From contig OX424559.1 in assembly GCA_949152475.1 (NCBI GenBank), positions 15,779,809 to 15,843,808 on the forward strand: DNA of 64,000 nucleotides, read 5' to 3'. Below the pieces are notes generated by a model, which saw only the letters and a program-made list of their open reading frames with translations, made no database searches and had not been told where the DNA came from. This stretch comes from Terebella lapidaria. Taxonomy: Eukaryota > Annelida > Polychaeta > Terebellida > Terebellidae. Below, piece after piece: positions 1 through 64,000 of this stretch (its first letter is position 1; the number at the start of each line of letters is the position of its first letter). Both the position numbers and the translations under genes were made by a program.

Positions 1-50
1 AATAATGTCTTAGGTGATACCGCTGGATGACAATTTGTTTCCAATGCTAT

Positions 51-55
51 TTCAG
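51..55 (+). other. Possible splice acceptor upstream of the first ATG
   Basis: TTCAG after a T-rich stretch lies 17 bases before the ATG. The frame of the ATG is open back to this site, so exon 1 could carry 5' UTR or a few more codons from an exon outside the window. Confidence 0.45.
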
Positions 56-72
56 ATTGTGGTGCCATAAAC

Positions 73-1458
73 ATGGAAGAAACAGAAGAATTGTTCTACA
101 CAGCCTTGCGAAGTGACAAAAGTGACATGGGTCCACCACGCTCTCAGCCATATACACAACATGAATTCCGGGAAGGAATGAGAATGGCACATGCTGTCGT
201 GGCACATGGCGACCTAAAATCTCGCCATAAAAAGTTGGTCAACTTTGACCGTGATCATCCTGTCATTATTAACGTGGAGGATGTTGTAGATGATACGCAT
301 CGTGGAGTCCTGCGAACATTTCCTCTGAAAGGCAGCTTGGAGCCAGTCGGAAGCTGCGCTGACGAGTGCCGTGTGGGGCAAACTTCAGAGATGGACTTCC
401 TCTATGTCATTTCTGATGATTTCACGTTTACGAAGTCAGATGAAGGCAAGTATTTCGAGATCTTCACAACAACTGGTGAGAAGTTAGTCCCATCGTCAGT
501 AGTTCCTCAGTTTGCTGATGCAGTGGAGGCCGCCGTGCAGAATTGTCCACACATCGGTTCAGCAGCAATACAACATGGTGGCTACAGAAGTCCTAAATTC
601 AGTGGTGTTAGGTATAGTGGGCCAGCAGTCACCATACTGCTCAGGTATTCCCCAGAAGAGAAGTCAACACAACGCATAGGAAATGTATTGCCTGGTGTAC
701 TGATATCAGAGAATAAGGGTGACATTGACATTTCCATCGACTTCACATTGGCTTTCAAACTGAGAGCTGACAGTGAAGTTGTAGCAAATGTTCGTGCGGG
801 ACTGATGCCTTTACAGCAAGCACTGCCCAGAAAGGCAATCTCGAAGACAGACGTCCATTTTGTACCTGATCTCAAAAATGATGGATGGCTCCTGACAACA
901 TCTCGACTTGAGGCAAAACTATTCTCTACTGTACCTGACAACGCATCTGTCAAAATGGCGTTTGCTCTCTGTAAAATCGTCAGCTATCAGAGTGCATACA
1001 CAGATCACGAATCCAAAACACCTCTGCAAACTGGGTTGGCACAAACACTCGAAAGTGCTAAGCAGGAACCAACAGGAGATTGCCTAAATAGATCTATGAG
1101 ATTCGCTCATTGTTTCCTCACACAGGAAGATGCATTCAGACTGGGAGAATGCACGAAAGCAGATATCAAATTGAATGCTGCTGCTCTGAAGCATATCTTG
1201 CTTGCCAAATCATTACAAGAACCAGTTTTCTTCCAAGAAGGCAATGACACCAAAAAAGATTTCAAAAACCTGGTCCTCGGCACATTTGCGATATGTGCTA
1301 ATCTGCAATCATCACACATTCCACACTCATTGATTACCGGTTCTGTGATCAATGTCTTTGCTATAGCGAAATCTGTTCTGCTTTGTGTGGAGAAGCAACT
1401 GGAGTTGAAGAGAGATATGAGAGCAAAATGTGCTTTATGCTGTCAGCTGTTTGATGAG
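73..1458 (+). CDS. Exon 1: complete Mab-21/cGAS-type nucleotidyltransferase domain
   Basis: Residues 1-462. Active-site G93-S94 is followed by E106-M-D108 (SEMDFLY), the GS...ExD signature of this family. The third acid is D223 in ISIDFTLAF, which aligns with the ISVDI-type strand of cGAS that carries its third catalytic Asp. W272 and S277 in GWLLTTSRLEAKLF match the W-x-x-S-x-S-x-x-E-x-x-L helix. HIPHSLITGSVINVFAI (about 415-431) matches the C-terminal lobe motif with the conserved P-H/Y turn, so both lobes are present. Start: the ATG has a good context (aaacATGG). The exon ends GAT-GAG before GTAAGG, a strong donor. If the intron is retained, the frame adds 13 residues and stops at 1500, giving a nucleotidyltransferase without ankyrins. 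The domain length is normal for a Mab-21 protein. Confidence 0.88.
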
Positions 1459-4400
1459 GTAAGGAGCAACTTACATATAAAAAGATATGGTATATTGTGA
1501 ATATATGTGTATGACATATATTGTATTTGTAATCATGCAATATTTTGACTGTCGAAAAGCATTGTTTTGATACGACTTTGTATGACGATGTGTATATTTA
1601 ATCTCCAATGGCATGTCTTGTTTCCATAATGTAACTGATATAAGCACGATGAGTGTTGAGTTGACATGTGGCGATTATTTTGAAGATTTAGTTGACTAAT
1701 TTAAGTCAGTCTGCCATTTTCTTAACTTAAGGAACTTTTGCATTCTCATTTGAGTCAATTGACATCCTGGATATGGCATGGAACAAATTGCTTTTGAAAA
1801 AAAAATGACTGGAAAGCAAAGATTGCGTCACACACAGTCACCTATTAAATCCCCCCCCCCCCCCACACACACACGTTTTTTTACCTTTGACTTCCTCACA
1901 ACCCGTCCATTCCCCCACACAACCCGTTAATCTCGCCCTCCTGTCCTCCCTGAGCCTTTGCGTTTTACGCTCCCTCCAGTCCATTCCTACTCACCACTCG
2001 CTGTATAAAACGGGACTGACACTGGTAACCTGGTCAGAAATTTAGCCTTATCTTAGCATTGATCACAGTAAAATTCGTGTCTGTGAAACTTGCTATCGGT
2101 GTAATGCATGTTGGATCATCTGCTGGGTGCCGGAAATCAAGTCAGTCTGGTGATAGCGTCAATGAGAACATTAATTGCCCATGTATCTATTTTACTGTAA
2201 TGGAGATATATTTGTTTGCGCGGCATCCGTTTTGATAAGCCAAGACACATTCCAACACAACAGTATCACTAAATTGTGTGGCTGTGTGTAACACCTGAAG
2301 AAAATCCTTGCTGGTGATCTTTTGTGGTCTAGACGTTTCAAGGACGGAAAAATTGTTGAAATAATAAAGGCAAAATATGATATCTTTTGCAACCAAATGA
2401 AATGTCAAAGTATCAACATTGTACTTGATAACTCAGTGAAATCATTCAAAAGATAATCATATGTTAATCGAAATCTGATTGAAATTTAGCAAAAAATAAC
2501 TTAATCTGATTAAGTTAACTCAATATTTGAAAATCAATTGATTGATTAACTTAATGGCCCCATGTCTGATGTTGAGCTACTCTCTCAGTCCAACAAGACA
2601 TGTTAATCTTTCAGACAATATTCCGTTTATCTGTCAAAATGTACATATGAAATCGTCGGACGCAAATACACGTTCAATATTGAAAGGAATGATCCATTCT
2701 AGTCTGGTTTCACCACCCTGTTTTTGTATCTCACATAAACCATGTTAAATGAGAAAAAAAAAATGGTAAGAAATCGTAATTATATCTTTCAGAACAAGCA
2801 AGGAGGAGACATCTGCAAAGAACGTGAAGCACTTTTGATAGAAGCCTCGTCCTGGGGACAAGTCTTGATAGTTGAAGCTTTGATCGATTCAGGTTGGAAC
2901 AATTCATATAACATTCATCAGAGTAGATGCCACTTTCATGAAATACAAATACATCGATATTAAAAATCATACACATAGCCATCCATTGAATGTTTAACAT
3001 ACCATGTATGCGAAATGACAAAAAGAGAAAAATACTTTGTAAATGTATATTACAGTGAAAAAAACGTACTTATTGGTAGCACAGTAAGTTTTTACTTCTT
3101 TTTATAAAACCCAATATATGCAAAATGCCCAGACTGAGCATATGAGTGAGAATAGGATGCAAGCATCCCGCATCCGTGCCTGGTCGCGACAGGGATCGTA
3201 ATTACTGAATTAGAACCAGGTAACTGTCCGACGAAGAAGTCTGGTTTCGATACATTACTTAGACAATGCATCGTCAATGTAAAAGTAGCCCGGTGTGACA
3301 AGCCCGAAAGCCATGGGCGCAGCTTCTGGAACTCGTACACGTGGGCTTGTGGCTGGCTGAGCGCCTAAGAATTACCTTAGCAGTGAGGCCCAAAGTCTGT
3401 TGAAAAGCCTGAAATGTATATTTCGGCAACCCAATTTAAAGTCAATTTGCATAGTCCATGTGAGACAAAATTAGCGCATTTGCTTGTTTAAGACAGGTAT
3501 CCTGATCAAGATATGACTCGATTGTGATCAAATGATGAAAGGTTGTTCGATGCAATACTTCTTGGAGGCAATGTGGTTTTGAAGGTTATGTTCTCGTCCA
3601 TGTCAATGCCAAATAGTTTAGTTTGAGGAGACATAAAGATAGATGAGGAATGACATTTAATTTAATCAACTGAGCACTTATGGACGGATTGCAATAATGA
3701 CAAATTCGGTTTGATTGACATTCATCTTGAGACGATTGAGGAGCATGCACCTCTTATTTGCCAGTAATGCAATACCCAGTAACACGATATGCAGGCATAC
3801 TGTGTGGATGTTTCACTCTAGAGCTGCAGTCGAGCATATTTGTATGTCTGGGTGCAAATGAAAGCCGAATCTGCTCATCAACCAGTTGTTTGATACCACT
3901 TTTTCCTACCATTTTCACTTCATAAAACGTTTGGAAACACCAGTTAGAACATAATAATTAAATGATGGTGGTTGTGGGTAATGTTACTTGGCGGTGGTCG
4001 AATATGAATTTATGGGTAAGCAACAGTCATCTGAACCTTATTTTCCTGTGCTTTATATTTTGAGCGTGAATAGAATTAGCTCCGAGTGAGGCGAGGCGGA
4101 ATGGCGTGGGGTCCGGGCCCGCTCAAGGGCTCTAGAAGCTAAATTTTTCACAACGATCTGTGGTTTCTTTCTGAGGCTGTAATTTCCTCAAAACAATAAA
4201 CACTAACCATTTTAAATATTGGAATATTGAGAGATTTCTATCATGTGAAATTGTTCCAATAGCACATAAGCTACAAAATGGTCCAGGGGTGGATCATGGA
4301 ACATGACAAGAAGAGGGCCAACAATTATCGTTTGGGTTCAGGGGCCCGATCGAGGGTTACAGAACCCAGAGTCTTTCTATGTGCCCTCGTAGCTTCCTGG

Positions 4401-7400
4401 CCTTTTCAGGGTATAAATTCTACTTCATGCCCCTGGTATAATTGTAAAAAAATTGGAGCAATGCGAGTCTGTCTCTGCAGGGGTCTGGGACCAGCTCAAG
4501 AGACACTGAAGTTCTGTGGTAAGTTTTGTTTTTGAAGTTATATTCTGTGTAAGTTTGTGCCATCGCTTGGGTATGAATTCCATTTGAATACCAAGTGATC
4601 GTCCATTCATGCTAATTGTAGAAATCAAAATGAAGCGATCCCGTCTCGGCAGGGGGCTATGGCCCAGTGAAGGGCCCAGAAGCCAGTGACTTTTTTTAAT
4701 GTTCTGATTTAATTTAGTGATGTATTTTAATGTAATCTAATTGATATATTATGCCACGTTATAATATGATACCATTTGTTTCATTTTAATATCAGTGCAA
4801 AACAGATTTCAACTGGTCTCTCGATGGTATACATTTCAAACAAACTAACTGTGATCATCCTGTTCTCAAACCTATTTCGACATCAGTTCTCTGGGATGGA
4901 AATTTAAAGCCGCCTATGAAAGCTCTTATGTATATGTTTTTTTTCTGTAGGGGGGGGGGGGGGGGGTTGTTCGACACTGGACACTGGTCATATCACAGCT
5001 GAATAAGCTATGTATGTTTCGGGCCTGGAATGATCCTCTCGTTCCGATTAGGCCATTAGATTCATACCGATCATAAATATACATATTTGGGACTTCGAAT
5101 TTATCCTTATTTTGCATGAAAGTCGAACAATTTAACAATTCCAATTGTCTCCCAAACAAGCAATCTCCTCAGAGACGGGCTAGACGGGTTCAATCAAAAT
5201 TATCAAAAAGAACAGATTTGGCTGGTGCCAGAAAACAGGAGTGGAGTGGTGCCAGTGGTGTGTAGCGCAGACTGAGCGGATCTGTGGATTCATGGGCGAG
5301 GGTTGGGTGTGTTTGTGGACGATCTCAGGTTTTAATTGTTGGTTAAAAAACACACTCACATTTTTTTCTATTTCTCGCTTCCCCGATCGCTAAATTTAAG
5401 TCTATTTGTTCGGCTTAAAAAATTCCTTGCAATGCCCTCTCTAAATCCCAGTAACAATATGTGGTTATCGAGGTGAACAATCTGGTTTTAAAATGTGACT
5501 GCATAAACATCCCATTATCATTTCTCATACTGTGCTCAGCAAAGTTGATACCTGTGCAAAAGCTGTCACCTCATTCTACATGCACCTCGTGTAAAGCAGA
5601 TGCACTAAACTGTGTATTATGTAGCTACAGGCTGGCAAGCCCAGATATGGCAAAATATTCCGTTCTGTTATATTATGGTGTGATACGAAGTACCTTTGTG
5701 AAAGACCCCGGATGACCATGGTATTCCAGCAAAGACTATGCTAACACATCATAAACTTTTTGGGCAGTTCTTCAGCGGAGAATGATCATGTCTCCTGGGT
5801 TTAGGGTACTTAGACATTGCTAAACACAATGCAATAATGGGATGTCTTTTCACCACCGTGTGGAAAGTTATATGATCTTGTTCTCATTGATGACCTATTC
5901 CTGGGGGAACTGGAGACTAGGTCTGAATGCGTAATCATGAGATGCACTGATTCTTGTTTGCTCCGTATAGGCTCTTTTGACGCTTGCTTCTCCTGTTAAC
6001 ATTTGAAATTGTGGCACTCAGTTTTAAAACTCCAATAAAATGATGTAGGGTACTTTACCTGGAGAGTGCATCAATGAAATGCTCTAATTTTACAAGGGAA
6101 GTTTGTCCACCGCCGTTCCTCAGACTCGCATTCAGTGAGTTACCACGCAGTACCCAGAGTGTAGGGATCTTAATCTTTCAGAGGTTTTTATCTCAACCTT
6201 TTCACAGTAGATGCACTCAGTGAGAACAGCTTTCCTGGTCTCTGACACTGATCCTTTGCGTTGAGTATGGTGTGGTTCAATGTCACTCAAATCTTTCAAC
6301 TTATTTAGGCTTTTAGTGAACTGCTGGTAGCACTGTCTGTAATAGCCAAAAGTTTCAAGATCAGCACCATCAAGAGTCTCTGGGATCAAATTACAAACAA
6401 ACAGTCTCTTCGCACGAATTTGGTGCATGAAGCAAATTCTGACTTTGACGACATTTTCATGACCTTCTACTGATGGGAATCATACACTTTTCGTACCTTG
6501 TCGCGGATACCCCATTCAGGGTAATATCTACAAATCAAGAGAATCGTCAAAGGCATGTTCGAAGTTACAAAGGCGAAGCAAGTATCAATCGGTTGCGTAT
6601 CTGGGCGCCAGTACAGTGATCATACATTAGCTGACTGGTAGACATAAAAGCAATAGATTGGATCTGTAATTTGGGTCCTGTGGCCATCTCGCACTATCCC
6701 CCCTCCCTGAAATTATATTTTAGAACTCAGTAGTCAAGTTAAATATACCAGTAATCCACTTTTTTTTTGGGGGGGGGGGGGAGATCTAATAACATAACTT
6801 CGCCTAAACGGGCATCGTGTTGGCCATTTTGCCCTATTAATGTATACGCTGAGGCACGTGTCAGTGGAATATTTGTTGAAGTAAAAATCAAAGGTTCAGC
6901 TTTGATAACTATAAAAGATGTCTATGACCATGATCAATTCTACGAACTCGCACGATATATTCAAGGAGCTTCACCTTTCTTGAAGGCATAACACTGATTG
7001 TTGCTTGCTCATAATTGTAATCTGGTTAACCTTGATGTTAGTCCTTTTGTTAGATTGAATAAATTCAAGTTCACATTAACAACACCAATTACCATCCATC
7101 AGTATATCTGAAATGCAGAACAATAACTATCAGCTGTTATATGTATGACACATAAGTATCTTCCAGCTGAACAGATTCTAGGACTCATCGTGCAAAATAA
7201 ATTGTCACGATGCACAAAATTGTGTATAATACATTAAGCAAATTTATGTTTTGTTTGCAGAGATCGAACCTAAATATGCAAATAGTTTGAAAATGTTTCG
7301 AGTGGAATTGTCACAATATCCTTCATAGTTTTAACCTTTATTTGGTGTCTCCAAACGATTTATGAGTTGGAAATGGTATAAAAGTGATATCACACACCTT

Positions 7401-10400
7401 TGTGAGATCATCATTGAGAAAGTAATGTATTCTTAGTGTCGGCAGTATTCTTAGTGTCGGCATTATTTTCCAAATAAATTACATAGGTGCCTGTGGTCTC
7501 GGAAAAATAAGTTACAAAACAAACTATGCTTGATTAGATGGATAAATAAAAAAATATGACCGTACCAGCAGCCGATTTTCTTTTGTTTTGTGCGCCACTC
7601 AGAGTTACCTGTGACTTAACCTCTTTCACGCCCGATTGGCTCGAACATATACGAGTAAGCTGGAATCGTACTGCACCAAGGGATACAACGCACCGAGAAT
7701 GGCGGTAATGTAAACAAACTCAAAATATCTCCACCAGAAACTTGCAACGAAATCAATTAGAAAGGGCCATCTCTTTGGACATACAAGTGCCGATAGATAA
7801 CTGTTATGTTTTCTTCGTTCGATCAGAAAGGTATGGAAAACTACATAACTTACTGCCAATATCACATTAAAACCCCACAGGCCAATATTTCACAGTGGGA
7901 TTATCTAAAATATTTATTCTAACATTAATACATATTTTTGAAAAAACAGCCGTTAAATATCCTGGGTGCTGCATGGGATTCATCTTCTCGACTATTATCT
8001 TCGATATTGGGTCCATGTCACGTACATTACTGGTATAATTCTGATCACATGGGTAGGACGTATATTGAATGGCAGACTTATCACCTCGGCCCACAGTATG
8101 TGACGTCAGCCAAATTAACTTTCTGCAATGATGAGCACTGACTCAGTGAACAAACACGTGTTATTTTGAGCCTACACAGTTTACACACTTGCAAGTGTTT
8201 TTGGCTCAAGGACCTTTTCGAGTGGATCGTCAAGGTTCAGTGTGTCAGGTATTTATGTATGGGATAGTGTTGATTGATACTCAGGTTGATTGATTCGCCC
8301 AGTTAGTAACCTTTACTATTTAGATGACTTTAGACCTATGTATGTTTCGGGCCTGGAATGATCCTCTCGTTCCGATTAGGCCATTAGATTCATACCGATC
8401 ATAAATATACATATTTGGGACTTCGAATTTATCCTTATTTTGCATGAAAGTCGAACAATTTAACAATTCCAATTGTCTCCCAAACAAGCAATCTCCTCAG
8501 AGACGGGCTAGACGGGTTCAATCAAAATTATCAAAAAGAACAGATTTGGCTGGTGCCAGAAAACAGGAGTGGAGTGGTGCCAGTGGTGTGTAGCGCAGAC
8601 TGAGCGGATCTGTGGATTCATGGGCGAGGGTTGGGTGTGTTTGTGGACGATCTCAGGTTTTAATTGTTGGTTAAAAAACACACTCACATTTTTTTCTATT
8701 TCTCGCTTCCCCGATCGCTAAATTTAAGTCTATTTGTTCGGCTTAAAAAATTCCTTGCAATGCCCTCTCTAAATCCCAGTAACAATATGTGGTTATCGAG
8801 GTGAACAATCTGGTTTTAAAATGTGACTGCATAAACATCCCATTATCATTTCTCATACTGTGCTCAGCAAAGTTGATACCTGTGCAAAAGCTGTCACCTC
8901 ATTCTACATGCACCTCGTGTAAAGCAGATGCACTAAACTGTGTATTATGTAGCTACAGGCTGGCAAGCCCAGATATGGCAAAATATTCCGTTCTGTTATA
9001 TTATGGTGTGATACGAAGTACCTTTGTGAAAGACCCCGGATGACCATGGTATTCCAGCAAAGACTATGCTAACACATCATAAACTTTTTGGGTAGTTCTT
9101 CAGCGGAGAATGATCATGTCTCCTGGGTTTAGGGTACTTAGACATTGCTAAACACAATGCAATAATGGGATGTCTTTTCACCACCGTGTGGAAAGTTATA
9201 TGATCTTGTTCTCATTGATGACCTATTCCTGGGGGAACTGGAGACTAGGTCTGAATGCGTAATCATGAGATGCACTGATTCTTGTTTGCTCCGTATAGGC
9301 TCTTTTGACGCTTGCTTCTCCTGTTAACATTTGAAATTGTGGCACTCAGTTTTAAAACTCCAATAAAATGATGTAGGGTACTTTACCTGGAGAGTGCATC
9401 AATGAAATGCTCTAATTTTACAAGGGAAGTTTGTCCACCGCCGTTCCTCAGACTCGCATTCAGTGAGTTACCACGCAGTACCCAGAGTGTAGGGATCTTA
9501 ATCTTTCAGAGGTTTTTATCTCAACCTTTTCACAGTAGATGCACTCAGTGAGAACAGCTTTCCTGGTCTCTGACACTGATCCTTTGCGTTGAGTATGGTG
9601 TGGTTCAATGTCACTCAAATCTTTCAACTTATTTAGGCTTTTAGTGAACTGCTGGTAGCACTGTCTGTAATAGCCAAAAGTTTCAAGATCAGCACCATCA
9701 AGAGTCTCTGGGATCAAATTACAAACAAACAGTCTCTTCGCACGAATTTGGTGCATGAAGCAAATTCTGACTTTGACGACATTTTCATGACCTTCTACTG
9801 ATGGGAATCATACACTTTTCGTACCTTGTCGCGGATACCCCATTCAGGGTAATATCTACAAATCAAGAGAATCGTCAAAGGCATGTTCGAAGTTACAAAG
9901 GCGAAGCAAGTATCAATCGGTTGCGTATCTGGGCGCCAGTACAGTGATCATACATTAGCTGACTGGTAGACATAAAAGCAATAGATTGGATCTGTAATTT
10001 GGGTCCTGTGGCCATCTCGCACTATCCCCCCTCCCTGAAATTATATTTTAGAACTCAGTAGTCATGTTAAATATACCAGTAATCCACTTTTTTTTGGGGG
10101 GGGGGGGGAGATCTAATAACATAACTTCGCCTAAACGGGCATCGTGTTGGCCATTTTGCCCTATTAATGTATACGCTGAGGCACGTGTCAGTGGCCATGA
10201 TGACCATGATCAATTCTACGAACTCGCACGATATATTCAAGGAGCTTCACCTTTCTTGAAGGCATAACACTGATTGTTGCTTGCTCATAATTGTAATCTG
10301 GTTAACCTTGATGTTAGTCCTTTTGTTAGATTGAATAAATTCAAGTTCACATTAACAACACCAATTACCATCCATCAGTATATCTGAAATGCAGAACAAT

Positions 10401-11802
10401 AACTATCAGCTGTTATATGTATGACACATAAGTATCTTCCAGCTGAACAGATTCTAGGACTCATCGTGCAAAATAAATTGTCACGATGCACAAAATTGTG
10501 TATAATACATTAAGCAAATTTATGTTTTGTTTGCAGAGATCGAACCTAAATATGCAAATAGTTTGAAAATGTTTCGAGTGGAATTGTCACAATATCCTTC
10601 ATAGTTTTAACCTTTATTTGGTGTCTCCAAACGATTTATGAGTTGGAAATGGTATAAAAGTGATATCACACACCTTTGTGAGATCATCATTGAGAAAGTA
10701 ATGTATTTCTTAGTGTCGGCAGACCGAAATCCAAGTTGGCCACCAAAGTGATATTGGCAGAAAAACTATTTTTTTCCAAATAAATTACATAGGTGCCTGT
10801 GGTCTCGGAAAAATAAGTTACAAAACAAACTATGCTTGATTAGATGGATAAATAAAAAAATATGACCGTACCAGCAGCCGATTTTCTTTTGTTTTATGCG
10901 CCACTCAGAGTTACCTGTGACTTAACCTCTTTCACGCCCGATTGGCTCGAACATATACGAGTAAGCTGGAATCGTACTGCACCAAGGGATACAACGCACC
11001 GAGAATGGCGGTAATGTAAACAAACTCAAAATATCTCCACCAGAAACTTGCAACGAAATCAATTAGAAAGGGCCATCTCTTTGGACATACAAGTGCCGAT
11101 AGATAACTGTTATGTTTTCTTCGTTCGATCAGAAAGGTATGGAAAACTACATAACTTACTGCCAATATCACATTAAAACCCCACAGGCCAATATTTCACA
11201 GTGGGATTATCTAAAATATTTATTCTAACATTAATACATATTTTTGAAAAAACAGCCGTTAAATATCCTGGGTGCTGCATGGGATTCATCTTCTCGACTA
11301 TTATCTTCGATATTGGGTCCATGTCACGTACATTACTGGTATAATTCTGATCACATGGGTAGGACGTATATTGAATGGCAGACTTATCACAATACTATAA
11401 AACTATTACAGGTGTCAATATCAATGCTGAGTGCAGAGTCAATAGCATGTCAGTCACTGCACTATGTGCTGCATGTGAAGACGGTCACGTGACAGTGGCA
11501 GTTCTGTTGATTGATCGTGGAGCAGACATGGAACTGGGAGATATCAAGCCTCTGATGGTTGCCGCACGTGGACAACATTTGGCTGTAGCCGAACTGCTAC
11601 TGCATCGAGGTTCGTATTAACATTAGCAATAGCAACAACAACAACAACAACAATAATAATAATAACAAAAATGATAACTATCAATAAGGGTATTCCCGAC
11701 TTTGCTCACACTCACCCTTTGGAAAAAGATTATTCTGGCAAACTATGATGACGAAATTGAAAAGACATAGGTTGCTGTGTTCATAGTAGAACTTATGTAA
11801 GC

Positions 11803-11841
<39 letters not shown>

Positions 11842-14800
11842 GAAGAAGAAGATGATGACCCCCATTTTTGTGTTTAAAAAAACATACACAGCGGTTCGTT
11901 GATAAATAAACAAAATGGCGGAGAAATCTAAGATTTTATTAAATATTGATTTTAGTGAAAATGACCAAAATTGCCCCTTGTTGGTGGTATTTTTGGAGTA
12001 AAATTACCCATAATTCCACACCAAACAGAATATGTGATCCCAATTTTCTGTTTTCGAATGCACAATGTCATATTGATCATTCTTTAAAAGTCTGAAAATC
12101 AAATGAATTTCAAATTTCAGCTCCTCAGACCGGGTCCAAAGGTAGCGAACTACCTTAGTGCCACTTTTACCCCCAATAGTGTGCTCGAAACTGCCCCCTT
12201 TGCCCCACCTTTCATGTGTTTCACAATGTCGCTTTTACCCCCACTATTGCGTCTGAAAATGACACCGTTACCAAATGTAGTGCATCTGGAAAGGTTGCCC
12301 TTGACCCAGTAGTGTCTTTAGAAATGTCGTTTAGATTGTGGTAAAAGATGTTTTTTTCTGTAAGATTGATCAGGAAGATGATGAGTTGTTAATGTCGGGC
12401 TTATATTGCAAAATGATAACAATTGTGGAATACTGCTGTTTTGTGACAATGAATTATTTCTGAAATCTATGAATATATTTAACGTATTCAATAACGTTCC
12501 AAAATATATTATACCAATGTTTTGAAAGTCTTTGACTTTTACATTTCATTCATTCAGTTTTTATCATTTACATATAAACGCCGACAAAACAATACATAAT
12601 TTACTGATGTGTGTAGCTTCAATTTTTGATGATTTCAATTTTTCCATAGTCCATTTCCCTTTTCTAAGCAGCAACATTCCTATGTCACCGGCATATGGTG
12701 TGTTTGTTTCTCAACTTATACGCTATCCCAAAGCTAGTTGCAAATATGAGGACTTTGTCTATCGAAGTGCCCAGCTAGTCTCTAAACTGCTGCGACAAGG
12801 ATATGTTATACAAAGACTTATAGCTGCGTTTAAGAAATTCTATGGACGTCATCATGATCTGGTTGATGAATGCACCAAATCCATGTCTGCCATGCAACTA
12901 GATCTATTTTCATGTTAATTTTGGGGAATTCATGACGGGTGCCACTAGTGGGGCAGGAAATGCTCACTTTTCCAGGAACACCTGATTTCACCTCCTAATG
13001 GCCATTTTTGAGGGTTCATGAGTTTCCCTGTCATTTTTGTTTTCTCTCACTTCGTATGCCTGATATGACTTTCTGTCCCGGGACTATGAGATTGGATAAC
13101 GGACCCTGTTTTGTTTGCTCGGAATACTCAATACTGGGTATTGATTCCACGTCTATCCGCTATGTTATCAAACTCTGTATAATACCGTATGAAAGGGGGC
13201 CACGGTGCCCTCTGTGCACCCTTGTACGCCTACGCAATTGTCAATGGAATGCAATATTGAAATACAACTAAAATAAATGCTTGAAAAAGGACATCATACT
13301 TTGGAAATGTCTCTCAAATCCATCTTCCCATGGACAAATGGGGCAACTCACGTGTACATATGGGCATTTCTACTTATAATAATGATGAGTCAGTCTGTAA
13401 ATGTCACCCTTACTCCGATAGTGTGTCGGAAAATATCGTCATGGGGTAAGTGCGACTAGTCGGACTTACCCAAATATTTATTCTTATTATTATTATTGTT
13501 TAGATATAATTCAGCAAAGAACGTTTCAGGTGCGGATGTCAATGCTGAGAGCAAAGAGGCTGGCCAAACAATCACAGCTTTGTGTGCAGCATGTGCTAAT
13601 GGTCATGTGCATATGGCAGAGCTGCTCGTAGGTCATGGAGCAGACCTGGAACTGGGAGATATCAAACCTTTGTTGGTTGCAGCACACGAGGGCCACCTGG
13701 ATATAACAAATATCATGCTTGATCAGGGTTAATAATTTCCTATCATTTGTGGTTTTACTACCTTTTCTTGTATTCTGGTGAAAGGGAAAGTATCACTAGT
13801 GTAGCATAACTTTTCTAGGTGCTGATGTCAACGTTAAACGTCAAACTGAAGCTGAGACTGTCACAGCTCTGTGGGCCGCATGTGCTAATGGACACGAGGC
13901 TGTGGCAGAGCTGCTGATCGAGCACGGAGCAGATGTTGAGCTGGGGGACAAAAAATCACTGGTGGCTGCAGCTGAGAACGGACACTTGGGAATAACCAAG
14001 CTGTTGTTAGATCATGGTTAACAATTTTGTTTTATTTCGTTCCAATGTTTTCATGAAATGGTGTAAAATCGACCGATCTAGACCCATGATAGATTGTAAC
14101 AAATCTTTCAGATGCCAATGTTTATACTGAGTGTGAGGTCGATGGAAATACAGGCACAGCTTTGCATTTTGCCTGTAAGTCTGGTCATGTGGCTGTGGCA
14201 GAGCTTTTGATCGACAGTGGAGCAGACAAGGATCTGGGAGACAATAAACTACTTATAGACGCAGTGCAAAAGGGGAATCTGGAGATAATCAGGCTTTTGC
14301 TTGAGAGAGGTGAATAATAGATCAATTTGCTTGAAAATCTACACCAATATTATAAACATAATACTGTTAAAAATACATGACAAAGATATTGATTCAATCC
14401 AAGCTGTAGCTAGGTGTCTTATCATGCTTATCAATGGCTGAAATGGAAACACATTACTGTGAATTGGTTGTAAACTATTGTGTTGTTCTTTGTATTAATT
14501 ACATTCGAGAATGACAGCAACAAATTAAACAGTAATTAACATATGTATAACTGTGAGGAATTTTGCCTTGAAATACTCGAAAACCAGAAAAGTGATTGTA
14601 GTGTCTATTTTTACCCCAAAAATGATGTCAGAAAAAAATCTGAAGGTTAAAGGTTGGTGATGGCCAAAATATTGAAATAATGATAAGTGGGTAATATTGA
14701 GGCCGAATCTGAATTGGACTTTTCACTACTTTCCTTGACACAGAAAACGATGAATTTCATTATTTTTTTGTGAATAATGATTTTCAAAATTACAAAACAA

Positions 14801-17800
14801 ATACATGGGCTATTGGTAATTCCAGTTTAAGGGTTGTTGTAAGTAGTCCATCTTTAGCACAATACTACAGAATGGAATATTTCAATTATACAAAAACAAG
14901 TTTGCTTATAGTGCAATAATAAAACAAATACTGATTGTTATGTTTATGGTCATTGTGCTACAGGTGCCGAAATCAATGCTGAGGACGAAGACGGGTTCAC
15001 AGTTATCTCTACAGCCTGTCGCAGGGGGTACCTGGATGTTGCGCAGTGGTTGCTGGAAAAAGGGGAGTCTTTTCAGGGTCTAACTTGCAATCACACAGCA
15101 AGTGTGAAGAATAGGGTTCGCCAGGTCCCTATAAGACCTATCATGGCGTATAGTGTCTTTGGTCGCTGTGTGGTTAGGCTCGACTCTAGTGTTCAACACA
15201 ATATCCTTTACTGGCACGTCAATCACTTGGCACGAATGAAATGATATTCACGCTCACGGCCACACAATCACCGCTACGAATAGTCCAATCAGTTAATTCC
15301 AGTCCAACAATATATATTAGTCCTTCTATATCTTCACACTTTATCACTTCTCAGAGTTTATCCAAAACACATCTCTCTCTGAACACTTCTCTTCAACTCA
15401 GAATGATGACGGGGCATGTCTGTTTGTCTGGGTATTTTCTTGCTTAGACTTGTGGGTCGTGTGTTATTGGCTGTGGGTGTTGTCATTTCATGTTCTGTGC
15501 ACGTGACGTTTGCGTGCAGAGTGAAGGTCCTGTGGGTGTGTCGAGTCTGAAAGAAGGAGAGTTATGTATAGATAGTGAAGTAAGTGTATGTAAATGTATG
15601 TGATTTGCCAGGGATAGGGATGTTACAATCAGAAAAAAATATTCTGCATTAAGGATTGATTGCAAGTGATCGTCATGAACCTGGTAGTGACCAGCTGTCC
15701 ATTCACTTATAATGTAAATATAAAGGTAACAAATTCATGAATTTACACACTTCCAACCAACGTGAAACTTTGCCTTTCTGATTGTTAGCCATCAAGAATT
15801 ACCAACCGAGACTCTGTTTCTTACTAATCAATGTTAAATTTGTTAAATTCATCGTTTTCATATGTCATTTTCCGACCTATTTCTCAGTCTACAAAATATA
15901 CTCACAACAATGCGAGCGAAAGGATTATGCTGTGTAGCAAATAGCGGCCCAAGTATCATACACTGCGCCGTCCTCTAAATTCAATAAGGATTAAAACGGT
16001 GACAGACGGATTAAATGGCATTCATTTAGTGGACGAGTAGTATTAAGGCGCAGTGTATGATAGTTGGGCCCAAATAGCTGGTGAGGCCAGTAAAACTCAC
16101 AGGTGATATGCACCTGGGAGCACCGAGGTGTTTGGGATTATGAATGTTCAGCTCATTGTATTCATCTCACAGAAAGTATAGCCCTAGATATTCTCATTAT
16201 TTTGACGACAACAAGGAATAAATATATGCAACAGCCAGTGCTTGTCAAACAGAACACTCGAATCTTCGTTTTGGTGAAACGTATAAATGATTTATCTAAT
16301 CATCAAATTGCACAGCTTTCGTGATATCATTTATGAAACCATGTATCGGTTCATCATCCATGCGTATTTGTGTGTGTGCTAGCCAAGTTTTAGGTCAGGG
16401 GATTGTATTGTTTTGGTGATTTTGTTACCTTTACTTTCACATTATAAGTCATGGAAAAGTGCCTCAGTGCAGTCATCGGTAAGTTACGTGCAATCACACC
16501 TTAGACCCCTTCATTCAACTACGCTCTCGGAGTTTACCTTTCACAAAACCTGCCATTTCAAAAATCAAAAATCCAAACTTTAAATCCTAAGGTCCAAATC
16601 AGTGACCAGGATTATAGTTCATAGCACAAATTGTTCAACATGCAAGTGAACGGGTCAGCACAATATATATACCACCACCTTGGAAAATCTTTTAGTCAGT
16701 CTTTCGCTCTGGGTCACGCAATCCATAAATATCCTGTCTTGTAACTGGCTGCATTCTGATTACGGTGCTTCACTGCATGACTACTCGCTATCGTTCTTTA
16801 ATCTGGGGGAGTTTATGAAGGTGCCGCGAACGGATTATTTGTCCATCTTTACTCGCGTAAACCCTGTGAGTTAAGCAGTTAGTCTTTAATCATCATACGG
16901 TAGCACACAACGGACAGTTCAATCGATTTGCTTTCACAGACGATGTCCTGAACACTTGGCTGCGACGATAATGTCATTCTCACATGAGCAACCTCACTTC
17001 CATACATTTCCATCCAGATTCCAAAGGGCAGGCACGCAGTTATTGTAGACTAAGATGGTATGACTGGTCGGCCATGAAGTAACGAGATGAATTTTATTCA
17101 ATGCCTTTGATGACAGGCCTCGTCTTGGTGTGTATGAGTTTGGCTGTGCAATTCTTACGTTTCTTGGACGTTCCCTTGCATTTTACAAGGGGGGAGTAGA
17201 AGCTCATTTCGGTGCGTGCTCCAGAGTGGACCACTTCGGGACATCTTAGATGATATCTACCAAAAAATGCTATGCCAGTCAATTGGCTTTGACCCATTGC
17301 AGACTCAAACATAGTTATTATCTTCCAATGCGGAATCTTTCTAGATAAAGAGAAAAGTCAACTTTGTTTAAAGATTGATATCCAGCAACTTATTCAGCTT
17401 ACTGAATTCATTTGATTCTGATCCTGTTTTTAGGTTACCAGACCTTTGGTCTGATAACCTATTGCCGTGGTGTGAGTCCATTGCCCGTCGTCGTCGTCGT
17501 CGTCCATTGTCATCGTCGTACACTGTCATTTTTATCTTCAAAGTTTACAATCGAACCTTTTTGAAATTTTGCACAAAAATGCCTTAAAATATTTCGAGAA
17601 ACTTGAATTGACCTTCGATCTAAGTTTCGAGGTCGCAGGAAAAACCTCAATTGTGAACATATAGGAAACATAAATATTGTCGTGAATATTAACCTAGTTT
17701 TCAAGGTCACAAGACAAAATAACTTTTATCTCGCGTATTATCGACTTTACAGCTTGGGAATCATTTGTGCAAATATAGAAAATGATATGTGCCGAATATT

Positions 17801-20800
17801 GTCATGCTCTTGAATTTGACCTTTGACCTCATATTTAAGATCAAAGGACAAAATGGCTAATATCTTGCTCCTCTATTGACTCTATTGGCTTTGGAATTGT
17901 GGACATATAGGAAATGATATACGCTGGATATTCTGATGACCTTGAATTTGAAACTTGACCTTATTTTCAAGGTCAGAGCACGAAATGGCTAATATCTCGC
18001 TAATTATCGACTTTACAGCTTAGGAATCAATTGTGAACATATAGGAAAGGATATGTGCTGAATATCGCCATGACCTTGAATTCGACCTTTGCCCTCATTT
18101 TGAAGGTCACAGAACGAAATGGTTAATTTATTGCTTTATCGAATATACAGCTTGGGAGTCAATTGTGTAAATAAAAATTTTTATACGCTTAATATTCTGA
18201 TGACCTTGAAATTGACATTTGACCCCAATTTCGAGAATAATATTATCATTATTATTATTATTATCTTTTCAGGAATCAATTGTGCAATTATTGGGAGTGA
18301 TGCATGCCGAATATTTTGATGACTTTGAATTTGACAATTTACCTCATTTTCAAGGTCATATGACAAGATTGCTAATGTCTTCCTTGTTATTGAATTTACG
18401 GCTTAGCAATCAATTGTGGACATATGGGAAATTATATACATCATGCACATATATGCTGGATATTCTCGTGACCTTGAATTTGACCAGAGACATTATTTTC
18501 AAGGTCACAGGACAAAATGGATAATATCTAAAATATGAAACATATATTGTTCGGTAACTTGTCTTAGCCTTTAGGCTAATTTTTACTTCAATTTTTAGAG
18601 TGTTGCTTGTCTCATTCTCTGCTTTATGGTTCAAAATATTGGCGAACATACTGAATGGACAGACTTCAGTAGGGGTTATTGGAGAGTGTTTTGGGAACTA
18701 GGCGGGTCTGTGAGATTTTGGATTAGAAAAACAGTGACAACTTTAATAAAAATAATATAATTGTATGATGTAATCATACAGCATAATTATAAAATAATAT
18801 ATTATTATTAAAATATGACTATTTCAGGTGTATCTCTCAACGCCAAGATGACTATCAAAGGTACGTCATGGACAGCTCTCTCTGTTGCATGTTTCTCTGG
18901 TCACATGGCGGCAGCGAAGCTGCTGATTGACCATGGAGCAGACATGGAACTGGGAGACTTCAGACCACTGGCAGCGGCAGCAGCCAACGGACACCTGGAA
19001 GTAGTCAGATTACTCTTAGAGAGAGGCGAGTGTCTTATATTATTAGCTGACATTCTTGTTATGTCATGTATATTCAGCTACAGCAGTGAAGGGAGAATGG
19101 AAATTGTTGTGTGATTGGAGGTGCTAGAAGAGATTAAAATACTGCTCTTGATACTAGTTCTAATACTTATAATAATATTGATAATCGGTAGAACAGAAAA
19201 TAGTTGACTCATGACACCTGGACACATTATGTATGCCTGACAATACTAGGCGAATGCCAAAATTCATTGATGTTTGTATTGACAGGCCTAGATCTAATGC
19301 CATGTCACGTCATAATGGCACATCATTCTGTTTGTCTTGTCTCTGTTATAAATTACTATTGTTATTATTAATAATACTATTATTGACGGCAAGTGTTATT
19401 ATTTACAATACACTGCTATGAAATGCCTAAGCTAATTCACAGGAATGATTGTCAGGTAATAAGATCTCATAATGATTTTATAAAACCACTGTGATATAGC
19501 CATAATTAGTGGTCATTCATGAATGAGAATACTATTCATTGGAACCTGGCGATAGAAACATATGCCCAATATGATCCTCAGGGTATTTTAGATGATATCT
19601 ACCAAAGAGTGCTATGTCAGTCAGCCGCTTTGTCCCAGTGCAGACCAAAACATGACTATGATTTACCAATGTAGAATCTTTGTAAACAAGGAGATAAATC
19701 AATTTTGTTTAAACATTGTTATCTAGCAACTTATTCAGCTTACTAAATTTGCTTGGTTTCGATCCTGTTTTTACTTCATTTGTTGTCTCATTCTCTTCTC
19801 TGTGGTTCGAAATATTGGTCAATATCATGACTGAACAGACATCAGTAGTGGTTATTGGAGAGTGTTTTGGGAACTAGGCGGGCCTGTAACACTTTGGATT
19901 ACAAATCAGTGACAACTTTATTTTAAAAGTATGTAAAAATATGATGTAATGATTCAACATGGTTATAATAGATTATTATTAAAATATGAATATTTCAGGT
20001 GTATCTCTCGATGCCGAGAGCACTTTCAAAGCTCAATCACGGACAGCTCTGTGTCAGGCCTGTTTTGCTGGTCACGTGGCTGTAGCAGAGCTGCTGATCG
20101 ACCATGGAGCAGACATTGAACTGGGAGACGTCAAACCACTGATGGCGGCAGCATACAGAGGGCACATGGAAGTAGTCAAAATGCTCTTGGAGAGAGGCGA
20201 GCGTAGTATATTATTATCTGACATTATTGTTGTGTTATGTATATTCAGCTACAGTAGTGAAGGGGGAATGGAGATTGTTTTTTTATTATAGGGGCTAGAA
20301 GATAATGAAATACTGCTATTGATACTAGTTCTAATAGCACTATCTACTTCGACGCATAGCAGTTAGTCGTATGCTATTCCTCAGCAAATAACTCTAATTG
20401 GCGTATAGGCGACGAATTGACTGAGGGGTTTTATCCACGGGCACTAGTCAATATTGAACAACCAGCCCATGTATTGCAGGATACTCTTTCTTCTGAATTC
20501 AATAAAAATTAGAAATGTGTCAGACGGATTAAATATGGCATTCATTCAGTGGATGTGTAGTATTAGTATAGTGTTCTACATGGGTCGAACAGCCGTCGGG
20601 GATGCCGAATACACTGAGTCATCCTCAAGCTTATTGTACTTGTACCGGAAACCCCGGTAAATAAGCCCCGGGCATACTTACGGAAAATCGCCCTCAGAGA
20701 ACTATAAAATTGAAATCGAAAATACGCCCGGGGGCGTATTTTGGGGATAAACTTTTGAACATTTTGTGAATATACAGTGGATCTATTAGGCCGCGCTGTT

Positions 20801-23800
20801 GAATACTGATTATATCGTTAACAGTAGCACTGTGCTCTTACATGTGTTGTGTACATTCTTCACATCCTTGAAAATATTACTACTGTCCATAAAGCTTTGA
20901 TAAAACAGACAATAGCGAAATTTGTTTCTCAGAAAATATGATACCATATTATACCGAAGAGAGAACAATATAGCAGCTGAATGTAACGTTTGACGCCTGC
21001 AGCGCACAGGGCGCACGCGACGGGCGTCGTAATTACTAGAACTACAACCAGGTAACAGTCCGTCCGGACGAGTCCGGCCGTCATACATCACATCATAACA
21101 CATCCCCCTCATCATCATCCGCATCATCATCATCATCACCAACAACATCACCAACAACATCACCATCAAACAACATGTACATTAGTTATGGTAATGTAGT
21201 CGTATGCAGAGCCTGAGATGCCATTAGAGCGCACCACAGAACTCGCGCACGTGGGCATGTTGCTGGCCGGCCTTGCCCTGGACAGCCCGACGGTCTGCCA
21301 GAGCCTGTGTCGCACCATCCCAGGGCGAGAGACCGGTGATCACAGGGACGAGCCCCGAATCAGCACGGTCCCCCTCCTGGCCCTCTACGAGAATTGTCCC
21401 CAGGGCCCTCACGGGCCTTAGCCAGTGGGAAGGGACGTAGAGCTCATGGCCGAGCCCTCCTTTGTCATCTCGCCTTGCTCAGCTCTGAGACATCTCCACT
21501 GACCAAGACGGTTTCAGAGTATTTATAACCCCTGAAGCACGAGAAACGAGGGATGACGTAAGACCATTGTTACAACACAATGGAGCGAAAGGATTAGAGT
21601 GCGTTGCTATTAGAACACGAAGCGTCCAAAACAAGAGAAGTGTTTACAAAGAATCGCCTGCCATGATCTTTGGGTGAAATCACCACATGAATATTATATG
21701 TAGGTATGAAACGATGTAAACTCATAATATATTATATGTAGGCCTCGGTAAAACGGTTAACTCACATTATTTATTGGTACACTGCATAGGAAATACAACA
21801 CGGTATAGGGTCCACAGAAGAAACAACCGCACCTAGAACGGTAACTATTAGTAACGTTTTTGGTTTACCATGGAGCGAAAACATACGCCCCAGGCGTATT
21901 TTCGGAAGGCTCTTCTGTTAATACACCCATGGGCAAACTATCAGGAAGGCTTATTCACGAGAATTCCCGATACCACGGGTATGTCTATGTGGGATAGGCG
22001 GAGGTCTCGGCTATTTGTGAAAGTGTGATTAGCTATACAATATGTATCACACTTATCCAAATTCAACGTAAAACCCACGGGTATGTCTATGTGGGATAGG
22101 CGGAGGTCTGGGCTATTGTGAAAGTGTGATCAGCTATACAATATGTATCACACTTATCCAAATTCAGCGTAAAACCCACGGGTATGTCTATGTGGGATAG
22201 GCGGAGGTCTGGGCTATTGTGAAAGTGTGATTAGCTATACAATATGTATCACACTTATCCAAATTCAACGTAAAACCCACGGATATGTCTATGTGGGATA
22301 GGCAGAGGTCTGGGCTATTGTGAAAATGTGATTAGCTATACAATATGTATCACACTTATCCAAATTCAACGTAAAACCCACGGGTATGTCTATGTGGGAT
22401 AGGCGGAGGTCTGGGCTATTTGTGAAAGTGTGATTAGCTATACAATATGTATCACACTTATCCAAATTCAACGTAAAACCCACGATTTTTGCCAAACTTT
22501 GTCGCATCGTACTTGTGTGGCTGGTCAACGCATACTAGTATTGTATGCTATATACGTAGCATCGAAATATAATATCTGAAGAAAGATTAAAGAAAATATA
22601 CCACACCATATATCCGATCACCTCGGCTACCATATCATACATACGGTCGTTAGCAATATGTTTGGTTGTGTTTAATTCGGGGGTGGTCTGAATTTTAAGC
22701 AATTCGAACAACAATATGCGTTGACCATGCACCTACACAATTATCACACAGCTACAAAATTGTGGGCAAACGATGATTTTGTGGTGAACTTGATTTTGGA
22801 CATATACACACATGTAATAATGTTAAATATTCTGACAAGTGTGCGTGGATACGACTTCTCGCCCTATTCGTCTGATATACGCCAGTTATTTGCCAGTGCA
22901 TAGATGGCGACTAGTGCTAACTGGTCAAAAGTATTCCCGGACTGAGCTAAGCATTCGGTGTGTCAGTTTTTTTGAGTTGCTGAGATGAGTAGAAAGTGAT
23001 CTCAATGGCACTTTGAACAATGCCAAGGCCAAGTTAGGGGAGAAACAATGGGGCGATAATACCGAATTTTCCGATAGTGCAATGGATATATGCCAATCAA
23101 TCGACTGTGCCCCAGGGCAGACTAAAACATGGCTATTATCTTCCAATGTGGAATGTTTCCAAACAAAGAGACAAATAAAATTTATTTAAAGATTGTTAGC
23201 CAGCAACTTATTCAGCCTACTAAATTCGTTTGGTTTTGATCCTGTTTTTACTTCGTTTGTTCGTGTTCGTTGTCTCACTCTCCTCTCTATGGTTCAAAAT
23301 TGAGGGATTTTTTAATAATAATTTTGGGAACTAGGCGGGTCTGTAAGACTTTAAATTACAAAAACAGTGACAATTTTAATCAAAATAATGTAACAATATG
23401 ATGTAATGATATAACATAATTATAATAGAATATGGTATTAATAAAATATGAATATTTCAGGAGTATCTCTCAATGTTGAGATCACTGTCAATGCTCAGTC
23501 AATGACAGCTCTGTGTGGAGCATGTTCTGAAGGTCACGTGGCTGTAGCAGAGCTGCTGATCGACCACGCAGCAGACCTGGAACTGGGGGACCTCAAACCA
23601 CTGACAGAGGCAGCAACCAGCGGACAGCTAGAGGTAGTCAGAATGCTGTTGAAGAGAGGTAAATAGTTATAATTATAACTCATATTCTTCATTTTGTCCT
23701 GTTTATTAAGATGCAACATTGGAGGGGAAATGGAGATTGTCAGGCTATTATTGAAGCGAAATGAGATGATAATACTGTTATTTGTACAAGTTCTAATTCT

Positions 23801-25022
23801 AAAGATAATATTAATATCAAGCATAACAAAAAATACTCTTCTTTCAACACTTGGGCACGTCTTGTTTAGCTGATTGTATTTGCGTGACTAGTTGTCCAGT
23901 TGATTTGGGGTGCTATGTGAGTGAGCACACGAATGAACAGCAGCTAAATGCACTGACTGTGATTGACATGATTGGTCATTTATGGATTTTTGACCAGACT
24001 CAGGACCCATAGCAGAGAGCTCTCTGGCTCAATGAACACTACATGTGACTTTCTTATATTACATGACAGAATTTCTGATACCATGAGGAACAGGTTAAAA
24101 ATCGTTAATCTTTTTTTCTGAATCAATGTATTCTGCGATTTCAGTAAATACGTTTTCACCGTGCCTTGTCTGTGTTTCCATGATAATGTATTTTGTTACT
24201 ATATACATCAATGCTTCTCCTAATAGCAGTGTATTCGTCACAAAACCAGAACTTTGTACAAAAATCATGAGCTATTGACTTCCACAAAGCCAGAAACTTT
24301 CTTTTACCAATGATTATTTTCATGTACAGTTGACATATTCATTAGGTGCATTGCTACTCATGTTGGTGAGTTAGCAAATAGGCTGAGCACGGACGACATG
24401 CACAAGGTGACAAGGCAGATGCCAAAATGCATGCATTTTTCCAGTGATAGGCCTAGGTCTACTCTAAAGCCATGAGACTTCATAATGACACATCGATTTG
24501 TTTGCTCTGTCTCCATCATTGTTTAGTATAAAATATTATTAATAATAGTTTTGATGACAAAAGTGATACACTGCTATGAAATGCATACAATTATTCACAG
24601 GAATGCACATCGGGTAATAGAATATTCACATAAAACCACTATTAAATTTTATATTACACTGATTGATGATCATTTATAAATGAGAACATTATTCATTAGA
24701 GGTTTCTGAATTATTCGAATGATATACAGGAATCGGATTCGTGAAACGCCACTGAATGATAGCTAATTTTAGCCCCCCAAAATTTTAGCTCACCTATATA
24801 CATATATGTGTATAATATGTATGTGTATACTGTTCTAATTCAAAGAATCATTGAAAAAAAATCGTTTATAATACATCATTTGATCATACTGCAGGTGGGA
24901 GATATGGACGAGCTTTGTTTGAGCAGGCTCAGGCTGCCCTATCACAGACCCGCCGCAACGGACATGACAGTGTGTGGCTGCTGCTGAACAAATATATTGA
25001 GGACATGGCTTCGAAACAATAA
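73..25022 (+). CDS. cGAS-like receptor (Mab-21 nucleotidyltransferase) fused to ankyrin repeats, gene model
   Basis: Proposed exons: 73-1458, 2793-2892, 11412-11609, 13530-13727, 13819-14016, 14112-14309, 14964-15062 (doubtful), 18828-19025, 19999-20196, 23461-23658, 24895-25022. Exon 1 ends in phase 0 and all later junctions are phase 1; the sum is 3,099 nt, exactly 1,033 codons with the stop. The N-terminal 462 residues are a Mab-21/cGAS-fold nucleotidyltransferase; the rest is an ankyrin solenoid with a short helical tail. Known family biology: cGLRs sense nucleic acid or other ligands and make cyclic (oligo)nucleotide second messengers that act on STING-type receptors. The ankyrin part probably binds a partner or ligand; that is inference. 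No zinc-ribbon (H-x5-CC-x6-C) like that of vertebrate cGAS is visible. Splicing is unproven, and two introns need GC donors. The gene may begin further upstream, because the reading frame is open back to a possible splice acceptor at 55. A catalytically silent Mab-21 paralogue is the main alternative, but the acidic triad argues against it. Confidence 0.82.
1459..2792 (+). other. Intron 1 of the cGLR-ankyrin gene
   Basis: Starts GTAAGG and ends ATCTTTCAG. AT-rich. Contains a C-run near 1851-1864 followed by CA repeats. I see no further exon or recognisable repeat in it. Confidence 0.6.
2793..2892 (+). CDS. Exon 2: linker and first ankyrin-like repeat
   Basis: Reads NKQGGDICKEREALLIEASS, then WGQVLIVEALIDSG: the helix pair and turn of one ankyrin repeat (A-x-x-x-G/W-G-x-x-x-I-V-x-x-L-I-x-x-G). 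It enters in phase 0, matching exon 1, and leaves in phase 1, matching every later exon. The acceptor TTTCAG is good. The donor CAG|GTTGGA is weak at positions +3 to +6. It switches the gene from phase 0 to the phase-1 exon cassette system. Confidence 0.7.
2893..5007 (+). other. Intron 2, first part: decayed repeats
   Basis: No exon seen. 3150-3390 shares short stretches (for example cgtaattact, ccaggtaac, acgtgggc) with the repeat at 20990-21270. Around 4083-4145, 4337-4372, 4440-4515 and 4620-4690 a core resembling gggtccgggcccgctcaag recurs, so this is a diverged tandem array of about 60-260 bp spacing. A G-run lies near 4951-4966. Confidence 0.5.
5008..8084 (+). repeat. Direct duplication, copy 1 (about 3.08 kb)
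   Basis: Begins ctatgtatgtttcgggcc and ends gcagacttatcac. Nearly identical to 8336-11390, with only scattered substitutions and a few small indels (around 6867-6927 and 7435-7470 relative to copy 2). The ends are neither inverted repeats nor flanked by an obvious target-site duplication. It may be a recent tandem duplication, a large non-autonomous element, or an uncollapsed-haplotype assembly artefact. Confidence 0.9.
6132..6428 (-). pseudogene. 98-codon frame resembling a repeat-encoded zinc-binding protein, copy 1
   Basis: Encodes FGYYRQCYQQFTKSLNKLK followed by a CxxC (CIYCEK). The YxxCYxxFT plus C-x-x-C layout recalls zinc-binding segments seen in uncharacterised, repeat-encoded proteins of marine invertebrates. 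That is recall of a family style, not a search result. It is an isolated piece and identical in both 3.1-kb copies. No function is assigned. Confidence 0.35.
8085..8335 (+). other. Unique spacer between the two 3.1-kb copies
   Basis: 251 bp absent from the rest of the window. Nothing recognisable. Its presence shows that the duplication is not a simple head-to-tail tandem. Confidence 0.7.
8336..11390 (+). repeat. Direct duplication, copy 2 (about 3.06 kb)
   Basis: Same order and orientation as 5008-8084. It ends 21 bp before ankyrin exon 3. Differences from copy 1 are concentrated in two short stretches (about 10194-10205 and 10706-10775); the rest is near identical, so the event is young. 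Confidence 0.9.
9460..9756 (-). pseudogene. 98-codon frame resembling a repeat-encoded zinc-binding protein, copy 2
   Basis: Identical peptide to the frame at 6132-6428, carried by the second 3.1-kb copy. See that entry for motifs. Short and without detectable partner exons. Confidence 0.35.
11412..11609 (+). CDS. Exon 3: ankyrin repeats (two)
   Basis: 198 bp, phase 1 in and out. Reads (G)VNINAECRVNSMSVTALCAA, CEDGHVTVAVLLIDRG, ADMELGDIKPLMVAA, RGQHLAVAELLLHRG: two 33-residue ankyrin repeats with TALxxAxxxGH and GAD. The acceptor is ATTACAG and the donor GAG|GTTCGT (weak). The second repeat has the ELGD-x-KPL opening common to all exons of this gene, which marks them as copies of one ancestral cassette. 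Confidence 0.85.
11610..12531 (+). other. Intron 3, first part: microsatellites and short degenerate repeats
   Basis: CAA/AAT repeats at about 11634-11668 and AAT/AAG repeats at 11807-11853. Between 12155 and 12330 a roughly 30-bp motif (ttacccc-a-tagtg-gtc-gaaa) occurs about three times, with another copy near 13405. No exon seen. Confidence 0.5.
12532..12918 (+). pseudogene. Fragment of a reverse-transcriptase retroelement ORF
   Basis: 128 open codons ending in a stop. Contains FPFLSSNIPMSPAYGVFVSQ, LIRY, KLLRQGY and KKFYGRHHDLVD. This order is one I recognise from the C-terminal part of a retroelement ORF common in marine invertebrate genomes (typical form SNIPSAPAYGVYISQLIRY...FYGRYNDLV). 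Only this tail is present; no catalytic RT core (YxDD) lies upstream. It sits in an intron and is taken as a fossil LINE-like fragment. The exact clade is unknown. Confidence 0.7.
12919..13529 (+). other. Intron 3, last part, with a roughly 92-bp dispersed segment
   Basis: 13065-13157 (gactttctgtcccgggacta onward) is about 95% identical to 61912-62003. The rest has nothing recognisable. The intron ends with ACGTTTCAG. Confidence 0.6.
13530..13727 (+). CDS. Exon 4: ankyrin repeats (two)
   Basis: 198 bp, phase 1. Reads (G)ADVNAESKEAGQTITALCAA, CANGHVHMAELLVGHG, ADLELGDIKPLLVAA, HEGHLDITNIMLDQG. Near-consensus repeats (TALCAACANGH, GAD). The acceptor is TTTCAG; the donor CAGG|GTTAAT is weak. 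It is only 91 bp upstream of exon 5. Confidence 0.88.
13819..14016 (+). CDS. Exon 5: ankyrin repeats (two)
   Basis: 198 bp, phase 1. Reads (G)ADVNVKRQTEAETVTALWAA, CANGHEAVAELLIEHG, ADVELGDKKSLVAAA, ENGHLGITKLLLDHG. The acceptor is TTTTCTAG and the donor ATG|GTTAAC. Exons 4-6 lie within 800 bp with introns of about 90 bp, the most compact part of the gene. Confidence 0.88.
14112..14309 (+). CDS. Exon 6: ankyrin repeats (two)
   Basis: 198 bp, phase 1. Reads (D)ANVYTECEVDGNTGTALHFA, CKSGHVAVAELLIDSG, ADKDLGDNKLLIDAV, QKGNLEIIRLLLERG. TALHFACKSGH is closest to the general ankyrin consensus. The donor AGAG|GTGAAT is good. Confidence 0.88.
14310..14963 (+). other. Intron 6
   Basis: AT-rich, ends GTGCTACAG. 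No exon, RNA gene or recognisable repeat seen. Confidence 0.6.
14964..15062 (+). CDS. Exon 7 (doubtful): single ankyrin repeat without a matching donor
   Basis: 99 bp reading (G)AEINAEDEDGFTVISTACRR, then GYLDVAQWLLEKG: a good single repeat in the same phase as its neighbours, after a proper acceptor (CTACAG). At the point where a phase-1 donor is expected the sequence is GGGGAGTC, with no GT or GC. The frame stays open to 15241 and could serve as an alternative last exon adding about 60 non-ankyrin residues. It is either skipped, terminal, or crippled by the repeat-like DNA directly behind it. Skipping it keeps the frame. Confidence 0.5.
15063..15945 (+). repeat. Repeat-like insert behind exon 7, possibly a solo LTR (minus strand)
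   Basis: 15103-15628 read on the minus strand starts TGTAACATCCC and ends TTCTTCACA, an LTR-like frame (TG...CA), but no target-site duplication is visible. The 11-mer acttgcaatca near 15085 recurs inverted near 15657. Classified only as a probable insert. No coding capacity recognised. Confidence 0.3.
15946..16070. mobile_element. 125-bp MITE with 8-bp target-site duplication
   Basis: Starts GGCCCAAGTATCATACACTG and ends with its near-perfect inverse (24-bp terminal inverted repeats, one mismatch). Flanked by an exact 8-bp direct repeat, caaatagc, at 15938-15945 and 16071-16078. An 8-bp duplication suggests mobilisation by a hAT- or P-type transposase; the terminal bases are not the usual CAG of hAT. 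Related copies lie at 20466-20584, 36273-36392 and 61789-61907. Confidence 0.85.
16079..17237 (+). other. Intron 7, middle
   Basis: AT-rich, no exon or recognisable repeat. The last part (from about 17030) leads into the module shared upstream of exons 8, 9 and 10. Confidence 0.5.
17238..17433 (+). repeat. Duplicated intron module, copy A
   Basis: Begins around gacatcttagatgatatctac and includes cagcaacttattcagctta. It matches 19583-19775 and 23085-23250. Together with the following exons it shows that exons 8, 9 and 10 arose by duplication of a block containing the exon and its upstream intron. Confidence 0.75.
17434..18575. repeat. Element with an array of about seven diverged ~150-bp repeats
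   Basis: Bounded by aggttaccagacctttggtc at the left and gttcggtaacttgtcttagc at the right, which are partly inverse to each other. The inside repeats a unit containing gaccttgaatttgac, ttcaaggtcaca, aaaatggctaatatc and caattgtgaacatatagg. It interrupts intron module A relative to copies B and C. A second, shorter copy of the family lies at about 35880-36262 (ending gtccggtaacctatctcag). It starts with a CGT trinucleotide run at 17486-17502. Confidence 0.65.
18828..19025 (+). CDS. Exon 8: ankyrin repeats (two), GC donor
   Basis: 198 bp, phase 1. Reads (G)VSLNAKMTIKGTSWTALSVA, CFSGHMAAAKLLIDHG, ADMELGDFRPLAAAA, ANGHLEVVRLLLERG. The acceptor is ATTTCAG. At the expected donor position the sequence is AGAG|GCGAGT: a GC-AG intron with otherwise strong complementarity to U1. 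If unspliced, the frame runs 29 codons further into a hydrophobic tail and stops at 19111-19113. Confidence 0.82.
19026..19998 (+). other. Intron 8, with duplicated module copy B (19583-19998)
   Basis: 19084-19110 reads SEGRMEIVV, a relic of an ankyrin second helix. 19583-19998 repeats the DNA upstream of exons 8 and 10, including the marker gggaactaggcggg. No further exon. Confidence 0.6.
19999..20196 (+). CDS. Exon 9: ankyrin repeats (two), GC donor
   Basis: 198 bp, phase 1. Reads (G)VSLDAESTFKAQSRTALCQA, CFAGHVAVAELLIDHG, ADIELGDVKPLMAAA, YRGHMEVVKMLLERG. The acceptor is ATTTCAG. The donor position reads AGAG|GCGAGC, again GC rather than GT and weaker than in exon 8. Read-through gives 31 more codons with the same hydrophobic character as behind exon 8. 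Confidence 0.82.
20257..20280 (+). pseudogene. Relic ankyrin half-repeat behind exon 9
   Basis: Reads SEGGMEIV in the frame that continues from exon 9. Matching relics lie behind exon 8 (19084-19110) and exon 10 (23721-23765), so the ancestral cassette carried more ankyrin sequence than the present 198-bp exons. Confidence 0.5.
20340..20460. repeat. Fragment of a dispersed repeat (third copy)
   Basis: Shares cgacgcatagcagttagtcg and ggcgtatag with the ends of the repeat copies at about 22480-22933 and 61185-61730. As at 61 kb, a ~120-bp MITE follows directly (20466-20584). Confidence 0.5.
20466..20584. mobile_element. MITE copy (119 bp), family of 15946-16070
   Basis: Shares the centre gtcagacggattaaat and the block with ggcattcattcagtgga with 15946-16070. 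The ends cccatgta/tacatggg are inverted but diverged. No clean target-site duplication. Confidence 0.65.
20640..21970. mobile_element. Possible DNA transposon with imperfect inverted ends, holding a GC-rich segment
   Basis: Left end gtaccggaaaccccggtaaa and right end ggcttattcacgagaattcc read as diverged inverted repeats. Just inside, tacgcccgggggcgtatttt and tacgccccaggcgtattttc are also related. The GC-rich middle (about 21000-21480) is homologous to 47395-47640 in inverse orientation. It contains no transposase frame. Confidence 0.4.
21971..22477. repeat. 101-bp minisatellite, five units
   Basis: Units start at 21971, 22073, 22174, 22275 and 22376 (101-102 bp each), beginning acccacgggtatgtctatgt. 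Each unit carries an inverted pair, aagtgtgat and atcacactt, about 16 bp apart, so single strands can fold. The units are about 95% or more alike, so the array is young. One unit-like segment occurs alone at about 61637-61740 in inverse orientation inside a larger dispersed repeat, which is probably the source. Confidence 0.92.
22478..22933 (+). repeat. Dispersed repeat, copy A (continues the minisatellite unit)
   Basis: Homologous to the reverse complement of about 61185-61640: shared landmarks are the stretch with tatcatacatacggtc, the gcgttgaccatgcac region, cgccctattcgtctgatata and gcgactagtgc. It ends near 22933. No coding sequence. Confidence 0.75.
23085..23460 (+). repeat. Duplicated intron module, copy C
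   Basis: Repeats the DNA upstream of exons 8 and 9 (cagcaacttattcagccta, gggaactaggcgggtctgta, cagtgacaa) and leads directly into exon 10. Confidence 0.75.
23461..23658 (+). CDS. Exon 10: ankyrin repeats (two)
   Basis: 198 bp, phase 1. Reads (G)VSLNVEITVNAQSMTALCGA, CSEGHVAVAELLIDHA, ADLELGDLKPLTEAA, TSGQLEVVRMLLKRG. The acceptor is ATTTCAG and the donor AGAG|GTAAAT, canonical. Exons 8 and 9, copies of the same block, have GC at this position. Confidence 0.86.
23721..23765 (+). pseudogene. Relic ankyrin half-repeat behind exon 10
   Basis: Reads GGEMEIVRLLLKRNE, a good second helix of an ankyrin repeat, but lacks the first half and splice sites. It is the best preserved of the three relics behind exons 8-10. 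Confidence 0.6.
23766..24894 (+). other. Intron 10
   Basis: AT-rich. 24400-24530 resembles 19240-19360 (ggcagatgccaaaatgcatg vs ggcgaatgccaaaattcatt; both then share aggcctag and a catcattctgtttg-like block), so the duplicated block reached this far. It ends CATACTGCAG. No exon seen. Confidence 0.55.
24895..25022 (+). CDS. Exon 11: terminal exon of the cGLR-ankyrin gene
   Basis: Phase 1 in. Reads (G)GRYGRALFEQAQAALSQTRR, then NGHDSVWLLLNKYIEDMASKQ and the stop TAA at 25020-25022. It looks like a C-terminal cap: a partial ankyrin helix pair (NGHDSVWLLLNKY) and an acidic-basic end. The acceptor CTGCAG is good. No membrane segment is visible. Confidence 0.8.
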
Positions 25023-25275
25023 AAGCGAACTACGGAGAGAGACATTGTTAGTATGTCAGTGTTTACCACCGGGCAATGGTGTCATTTTTTGAAAACCAAC
25101 TAAATAGATGACAACACATGTTATCGATAAGGGAGTCACATCTTGCATGTTGCCTGTAAACCACCAGTATACTGAATAATGCAACAGTTCCAAGTATGAT
25201 GGTTCACTACGTGTATATAAATTTCATAACTTAAAATAGCTATTGATTCAATAAACAGTATGGTGTATGATGAAT
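25023..25275 (+). other. Probable 3' UTR of the cGLR-ankyrin gene
   Basis: Runs from the stop to an AATAAA at 25250-25255. Nothing else recognised. Confidence 0.55.
25250..25255 (+). promoter_or_regulatory. Polyadenylation signal AATAAA
   Basis: A canonical hexamer about 230 bp after the stop codon, the first one downstream. Confidence 0.5.
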
Positions 25276-25414
25276 TACTGTATGATGGATTACTGCATCA
25301 CTGAGTAGACATCTATATTAAGAATAGTTTCATGTATGGCGGAGTTTCATGTATGGCGGATTACTGTATCACTACACATTTTGTTAGCATATAACCAACA
25401 GATGTCTACTGATA

Positions 25415-28400
25415 GTGCAGGTTCTTAGCAAAAAAATTGTTCACATTGTGATAAAAGCATGAAACTTTGCAGAGGGGTAGAGTATCACTCACTAATCAAT
25501 ATAAGCTAGGGAGCCATTCTCAATATGGCCTGTGGCGGATATGGCAGCCATTTTTCTTTTTGCAGTAAATCGACCTAAAACGGCCGGTTCGCGAAATTCA
25601 TTATTTCTACATATGCCTGTCAAATATTATCCAATATCCATAAAATTGGTATCAAACCGACCGGAATAACAAGGCCAACTCACTCATAATGAAAAAAGAT
25701 AATTATATTGAATGTTCTGCAGCAATATGTAAAAAGCCCAGTTTTTTGCTTGAATTTTACAAATTATTCACGGATCTCATAGTCGGGCATGTATAATAGG
25801 TGTGCCTGCATCCTCTCCTCCCCCTCCCCCGATGATTTTCTGAATTTATTTTTTTTTTAGTTATTTTCGAACACATTACTGATTATTAATACTGTTTCTA
25901 GAGACCCATCGCTGGCAAATATGGTTTTCTGCGCCGTTTTCAAAATGGCCGCCGTTGAAAACTCTGAAATCATGTTTTGGGCTATATCTCAGCTTCTGTT
26001 GCAGCTGAAGACATGGTTTTGGTGTCTATACCTATGTTTTCGATACTGGGGAATCCAATTTTATCAATGCTGAGTACCTGTGACTGTTGATGGCTTCAGA
26101 ATTACGAATGACTGACAATGAAACTGGCGAAAAGCACATTTCCAACCATTGTGCGACTGATATGAGTAGAAATCCTAAAAGAGGCCAGATTGATAGTGAA
26201 GCAGTTCCATTCCCACATATCAAGCTCAAAAGATAAGAATCAATTTACAGAATTAGTGTCAAGGTGGATTCTTTTGAATTCCTGGATACATGACTCGATG
26301 ATGAATGCGATGCTCGTTTGTGGTCTCTGGAGAATATTGCAATTTCCCGCATTCAATGTACCTAATAAGATGGTGAAAAGTACAAATGAACTGGTACTTA
26401 GGGTCTGCAGAAGCCATCATTATCAGTTGTGCATGGAATGCAACACTTTTTACTTCATATAAATCAAATCCAAGATGGCCCTCACGGCCAACAGATAATT
26501 TTTTAATTTAAGCAAGGCCTCTGCATACAAATTACCAATAATGATAAAACTAAACAATCCAATAATAGACCAGTACGGATCCTGTAATTTCCCTTCTACT
26601 GCATTGGAATCAAGGCACCATAGAATGCCATTTAAGGTCACTTCTACCACGTGTTTGTTGGTCTTATCAGCTGCCATTAACATGGTAAATATCTCTGCCT
26701 CAACAACCATGCATCAGTTTCGTTCCGCGTGACAAATGGAGCATGTTCATTGTTGATTAGTTTCCGGTTGACACAGGAGTTGCCCCTTACGTATGACAGT
26801 AATGACATGTGATTTGTTTGTCCAGAACGATATGACAGTTACCTGAAAAAAATGCAGTAGCTCAAGATAAATGTTCTATGCCATGATAGCTTTGACTTCT
26901 AGTCTCAAGGATGATTACACGGCAAATTTGGAATGGCATTTACATGTATACATTCCAAGTTAAACCTTTTTGCATTCGCAAAATTGACAAGGGTTGTGCA
27001 ATGACATTTGACATCAAGAACAAAGACATCCCTGACACAAGATATTGTGGTTAACATGGGAAATTTCTTGCCGTCTTTCTCATTCCATCCATGCCCTGTA
27101 GGGTTTTGAACAACCCCTAGTGGTTAATAGGCTCTAGTCCCTGTGCTTACGAGGTCCATCTTTATATCATAAATAAATGTTGATATCATAAATAAATAGA
27201 TTCAATGAAGGACAGCCCATATACCAATTGCATCATCACAGACCATTTGCATCGTCTCAGCTCAGATGATATTAACATATGAAGGAGGACGCGCTGTCAG
27301 ATCCAGTGAATGCATGAAATAGGATCATGAATTTATCACTGATGACATCAACGTTGTCCTTGTCGGGATGAAGCTTCTCTGTCACAAGAACAGTCATATG
27401 TAATGAATTCCTGAAACAAGTGATGTGCTAGAACAACATATCAGAAGACCTCCAATTAAGGACACGAACTAGAGCCCATTAACCAGTAGGGGCTGTTCAA
27501 AACACCACAGACCATAGATGGACTGAAACAGACAACAAAGATGGTTCCCATCCAGACCATTATGCCTTTTGTCAAGGATGTCTTTGACCTTTGTGTCAAA
27601 TGCCACTGCACAATATATAGTTCACCTTGCGAATCCAGAAGATCCAAGTTGGAATGAACATGTACGCCATTGCTCATTTGCTGTGTAATCATTCTTGAGA
27701 CTAGAGGTCAAGCTAGGATTGTCATATAATTTGTCGGGAGCTACTGCATTGTTTTCAGTTCACTGTCATACCGTTCTGCAAAAAAAAAATACACATATTT
27801 TCATGCCATACATAAGGGATAGTCATTTTTATTGTATTAAACACATCATCACGATTATGCTACTGTGTCAACAGGAAAGCTTTTCAACAATGACCATGCT
27901 TCATTTGCCATGCAGCACAAAACTGGTGGGTGTTGAGGCAGGGACCCTCCCCATGTTAATGACAGCTGATAAAACGATCAAAGAATGATAGGGAATTTTA
28001 CTGGCATTTTATTGTGCCATGACTACAATGCAATAGAAGGGAAATTACAGGGAAAGGAAATTGTAATAGTCTATTATTGGATTGTTCAGTTCCAATACTG
28101 ATAATTCTTATGCATAGACCTTGCTTATATTCGAAAATTATCTGTTGGCTTTGGTAGCCATCTTGGATTTCCCTTGTTTTCCGTGAAGTGAAAGGTATTG
28201 CATTACATGCACAACTAATAAAGATGGCTTCTGCAGTCCACAAGTACTGGTTCATGTGCATTTTTCACTTCCTTACCAGGTCAAATGACCGAAAACTGCA
28301 CTCTTTTGTAATGACTACAAGCGAGCGTCGCATTCATCATCAAATCATGTGTCCAGGAATTCAAAAGAATTCACCTTGGCACTATTTCTGTAAATTGATC

Positions 28401-29179
28401 TTTATCTTCTGAGCTTGTTATGTGGGAATGGAACTGCTTTCACTATCAATCTGATCCCCTCTCAGGGTTTCTACACATATCAATCGCACCTTGTCTGACA
28501 TTTTTAATTCTGAAGCAACCAAAAGACACAGGTACTCAGGAATGACAGATTTTGATTTTTCAGTATCAAAAACATGGGTATAGACACCAAAACCATGTCT
28601 CTACCTGCAATAGAAGCCGAGTTATGGCCCAAAACATGGTGGCCATTTTGAAAAAGGCCCAAAACAACCATTTCCGCCAGTGGTGGGTCTCTGAAATATA
28701 CCTAATAATCAATAATACAATGAAATCTAACTAAAAAAAATTGATTTCAGATGATCATGCGGTGAGGAGTGCAGGCACACCTATTGTACATGTCCGACTA
28801 CGAGATCCATAGATAACTTGTCAAAATTCAAGCAAAAAAAACCTGTTTTTTGGACATATAGCTGTGGAATGTTTGTTATAATTATCTTTTTCCGATATAA
28901 GTGGTTTGGTCTTGTTATTCCGGTCAGTTTGATACCAATTTTGTTGATATTGGATAATATTTGACATGCACAGGTAGAAACAACCAATTTCTCAAATAGG
29001 CCGTTTTAGGTTGATTTACTGCAAAAAGAAAAATGGCTGCCATATCCGCCACAGGCCATATTGAGAATGGCTCCCTAGCTTATATTGATCAGTGAGTGAT
29101 ACTCCACCCCTCTGCAAAGTTTCGTGCTTTTATCACAATGTGAACAATTCGTCCAAAATTATGAGCTAAGAACCTGCAC
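25415..29179. mobile_element. 3.77-kb foldback palindrome (long inverted-repeat element)
   Basis: Left arm 25415-27155 (about 1.74 kb) and right arm 27447-29179 (about 1.73 kb) are inverse copies at an estimated 75-80% identity, around a loop of about 290 bp. The outer ends are GTGCAGGTTCTTAGC and its inverse, each bordered by TA (TA is self-inverse, so it only weakly supports a TA target duplication). Landmarks: tggcagccatttttcttttt versus its inverse near 29025, and tgaacaacccctagtggtta versus its inverse near 27485. The arms encode matching peptide shreds pointing outward (for example ADKTNKHVVEVTLNGILW on the minus strand near 26630), so they derive from an inverted duplication of once-coding DNA. 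No transposase recognised. Confidence 0.88.
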
Positions 29180-29439
29180 TATGACTATGGTGGATCATTG
29201 TACCACTATTTAGCATGTTTGAGTACAAATGGCACGTTATGTGTGTGTTTAACAGACATCATGAATTACATGTACACTGGTCTTTACACATTAGATAAAT
29301 GTCCAGATGATATTTGTTTCATACACTCACCATGTAGTAGTGATGGCTTACTTGGACAATCTTTAATGCAAACATACTGGCTCATTATTGCAATTTATCT
29401 ATGAGTATTGTTCTAGCGATTGACTTCTGTGACAATATC
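29180..29439. other. Gap between the foldback element and a LINE tail
   Basis: No feature recognised. Confidence 0.5.
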
Positions 29440-29795
29440 ATTGATTATATGGCGATTGCGGCAACAGTTGGATACTTCACATGTTGACGAGTCACCTCGA
29501 GGAAAAATCAGTTCCGCAACGTATCCGAGAGCTACATAACCTCAAAACATTCAAAAGACAATTGAAATTTCACTTTTACATGATATATTTTAACTGAACG
29601 TGCTTTTCTTTACAAGTCACTTCTTTTTATCCAACCTTATAACCTAGTTTTTAGTCATTCGTACAAATCTATCTACCTGTTTTCAAGTCTCACAATATCA
29701 TTGTTCAGTCCATGGTATGTTTAGTGTATCACTTATGTTGTTAAGCGCTCTGAAACAGAGCGCTATATAAAAACGGTTAATAATAATAATATAAA
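29440..29795 (+). mobile_element. 3' end of a LINE with hairpin tail
   Basis: Encodes a shred resembling the C-terminal end of non-LTR ORFs (LRELHNLKTFKRQLKFHFYM) and ends in agcgctctg-aaa-cagagcgct (29744-29764), a perfect 9-bp stem, followed by tatataaa and an ATA-rich tail. This layout (stem with AGCGCT plus short tandem tail) is typical of L2/CR1-like LINE and matching SINE tails. Strongly 5'-truncated. Confidence 0.55.
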
Positions 29796-29824
29796 TGTCT
29801 GAACTGATTACTGATGAGATAATA

Positions 29825-31290
29825 TGAATTCATTGACATGGAGAAGGCATTCGACTTTTTTGACCGGGACCTACTTTTATATAGATTGTTACTGTAAAAT
29901 ATTGACGGTAAACTGTTCAAGTCGAAGAAAGCTTTACTTCATAATATCTATTCTTGTGTAAGAATAAATGCTGAGTATACGGGTTGGCTTTTGACAAATA
30001 GTATGTCAGACAAGAGGACAGTTTGCCACCAACCTTATTTGCTTTATATATTAATGACCAGGCCGGGGAAATTAAAAAGTTGAACAAATGTATAGCTGTT
30101 AATGATAGGAATATATTAATATTATTGTATGCTGATGACGTATGTACTGATGTACTTTTAGCACAGAATGAGGAAAACCTGTAAATTATGTTGGATCACA
30201 TGTACTCTTGGTGTTATTAATGGAAAATTAATCTGGACATTAAACATTGTACATATCATGCCCAAACGTTGTTTATCAGCCACCTTCAAATTTCATTTTG
30301 GTGTCAACAGTGTATCATTAGTTCATATTTATAAATATCTAGGCGTGTTTCTGAATGAACATTTAACATTTAATCATTGTGCCGCCGTATTATCTGAAGC
30401 TAGTGGTCGAGCTCTGGGAGGTATCATTAATGAATATAAAAATCTTTTAAAAAATTGTATCATTCTGGTGTAGTATCAATTACTGATTATGCTTCTGAAA
30501 GTTGGGGGGATTAGAATTTTACTGTTTGTAACAGTATTCAAAACCGTGCAATGCGTTATTAGCTGGGTGTGCACAGGTTTGCTCCAAATGCTGGAATGCA
30601 GGGTGATCTAGGTTGGCTTTCTCCGAGGTATAGATGTTTTTGATGTATGTCTGGTTTTTGGAATAAATTGTGTGTTATGTGTGATGATAGACTTGCAAAA
30701 CATATATCTATGTATGATTACTCAAATTGTTTTCAAAACAGGTCGAGTGAGATATTTGTTCTTTGTTGGGTCTGAGTGAGTTGTTTGAAAGTGGTTCTTG
30801 TATAGATGTAAGATTAATTTAACATAAACTGTTCAATGTATGTGAGGAAGAATGGTTTAATACTTCGGTTCGAAAAGAACCGAAGCTGTGCACATATGTA
30901 TTATTCAAACAAAATTTGTCCCCTGAGAATTATGACAAGTATCATTTTAATAAAACTTCAAGGTCTTCACCTAGCACAATTCCGATTAAGTATTTTACCC
31001 TTGAGAATCGCAACCGGTCGTTATACATGTATTCCAATCAATGCAAGAATATGTCAACTTTGTATTGCTAATGAAGAAAAATGATACTGAATGATATCAT
31101 GATAACTCATTTAATGATACTGAAAAACTTATAATCATTGTGATAGTGAAGTCTAGTGATAACTATTTACCTTCATTCATATCTAATGAATATAAATTTA
31201 GACAGGAAAGGTTGAGCGCTGTACCTTAACAGTTTTATTCTCTGCCATTTTGCATGTACCATGTTCGTAGTGACAAATAAGCCTTGTGAA
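29825..31290 (+). pseudogene. Decayed LINE (CR1/Jockey-like) reverse transcriptase
   Basis: In changing frames: IDMEKAFDFFDRDLL (RT finger region), LFALYINDQAGEIKKLNKC, LLYADDV (catalytic YADD near 30130), then YKYLGVFLNEHLTF and EASGRALGGIINEYKN (30318-30440), NSIQNRAM and HRFAPNAGMQGDLGWLSPRY (about 30530-30635), and LRIATGRYTCIPINARICQL (30991-31060). The order is that of a LINE RT thumb and C-terminal region. It has many stops and frameshifts and no endonuclease part, so it is a 5'-truncated, long-dead copy. Confidence 0.85.
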
Positions 31291-31510
31291 GCTGGGAGCG
31301 TCTGGTTTTATTATGTCTGTCGTTTGCTAACACTGCATGTGCTTGCTCTTGTCACCGTAATAACGAATGAATCTGTGTTTGTGTTTACTCCACCTGTGAC
31401 ATTGTCATATTTATGAATTTGCAGATTATATATTGTAGGGGAATACCAGCATTTATTCACTATTGCAAAATGAAGATATTTAGCTCAGTTGGTGATTTGC
31501 ATGATTGATG
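31291..31510. other. Gap between the LINE and a TTAA element
   Basis: Nothing recognised; 31291-31400 may still be LINE 3' sequence. Confidence 0.4.
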
Positions 31511-31514
31511 TTAA

Positions 31515-31930
31515 GGTAGTCCGCTCCAAGCAGTAAGGGGAGCGTGTCAAAGGGTTATTTAAAATAAACAACTGTATCAACATAATCCAGAGCTTCAAAA
31601 TTACATATTTTACAGAGTAATTGATCAGCATCCTAAAACTGAGAAGAAAATAGGAGTCAACGTATCCGTTCGCATGGAAATCGCAATGCAAGATGTGAAC
31701 ATGGACAAAAAAATGTGCAAAAATGCCATAATTCATGTCATTTAAGGTACAAGTTTGTGATTTTGATCGAATATGTCAAAGAAACCAGTACGGTGACCCC
31801 CTATTTTCTTTTCAGTATTAGGATGTTGATAAGTTTCTCTATAAAATCAGGTCATTTTGAAGAGATAATATTCAAGAAATAATTTTTAAATTTTGACTTT
31901 CCGTTACCTCAACGTTTGTAGCGGACTACG
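31515..31930. mobile_element. 416-bp TTAA-flanked MITE
   Basis: Starts GGTAGTCCGCTCCAAGC and ends in a near inverse (gtttgtagcggactacg). TTAA borders both sides (31511-31514 and 31931-31934). TTAA target choice fits piggyBac or Kolobok machinery. No coding capacity. Confidence 0.65.
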
Positions 31931-32126
31931 TTAACATATTGGCAATATGGTAATGCTCATATATACTTCAACAATCTTGAAATTTGTGAATGGTATGTTT
32001 AATGAGATTTACAACAACACTTTTGCCTTTCGCATTTAAGACAATGTTGATTTCTCTGTAGGCTGACGGGGAGGAAAGCCCAGTCATTCTGATGGAATAC
32101 ATTTCTATGGAATCAGATGGTGAAAT

Positions 32127-32247
32127 AACCATATAGAGCACAGACTCGGTTCAATGGGGAGTGAGGTGTTGTTGTCTGCGAGCTCGTCATCGTGATCAAT
32201 AATAATAACTCACTGCCCACTCAACCGTGTCTGTGCTCTATCTGGTT
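32127..32247. mobile_element. 121-bp palindromic MITE
   Basis: accatatagagcacagac at the left and gtctgtgctctatctggt at the right are inverse, with further pairing inward (tcactgcccactcaaccg). No clear target-site duplication. Confidence 0.65.
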
Positions 32248-32591
32248 TTAGTAAATGCTATGACCACAAGCTGGCTTGCCATTGGTCAGGAGCGGTTACA
32301 TGGTCAAAATATAGAAATCGCTATGACATACCTCAACCTACCAAATGGCATGGAGCGTTGACTGACCGAGTTCTTTTGTTTAGGGGTCAGGTCATGTCAT
32401 TGTCAATGCTGTGAGGCTAACTTTTTGAAAGCTGATGCCGACACAGGGTGAGCAAAATAATTTTTCTGTCAAATATTTACTATATTGCCTTAGAATCGGG
32501 ATTCGATGCAGTGTCTGAGATACTAGTGTACAAGCTCGTGCTGTCCAATTATCCATATGGGTCTGATTTGTTCAGAACGGATGTGGCCCAT
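32248..32591. other. Gap between the MITE and the Tc1 element
   Basis: No feature recognised. Confidence 0.5.
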
Positions 32592-34142
32592 CACTACTCA
32601 AAAAAAATTAGGGATATCGTAGTGTATATGCTCTTGCATGAGAGGAAGTGATTGAAATATTATTTTCTTATCATTCTCAACATTTCAATGTAATATCAAA
32701 ACTCACAGTCACAGTCATAGTGATTTTATTTGAAGAAATACAAACTCCAAGGAAAACATCGAAACATAGCGTTTTTCATATTTTGTTCCAGCAATGAAAA
32801 CACAATAACCTAAATCCAAAAGTCAATAACTGGTGTGACCCCCACATGCTTGAATACAACCTTGACAACATCTGCACATGCCCCCAATGAGATGGCTGAG
32901 GGCCTGTTGCCCAAACCCCACCGTTCTTCCTGTTGAGCCTCCACAAAGCCTATCTTGTTAAATAGAAGGTTTGGTCGTCCTCGAACAGGTCTGCCAAGTT
33001 GATCCTAAGAATATTCTATAGGATTCAGGTAAGGCGAACATGCAGAACAGACCATACTCTCTGCCATTCTCTGCTCGAGGCACTCACTAACAATATGAGT
33101 CCAATGAATTGGGGGATTTTCGTCCATGAAAATGAAATTGAAACCAATTATTCCAACATATGGTTGAACTACATGCAGAATGATATCATCTCTGTAAATT
33201 ATGGCTGTCACTACTCTTCTGTGAAACACCACAAGGTCCGTGCGACTATCAACGCTTATTCCTGTGCAGACCATTATAGATTCTCCACCAAATCAGTCAT
33301 GTTCCACAATTTGGAACAGCTTGGATTTTTTTTACGTGATCTCCATACCCTGAAATGTCTGTCATTGGTGGACACACAATTTCTGGACTCACCTGAGAAC
33401 GAACATTGACCCAATTGACGATGCTCCAAATGACATGATCCTGGACGATCTGAGGACAGGCCGTGTGGGGCCTGTGGGGAAGCCGGGGGTACAAACGTTT
33501 GTCATCAGGAATCCAAGTCATCGGAATAAAGATGTTCATGCAAAGTTTGGTTACTTACACGAACGCTGGTGGCAGTGGGAAGAGAATTTAAAGAGATATA
33601 CCAATTTCAAGACAATGTCGATTAGGGGTTAGCACCAAATACTGATCCTATTGTGGTGCGAGTACCATTGGATCACCCTGTGTGTGGCCTGACATCTTAA
33701 TGCTCACATTTCTGGTATCTAATTCACAATCTGGATTCAACATTTTGGTTAACTCCAAGTTTGTTAGCCACATCTCCTGACACCTGCCATCCTGCAGTAT
33801 CCAGACAGCCCTTGTCGTGTCAGTGGGTAGAATATGGTGTCTGACCCTAAAACTAACCAAAACAAGTTGGCAAAAACAGAATATAATCCCTAATAAGGCC
33901 GTTGGTTGAAACATGTTGTGCCAACTTCAATTTATGTACACACACAAACATGGACAAGATTTGGCCAGGTGAAAAAAAACTCAAAAAAGTGTTACTCAAA
34001 AGGACTCAGTTTGACTCACTGAAAACTGAGCAGTAAACATGGTGATAATGGAATATGTTCCATTCAAATTTTCAGGTTTTATAGGCAATTTTTTCACTTG
34101 GGCCAATTTTATCGAAATATCCCTAACTTTTTTTGAGTAGTG
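32592..34142 (-). mobile_element. Tc1-like DNA transposon (about 1.55 kb), dead
   Basis: Terminal inverted repeats of about 28 bp: cactactcaaaaaaaattag at 32592 and ctaactttttttgagtagtg ending at 34142. TA follows the right end; the left border reads AT. The length is typical of a complete Tc1/mariner element. Transposase shreds on the minus strand include GISVDSRTDLVVFHRRVV, the FMDENPP catalytic-Asp block and SPYLNPIE with the final catalytic Glu of a DD34E enzyme (SPYLNP where SPDLNP is usual). The tail SAISLGACADVVK...GVTP corresponds to the usual end. Frameshifts separate these parts. Confidence 0.88.
33005..33274 (-). pseudogene. Tc1 transposase catalytic-core fragment (DD34E type)
   Basis: 89 codons: GISVDSRTDLVVFH, YRDDIILHVVQPYVG, FNFIFMDENPP (second Asp), then HWTHIVSECLEQ and SPYLNPIE (final Glu). 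The spacing and order match the second half of a Tc1 transposase. The upstream DNA-binding half survives only as unclear pieces near 33648-33914. Confidence 0.85.
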
Positions 34143-34703
34143 TATGTAGTGTCGCACAGTTTCTCGATACCTATGGTCCAGGTACAACAGAACTGTTTGA
34201 ACTGGAGATTTCAAATACTTCAAACTTCCTTCGTGAGCAATCTAAAGGTGCTACGTCATCTAATTGACCTATCGCCGAACCAATTTTTCTTCACCGAATG
34301 CCAATCAAGACGCATTCTGCAAAAAGTTATTATTGGCCAACTCTCTAAAGACATGGTATATGCTCTAAGGCTGTCTGGTCGAAGTTATATATACTTTTTC
34401 CGGGAAGTATAAACAATCATCGAGGACGTCTTGTGGTTGTTTCGATGCACTAGGAAAGATTCTCTGAAGCGTTGTTTGTGATATTCCCGTGAACACATCT
34501 TGAATAATCTGCCCAAAGACTACCCATTATGGCAAGCAAATCGAGACTTGCTTGTAAATTTGATCAGGTAGCCTTTGAGCGTAGACAATCTTAAATGTAG
34601 GCCTATATGACTATGTGAATGGGTACTGCCCAGTTTCAAACGTAAAACTATATGCTGTCATTTTTATTTGAAGTTTCAAATGTCATTTGATGCCCGCCTA
34701 GCT
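34143..34703. other. Gap, including extra copies of a fold-back end
   Basis: 34630-34700 repeats the motif tttcaaatgtcatttga found in the next element. Nothing else seen. Confidence 0.45.
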
Positions 34704-35196
34704 TTATTTTCATTTGAAGCCCAATTTTCCATTTCAAATGTCATTTGAAGCCTGCATTTCATGTTCAAACGTATTTGAGGTCAATTCGTTGGAAGACCAA
34801 GCCCAAAATAACGTCGCTTTGCAATCTGTTCACCACATATGCCTGGTTTTGTTTTATTCAGTAAACAGGATAGAAATATACTCTCACGCCGTATGAAACT
34901 TATGTTTATTGTGGGCGTTATGGTTATTTGAGGCTCATCTTGAATGATTTGAAGCCCGACATGGACCATTGGAATCCCGAGCGCTAGCGCTACCAAGTTT
35001 TATTCGGTGTGGGAGTATATTTCCATTCTGAATGAATGAAACAAGACAACACAAACCATATGTGGTGCACATATGGCGGCGTTCTTTTGGGCTTGATTGA
35101 CACCAACGAATTGAACTAACAAAAACGTTTGAACATAAAATGCGGGCCTCAAATGACATTTGAAACGAAAAATCGGACTTCAAGTGAAAATAACAG
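34704..35196. mobile_element. About 0.5-kb palindromic MITE
   Basis: Left arm about 34704-34900 and right arm about 34996-35196 are inverse copies (for example tttcaaatgtcatttgaagc versus the inverse ending near 35163; ggatagaaatatactctcac versus gtgggagtatatttccattc). Loop about 95 bp with gcgctagcgc at its edge. No target-site duplication identified. Confidence 0.75.
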
Positions 35197-35880
35197 TATA
35201 TTGGATACGATTGATATTGGGCAGCAGTCATTCACACAACCATAAACAGTTATGATTGTCTGCTTGGCGTCCTTGTAATCGGTAATAATGGCTCGCAGTA
35301 CTAGTATTAGTAGGGGGAGTACACAACATGGACCGATCCCGCCATTATTAATAAATCCTAAGTGCCGTGCTGCTTGTTCATATTGGATTTAGGTGAATGG
35401 AAAATATGGCATGCATCCAATAGAGCAGCATATGATATTTGGGCCGAGCTGTGATCTTGACAATTTGTTTACAAATATACTGCACTTTATTTTGGTTGTC
35501 TGCACCGGTGAGATAATGTTTCTTTCTCGAGTATAAAGGCACCATAATATTATTTCTAGGGCTGAAGTTTATAGGGTGCGCCTTAAGAAGACTAACCAAC
35601 TAAATGAATGCTATTTAATCCGTCTGTCACCTTTTCAATCTTTGTCGAATATAGAAGAAAGCACTAATCTTTGTCGGATATAGAAGAAAGCACAAGACAT
35701 GATACTTTATCATTCCTATCTGGAGGGAGAATTCCAGTCTCTTCGATAGCTAGATCACATTTCATTCGCACCATTTTCTCAAAAACCGTCTGATCATTTT
35801 TGAGAATTTTGTGTAAAAAGATTCCTCTAATGTGCCTTTGTTACGTGTATAAGTTTTGTTGCCCTTGAATTCCCGGTCTC
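35197..35880. other. Gap with fragments of the ~120-bp MITE family
   Basis: gcatatgatatttgggccga near 35425 and atgctatttaatccgtctgt near 35608 match that family, but they are too scattered to call a full copy. Confidence 0.4.
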
Positions 35881-36262
35881 TGTGTGGTTGCCAGTTTGAA
35901 TTTTTGACAGGTCCGTGAAAAAAATTTTTTTGACCCAAATCGCATTACTATCTATTTTTGGCCATTTCTAGGCAAAAAAAAAAATATTTTCACTCATTGA
36001 GAAAAAAACTGTCAAGTATATATGGCACATCTTTTAGTGACCTTGAACTCGACTTTGAACTCGAGCCTCTACAGACAAAACACTTGTCGAGGGAGCTCAT
36101 ATGTTTGTAGTATTAACATAATATTAAAGTCATATGCAGCTTACCTAATGGTGACATTGGAGTTCACAAGGATGACCTTAATTGGTAAATCTCAATGTCA
36201 TATGTCACCTGAAATGCTTAAAACCAAAATTGTCCGGTAACCTATCTCAGCCCTTGGGCTAA
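35880..36262. repeat. Second copy of the gaccttgaa-repeat element
   Basis: Contains gtgaccttgaactcgac and gtccggtaacctatctcag plus cccttgggctaatttt, matching the right end of 17434-18575. Shorter, with fewer internal units. Confidence 0.55.
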
Positions 36263-36272
36263 TTTTCCAGCT

Positions 36273-36392
36273 TGCCCAAATATCATATCCTGCGATTTCC
36301 TATATATTCAATAAGGATCAGAAAGAGACTGATTGAATGATATGTTTTCAGTGGACAAGCAGTATTAAGGAGCAGTGTATGGTACTTGGGCC
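36273..36392. mobile_element. MITE copy, family of 15946-16070
   Basis: Left tgcccaaatatcatatcctg and right gtgtatggtacttgggcc are inverse; internal ttcaataaggatcagaaaga and agtggacaagcagtattaag match the 16-kb copy. Target-site duplication lost. Confidence 0.7.
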
Positions 36393-36877
36393 GAAATCAG
36401 CTATCAACTTCCTCCAAGCAACTTCCATGGGGTGAACTTGTGCGATATACAGCAGCTGCATCTTGTGTGTTGAGTTAGGAATCAAGAATATGAAAGCGAT
36501 TTTGTTTCTATCATGCATACTGATGACATCGACATTGACGTGATGAATTGCCAATGAAAATTTTCGTTCCATCTTGTCTCCTGAGTGGAGACAGCACTAA
36601 GGATAGAAACCAGTTTTGGAAGCACGCCACATCGAGCCGTCCGATTTTCAAGCAGCCAGAGCGTATTACATCTGTTCCTCCTTACATCGTGGTGCTCTGC
36701 AAGGACGGTGTGTTTTTTTCACGACATAGGGGTAGCATTTTTCTAACACCATTACCAAAGTAAATCAGTTCCATTGACGACTTTGCTGCATCACATAATT
36801 AGTATCTCTTGAAAGTGAGTTTGGAATCTATCTAGTTAGTCTCGTCATAGTTCCTAAACAAACAATTTCGTTCTCGG
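36393..36877. other. Gap
   Basis: No feature recognised. Confidence 0.5.
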
Positions 36878-37207
36878 GCACGCGAAGGGCTGAGCCCGAG
36901 GAACGAAATGCCGTCTGTGTGGTCAAACTGCCATATAAGTGAACGCAATCGATTCGGTTCATATTTCTCTCGAATAAATCATAAATCCACACCACACGCC
37001 GTCTTTGTTGCTTCACAACACTCACATGTATCCAAATCCACTATTATTCCCTCTGTAAGCACCGTTCAAACACACATTTCCACAGATTTAGTGCTACGCA
37101 TTCAAATATTCCCGGCTCGATCCCTATCATTTTTGGGGAAACACCCAGTGACGTCATCCGATGCACGCGGCCCGACATGATCTTGAAGGCCAAACAATAC
37201 CATCGGA
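36878..37207 (+). repeat. Inverted repeat pair, left member
   Basis: About 330 bp (from ggcacgcgaagggctgagcc to the ccatcggactattg block), about 90% identical to the reverse complement of 42291-42595. It includes acacccagtgacgtcat. Probably two copies of one unclassified dispersed repeat on either side of the gypsy fossil. Confidence 0.8.
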
Positions 37208-38118
37208 CTATTGTTTTTAGGGCTGTTGCGGAATACTAGTAGACACTGGCTGCCGGCTGGTAATATGAAATTAAGATATTTGGAATTGGAACATTGTCTA
37301 CGTACAGTGAATTCGTGTTGCATGTACGTGTAGGCATGCATGTAGGCTCCTACTACAGTATATCCTACATAACTTTGCGTCAGAGCTGATCTGAGAAAGA
37401 ATTTATAGAGTAACGTTAGATAGCCTATAGCGTTATGTACATGTACTGTCAGATCAGTTAGCTCGAAACAAAGAACTGGTACACGAGTTGTTATTTTGTA
37501 GGCAAACCGGTATTATTGTTGTCGGGGTCGTGTTGCAACGAATGACGCGAAGTCGTGACTTGGGTTTTAGGGATTTATTGGGTCCAATGCAAAGACCCTG
37601 TAATAATATAATAATAAATAACATGAGTAATATGATAACAAATGAAAACAAAGCGAACAGTTTATGATGAGCCATATATGTGAAATATATGGAAACTAAT
37701 GAAATACCTAAACCAGAATGATTTAATGAGCTACACGGAACGAAATCGAACGAAGTATAAAACTACCAGTACAGATCTACTGTATCACAGACATTCATTC
37801 CATTCATACGTGCAAGTGATCAAGTGTTATTTTACACATACAAAGCACCTTACCCCAGTTGTGAAAATGGAGGTCTGGACCGTTATGATTGATGAATGGA
37901 TGGGAAGTGACTGGTTGCTGTTTAAATACCTGGAAGGAAGAAATACGAGTTTGGATAAAATGCCTGGCGGCACAAATAAACAAAGTCCAAACAGATAAAT
38001 CTCAGAAATCGGGAAATCCAACATTAGGAAAACATTGGCGAATCTGTAACATAAATAGAAATACTAGGTCAATACTCACTGTTTATAATGTGGTTGAATA
38101 TCCTAAGATGTAAGTTAG
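37208..38118. other. Gap left of the gypsy fossil
   Basis: No gene or repeat recognised. Confidence 0.5.
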
Positions 38119-38311
38119 TGATTCCGAATATGATTTAGATGTTGCCTGATTGAAAACTAGTGTAGATGTGATTTAAACTTTGTTGGCTGCTTGCCAAGGC
38201 AGGCGTAAACAAACGAGAAATCGCGGGAACTATGTATTTATTTCCACGGTAGAATGAGCTATAAATAGTAAACTCCGTTAGGCGGAACTGTCAAAATGTA
38301 ACCCTGTCACA
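38119..38311 (-). repeat. 3' LTR of the minus-strand gypsy fossil
   Basis: Minus-strand start TGTGACAGGGTTACATTTTG. It contains a TATA-like ctataaatag (38260-38269) seen in both LTRs. Confidence 0.85.
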
Positions 38312-41160
38312 TACTTCCCCCCAATGAAGAATGGCGTCCCGACATTTACACATAAAATATGAACTATATACAAAACTAAGTCGGACAGAAAAAATCTGGA
38401 GGCCGGCGATTCCGCTGCGGGCGCTGTTGTGGCACTTCCTCGTCTGAACTTAGCTCTTCGACAATAATGTCGAACCCTAAGCCTGATGGGAGAACTTGAT
38501 CAGGATCAAAGTCCTCAACCATAACGGAATCCGGAGATGGTTTTTCCGACGGGTCGACAAAATACCCTAAGACAAGATCTTCTGTGTCTTCTTTCTTCTT
38601 TTCTTCTTTTTCCTCTTCCTCCCCCTCTGAAAGGGCGTCATGCCTCCCGTGTGATGACTGGACAGGGCGCAACAGGCTATGATGTAACGTCCTAGTTGGC
38701 CCTCTTCCATCCATACGTTTCACGTCATAGACGGGAATGTCGACGTTGGGTTGATGGACGACGATGTAGATGTCGTTCTCCCACTTGTCTGCGAGTTTAC
38801 TTCGACCTTGAAACGCCACCTTTTTGACAAGGACAAGATCATCGATCTGTAAGACCGAAGCGTTCCCTTCCTTCTTCTCGATCTTGTCCGCAGTTTCAGC
38901 CATATTCTTGTGAGCGAGTTCATGGCAGAATTCCAGTCGGTCTCGGACTCCAGAGATGTAGGTTGAGAGGTCCTCCTGATTGTTGTTGGACCAGACCTGG
39001 AATTCTTCATCCACAGGGAGACGTGGAGAGCGGCCAAACATCAGCTCATATGGCGTGAAACCAGTGGCATCGTGAGGCGTACAGTTGTAGGCCATCACCA
39101 AGGTGTTGAGGTAGTCCTTCCAGCGACCCTTCTTCTCTTCCTCCAAGGTCCCGAGTAACTTCATCCGCTCACAGGCACCATTCCCACGAGGATGATACGG
39201 AGTAGTCCTGGACTTCGAGATGCCTGTGAGGGAACACAGTTCCTTGATGACCGAAGACTCAAAGTTACGACCTTGGTCTGAGTGGATCCTGCTGGGATAG
39301 CCATACAAGTTGATGAAACTTTCAAGCAAAGCTTTCGCTGTTGTCTTGGCAGTCTCATTCTTTGTAGGCACTACTCGAGCGAACTTCGTGAAGTGGTCCA
39401 CGATCACCAGAAGGTGCTCGTATCCACCAGAAGGCTCCACCAGGAGGTAATCAACACACACCAACTCGAGAGGCTGAAAACTGAGGATCGGAATGATCGA
39501 CGTCCGTTGCGGAGTTCCTTTCCTGCAAATACAACGATGGCACTTGGAAACGTACTGCTCTACAGCTGTGTACATTCCAGGCCAGAAAAAACGAGACCTC
39601 AAGAGTTGTTGTGTTTTGTCACGTCCTGGATGGCCGATGTCATCATGGAGCCTGGTTAAAATACGTGGACGAAGATCCTTTGGGATGACTAACTGATGGA
39701 GTGTGTTGACGTCCGTGTTGACTTCCCGGAATAGAATTCCTTGGTGAAGTTTGAGCTTGTCCCAGTCCTTGATGAGTCGAGTCCGTTCTGATGACTTTCC
39801 TACGAGTTCCTTCTTGGTAGGCTTGTGTTTGGCAATCAGACAACTGACCACCCACTTGATGTCAGCGTCCCGAGACAGTTCCTCGAACATGTCGACAGGT
39901 GTAACAACTTCTGAGGAAGTACGAAGTGGATCAACGCTTTAAGCCGAGGAGGCCAAGCTGTAGACGAATGGGTCCACTGAAACACTGTTACACACAGCCT
40001 GAGTGACTTTACTGGACACACACGGAAGACGGGACAGAGCATCAGCATCTGTGTTTGTCTTCCCGGTCTTGTACTCCAGCGAAAAGTCATAGGTTGCCAA
40101 CTTAGCCAACCATCGATGCCCTGTTGCATCGAGACGAGCTGATGTCAAAACGTAGGTTAACGGATTGTTGTCGGTCAGGACCTTGAACTTCTGCCCGTAA
40201 AGGTAATCCGAGAACTTGTCGGTCACAGCCCACTTGAGTGCGAGAAACTCCAGTTTATGTGCTGGGTAGTTCTCCTCCGAAGGCTTGAGTCCTCTGCTGG
40301 CGTAGGAGATAACCCTGGGCTGACCTTCCTGTATCTGATACAGGACAGCACCCAATCCCTGACCGCTTGCATCGATATGCAACTCGAATGGACTACGATA
40401 GTCCGCAAAGCCAAGGATAGGCGCTGTGGTCAACCTGGTCTTCAAATCCTCAAACGACTTCTGTTGGTCTGGACCCCAGACATACTCAGCAGGCGTGACC
40501 TTCTTTTTCTTCTTGGACTTGTTGAGATGTCCCTTGAGAAGCTTGTGGAGAGGGGCCGCGATGGAACTGAACTTGGGGACGAAGCAGCGGTAGAATCCCG
40601 CGAAGCCCAAAAACTTCTGAAGTTCCTTGATGTTAGTAGGCGGCTCCCAATCCTGGATGACCTTGATTTTACCCGGATCTGTGTGAATACCATCCTTGGA
40701 GACAACATGTCCCAAATAAGTGACTTCTGATTTCAGAAAGTGGCACTTTGATGGCTTCAACTTCAGATCGAAGTCCTTAAGCTTTTGGAAGACAGCTTCG
40801 AGTCGTTGGAGATGTTCCTCGATGGTCGAACTGAAGATTATGATGTCGTCTAAATAAACAAGACATTCCTGAGGCTGCATGTCTCCAAGACGTCGTTCCA
40901 TTAGACGTTGAAAGGTTGCTGGACTGTTGGTTAATCCAAATGGCATAGAGTTAAACTCATAGAAACCCAATGGTCCCAGCGTGAAGGCCGTCTTCTGCTT
41001 ATCCTCTTCTGCCATCTCTACTTGCCAGTATCCACTCTTGAGGTCTAAACACGAGAAGTATTTAGAACCATGGAGATAATCCATGGTCTCCTCGATGCGG
41101 GGCAAGGCATAGGCATCCCGAACAGTCTTCTTGTTGAGTTCCCGGTAATCCACACAAAAG

Positions 41161-41351
41161 ATTCCGAATATGATTTAGATGTTGCCTGTTTGAAAACTAG
41201 TGTAGATGTGATTTAAACTTTGTTGTCTGGTTGCCAAGGCAGGCGTAAACAAACGAGAAATCGCGGGAACTATGTATTTATTTCCACGGTAGAATGAGCT
41301 ATAAATAGTAAACTCCGTTAGGAGGAACTGTCAAAATGTAACCCTGTCACA
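41161..41351 (-). repeat. 5' LTR of the minus-strand gypsy fossil
   Basis: Direct copy of 38119-38311. No clear target-site duplication next to it. Confidence 0.85.
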
Positions 41352-42290
41352 TAATCTTCATTAGAATGAACGGTGAGATGATAGTATTGAGCCTTGGAAG
41401 ATAGCTTTATGATTGTACAATTGTGATAATAAATGAGAAATTTACGTAGTATCAAATGTACCCCTTTTTCCAGTAAAGCTTCCTAATTTGTCCCCATTCT
41501 GGAATTATTTCAACTATAGCATTTCAGATTCTAGCTCAGGAAGTTTGCAAACAACCTCAAAATCTTAATTTTAGCAAAATGATCATGAAATTACTAGTAC
41601 TGCATCCGAAAACGGTTAATAATGATATTTTGCATTGGCATTAACTGCACTTCAGAATCAATTACACAATGTTTGGAATCCGAATTTAATAATTCTGAAG
41701 AAAATTGGACAATTTCTATATTCTCAAATGAAGTAGGTCAAATGGCATCATTTCTTTTCTCTTTTTTTAGCCACATGTGAAAATGTACTGTAGATTCTAT
41801 GTGGTCTATTTCAGAAATGAAAGTCTGATCAGGCTCATCACGAAACATGACAGATCTGTCCTGCATTCACTGCAAGGGTGCATTCATGTCATCTGATGCC
41901 TGTGTGGACTTCAAATAGGTGATTGGCACCTCACGTGCACGGAATTGCTTCTGTACTGCTCCATAAGCTTTCAAAACTTCTTCTTTGGAAAACATGATAA
42001 ATTGTTCAATTGACCATAGTTTTATAGGCTACACTGTTGAAGACGATGACAATGCAATGGTTTATATATGGTTATGTGTGTGCATGGATAGCTATGGGTG
42101 CATGTAAGGGCCTATCCATGGGGAAAAAATCATGTACTTTAACGACATGAATATAACATGCATATCATATATCCCCCCAACCCCAGTCAAACAATGGGAA
42201 AAAAATCTAATCGTCATGATTCGGATCAGGTGCATGATTTCTACATGCTCCGCCGTTTTCGCTTTCGCTTGGAATTCTTCAATATACATG
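41352..42290. other. Gap right of the gypsy fossil
   Basis: AT-rich; no feature recognised. Confidence 0.5.
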
Positions 42291-42595
42291 TAGTCCGATG
42301 GTATTGTTTGGCCTTCAAGATCATGTCGGGCCGCATGCATCGAATGACGTCACTGGGTGTTTCCACAAAAATGGCAGGGATCTGTGGAAATGTGTGTTTG
42401 AACGGTGCTTACATAGGGAATATTAGTGGATTTGGATACATGTGAGTGTTGTGAAGCAACAAAGACGGCGTGCTTGGTGGATTTATGATTTATTCGAGAG
42501 AAATATGAACCGAATCGATTGCGTTCGCTTATATGGCAGTTTGACCACACAGACGGCATTTCGTTCCTCGGGCTCTGCCCTTCGCGTTCTTTGGC
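42291..42595 (-). repeat. Inverted repeat pair, right member
   Basis: Reverse complement copy of 36878-37207; see that entry. Confidence 0.8.
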
Positions 42596-43232
42596 ATCAG
42601 TGACGTACTTCCTCTTCAAGACAGACAAAATAATCGTTTATATTTGTTTTGCCAACTATGAACCTGTTTTTCGGTTGAAGATGCTGGAAAATTTCACAAA
42701 TTACTGCTCGTGATGCCTGGTGAATGCGTTAGCCCACACAATACCAAGAAAGTATCCTTGAACTGCCTGTAATTAACACCCATTTGTCCAGGTATAACAA
42801 AATCCAGTCAACAGGATATCCGTATCAGACATCGCCACGCAGTAGTCAGCAATAGACAGCTCTCTTTCAGCAGTTGATGCCATTTTCCACCAGCTGTCTT
42901 ATCATGCTTGCCTGCCAAGAGCTCGCCAAAATGTTTTAATCGTGCTCCTCGGCGTATGAAACCGAACTATAGCTTCCAATTGTGTCATATGCACATGTTG
43001 TATGGCAGATAATGCCATTCTCGAGAATCCTTGTTGTAGTCCAGTTCGTGTTCTTCTGTACTGCCTGGGTATCCCAGAAACTGAGTCACTGCATTTTAAG
43101 CCCATGTCATCCTGTTTTCAAATGCATATAACTTCAGTGTGATTTTTTATTCATGATCAAAAATATTATCTCCCGTGTGCAAGAATCATGATTTCTTGAG
43201 TAATAATTCTGTGCGCACTCTGCATGACACTC
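42596..43232. other. Gap with a possible transposon-derived shred
   Basis: A 67-codon minus-strand frame at 42902-43105 ends VRFHTPRSTIKTFWRALGRQ, vaguely like a helix-turn-helix segment. Too short and isolated to call. Confidence 0.3.
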
Positions 43233-43241
43233 GGTTCAATT

Positions 43242-43696
43242 CAGCCCAAACGACGCGGAGCGCATCCAAGATGGCCCTCATTGGTGCTCGGGACGAATAC
43301 AAACAGATCACGATTATGACAGTTATCTGGGTTGACACGCCAAATTATCTTTTTGTATTCACTCAGATACACGAGAGGACCCAAATTATGTATGTCAACG
43401 CACTTAAATACCCCGAAATATTGTTGCAAATACCCTCCAAACATGAACTTTAGCCTTGGCTGTCACCGACCACAAATTTTATCAGGAAGGATTAGCGATG
43501 TTTGGAGGGGATTTTGAGCAATATATCGAGGTATTTAGTTGAGGTATCATGTGTAATTTGGGTCCTCTCATGCATTAGCATACATACAATACTAACAGTT
43601 TGTGTGTCAGCCCGCAAATCGGTCATAATCATGATTTGTTTTCGTCCCGTGCACCAATGTGGGCCATCTTGGACGCGCTCCGCGTCGCTTGGGCTG
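43242..43696. mobile_element. 455-bp MULE-like MITE with 9-bp target-site duplication
   Basis: Terminal inverted repeats of about 210 bp (start cagcccaaacgacgcggagc, end gctccgcgtcgcttgggctg) around a short centre. Flanked by an exact 9-bp direct repeat, ggttcaatt, at 43233-43241 and 43697-43705. A 9-bp duplication together with very long inverted ends fits Mutator-like (MULE) elements. No coding capacity. Confidence 0.85.
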
Positions 43697-43705
43697 GGTT
43701 CAATT

Positions 43706-44116
43706 AATCCTCCTAATCCTTTAGAAGTTGTGTACAATTTTCCAATGTGTAGAATATGCATAAACAATATGTGTGGCCTGCTGACGGGTATCTAGTACTC
43801 AACTTATACAGTTAGCGAGGCAAAGTGACAAAGTAGGCACAACATGTATTGGTCATCGTTGAGAAACCTCATCAAGATTCCTTAACAGCTACTAATCATG
43901 CCTTATCAGCCAATTATTAGTATATTTTATTTAGGGTATAGCTCTGCAATTCCGAGATTGATTTCATTAAAAATGTGTGTGTACTTTCTATACATGACCA
44001 CAAGCCTGCTCCATTTGCCCGATTGAAGAAGAAATCGATAACATACCTGATCCAGATCCAGATCATATTTCAAATGTAACTTGCGTAAGACAGACAGTTT
44101 GTGAGGGTGTAATTTC
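43706..44116. other. Gap
   Basis: No feature recognised. Confidence 0.5.
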
Positions 44117-44120
44117 TTAA

Positions 44121-45072
44121 AGCTGGACTAATAGCTCAAAAGGAGGAAAAAATAGATTAAAAAAATATATTTCGGCACATGTACCGCATGTGTTCATACG
44201 GTACTGTGCCCGTTACATTTCCGAAAATACCCGACCGCAGTCGGCTGCCTTCGGTTGTTCTCGGCGTTTGCTCCAAACGCTCCAGCACTTGAGGGGTTTC
44301 TGCCGGTATATAAGGCCCCAGTACCGTTCAAAGAAGCGTTTCATTTGTAAGTACATGCCAACACGGAAACATTTGGGCTGTTACAGCTAAGGCATATATC
44401 GATTTACCTGAATGGGAACGCTAAAAAAGGTGGATTTTGGTGGTATTACTGTACTATGACATAATTTTATATATATCTACTCCATTCCGTTTCAATGCAC
44501 ACTACCAGCTTGTGTGAAAAGCTGTATCAATTGTCCATACATACCACTTATTCGTTGGCACAGTTGACAACTACCGTTCATACTGCATGTTGTATTTCGG
44601 AATGCTAACAGTAGCACCCCCGCCCCAAATACTATTACTGTGCGAACTATGTTTAGGTTGTGTATCTTTTATACAGTGCGATAGCATATTACAAATAATA
44701 ATCACTGTCAATGATGTTTGTTAGAAAGTAGACTATGACTATAACCAATTACGGATAAAATTTCTGCTGTTGACAAGCAGTATGGGGGGTATGCATTCAC
44801 CGGGAGTGCAGCGTGGTGTTGCAGCCCAGAGTATCGTGAGTTGAACTGGACTAAACCACATGACGACAGGCGAGTTTTATATCGACCGGCGGCACTGTGT
44901 GAGCGGAGCTCTTTGGAGCAAACGCCGAGGGCAGCCGAAACTAGCCGATGGTACTTCGGAAATGTTCGGTAATGTCACGGGTGCAGTACCGCCTGGACAC
45001 ATGCGGTACATGTGCCGACATATATATATTTTTTTTTAATTTCATGTCTCCTTAAATACCATTAGTCCAGCT
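44121..45072. mobile_element. 952-bp TTAA-flanked element with ~180-bp inverted ends
   Basis: Starts AGCTGGACTAAT and ends ATTAGTCCAGCT, each next to TTAA (44117-44120, 45073-45076). The arms pair for about 180 bp at about 75% (cggcacatgtaccgcatgtg versus its inverse near 45010). The TTAA target and AG ends suggest a Kolobok- or piggyBac-mobilised non-autonomous element. The arms include tgccggtatataaggcccc, a TATA-like stretch. Confidence 0.75.
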
Positions 45073-45076
45073 TTAA

Positions 45077-47233
45077 CTATGGTTGGATTACTCATCATAG
45101 AATAAAAACCTGCTGCCTGATTTGAGGTTTACTCAAATGGTGGTAATTTGATAATCAAATTGGTTTCGTTCTTTCGTAGTAGCCTTTTGGCTTGTGATTA
45201 GGTACTTATGTACTTGTCATATATCTATTCCATGGGGTTTGTTTCGGATTTGTAAATTATTTTCATAGGTTGTTGGGCAGTTGTATGCTGGTTCCGTCGG
45301 GTGTACAGTAGAAACAACTACATTTAACACACTGTCTGCCCCTGATGACACCAGTGTTTCATTTGATAAATTATTTGGTCGGGCTTTGTTTCTATTGCAA
45401 AATGTTGTATTTTACGTTTGTTATCGGAATCATCAAAATTTGGCTGTTTTGGTGGTAATAGATTGATACTTACATACACAGGGCGGAGTGATTTGATCGT
45501 CAGCCATACAATTAGCGTTCCTATTTGCTGGCATTGTAAACGCTAACACGAGCTGTACAGATAATTCAGTGGCTCTCGTTATTTTCTAAATGTACTATAC
45601 AACCGAAATTGAACAACATGTCACATCTTTCCCATACAAATAATCCGCTGAGTGTATTTGGTTCTTCAGTGACCTGTGACACAAGAAACTTTCCACAGAT
45701 TACAACAGACATACACATGTGCACATCACTTTGTCACAAACACCGATGAAAATCGTGAACGGTAGGTTATTGATCATGGACATATACATTACACCTAGTT
45801 TAGAAATGACATGATGTAAAGCTGTGGGTTAGCTACATAAGCTACATTAGAACAAGTGACATTAGACTGCATCTAAATACTAAAATAATATCGATATCGT
45901 CAATTTCACATTTGGCCTACCATTCTGATTATATACAAAAGATATATATTTCAATTTTCATGAAAATATGTTGAACAAGGGCAAATATATGGGCGAAAAT
46001 GCAACATGGTATGAGTCCATTCAAATTACAAGTATGCTACTCAATATGCAATCTTGAACACATAACCAGGGAACTACAATATTATGATGCCATTATTCAA
46101 CATATTTCGATATAGTATCTTGCAATATTCTACTGGATATGGTGTCAAGATTTAGTGGTTTCTCTCGAATTAAACAATGTCCCAAAGTGAAGTGATCCCG
46201 AAAAAACAAAAAGCGCTATGTTTTTTTTTTGCTGAACTCATGCTAGTGGTGGTGTATCCGCTGGCTTTATGATGTACATGGAATTCAGACTGTTATCAGT
46301 TTGGCCAATTGTCTGGTTAGCAAATGCAGTGACACTGCAGCTTGTGAGTCAACCTGGAATGGTACACTTCATCTAATGTATTTTTATCCAGCGAAATCCA
46401 GCAATTCAGCTTCTACCTCTAGACACTTGTCCAAGGATTTGTTTGGCAGCTACTGCTAGATTCCGGAAGCCGTGCTGTCCATCGTTCAGGATTTTATTCT
46501 GATTGAGTTAGATATAGATAAAGTTCGAATAAATGTATTCGCTATAATTAGACAATCTCGAAGCCGCAGTTTCGAACATATTATTTTGCTGACTGAATTG
46601 AAGTTGATAGAATATATTTTATTCGAAATTGAGTGAAGCATGTTTCTCGTAATATTTCCGACCAAACAAAGACACACAAAAAATGACTACTTGCAATGTA
46701 AAGACGTTTTCCGATGCTGAGATCGGCAGCAACTCGAGATGTAAAGCAAACTTCAAAATGTCGTCTCATATATAGATAAAATTTGTCTAATTTCACATAT
46801 AAATGCAAAATTGTCTAAATCTAGGGAGATATGAATACACCGTAAGATTGTTTTGAAATGCGTCGGTATAAGAGATGTGCAATCTAGGTCTCTCCAAGAA
46901 CGACTAGTTTCACAGACCACGTGACGACCAGTGTTGCAGTCCATTGATGTGTATAAATGGTTATAAGTTTCTGAAATTCTGCTTGAATGTCTCATTCACT
47001 GAATTCACCATACTTATACTAAATTGTCTGACACATTCACAGATGTTGATTACACATGTTCAATTAAGAACCAACGCCAAGTGTGTTGTTGATGTTATAC
47101 TGTAAATGGTGAAATTTTGATATGTACATGGCGATTTTGCCCTAAGCACGCGGCAGGTGATTGTAAACATACATGCCATTTATGTGGCCTTTTCGTTCTT
47201 GGCCTTGTTTTGACACGCTCCGTTCGAGCGTGC
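45077..47233. other. Gap of about 2.1 kb
   Basis: AT-rich. I see no gene, RNA or repeat I can support. Confidence 0.5.
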
Positions 47234-47247
47234 GTTGCCACGGCAAC
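47234..47247. promoter_or_regulatory. Perfect RFX-type X-box palindrome
   Basis: gttgcc-ac-ggcaac, inside a 9-2-9 perfect hairpin (tgcgttgcc...ggcaacgca, 47231-47250). It matches the RFX consensus GTTRCC-N0-3-GGYAAC. It lies about 90 bp before tattatatatacac (47323-47336) and the GC-rich repeat. No gene follows that I can recognise. Confidence 0.5.
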
Positions 47248-47389
47248 GCATTGTAATTTACGCTCCAGTAAACTATAACAATGGTTTGATTATACCTCGC
47301 GTGGGTCCTACAGCTTGTGGTGTATTATATATACACTGGAAGCTACTCGATCGAGGAGATTGTCCGAGAGAGAGTGACTAGGACACACG

Positions 47390-47830
47390 CAAGGCTCACC
47401 ATGAGCTTTGCGTTCCCTGGTCAGGAGTAGTGGGCTTTTAGAGCCCTGGGGACGATTTCCATGGGGAGGCCCGGGCTGGGAGAGACAAGTTGCTGACTCG
47501 GGGGCGCAAGCCCTGTGGATCGCCAGTTATCTCCCTTCCCGGGACGTGTGACATAGGCTCTGGCCAGCATGTCGGACTGTACGGGGTTCCGTCCCCGAGG
47601 CGGACCGCGGCTCGCCAGGCCCCTCCAGTTAACACCGTGGTGATGAACCAGTTTCTGAACGGTGTCCGTAGGCCTGGGAGTGTCGGGTGGGCTGTTACCT
47701 GGTTACCGTTAATGCTAGAGTGGTTACCGTGTCCGCAGTGACCTCCGGTGAGCGGCGCCGCCGCAAGGATCCGGAATAGCGGATGCGCGTCCGCAAGGTG
47801 AGAGGACTATCCTCGAGGAACCTGAAGAGC
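47390..47830 (+). repeat. GC-rich dispersed repeat
   Basis: 47395-47640 matches the reverse complement of about 21230-21480 (shared: agccctggggac, ctgactcgggg, acataggctctggc, tcggactgt). No long conserved frame. It could be the 5' part of an unknown retroposon or a structured RNA gene family. Confidence 0.5.
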
Positions 47831-48597
47831 GGACGATAGTCAATAACTTTACATGTACATTAAATGAGATGACAACAACTACCACGGATGTCTTCACACG
47901 TGATTTAAGTAAATCAGTATAATGTATGTGTTTACATTCCTTTTGCCTATATCGTGATATTCATTCATAATAATTCGATATTAAATTTTAAAGAAGAACG
48001 AAACAATGACACTGCATGATCAGAAGGGTTTTAAAAAAAACTGTTTGCAAATTGTATGCAAATCAACGTGTGATATGTATTTGTTTAATAATGAACTGTT
48101 GTCATTGTCTGATATTTCCAAATAAGTATTTTAGAATACACAAAAGACATTGTGAGTACGATTCCTGAATAATTATTTGTTGGTATTTCCAGATATTATT
48201 ATTCTGAAATAGATACTCCAGAATTTATTTTCTCATGGGTAATTGTTTGTGTTTTTTTGTCATTTGGTTTAACAGTTTGAATATGTTTACCATTGGATGA
48301 AAACCTTCTGAATACCTTTTAAATAGCGTTTACCACTACTGGCAGACCTGTTCAATGGCTAGCACCTCGCTTTAGCCTTCTAACCTTCCTTTTCTTAGCA
48401 CAACAGATTACACCTCCTTATTGGCCATATATATAGGGGCGTTCAAGAAGTTCCTTAAACTGTCCCTGTTTTGAATGATACTGAACGTAAGGGACCTCTG
48501 ATGATAAAACAACAGATCTGATTATGACATATTGTGGGTTTCTATATCATTGTACCAGTCTTCCCCAACAATTAAAAACGAGCCGGGTGCAATATAC
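47831..48597. other. Gap before the long gypsy fossil
   Basis: AT-rich; no feature recognised. Confidence 0.5.
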
Positions 48598-49969
48598 TGT
48601 AACGGTTTTGGGGCGTACCCAAAAGTTTCCCCTAGGTAATTCTGTTAGTGTTTTGTGATATTATGGTTAAATAACCGTTTATTAAAATGTATATGTGTTT
48701 AAAGGTTCATACGGTTCCGTATTGTTAATGTTTAAAAGGTTTTCCGTCTCGGTATATTTGTGATGTTGGTAAAGCCGGAGACGGCTCCGGAGACGGAGAC
48801 GGAACCGGAGACGGAGTCGGAACAATGGAGTACAAAAACGTAATGACGTTATTTCCGGAAGGTCATGTGATCAGCCTCGTTTTCGGTTTAAAAGGTGACG
48901 TGTCAGCCACTGATTGGTTCTAGAGTGTTTTTAGAAATCCGGAAAATATCAGTGTTTTGGCGGACTATGACGTCACAATAGGTTGGTCACGTGACGTGGG
49001 TCTCAGGTCTATAAAAGCCCCCGCTTCACAGCGGACGGCGGAGTTGGTGTCCTGACGTCGACCTGTGCAGACCCCTTCTCCCATAGCAGAGTACTCCCTT
49101 GTTCCGGATAGAGTCATCCAGATGATAGCAGTTAAGTCTTCTGACTGTGCACTTGGAAAATAAACATGAAAACTTCAACCGAGTTGTTTTTCCGTGTTCG
49201 TTAGGGAACTGGAAGTTATAACAAAGTTAGTTCACCGGAAAAGAAAGTAATACGGAGAAAAGGGAGATATGTCCACAGTCGGTTAAGACCAAGTTGTAAC
49301 GACGTCTTAGGGTGATCCAAGAACCCAGATCACCAAGGAAGGAGACGGAGACGGAGGTGGTATTCAACGGAGCAACTACGGAGGCGGTATCGGACGGAGC
49401 AGTTGCAGAGACGGGAACGACGAAGCAGTTGCAGAGGCGGTACCGGACGACGGAGTTGCAGTGGCAGTACCTGAAGGAGCGATTGTAACCGGAAGTGAGA
49501 ACACTTCCGAGATACTCCATTTCAGGTGCAGTCGCAGGTTGCGGTGAGGCGGAGCCAACCGGAGCAGTTTGCAGTGAGGCGGAACCTGGCAGAGCGGTTG
49601 CAGTATTCGGAAACGGCAACGTTCCCGGATTCTCATTCCAGGTGCAGTCGCAGTTGCAGTAAGGCGGAAACCTGACGGAGCTGTTGCAGTAAAGCGGTAT
49701 CCCGACGGAGCAGTTGCAGTACCCGGAGACGGAAACGCCTCCGGATTCTTACGTTACAGGTGCAGTTGCAGATTAGCAGTTGGACAACGGTTAAGAGGTC
49801 CATTCCAGACCACGCTACCAACCTTAGAGACTTCTAGCCGGAGTTCAACCGTACAGCAGTAGCAGTTTCCCGGAGTTTTACCGTTTCAGCTCCGGTTAAA
49901 TAACAACTCACCCACCTCCCAAGAAAACCGGTTCATCAAGACGTCACAGAAGGGTGCAAGCCCATTACA
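48598..49969 (+). repeat. 5' LTR of the long gypsy fossil (1,372 bp)
   Basis: Promoter-like core: cactgattggttc (inverse CCAAT), ggtcacgtgac (E-box), ctataaaagcccccgcttc (TATA). Then a long leader rich in cggag and gcagt words. Confidence 0.93.
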
Positions 49970-49975
49970 ACTTTT

Positions 49976-49993
49976 TGGTGGCAGCGGTGGGAT
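49976..49993 (+). other. Primer-binding site of the long gypsy fossil
   Basis: tggtggcagcggtgggat, six bases after the LTR. TGG at its start pairs with a tRNA CCA end; the tRNA is not identified. Confidence 0.75.
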
Positions 49994-50003
49994 CATCTGC
50001 AGT

Positions 50004-51191
50004 ATGACTACTAGACGGGGCAAATTGGCGGAACAGCAGCTGAAGACAGCCGTGTCGGACACGGAGCAGCCTGTAGGAGCAGTAGGAGCTGAGCCGTTGC
50101 AGATGCCGGTTGCGGAAAAGGAAGCAGTTCGTCCTGCCGAGCGAAAGCTGTTGCAGCCGGAAATGCAGAAAGCAGTTGCAGAAGAGCCCCTTCGGGTTCC
50201 TCAAGGAGTACAGCCTGCAGAGCAGTTAGCAGAGGCGGAAATTAACTTTCCGGACCAGGCTGGCGATCGGGAACCGGATGCGGAACCGGAAGGCGGAGAG
50301 AATTTAGTCGACAACCTGACCAGATTATTGGCGACCCAAATGGAGGTGTTTCAGCAGCACCTGGCAGTAACCGGAAAGCAGCAGCAGGCAGAAGCAGTAC
50401 AACAACCAGCACCAAGGGCAGGAGTAGCCAGATTAATGACATACGACGGAACTGATCCGTGGCCGGAGTATGAGGCTCACCTCCTTGAATACGCTCGGTA
50501 CTACCGTTGGACAGCAGAGGAAAAGGCGCTGAACTTATGTGTCAGTTTGAGGGGTAACGCCCGCAGCATACTACTGGATCTGTCCGCGGAGCAGAGACGC
50601 AGCTTTGATACGGTTGTGGCGGCATTAAAACAGCAGTTTTGTCCGGGAGAGAAAACATTTGTTTTCCAGGCGGAATTGCAGACACGGAAATTGCAGCCGG
50701 AGGAGGAGCTGTCCGAGCTGGCCAGAGACATACGGAGCAAGACGCGGCTAGCTTACCCAAAAGCGGATCCGGCAACAACAGAAGTGCTCATGAAGATGCT
50801 TTTCTGCAACAGTCTGACTAACCGAGATATGCGGTTGTCGGTATTGAAAAGCCACCCGGAAACGCTGTCGCAGGCCCTGGCTTTCACTACCGAGTATGAG
50901 AGTATTATGAAGACGGACAACAGCAGACCAGCGGAGCGTCACCGGACGAGGCAGCTGAACACGGAGCCGGAGTGGAGCCAGCAGGTGAACGAATTGCGGA
51001 AGCAAGCCGAGCAGACTCAGCAGCAGTTGGCGGATCTGATGACTCAGGTCAAGGAAGCGGTTAGCCGGCAGCAGCGGCAGCGCAGTTCCCGAGCGGATTT
51101 AGAATGCTTCAACTGTGGCCGGAAAGGGCATTTTGCCCGAGACTGTAGGCAGCCGAAGCAGCAGCAGCAACGGCGTCAACCACAACAGTAG
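50004..51191 (+). mobile_element. gag part of the long gypsy fossil
   Basis: 395 codons. Q/E/A-rich N-terminal part, a capsid-like middle (YDGTDPWPEYEAHLLEYARY ... LRGNARSILLDL ... QLRTRK-like block) and one CCHC zinc knuckle, CFNCGRKGHFARDC, near the end, followed by poly-Gln. Structural protein that would bind the element RNA. Fossil; no host role shown. Confidence 0.92.
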
Positions 51192-51343
51192 CAGTCGCCG
51201 CGACAACAGCAGCAGCAGCAGCCGCAGCAGCAGCAACAACTGCAGCAGCCACGACAGCAGCAGCAGCAGTCGGAAAACTAGAGCGGGTCGCGGAAAAGGG
51301 GAAATCCGGGACCCGGAAGAGAGGACACCCCCATAACCGGCAG

Positions 51344-54300
51344 GTGGTTCACGGACCCGGTCCCAGGGGCGAGGTGGGCATGTGTGTGACAGCCAGAGTA
51401 TGCGGAGAGCCAGTAACGCTGATAATCGACACCGGCAGCACTGTCACAATGCTCAACCTACAAACCTGGGAACGGATCCGGAAACCCGGAATGAAGCTGA
51501 AGCGGTCGCCCATTTCTCTTTCCATGGTTGACGGAAGTAACATACGGACGCATGGCCGGAAAGAACTCCCACTCAACATCGCAGGAGTAGCTGAGACCGT
51601 GACGTTCGAGATTGCAGACTGTGAAGACGAAGGAATACTGGGAATGGATTTCATCCGTTCCCGGATATCCGGCATAAATTTCGACCGAATGACCATGCAG
51701 ATGGGCAGCCAGGAGGTGTTCCTCACCATGTTCGAGCAGACCAGGAAGCCGTTTCCGATCAACGCTGTAGCAGATTACCAGATTCCGCCGGAAACGGAAC
51801 AGCTGATAATAGGACAAGCAGAGAGTGTCCGGGAAGCAGAAGGAGTACTAGAAATGCCACAGGAGCCTACTGAGAAGAGACCTTGGCTGATCGGGAGAAC
51901 TTTATCCCGGATAAAGCAAGGAACAGTCCCGGTTCGAGTGATCAATGTGATGGCGGAGCCGGTAATCATCAAGAAAGGAGCGCAGTTGGCGACGATGACC
52001 ACCTTAGCAGCCGGTTGCAGTGTTGTGCCGTTGGCGGAGCGGAGCAGGAAGGTGCAGATTTCCACAGAGTCGGAGGCCGGACGGAATTGGAGCGGGTACG
52101 AGAAGCTGCGGCAGTTAGCAGAGCAGACCCAGGATGCAGTGCCGAGACATTTCCGCGAGAGAGTAACCGACCTCCTATTTCGGAATAAGCCGACCTTCAG
52201 TAATGACGCCGGAGAACTGGGGCAGACCAACGAGGTACAACATCAGATAAACACGTGCAGTCACCGGCCGATTAAGCAGCCAACCAGACGAATTCCGCCA
52301 GACAAGAGAGAGCTGGTGAGCAGTCTGATTCAGGAGATGAAAGACAAGAACGTCATTGAAGAAAGTAGCAGTCCGTGGGCTTCCCCGATTGTTCTGGTGA
52401 AGAAAAAGGATGGGACCACCTGGTTCTGTGTCGATTACCGGCGGTTAAATGCAGTCACGGAGAAAGATGCTTACCCGTTGCCGAGAATAGATGACACCAT
52501 AGCAGCCTGTGCAGACGCCAAATGGTTCTCCACTCTCGACCTGACCAGTGGATACTGGCAGGTCGGGATGGATGAAGATGCCCGGAAAAAGTCGGCCTTC
52601 TGTGTTCCTGGCGGCCTTTACCAGTTCAAAGTAATGAGTTTCGGCTTGTGCAATGCTCCGGGTACGTTCGAGCGGTTGATGGAGAAGGTGCTAGGCGGAT
52701 TGTCCTGGAAGACCTGCCTCATATATCTGGACGACATCATAGTCTACAGCAAGACCCTGGAGGATCACATCCGTGATCTTCAGGAGGTTTTCAACAAGCT
52801 GAGAGAGGCAGACCTCAAAGTCAAACCGTCAAAATGCAAGTTCTTCCAGCTGGAGGTGTCTTTCCTAGGTCACATAGTTGGCAGAGACGGTATCCGCACC
52901 GACCCGGCAAAAACAGAGGCAGTACGGAAGTGGCGGACACCCACCAACCTGACGGAGCTGCGCAGTTTTCTGGGACTATGCTCCTATTACCGGAAGTTCG
53001 TGCCGAAGTTCTCCGAGATTGCAGCGCTGCTGAATCACTTGACGGAAAAAGGGGTGCAGTTCCGGTGGCAGACGGAGCAAGAACAGGCATTTGCAGAGCT
53101 GAAGAACCGCCTAGTATCAGCACCGATACTCGGGTACCCAAGGGAGCAAGGCCGATATATCCTGGACACGGACGCCAGTGACACCGGGCTGGGAGCAGTA
53201 CTGTCACAGAAGCAGGGCAACCAGGAGCGGGTGATAACCTACTTGAGCCGCAGCCTAACCAAAGAAGAACGGAGATACTGTGTCACCCGGAAGGAGCTCC
53301 TGGCGGTTGTGTTTGCGGTACAGAAGAATAAGCAGTACTTGCTGGGACGACACTTCCTTCTTCGCACGAATCATGGCAGTCTTACCTGGCTTATGAATTT
53401 CAAGGAGCCCCAGGGGCAGGTAGCCCGGTGGATTGAGCTCCTGAGTGAGTTTCATTTCGACATCGAACATCGTCCGGGGCGAATCCATAATAATGCGGAT
53501 GCCTTGTCCAGATCCCCATGCAGCCAATGCGGAAAAATCGACTGGAAACAAGCCAAGATAGACGCCTGGAACTACGGAGAAAGGATCCGGCAGACACGAA
53601 GTGAAGAAACTCCTCAGCCCAAGCCAAGGAAGGGGGGACGCCGGAAGCGGTCACGGAGATCGGGCGGAGAAACAGAACTGACGGAGGAAGCAGTCCCAAG
53701 GAAGGCGGTTGCAGTAGCGGAGAAAGCAGCGTCCCGGAAGCCGGTTGCGGTTGCGGTGACGGAGAAAGCAGCGTCCCGGAAGCCGGTTGCGGTTGCGGTG
53801 ACGGAGAAGGCAGTTCCAGGAAAAGCGGATGCGGTTGCAGAGCAGATTAGGCTGGCGGAAAATGCGGACCAGGATACTGTGCTGGGGCAGAAATATCGAC
53901 CAGATGATTTGCGGAGAATGCAGCAAGCAGAACCTTGGTACCCACTGGTGACGTCGCTGATCGACGGGAGCGGTACAGCTGGCAGTGCAGACTTTTCCAG
54001 CATGAGCAGCGAGGAGAAAGTGCTGTACGGGATGCGGAAGACCTTGCTGAAAGTCGACGGAGTAGTCTACCGGAAATGGAAAACGGCAGAAGGAACCAGC
54101 CGAATGCATTTAATAACCCCGAAGGAGCTGAGACAGGAGATTTTCCGTCTGGCCCATCAGAGCCGGACGGGAGGACACCTCGGAAGCAGAAGGATGGCGG
54201 CTAGCATTCGGAGGCGGTATTTCTGGCTGGCTATGATGCGGGACATAAAGCAGTGGGTGCTGAGCTGTGACGAATGTGCGTCAAGAAGTATGCAGAACTT

Positions 54301-55294
54301 GAAACGATCTCCGATGCAGAAATACCGGGTTGGAGCGCCCATGGAGAGGGTGGCAATGGACGTGATGGGTCCGTTACCTAAATCCACCCGGGGGAACCGG
54401 TACATCTTAGTAATCGGTGATTACTTCACCAAGTGGGTAGAAGCTTACCCGATGCCGAATCAGGAAGCGGTGACGGTTGCGGACATATTCGTCAACCAGT
54501 TTGCAGCGCGGTACGGTATCCCGATGGAGATACACACCGACCAAGGCAGAAATTTCGAGTCCGACTTGCTGAGAAATGTTTGCAGAATCCTGGGGATTCA
54601 CAAGACACGGACAACCGCTTTCCGACCTCAGTCGGACGGTTTCATTGAGCGATTCAACCGGACGCTGCAGCAGATCCTGAGCCTGTACGTAAGCGAGCGG
54701 CAGACCAACTGGGATCAGCTAGTACCGTTGGCGATGGCAGCTTACCGGAGTACCCCGCAGGAGACAACCGGGCAGAGTCCCAATTTGCTGATGCTGGGCA
54801 GAGAAGTCAACACTCCGGTAGAGTTACTGATTGGCAGGCCTCCGGGAGAATCAACAACAGAGTATGGCAGTCAGATCCGGGAGCGACTAGAAGCAGTATA
54901 CAAGGCGGTTTGAGCGAAATCTTGCAGAGAGATGGAACGGCAGAAGAAGCTGTATGACCGGAGGAAGGTCGACAATCAGTTCCAGCCAGGAGACCGAGTG
55001 TGGATGGCGGTCAAAACACGGAAGAAGGGCAAGGCACCCAAGTTGCAGAGGAAGTGGAGCGGTCCAAAGGTAGTGCTGAGCAGATTTACCGATGTGACCT
55101 ACGAGATTGCAGAGAGTGAAACTCGGCAGAAGGTGGTTCACTTCGATTTGCTGAAACCGTATAATGGTGTCAAGCATCCGAGATGGATGAAGCGGAGAAT
55201 GGCGGATTCCTGGAGGCAGACGGAGCCGCCGAAGCAGAGTAGTGTTCCGGAGACGGAACAGACGGTCTCTGAGTCGGATACGGACTCGGAGTAA
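51344..55294 (+). mobile_element. pol part of the long gypsy fossil
   Basis: Order: aspartic protease (IIDTGSTVTML), reverse transcriptase (CLIYLDDIIVYS), RNase H (DTDASDTGLGAVLSQ), a linker with repeated A/V/E/K-rich units (about 53690-53850), integrase zinc-binding HHCC part (HQSRTGGHLG ... CDEC) and catalytic core (MDVMGPLP, HTDQGRNFESD), then a basic C-terminal part (PGDRVWMAVKTRKKGK). This domain order defines Ty3/gypsy. About one interruption. Confidence 0.93.
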
Positions 55295-56084
55295 GCCGCA
55301 GAGGATGAAGAAATATGAGAAGACGGAGTGAGCTGTAGAGCAGGAGAAGGAGATAGCTGAGACCCTGGTAAAACGTTGAGTTCCGGCAGAGAGCGAACGC
55401 AAGAAGTCGGAACAGTGAGCAAGTGCTGGTTCCGGAAACAGGGCGGAGAAAGGAAGCAGAGCGGAAAGCGGTGCAGAGACCGGATAGAGACATCCTAGAG
55501 GTTCTGACTGGGTTGAGCGCATAGTCAACCAGTCCAGGGTAGCGGCCAGGGGTCCAGAAGAACCTGGGTTGCGGTCTAGTATCTCCAGAGAAGCAGCTAC
55601 ACGTCTTCCGTATTCAGAGAATTAAGACGGAAAAGTTTTCCGGCTGTGACATCCAACCGGAGTTTCCACTTAGCAGAGACAGTAAACCGACTGCAGATTG
55701 ACAGAAACGGAGAAACATCACCCCAGATAGGAAGGCGCCTCCTTCTGGACAGAATGTATGCAGTTTCCAGTGTCAACAAGCAGTAATACCAGTGAGCAGA
55801 TATGCAGTTGACGAAACAGTACAGATGGCGGAAACGCCCAACTTGCAGTCTAGATGTTCGTCTGAGAGGCAGATTCAACTGGCTGAGACTCTATTCAACC
55901 CGCCTGATGGCAGAGATACTTCAAAATTGCAGATATTTCGCTCGGAGAAGCAGTTGAAAGGGAGCCGGAAAAACCCGGAGAAGCCGGTTGAGCCGGAGAC
56001 GGACACCTCTCGGTTAACGGTTGAGTTTTTGCATAATTGTGACGTCACTCCTGAGGCAGCCAATCAGCGTGGAGCTTTTCCAGT

Positions 56085-56118
56085 CACGTGAGCAGAAAGG
56101 GTATAAAAGGGCCTTGAA
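56085..56118 (+). promoter_or_regulatory. Internal promoter-like module 1 of the gypsy fossil
   Basis: agtcacgtgagc (E-box CACGTG) then gggtataaaagggcc (TATA, 56099-56113); cagccaatcagc (CCAAT) lies 25 bp upstream at about 56057. The layout matches that of the LTR. It sits about 230 bp before the first zinc-finger frame. Confidence 0.6.
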
Positions 56119-56342
56119 ATCGGGCTCTGAGAGCAGTTGAAGAGCAGACCTCGAGCTGTGCACATCGCTGTTAAAGTTTGGCGGAATCGAATCAAGTCCA
56201 GCATTTTCCGGCAGCGGCAGATTTTGCAGTGAAAAACGACTAAGTGTTTCCCGGAAGACCACCAGTCCGGAGAAGCGGTGCAGAAGCGGTGCAGTAAAAG
56301 CGGTGCAGTAGATCGACAATTTTTGTTTCCCGGCTTTTCCGG

Positions 56343-57029
56343 ATGGCGCTCCAGCAAAGGCGAGGTGGCGGCCCCATTGAGACGGAGATGGACAACCAAA
56401 TGAAAGAGCTGTGGCGGTACTGTAAGAAGTGTGACCGGACGTTTGCGGACGCGAGGGACAAGAGAGGACACGTCTGCCCGGGCCAGAAGTACTGTTGCTG
56501 CCTGTGTTCCTTCTACGGAAATCGGGCCTGTGATTTACGGAGACATCTCCGGGAGGCGCATGGATGGACGTACCCTGCAGAATACCGTCCTCCTCAGGAC
56601 GAATGGACACTGAACCGAGTCGGAACGTTCGACTCAGCCCGGAGAGGGATTGCTACGAAGTCCCGACAGAACCGCTTCCGCAGATTCCTGAATCGTTCCC
56701 CGGTACAGCCTCCGGTTCCTGTTCCGTCCCTTCACCAACTCCCGTACGGAACAGACTGGGATGCCGGAGCAGCCGCTCCCATCGAACAGCCGGAACCGAT
56801 CGACCCGCCAGGTTGGGTTCCGGATCCGCAGGGCTGTCTTCGGGCAGCGGAAGACACACCTCCAGAAGACTGGGAGCGAGAGATGTTTGCGGAACCGGAA
56901 GGGGAAGTTCAGCCGGCGGAAGACTGGGAGAAAGAGATCAGGGTGTGGGAATATACACCAGCTTCTCCCACCCTGGACACGGAATCGAAGGTTTCCGAGT
57001 ACCACACCGCGGACGAGGAGGAACCCTGA
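56343..57029 (+). mobile_element. Accessory frame 1 of the gypsy fossil: C2H2/CCHC zinc-finger protein
   Basis: 228 codons. Residues about 27-50 (RYCKKCDRTFADARDKRGHV, ending CPG) form a CxxC...HxC finger; about 51-75 (CCCLCSFYGNRACDLRRHLR, then EAH) a C2H2 finger. The rest is acidic and P/E-rich (PPEDWEREMFAEPEGEVQPA). Probably nucleic-acid binding. Not a normal gypsy product; env is absent here. Function unknown. Confidence 0.75.
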
Positions 57030-57149
57030 GGTGGATGGCGGTGTAGCAGTTGACGGAGGCGGTTGGCAGTATAGCAGTTGACGGAGGCGGTTAGCAGTTT
57101 GGCGGAGACGGAGAAGAAAAAGCGGTGGCAGTTAGCAGCAACAACAACA

Positions 57150-57152
57150 CGG

Positions 57153-57181
<29 letters not shown>
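57150..57181 (+). repeat. Poly(A) run of about 31 inside the gypsy fossil
   Basis: A pure A tract between accessory frame 1 and promoter-like module 2. It may be the scar of a reverse-transcribed transcript end. Confidence 0.7.
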
Positions 57182-57185
<4 letters not shown>

Positions 57186-57218
57186 TTATCCAAGAAGACC
57201 ACCAGGGGGAGTTGCAGT

Positions 57219-57290
57219 TTGCTGAGCAGCCAATCATCAAGCAGATAAGCCAGTCACGTGACTTCCAGAGACTATAAAAGGGGGCAGATA
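57219..57290 (+). promoter_or_regulatory. Internal promoter-like module 2 of the gypsy fossil
   Basis: agcagccaatcatcaag (CCAAT), ccagtcacgtgacttcc (E-box) and gactataaaagggggc (TATA) in the same order and similar spacing as module 1 and the LTR. About 75 bp before the second zinc-finger frame. Confidence 0.65.
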
Positions 57291-57358
57291 GCTGTTACCG
57301 GATGCAGAAGGCAGTTTGCTGTAGCTGAGTCAACATCGACACAAAGCAGAGAATCAGA

Positions 57359-58204
57359 ATGCCGAAAGTAAAGACAACACCCCGCAAGCCCCGCCCTCAC
57401 CGGTGTGGAGACTGCAACCTAGAGTTCAAGAGCAAGCACACGTTGCTCCGGCATGTCACGGAGCAGCACACGAGTGAAGTCACCGTCTTCGCCTGTCCGC
57501 AGTGTGACCATTGGAGCAGACGGAAAGAGGGGACACAGAAGCATCTGCAGTCCCGACACGCAATGGACGCGAACCCGATTCGACTAAGGGTTGGCAGAGA
57601 GCAGTTTGAGGAGAAAAGCCTCCGGTCCAAGACGACCCCACGGAAAAGCAAGAAGCCGGTAACACGGCTTGACCAGTTGTCGGATACGGAGTCGGAGTCG
57701 GGAGGTTCGGTTTCGTCCCGGACTCGGTACCGTTCCGGTACCCAGTCGGTGGCCACACTAGCAGCCGACGTTTCGTCCACGGAGGCAGGGAGTAGTTCGG
57801 AAGAAGAAGCAGAGCTGAAAATCATGGCAAGTGAAGACGAGTTACAGGACCCGGAAGACCCGAAGCCGGTTAAGCCGCCAGTGACCCGGAGTTCTTCCCG
57901 GAACGCCTCCCGGAAAAACAGCCCAGACCCATCTCGAGGTACCGGAGCAGATCGAGACCGCGGAAAGAACAGAGTCGCAGCCGTTCGCCGGATAAATCCG
58001 GCCGCCATCAACGCCGGGAATATAGGAAGGAGAGCCCGGAGCGCGCCAAGGACCGAGGCGGAGAACGTGGCCGAGAGGAGAAACGACACACCCCACCCAA
58101 GTCTTCAGGAAGCAGCGTCAAGGGAAAAGGCAAGGCGGTGTATGACTACAAGTTCCGGCTGTTGGAGGAAGGTTCCAGCGGAGCAGCAGCAGAAGTTGGA
58201 GTAG
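57359..58204 (+). mobile_element. Accessory frame 2 of the gypsy fossil: two C2H2 zinc fingers
   Basis: 281 codons. Basic start (MPKVKTTPRKPRPH), finger 1 RCGDCNLEFKSKHTLLRHVT-EQH, finger 2 ACPQCDHWSRRKEGTQKHLQ-SRH, then a long S/E/R/P-rich disordered tail. The two-finger layout parallels accessory frame 1, suggesting an old duplication. Its end overlaps accessory frame 3 in another frame. Confidence 0.78.
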
Positions 58205-59196
58205 CAGACATTGCGGAAATGCAGAGCAGAGACGATGAGGAAGACCTTTTCCGGAGCCCACCTCCGAGAACGACTAGCAGTGGCAGAGCAGTGAGCAGCG
58301 TGATTGTCCGGCCCGGAGGCGGAGCAGAAAGCAGATCCAGCGGCCGAGCCGATAGCAGAGCAGATAGCCGAGCCGATAGCAGAGCAGATAGCCGAGCAGA
58401 CAGCAGACCCATTGGCAGATCCGGAGGCAGATCGGAGACCAAAGCGGAAGGCGGAACCCGGAGCAGAGCTGCCAGTGAGACGGAGACCCGAGGATCCACT
58501 GAGAGAACTTTACCGGCAACCATTCAAGCAGTAGCCGGAAGCAGAACCAGTTCAGCAGCTAGGGATGACGGAATGGAGTCTTCCGCGTCTGACCGAAGCC
58601 ATGCGGACGTGCAGAGAGCCCGGAGGAGTATCCTGGTAGATCAAGCCAGAGCTACACCCGGAATCCTGTCTCCGGTGGAAACCAGGCCTCGACAGTCTTC
58701 CAGTGAGCGGTCCGGAAGGAGCCAAGTCCGTGCACCAACCCAGAGTCCACCCTACACATTCTACCCGTTTGGCGGTCCTTCAACTCAACCGTGTCCGTCT
58801 CATTGTTTCCCGGTGAATATTGGAGGACGGAGCGCTTCCGTCTTTGCACCTGCAGTCCCGGAGCATGCCAGATACTATGCAGTACGTTGGGGACTGGAGC
58901 AGTGGGGGCCAGCCGAGATGAGAGACTCCGGCGTCTACGTGGAGATCATGGAGCAGAGAGAGTCACCGTTTGGTCTCGTCCCGACCCGTCAGATCGTCCG
59001 GATTCCAGATTGGTCCATCCAGGATGAACGCCTCAGGAATGGGTTCTACGTCCCGCCCCAGTGGAGCCTCCATGATCCCGATCTTCTCCCGGTTGATGCC
59101 AGAGGAACAAGCTTCGGACGACCGTTGGTACCAAATACCATTCCACCTCGTCCGCCGTCGGGGAGCAGTTCGCGCCGTGATACTGGTGGGCAGTAG
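58138..59196 (+). mobile_element. Accessory frame 3 of the gypsy fossil: unknown, low-complexity N-terminus
   Basis: 352 codons. N-terminal half S/R/A/E-rich with RADS repeated about four times; C-terminal half more ordered (ARYYAVRWGLEQWGPAEMRD, RIPDWSIQDERLRNGFYVPP). Not recognised. Overlaps accessory frame 2 by about 67 bases. Confidence 0.55.
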
Positions 59197-59468
59197 TCGT
59201 CGCAAGTCTTCGCAAGTCGCCGCAAGTCGTCGCAAGCCAAGTCGGCGCAAGGAGAAGAAAGAAGAACCGTTTCCCAGATTCTAGTATAATTAAGAGTTAA
59301 AAAGTGGGAAACGGAACAAGCAAGATATCCGGGTACAGTGACGGTAAACTAGTTAAGAGATACCAGTACCCGGATCACGGAAACAAGTTGTGTTTGATTT
59401 CACAGACAGTTTAACGGTTGACAATTTGTATATATGTGATATTGATCTGTTCGGGACGAACAGAGTCT

Positions 59469-59481
59469 AAGGAAGGGGGAG
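59469..59481 (+). other. Polypurine tract of the long gypsy fossil
   Basis: aaggaagggggag directly before the 3' LTR, the usual plus-strand primer position. Confidence 0.75.
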
Positions 59482-60680
59482 TGTAACGGTTTTGGGGCGT
59501 ACCCAAAAGTTTCCCCTACGTAATTCTGTTAGTGTTTTGTGATATTATGGTTAAATAACCGTTTATTAAAATGTATATGTGTTTAAAGGTTCATACGGTT
59601 CCGTATTGTTAATGTTTAAAAGGTTTTCCGTCTCGGAACTTGGTATATTTGTGATGTTGGTAAAGCCGGAGACGGATCCGGAGACGGAGACGGAACCGGA
59701 GACGGAGTCGGAACAATGGAGTACAAAAACGTAATGACGTTATTTCCGGAAGGTCATGTGATCAGCCTCGTTTTCGGTTTTAAAGGTGACGTGTCAGCCA
59801 CTGATTGGTTCTAGAGTGTTTTTAGAAATCCGGAAAATATCAGTGTTTTGGCGGACTATGACGTCACAATAGGTTGGTCACGTGACGTGGGTCTCAGGTC
59901 TATAAAAGCCCCCGCTTCACAGCGGACGGCGGAGTTAGTTCACCGGAAAAGAAAGTAATACGGAGAAAAGGGAGATATGTCCACAGTCGGTTAAGACCAA
60001 GTTGTAACGACGTCTTAGGGTGATCCAAGAACCCAGATCACCAAGGAAGGAGACGGAGACGGAGGTGGTATTCAACGGAGCAACTACGGAGGCGGTATCG
60101 GACGGAGCAGTTGCAGAGACGGGAACGACGAAGCAGTTGCAGAGGCGGTACCAGACGACGGAGTTGCAGTGGCAGTACCTGAAGGAGCGGTTGCGGTAAC
60201 CGGAAGTGAGAACACTTCCGAGATACTCCATTTCAGGTGCAGTCGCAGGTTGCGGTGAGGCGGAGCCAACCGGAGCAGCTTGCAGTGAGGCGGAACCTGG
60301 CAGAGCGGTTGCAGTATTCGGAAACGGCAACGTTCCCGGATTCTCATTCCAGGTGCAGTCCCAGTTGCAGTAAGGCGGAAACCTGACGGAGCTGTTGCAG
60401 TAAAGCGGTATCCCGACGGAGCAGTTGCAGTACCCAGAGACGGAAACGCCTCCGGATTCTTACGTTACAGGTGCAGTTGCAGATTAGCAGTCGGACAACG
60501 GTTAAGAGGTCCATTCCAGACCACGCTACCAACCTTAGAGACTTCTAGCCGGAGTTCAACCGTACAGCAGTAGCAGTTTCCCGGAGTTTTACCGTTTCAG
60601 CTCCGGTTAAATAACAACTCACCCACCTCCCAAGAAAACCGGTTCATCAAGACGTCACAGAAGGGTGCAAACCCGTTACA
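59482..60680 (+). repeat. 3' LTR of the long gypsy fossil (1,199 bp)
   Basis: Direct copy of the 5' LTR without one ~180-bp internal segment, which lies just after the TATA region in the 5' LTR. Confidence 0.93.
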
Positions 60681-60839
60681 GTACTCTTAATTTATATTTT
60701 CAGATTATTAGTAGACGGTTGTGAGAAATGTCATTTATTGGGGCCAATGAACAATATTATTATCTCATTCCAAAAACATCTATGTCGACAATACCAATAA
60801 ATTCTTCCCAATGTTGATGATATAATATATAATAATATA

Positions 60840-61085
60840 TTAGTCAGATTTATTTAACGACGGTCCATGATGATAGGCAATTCTGCCTTTCTTCCCCATC
60901 TCCCGTCGAGTGACAATTTTTGAATTTGGAAAGCACATTTGAATGGAGAAACCTTTGCGGTGCCAGGATGAGAATTCCACCTACCTTGTGCCGGTGACAG
61001 GGATCGAACCCGCGTCACCTACCGCCTCTGAGCTTCGTTGCTTCAAAAGCCACCAGTCCAATCCACTCGGCCACAGAGGCGGTCC
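60840..61085 (-). mobile_element. tRNA-derived SINE
   Basis: On the minus strand the head (61085 downward) reads GCCTCTGTGGCCGAGTGGAT (A box TGGCCGAGTGG) and later GGTTCGATCCC (B box, about 61000-61010). It resembles a Ser/Leu-type tRNA, but a proper anticodon arm is not evident. A unique body with aggcagaattgcc follows and the element ends at cgtcgttaaataaatctgac with an AT-rich tail to about 60815. Confidence 0.75.
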
Positions 61086-61184
61086 TATGATGACAGGATT
61101 ACTTCACACTAAGCAACTTCGTAATTATGTAGATGCCATATATTCTGACGACAGAAACTTGAAAACACAAGTTCTAATAGCAGT

Positions 61185-61740
61185 CTTTTGACGCCTACGC
61201 GCTAGTCGCTTGCTATGCGCTAAAGACTATCTCAAACTGGCGTATATCAGACGAATAGGGCGATGGGTCGTATTTAACATTATTACATGTGTATATAAAT
61301 TCAGCACAACATCATCAATTGTTTGCTCACAACTGACTGTGTGATAATTGTGAAGGTGCATGGTCGACGCATATTATTGTTCGAATTGCTTAGAATTCAG
61401 ACCAACCCAGAATTAAACACAATCAACCATATTGCTGAGGACCGTATGTATGATATGGTAGCCAAGGTGATGGCATACATGGGTGTGGTATATTTTCTTT
61501 AATCAGTCTTCAAATATTATATTTCGATGCTACGTGTGTAGCAAACAATAGCCTATGTGTTGAACAGCTACACAAGTACATGTACATACAATGCGACAAA
61601 ATTCGCCAAGAATCGATAAAAATCATTGCAGGTTTTACGTCGTTGAATTTGAATAGGTGTGATACATGTTGTATAACTATTCACAACTTTCACAATAGCC
61701 CAGACATCCGTCTATCCCGTCTATACCCATATTACAAGTA
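61185..61740 (-). repeat. Dispersed repeat, copy B, with a single minisatellite-like unit
   Basis: Reverse complement homologue of about 22376-22933. 61637-61740 matches one 101-bp unit of the minisatellite (ttttacgtcgttgaatttga; ggtgtgata; cacaatagcccagacatccg). It shows the unit existed as single-copy repeat sequence before amplification at 22 kb. Confidence 0.75.
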
Positions 61741-61788
61741 CAATAGGCTCCTGGATGACTCACTCGGCTTTCCCGATGGCTATTCGAT

Positions 61789-61907
61789 CCATGTAGTTCA
61801 CTATACTCTACTAATACTACTCACCCATTGAATGAATGTCATATCTAATCCGTCTGACACATTTTGAATTTTTATTGAATTTTATTGAGTTTCCTGCGAT
61901 AAATGGG
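61789..61907. mobile_element. MITE copy, inverse to 20466-20584
   Basis: Shares the central atctaatccgtctgacacat stretch and the length (119 bp) with the 20-kb copy. Directly abuts the segment shared with 13065-13157. Confidence 0.65.
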
Positions 61908-61909
61908 TT

Positions 61910-62548
61910 TTGACTTTCTGTCCCCGGACTATGAGATTGGATAATGGACCCTGTTTTGTTTGCTCGGAATACATAATACTGGGTATTGATTCCACGTCAA
62001 TGGGCTTGTTTTTCGATATTGACCAGTCTCCCTATATAAGAGAAAGTGAGGCTTACCAGGAAATTAGCCAGTTGGCCACACTGAAGAAAGCCAAGAAGAA
62101 ATTCAAACCCAAACGTGCGCGACAGGGAATATCCCTTCCAGCAGTTCCTGGACCATCAGGTACTACTTCATCAAATCAGGAGCAAAAGCCTGACCAAATC
62201 GCGTCATCACGTGTCCAAGCAGTGGTAAATCATAATGCATTCGTTGCAAAGCCTGGCGCCACTGTAGCTTCAAGCAAAGAAACAAGTCAGCCAATTAACC
62301 AAGAGCATGGTGCGACATCAAGCCGTCTTACTCGTCATGTAACGCCATTTGGTGCCCATGCTTTGATCCATCATGATGCCACCAGTCCAATGCCTCTCAA
62401 CGCTAGTGCCACAAACACTGACACATCTACTCCTGTACACAGTCAGCCCGACAGCTATGATCATCTGGTGAGAGACGAGTACATTGTGACGTGTCCGGTA
62501 GATTTACCGGGGACTGCCAGAGATTATCTAACCACTGCTGATTTGTAG
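61910..62548 (+). CDS. Probable terminal exon of an unidentified host gene
   Basis: Open for 212 codons to a stop at 62546-62548. The first ~31 codons (to about 62003) lie in a segment also found in an intron at 13065-13157 and may not be coding. The rest begins LFFDIDQSPYIRESEAYQEI, has a basic patch KKAKKKFKPKRARQ (possible nuclear signal), then a long S/T/P/A/H-rich disordered stretch and the end DEYIVTCPVDLPGTARDYLT. Possible acceptors are near 62020 (attgaccag) and 62060 (gcttaccag). No domain recognised. An AATAAA at 63415-63420 supports a last exon. Confidence 0.5.
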   Translation: MTFCPRTMRLDNGPCFVCSEYIILGIDSTSMGLFFDIDQSPYIRESEAYQEISQLATLKKAKKKFKPKRARQGISLPAVPGPSGTTSSNQEQKPDQIASSRVQAVVNHNAFVAKPGATVASSKETSQPINQEHGATSSRLTRHVTPFGAHALIHHDATSPMPLNASATNTDTSTPVHSQPDSYDHLVRDEYIVTCPVDLPGTARDYLTTADL

Positions 62549-63430
62549 AAGATGTTTTACATTATTAGTCAATTTCTTTGGAAAATTTGGAATGTTAAGG
62601 AACATACCTGTGAATTATGTGTAAACAAATGAATATAATGTATGATTTTATAAAGTTATGTGAAAATATCACGGACCCTTTTTGATAATACATGGAAATA
62701 ATCATATGGTATGTGGATAATATTTTACACTTGTACAGGTTATACGTATTAAGTGAAAGGCTGTGAATATAAATACCGGTATGATCTGTTACACTTAAAC
62801 GGCTATAATAGATGACTTGCAACACTTATATATGACATACAATTACAATGTCAATTGCGCCTTTATAGACAATGCCTTGTGTAATTTGTGACACTTGTGA
62901 ATGATGTATTTTTAATAGTTTATATGAAAAAAATGTACATAGGCTTATAGGGGTGATATTTTGCACTTGCGGATATCGTGTAAACTTTATACATATTAGT
63001 GAGTTCATTTAGATAAAGTCGAATGAAAACAGATAACTAGAACAGAAAGACTGGAAGAGATAACAGATTAAAAAAATATGAATAAGAAATGATTGTATAC
63101 ATTGGGTTATATACTGATATTGCCATATCTTCATGGCAATGTTGCTCCTGATAGGAAAGAATGAAAGATCATTCCCATGACAGAGATGAACAGATTTGTA
63201 AATTGGTAGCTATTGTAGTTATTTACAGTTTATATTTATACATTGTGTATACAGTAATTCAAGCATTCGTGAATTCCAATATAGTCGTTCAAGTTTCGAA
63301 TGTCTTTAATGCAAAGAAGTACTGATTTTTTGTTCAAAGATATGTACCCGCATACTTTAATATTTTATCTAGATTCATTCGTATGTTGTATATTGGTAAT
63401 ATTCGGATATGCGAAATAAAAAGCCATATT
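62549..63430 (+). other. Probable 3' UTR ending at an AATAAA
   Basis: AT-rich, no repeat seen; polyadenylation hexamer at 63415-63420. Confidence 0.45.
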
Positions 63431-63840
63431 ATTTCTGTCTAAATTCTTTAATCGTCCGTCAAGATTAAACCTGATAGTAATTATTCCAAGGGTAGCAGAA
63501 AATGCTTGAAAATTTCATTTGGAAGTTCTGACGAAATGACCAAAATTCCATGAAAGTATGTGCTGCTCTTGTTTTGTCTACTGGCTGTCACATATCACAA
63601 AACCACCACACTTTGACGCTCTGTTAATGCCATGAAGAGTGACGTTTTTATTTTTCTAATAAGGGCCACATTCGGGAAAATGGATAATGTCCAAAACGGC
63701 TTCCGTACATACTAAGAAATCAATATATACTATTTTGACGTGACCTGGGTGGTTTGAAGATTTTCTCACCCAACCGCTTCGTAGTAATCGATATTGGAAT
63801 ACATGCACGTGGAGTTGCTTACATCCTCATTGCTTATGGA

Positions 63841-63950
63841 TGTGACGTCACAACGTGAGCCATGCCCAGATAACACCGTACTTACAATTACGTAAATTGC
63901 GGGGCAATGCAGTTTTTCTATGGTGTTGATATTCACGTTGTGACGTCACA
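63841..63950. repeat. Inverted pair of perfect CRE-containing 18-mers
   Basis: tgtgacgtcacaacgtga at 63841-63858 and its exact inverse at 63933-63950, 74 bp apart. Each holds TGACGTCA, the CREB/ATF palindrome. It may be a small MITE or a regulatory hairpin. Confidence 0.6.
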
Positions 63951-64000
63951 GCCTCTTGGGCTAAAAAAAAGAACTGCCGTCTTTCGGATTAGTCAATTTT

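Follow-up and report, generated by a model that had tools for sequence, protein, structure and literature searches.

A predicted cGAS-like receptor gene with an ankyrin solenoid, and its divergent gene family, in Terebella lapidaria

The 64-kb stretch of the Terebella lapidaria genome analysed here (the window) carries what we read as a single gene for a cGAS-like receptor, in which a nucleotidyltransferase is followed by a solenoid of 15 ankyrin repeats; the enzyme would make a messenger, and the solenoid would gate or place it. We give this reading as a whole a probability of roughly two in three. It is built on the gene structure, the same fusion in paralogs, the predicted fold, the catalytic triad, purifying selection and the existence of a family, all of them established computationally. 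The first-pass annotation had seen the surprise in the ankyrin array attached to a cGAS-like receptor (cGLR), but ankyrin-fused cGLRs are already known (Li et al., 2023; PMC9980059), and what is added here is a divergent, expanded and cassette-built clade with a changed nucleotide pocket.

Gene structure and ankyrin array

A scripted join of ten exons (Table 1) gives one open frame of 999 residues from the ATG at 73 to the TAA ending at 25022, and the bounds initially proposed for the gene thus hold. All nine acceptors are AG; of the nine donors, two (after 19025 and 20196) are GC and the others GT. On the forward strand of the 64 kb, AGGTAAG is found at two places, one of them the donor of exon 1. 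As for the 15 to 16 in-frame repeats counted at first, 15 can be joined, whereas the sixteenth (at 14964) has neither a GT nor a GC donor where one is expected; this orphan exon is probably skipped or degenerate.

Table 1. Features of the joined gene model, in window positions.
Feature	Position	Strand	Description
Exon 1	73..1458	+	cGAS/Mab-21-type nucleotidyltransferase, residues 1-462; donor GAG/GTAAGG, phase 0
G93-S94	349..354	+	nucleotidyltransferase GS motif, from profile alignment A2
E106-M-D108	388..396	+	first two catalytic acids, both in 25/25 members
D223	739..741	+	third catalytic acid, conserved in 25/25 members
Exon 2	2793..2892	+	ankyrin half-unit that opens the array and links it to the enzyme; entry phase 0, exit phase 1
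Exon 3, ankyrin (2 repeats)	11412..11609	+	198 nt, phase 1-1; positional counterpart in L010
Ankyrin exon (2 repeats)	13530..13727	+	198 nt, phase 1-1; counterpart in L010
Ankyrin exon (2 repeats)	13819..14016	+	198 nt, phase 1-1; counterpart in L010
Ankyrin exon (2 repeats)	14112..14309	+	198 nt, phase 1-1; counterpart in L031
Orphan single ankyrin repeat	14964..15063	+	acceptor present; no GT/GC at expected donor boundary
Ankyrin exon (2 repeats)	18828..19025	+	198 nt, phase 1-1; GC donor
Ankyrin exon (2 repeats)	19999..20196	+	198 nt, phase 1-1; GC donor
Ankyrin exon (2 repeats)	23461..23658	+	198 nt, phase 1-1
Terminal exon	24895..25022	+	short C-terminal tail and TAA stop
Candidate polyadenylation signal AATAAA	25250..25255	+	~230 nt past the stop

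The true start of the coding sequence may lie further upstream. In the window (region 50-72) and in two paralogous loci of the same genome (L010 and L011, see below) a TTTCAG-type acceptor precedes the ATG by 17 nt, and in L014-L019 by 8 nt; L013, L023, L020 and L027-L030 have no Met at the start position. Given these acceptors and the missing Met, an upstream start exon is probable, and the sequence suggests that translation may begin in such an unseen exon. Comparing the 10 kb upstream of the window gene with those of L010 revealed no shared upstream coding exon; all that matched were two short stretches of DNA, no more than ~170 nt from the ATG, and a single reverse-transcriptase-like frame (29% identity). 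At the opposite end, the terminal exon alone has no Pfam match, and a second AATAAA, at 25018, overlaps the stop codon.

Tandem 33-residue repeats exceed the Pfam cut-offs in the joined protein (Ank, 239 bits, 15 stretches; Ank_2, 263 bits, 8 stretches). Taken by itself, exon 2 reaches significance neither with Pfam nor with a generic repeat HMM, and it stands out only in a donor-restricted scan, in which a matrix made from 14 array repeats was run over 620 open frames ending at a phase-matched GT donor (both strands, array exons excluded): it came first with a score of 25.6, the next frame reaching 12.1. Once exon 2 is joined to exon 3, the Ank_2 score rises from 35.4 to 50.7 bits. We also considered a diversifying ankyrin surface, taking positions 2, 3, 5, 13 and 14, which are randomised in DARPins, as presumable surface sites of the repeat; these DARPin positions are described as lying on the surface. 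Across the seven two-repeat units they showed 4.5 versus 2.4 states (permutation 0.0005), and the three youngest units had 21/30 differences there versus 47/165 elsewhere. Between the window and L010 the corresponding values were 7/30 and 41/165, and the idea was dropped, the presumable surface positions being no more variable than the rest in that comparison.

Several repeated and mobile sequences accompany the gene. Intron 2 contains a near-identical 3.3-kb tandem duplication (window 5008-11067; segments 99-100% identical, spacing 3276-3328) that is either very recent or an assembly artefact, and shorter tandem repeats lie within introns at 21973-22484 (101 nt, five copies) and 17698-18232 (132 nt, four copies). 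Elsewhere in the window, a Ty3/gypsy-type element (49227-60459), with similar repeats near 49.2-49.8 and 59.9-60.5 kb, comprises a long protease-RT-RNaseH-integrase frame as well as a gag with a CCHC knuckle; of the additional frames downstream, one has a weak C2H2 finger match. A second element of this type (38376-41174, reverse strand) has RT, RNaseH and integrase frames. Rfam gave no match in the window.

The enzyme domain, its pocket and its family

The assignment of exon 1 to the Mab-21/cGAS group, made in the first-pass annotation, is borne out by profile comparison and by the predicted structure. Aligned with hhalign to a reference of human and mouse cGAS, MAB21L1 and cGLR1 (8gjy), exon 1 scored 48.8, against 24.9 for the best of 200 shuffles and a maximum of 21.6 among 43 further window frames (at least 120 aa each); with 25 family members included, hhalign gave 97.2% (E 4.2e-11, profile columns 64-283). 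This signal is confined to residues 1-287. Residues 288-462 alone showed no sequence similarity to cGAS (score 11.2, equalled by 80 of 100 shuffles), and the single pointer to a cGAS-like C-terminal half is the predicted structure. In the structure comparison of residues 1-462 that had been proposed, the closest known fold to the model is cGAS, and a caged fold with a C-terminal helix bundle is predicted; a model computed from exon 1 alone was unusable (pLDDT 34.5).

Other searches were less sensitive or silent. Mab-21 was the sole Pfam match on exon 1, at 17.5 bits, and reached 15.7 bits on the joined protein, both below the cut-off of 24.1. PDB sequence searches retrieved no cGAS, either with exon 1 or with the family profile, an HMM of four known members missed exon 1, and NCBIfam gave no match; a single weak PADLOC match, to ZorA (E 0.014), was taken as chance. 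Neither the full model nor exon 1 nor a mixed alignment retrieved anything from a protein database, but because the mixed alignment contained cGAS and MAB21L1 and retrieved neither, we take the database to hold probably few or no animal proteins and these misses to be uninformative.

The domain belongs to a large family. Searching the 762-Mb assembly that contains the window with exon 1 gave at least 95 matches (92 of 106 first-look candidates scored), which after merging of neighbours correspond to ~90 loci, a number that includes fragments and one gene counted twice (L012/L037); 30 loci lie on C5 and 21 on C13. The Pfam Mab-21 model had 43 matches in the same genome, of which three overlap family loci (89 loci compared). 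Since 20 of the 25 members in alignment A4 match this model when scanned singly (E 0.01), the low overlap is partly due to the threshold of the genome search. With so few family loci reached by the genome search, a count based on the Mab-21 model alone would be too low here. In a tree of 37 rows (25 family members, eight other Mab-21 proteins of the genome and four references), the members lie behind one branch with a support of 100/100 and a length of 2.16; the tree covers these 25 members only, and several long branches make its other parts unsafe.

Some loci have peculiar structures. L012/L037 (G000:C5:24564710-24567502) is an open frame of 964 aa in which the two halves of the enzyme exon are split by an in-frame insert of ~460 residues. 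L031 and L032 (G000:C17:20089439 and 20096322) are truncated copies, alike and 6.9 kb apart, in which N takes the place of the third catalytic acid; ankyrin exons follow both directly. Four distant members stand in tandem at a 2.2-kb spacing in G000:C1:84409121-84416746.

The acidic triad, initially reported as intact, is confirmed by alignment as E106, D108 and D223. The profile alignment places the GS motif at residues 93-94 (a candidate at residue 86 was dropped), 11 residues from ExD, a spacing equal to that of cGAS. All three acids are present in 25/25 A4 members, down to 28% identity, and GS in 24/25; of 30 loci, 27 have the triad and the remaining three are fragments, two with N at 223. 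The spacing of the acids is wider than in the definition of Li et al. (2023): 112 residues separate the ExD and third-acid motifs, outside the range of 50-90, and we therefore call the protein cGLR-like rather than filing it as a member. Counted between the acids themselves, the distance is 95-124 residues across the 25 members. GS is preceded by PV, the published pattern being h[QT]; a literal regular expression of it also misses human cGAS and 8gjy, and is thus non-discriminating.

The nucleotide pocket differs from that of the references, as H346 replaces a conserved K and A369-A371 replace S/N-Y-H, and these replacements are common to 24-25 of the 25 members. How they are to be read bears on two alternatives. 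The protein could be an ordinary ankyrin-fused cGLR whose pocket has drifted within normal cGLR diversity and whose product is 2'3'-cGAMP or another known one; this would fit the published ankyrin fusions and the large cGLR expansions described from bivalves and from a coral (PMC9980059), while the family-wide replacements and the long, fully supported branch speak against it, neither demonstrating a different product, and we consider this alternative somewhat unlikely. It is unlikely, and to a greater degree, that we are dealing with a catalytically silent Mab-21-like scaffold that kept fold and acids for structure or ligand binding and leaves the work to the ankyrins. Such a scaffold would agree with the lost K and S/N-Y-H residues, and product synthesis by Mab21L1-related proteins is described as not understood (PMC9980059), but the near-universal retention of acids and GS in divergent members argues against it: MAB21L1 instead has E/E/Q, with Q at the third acid, and DN in place of GS. 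We retain the reading of an enzyme fused to a solenoid, of which catalysis and a product would be expected; the pocket changes, shared across the family, point to a difference in product that can be tested.

Joining of the enzyme and ankyrin exons

The fusion of exon 1 to the ankyrins, as first proposed, is supported: the phases fit, exon 2 bridges the two parts, and the order is copied in paralogs. In L010 and L011 (C17), whose exon 1 is 81% identical to that of the window, a short intron (314 nt in L010) separates exon 1 from an equivalent of exon 2 with identical phases, and ankyrin exons come next. Counterparts of the third and fourth window exons are found in both and of the fifth in L010, in the same order. 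Three ankyrin exons of L010 are nearest to their own positional counterparts (47, 47 and 53 of 65 residues identical, others at most 36), and three of L031 are likewise nearest to theirs. Exon 1 has a dN/dS of 0.26 between the window and L010, exon 2 (a short exon with 21 synonymous sites) one of 0.21, and three ankyrin exons one of 0.23; the gene is under purifying selection.

Across the family, a phase-matched ankyrin-like half-unit occurs within 1.5 kb downstream in 20 of 25 paralog loci, several of which are recent copies of each other; none was found within this distance in L013, L034, L035, L036 and L038. With the neighbourhood counts drawn from 150 scored ankyrin matches out of 682 candidates, same-strand matches within 50 kb lie downstream of at least 27 of the 90 loci and upstream of at least 10, and at least four loci have them on the other strand.

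It is very improbable that there are two genes here, with a Mab-21 gene of a single exon ending at 1500 and next to it an ankyrin gene from the ATG at 2763 or 11375. In favour of this, unspliced exon 1 reaches a stop after 13 further residues, and both ATGs (the former 30 nt before exon 2, the latter before exon 3) are in frame with the ankyrin exons in the window; L010, too, has an ATG in frame shortly ahead of its first complete ankyrin exon, though at a different place. Against it, the donor sits at the end of the domain, exon 2 is phase-matched and conserved, the ankyrin exons are positionally orthologous, and in both close paralogs the equivalent of ATG 2763 runs directly into TAA and is not in frame. 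The paralogs speak against an unfused Mab-21 gene that merely has an unrelated ankyrin gene as its neighbour. Given the in-frame ATGs ahead of exon 3 in the window and, elsewhere, in L010, a further product made of ankyrins alone is possible.

Possible function and relation to known systems

Catalysis and its product, binding of a ligand or partner by the ankyrins, and the pathway served are what we infer beyond the architecture. The solenoid is made up of two-repeat exons that arose by duplication. When triggered, the core of the enzyme would most likely make a cyclic di- or oligonucleotide, and the solenoid would hold a ligand or partner protein and thereby gate or position the enzyme. The signal might then act on STING or another receptor. 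Exons for STING ligand-binding domains are present in the same genome (12 matches, on C2, C3 and C1); they allow such a link, prove nothing, and leave a STING output possible. A farther-reaching proposal, which we hold as tentative and rather doubtful, is a germline repertoire: ~90 loci, many with exon-cassette ankyrin arrays that would read a ligand in place of the enzyme surface, enzymes with a rebuilt pocket that would produce a messenger unlike those of known cGLRs, and several STING-type receptors that would detect this messenger. The ankyrin array would have the role here that leucine-rich repeats have in NLRs, where they read the ligand.

Most cGLRs (87%) stand alone, some bivalves have more than 200 of them, and the characterised ones recognise nucleic acid through the enzyme's back surface; many of those tested were silent, probably for want of a known ligand (PMC9980059). 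A large solenoid-bearing branch offers a direct test of whether cGLRs take other ligands via an added module. A literature search, with most subscription papers outside its reach, found no description of this clade.

Compared with known systems, the enzyme is 14-17% identical to human and mouse cGAS in structure alignments, among the matches listed. Alignment A2 shows no equivalent of the cGAS CC loop in the window protein, and the conserved K and SYH of cGAS are replaced. Between the second and third acids lie 114 residues in the window protein, against 91 in cGAS. Identity to Cv-cGLR1 of Crassostrea virginica (8gjw) is 15%. MAB21L1 has the Mab-21 fold and the columns of E106, T225, K373 and P384 in common with the window protein, but is without ankyrins in the sequence used. 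The passages on Aplysia Mab-21 proteins in PMC9334734 describe them without mention of a fusion. The HEPN-Ig-DED-TRADD-N-cGAS-TPR proteins reported from Crassostrea (PMC8195603) likewise place a cGAS-like domain in a long invertebrate immune repeat protein, but with other partner domains, none of which Pfam detects in our joined model. Nearest by description are the cGLRs with ankyrins reported by Li et al. (2023; PMC9980059), who describe fusions to TPRs as well as to ankyrins, the latter for instance in Stylophora pistillata: as here, a cGLR nucleotidyltransferase is combined with ankyrins, and the family is expanded in some animals.
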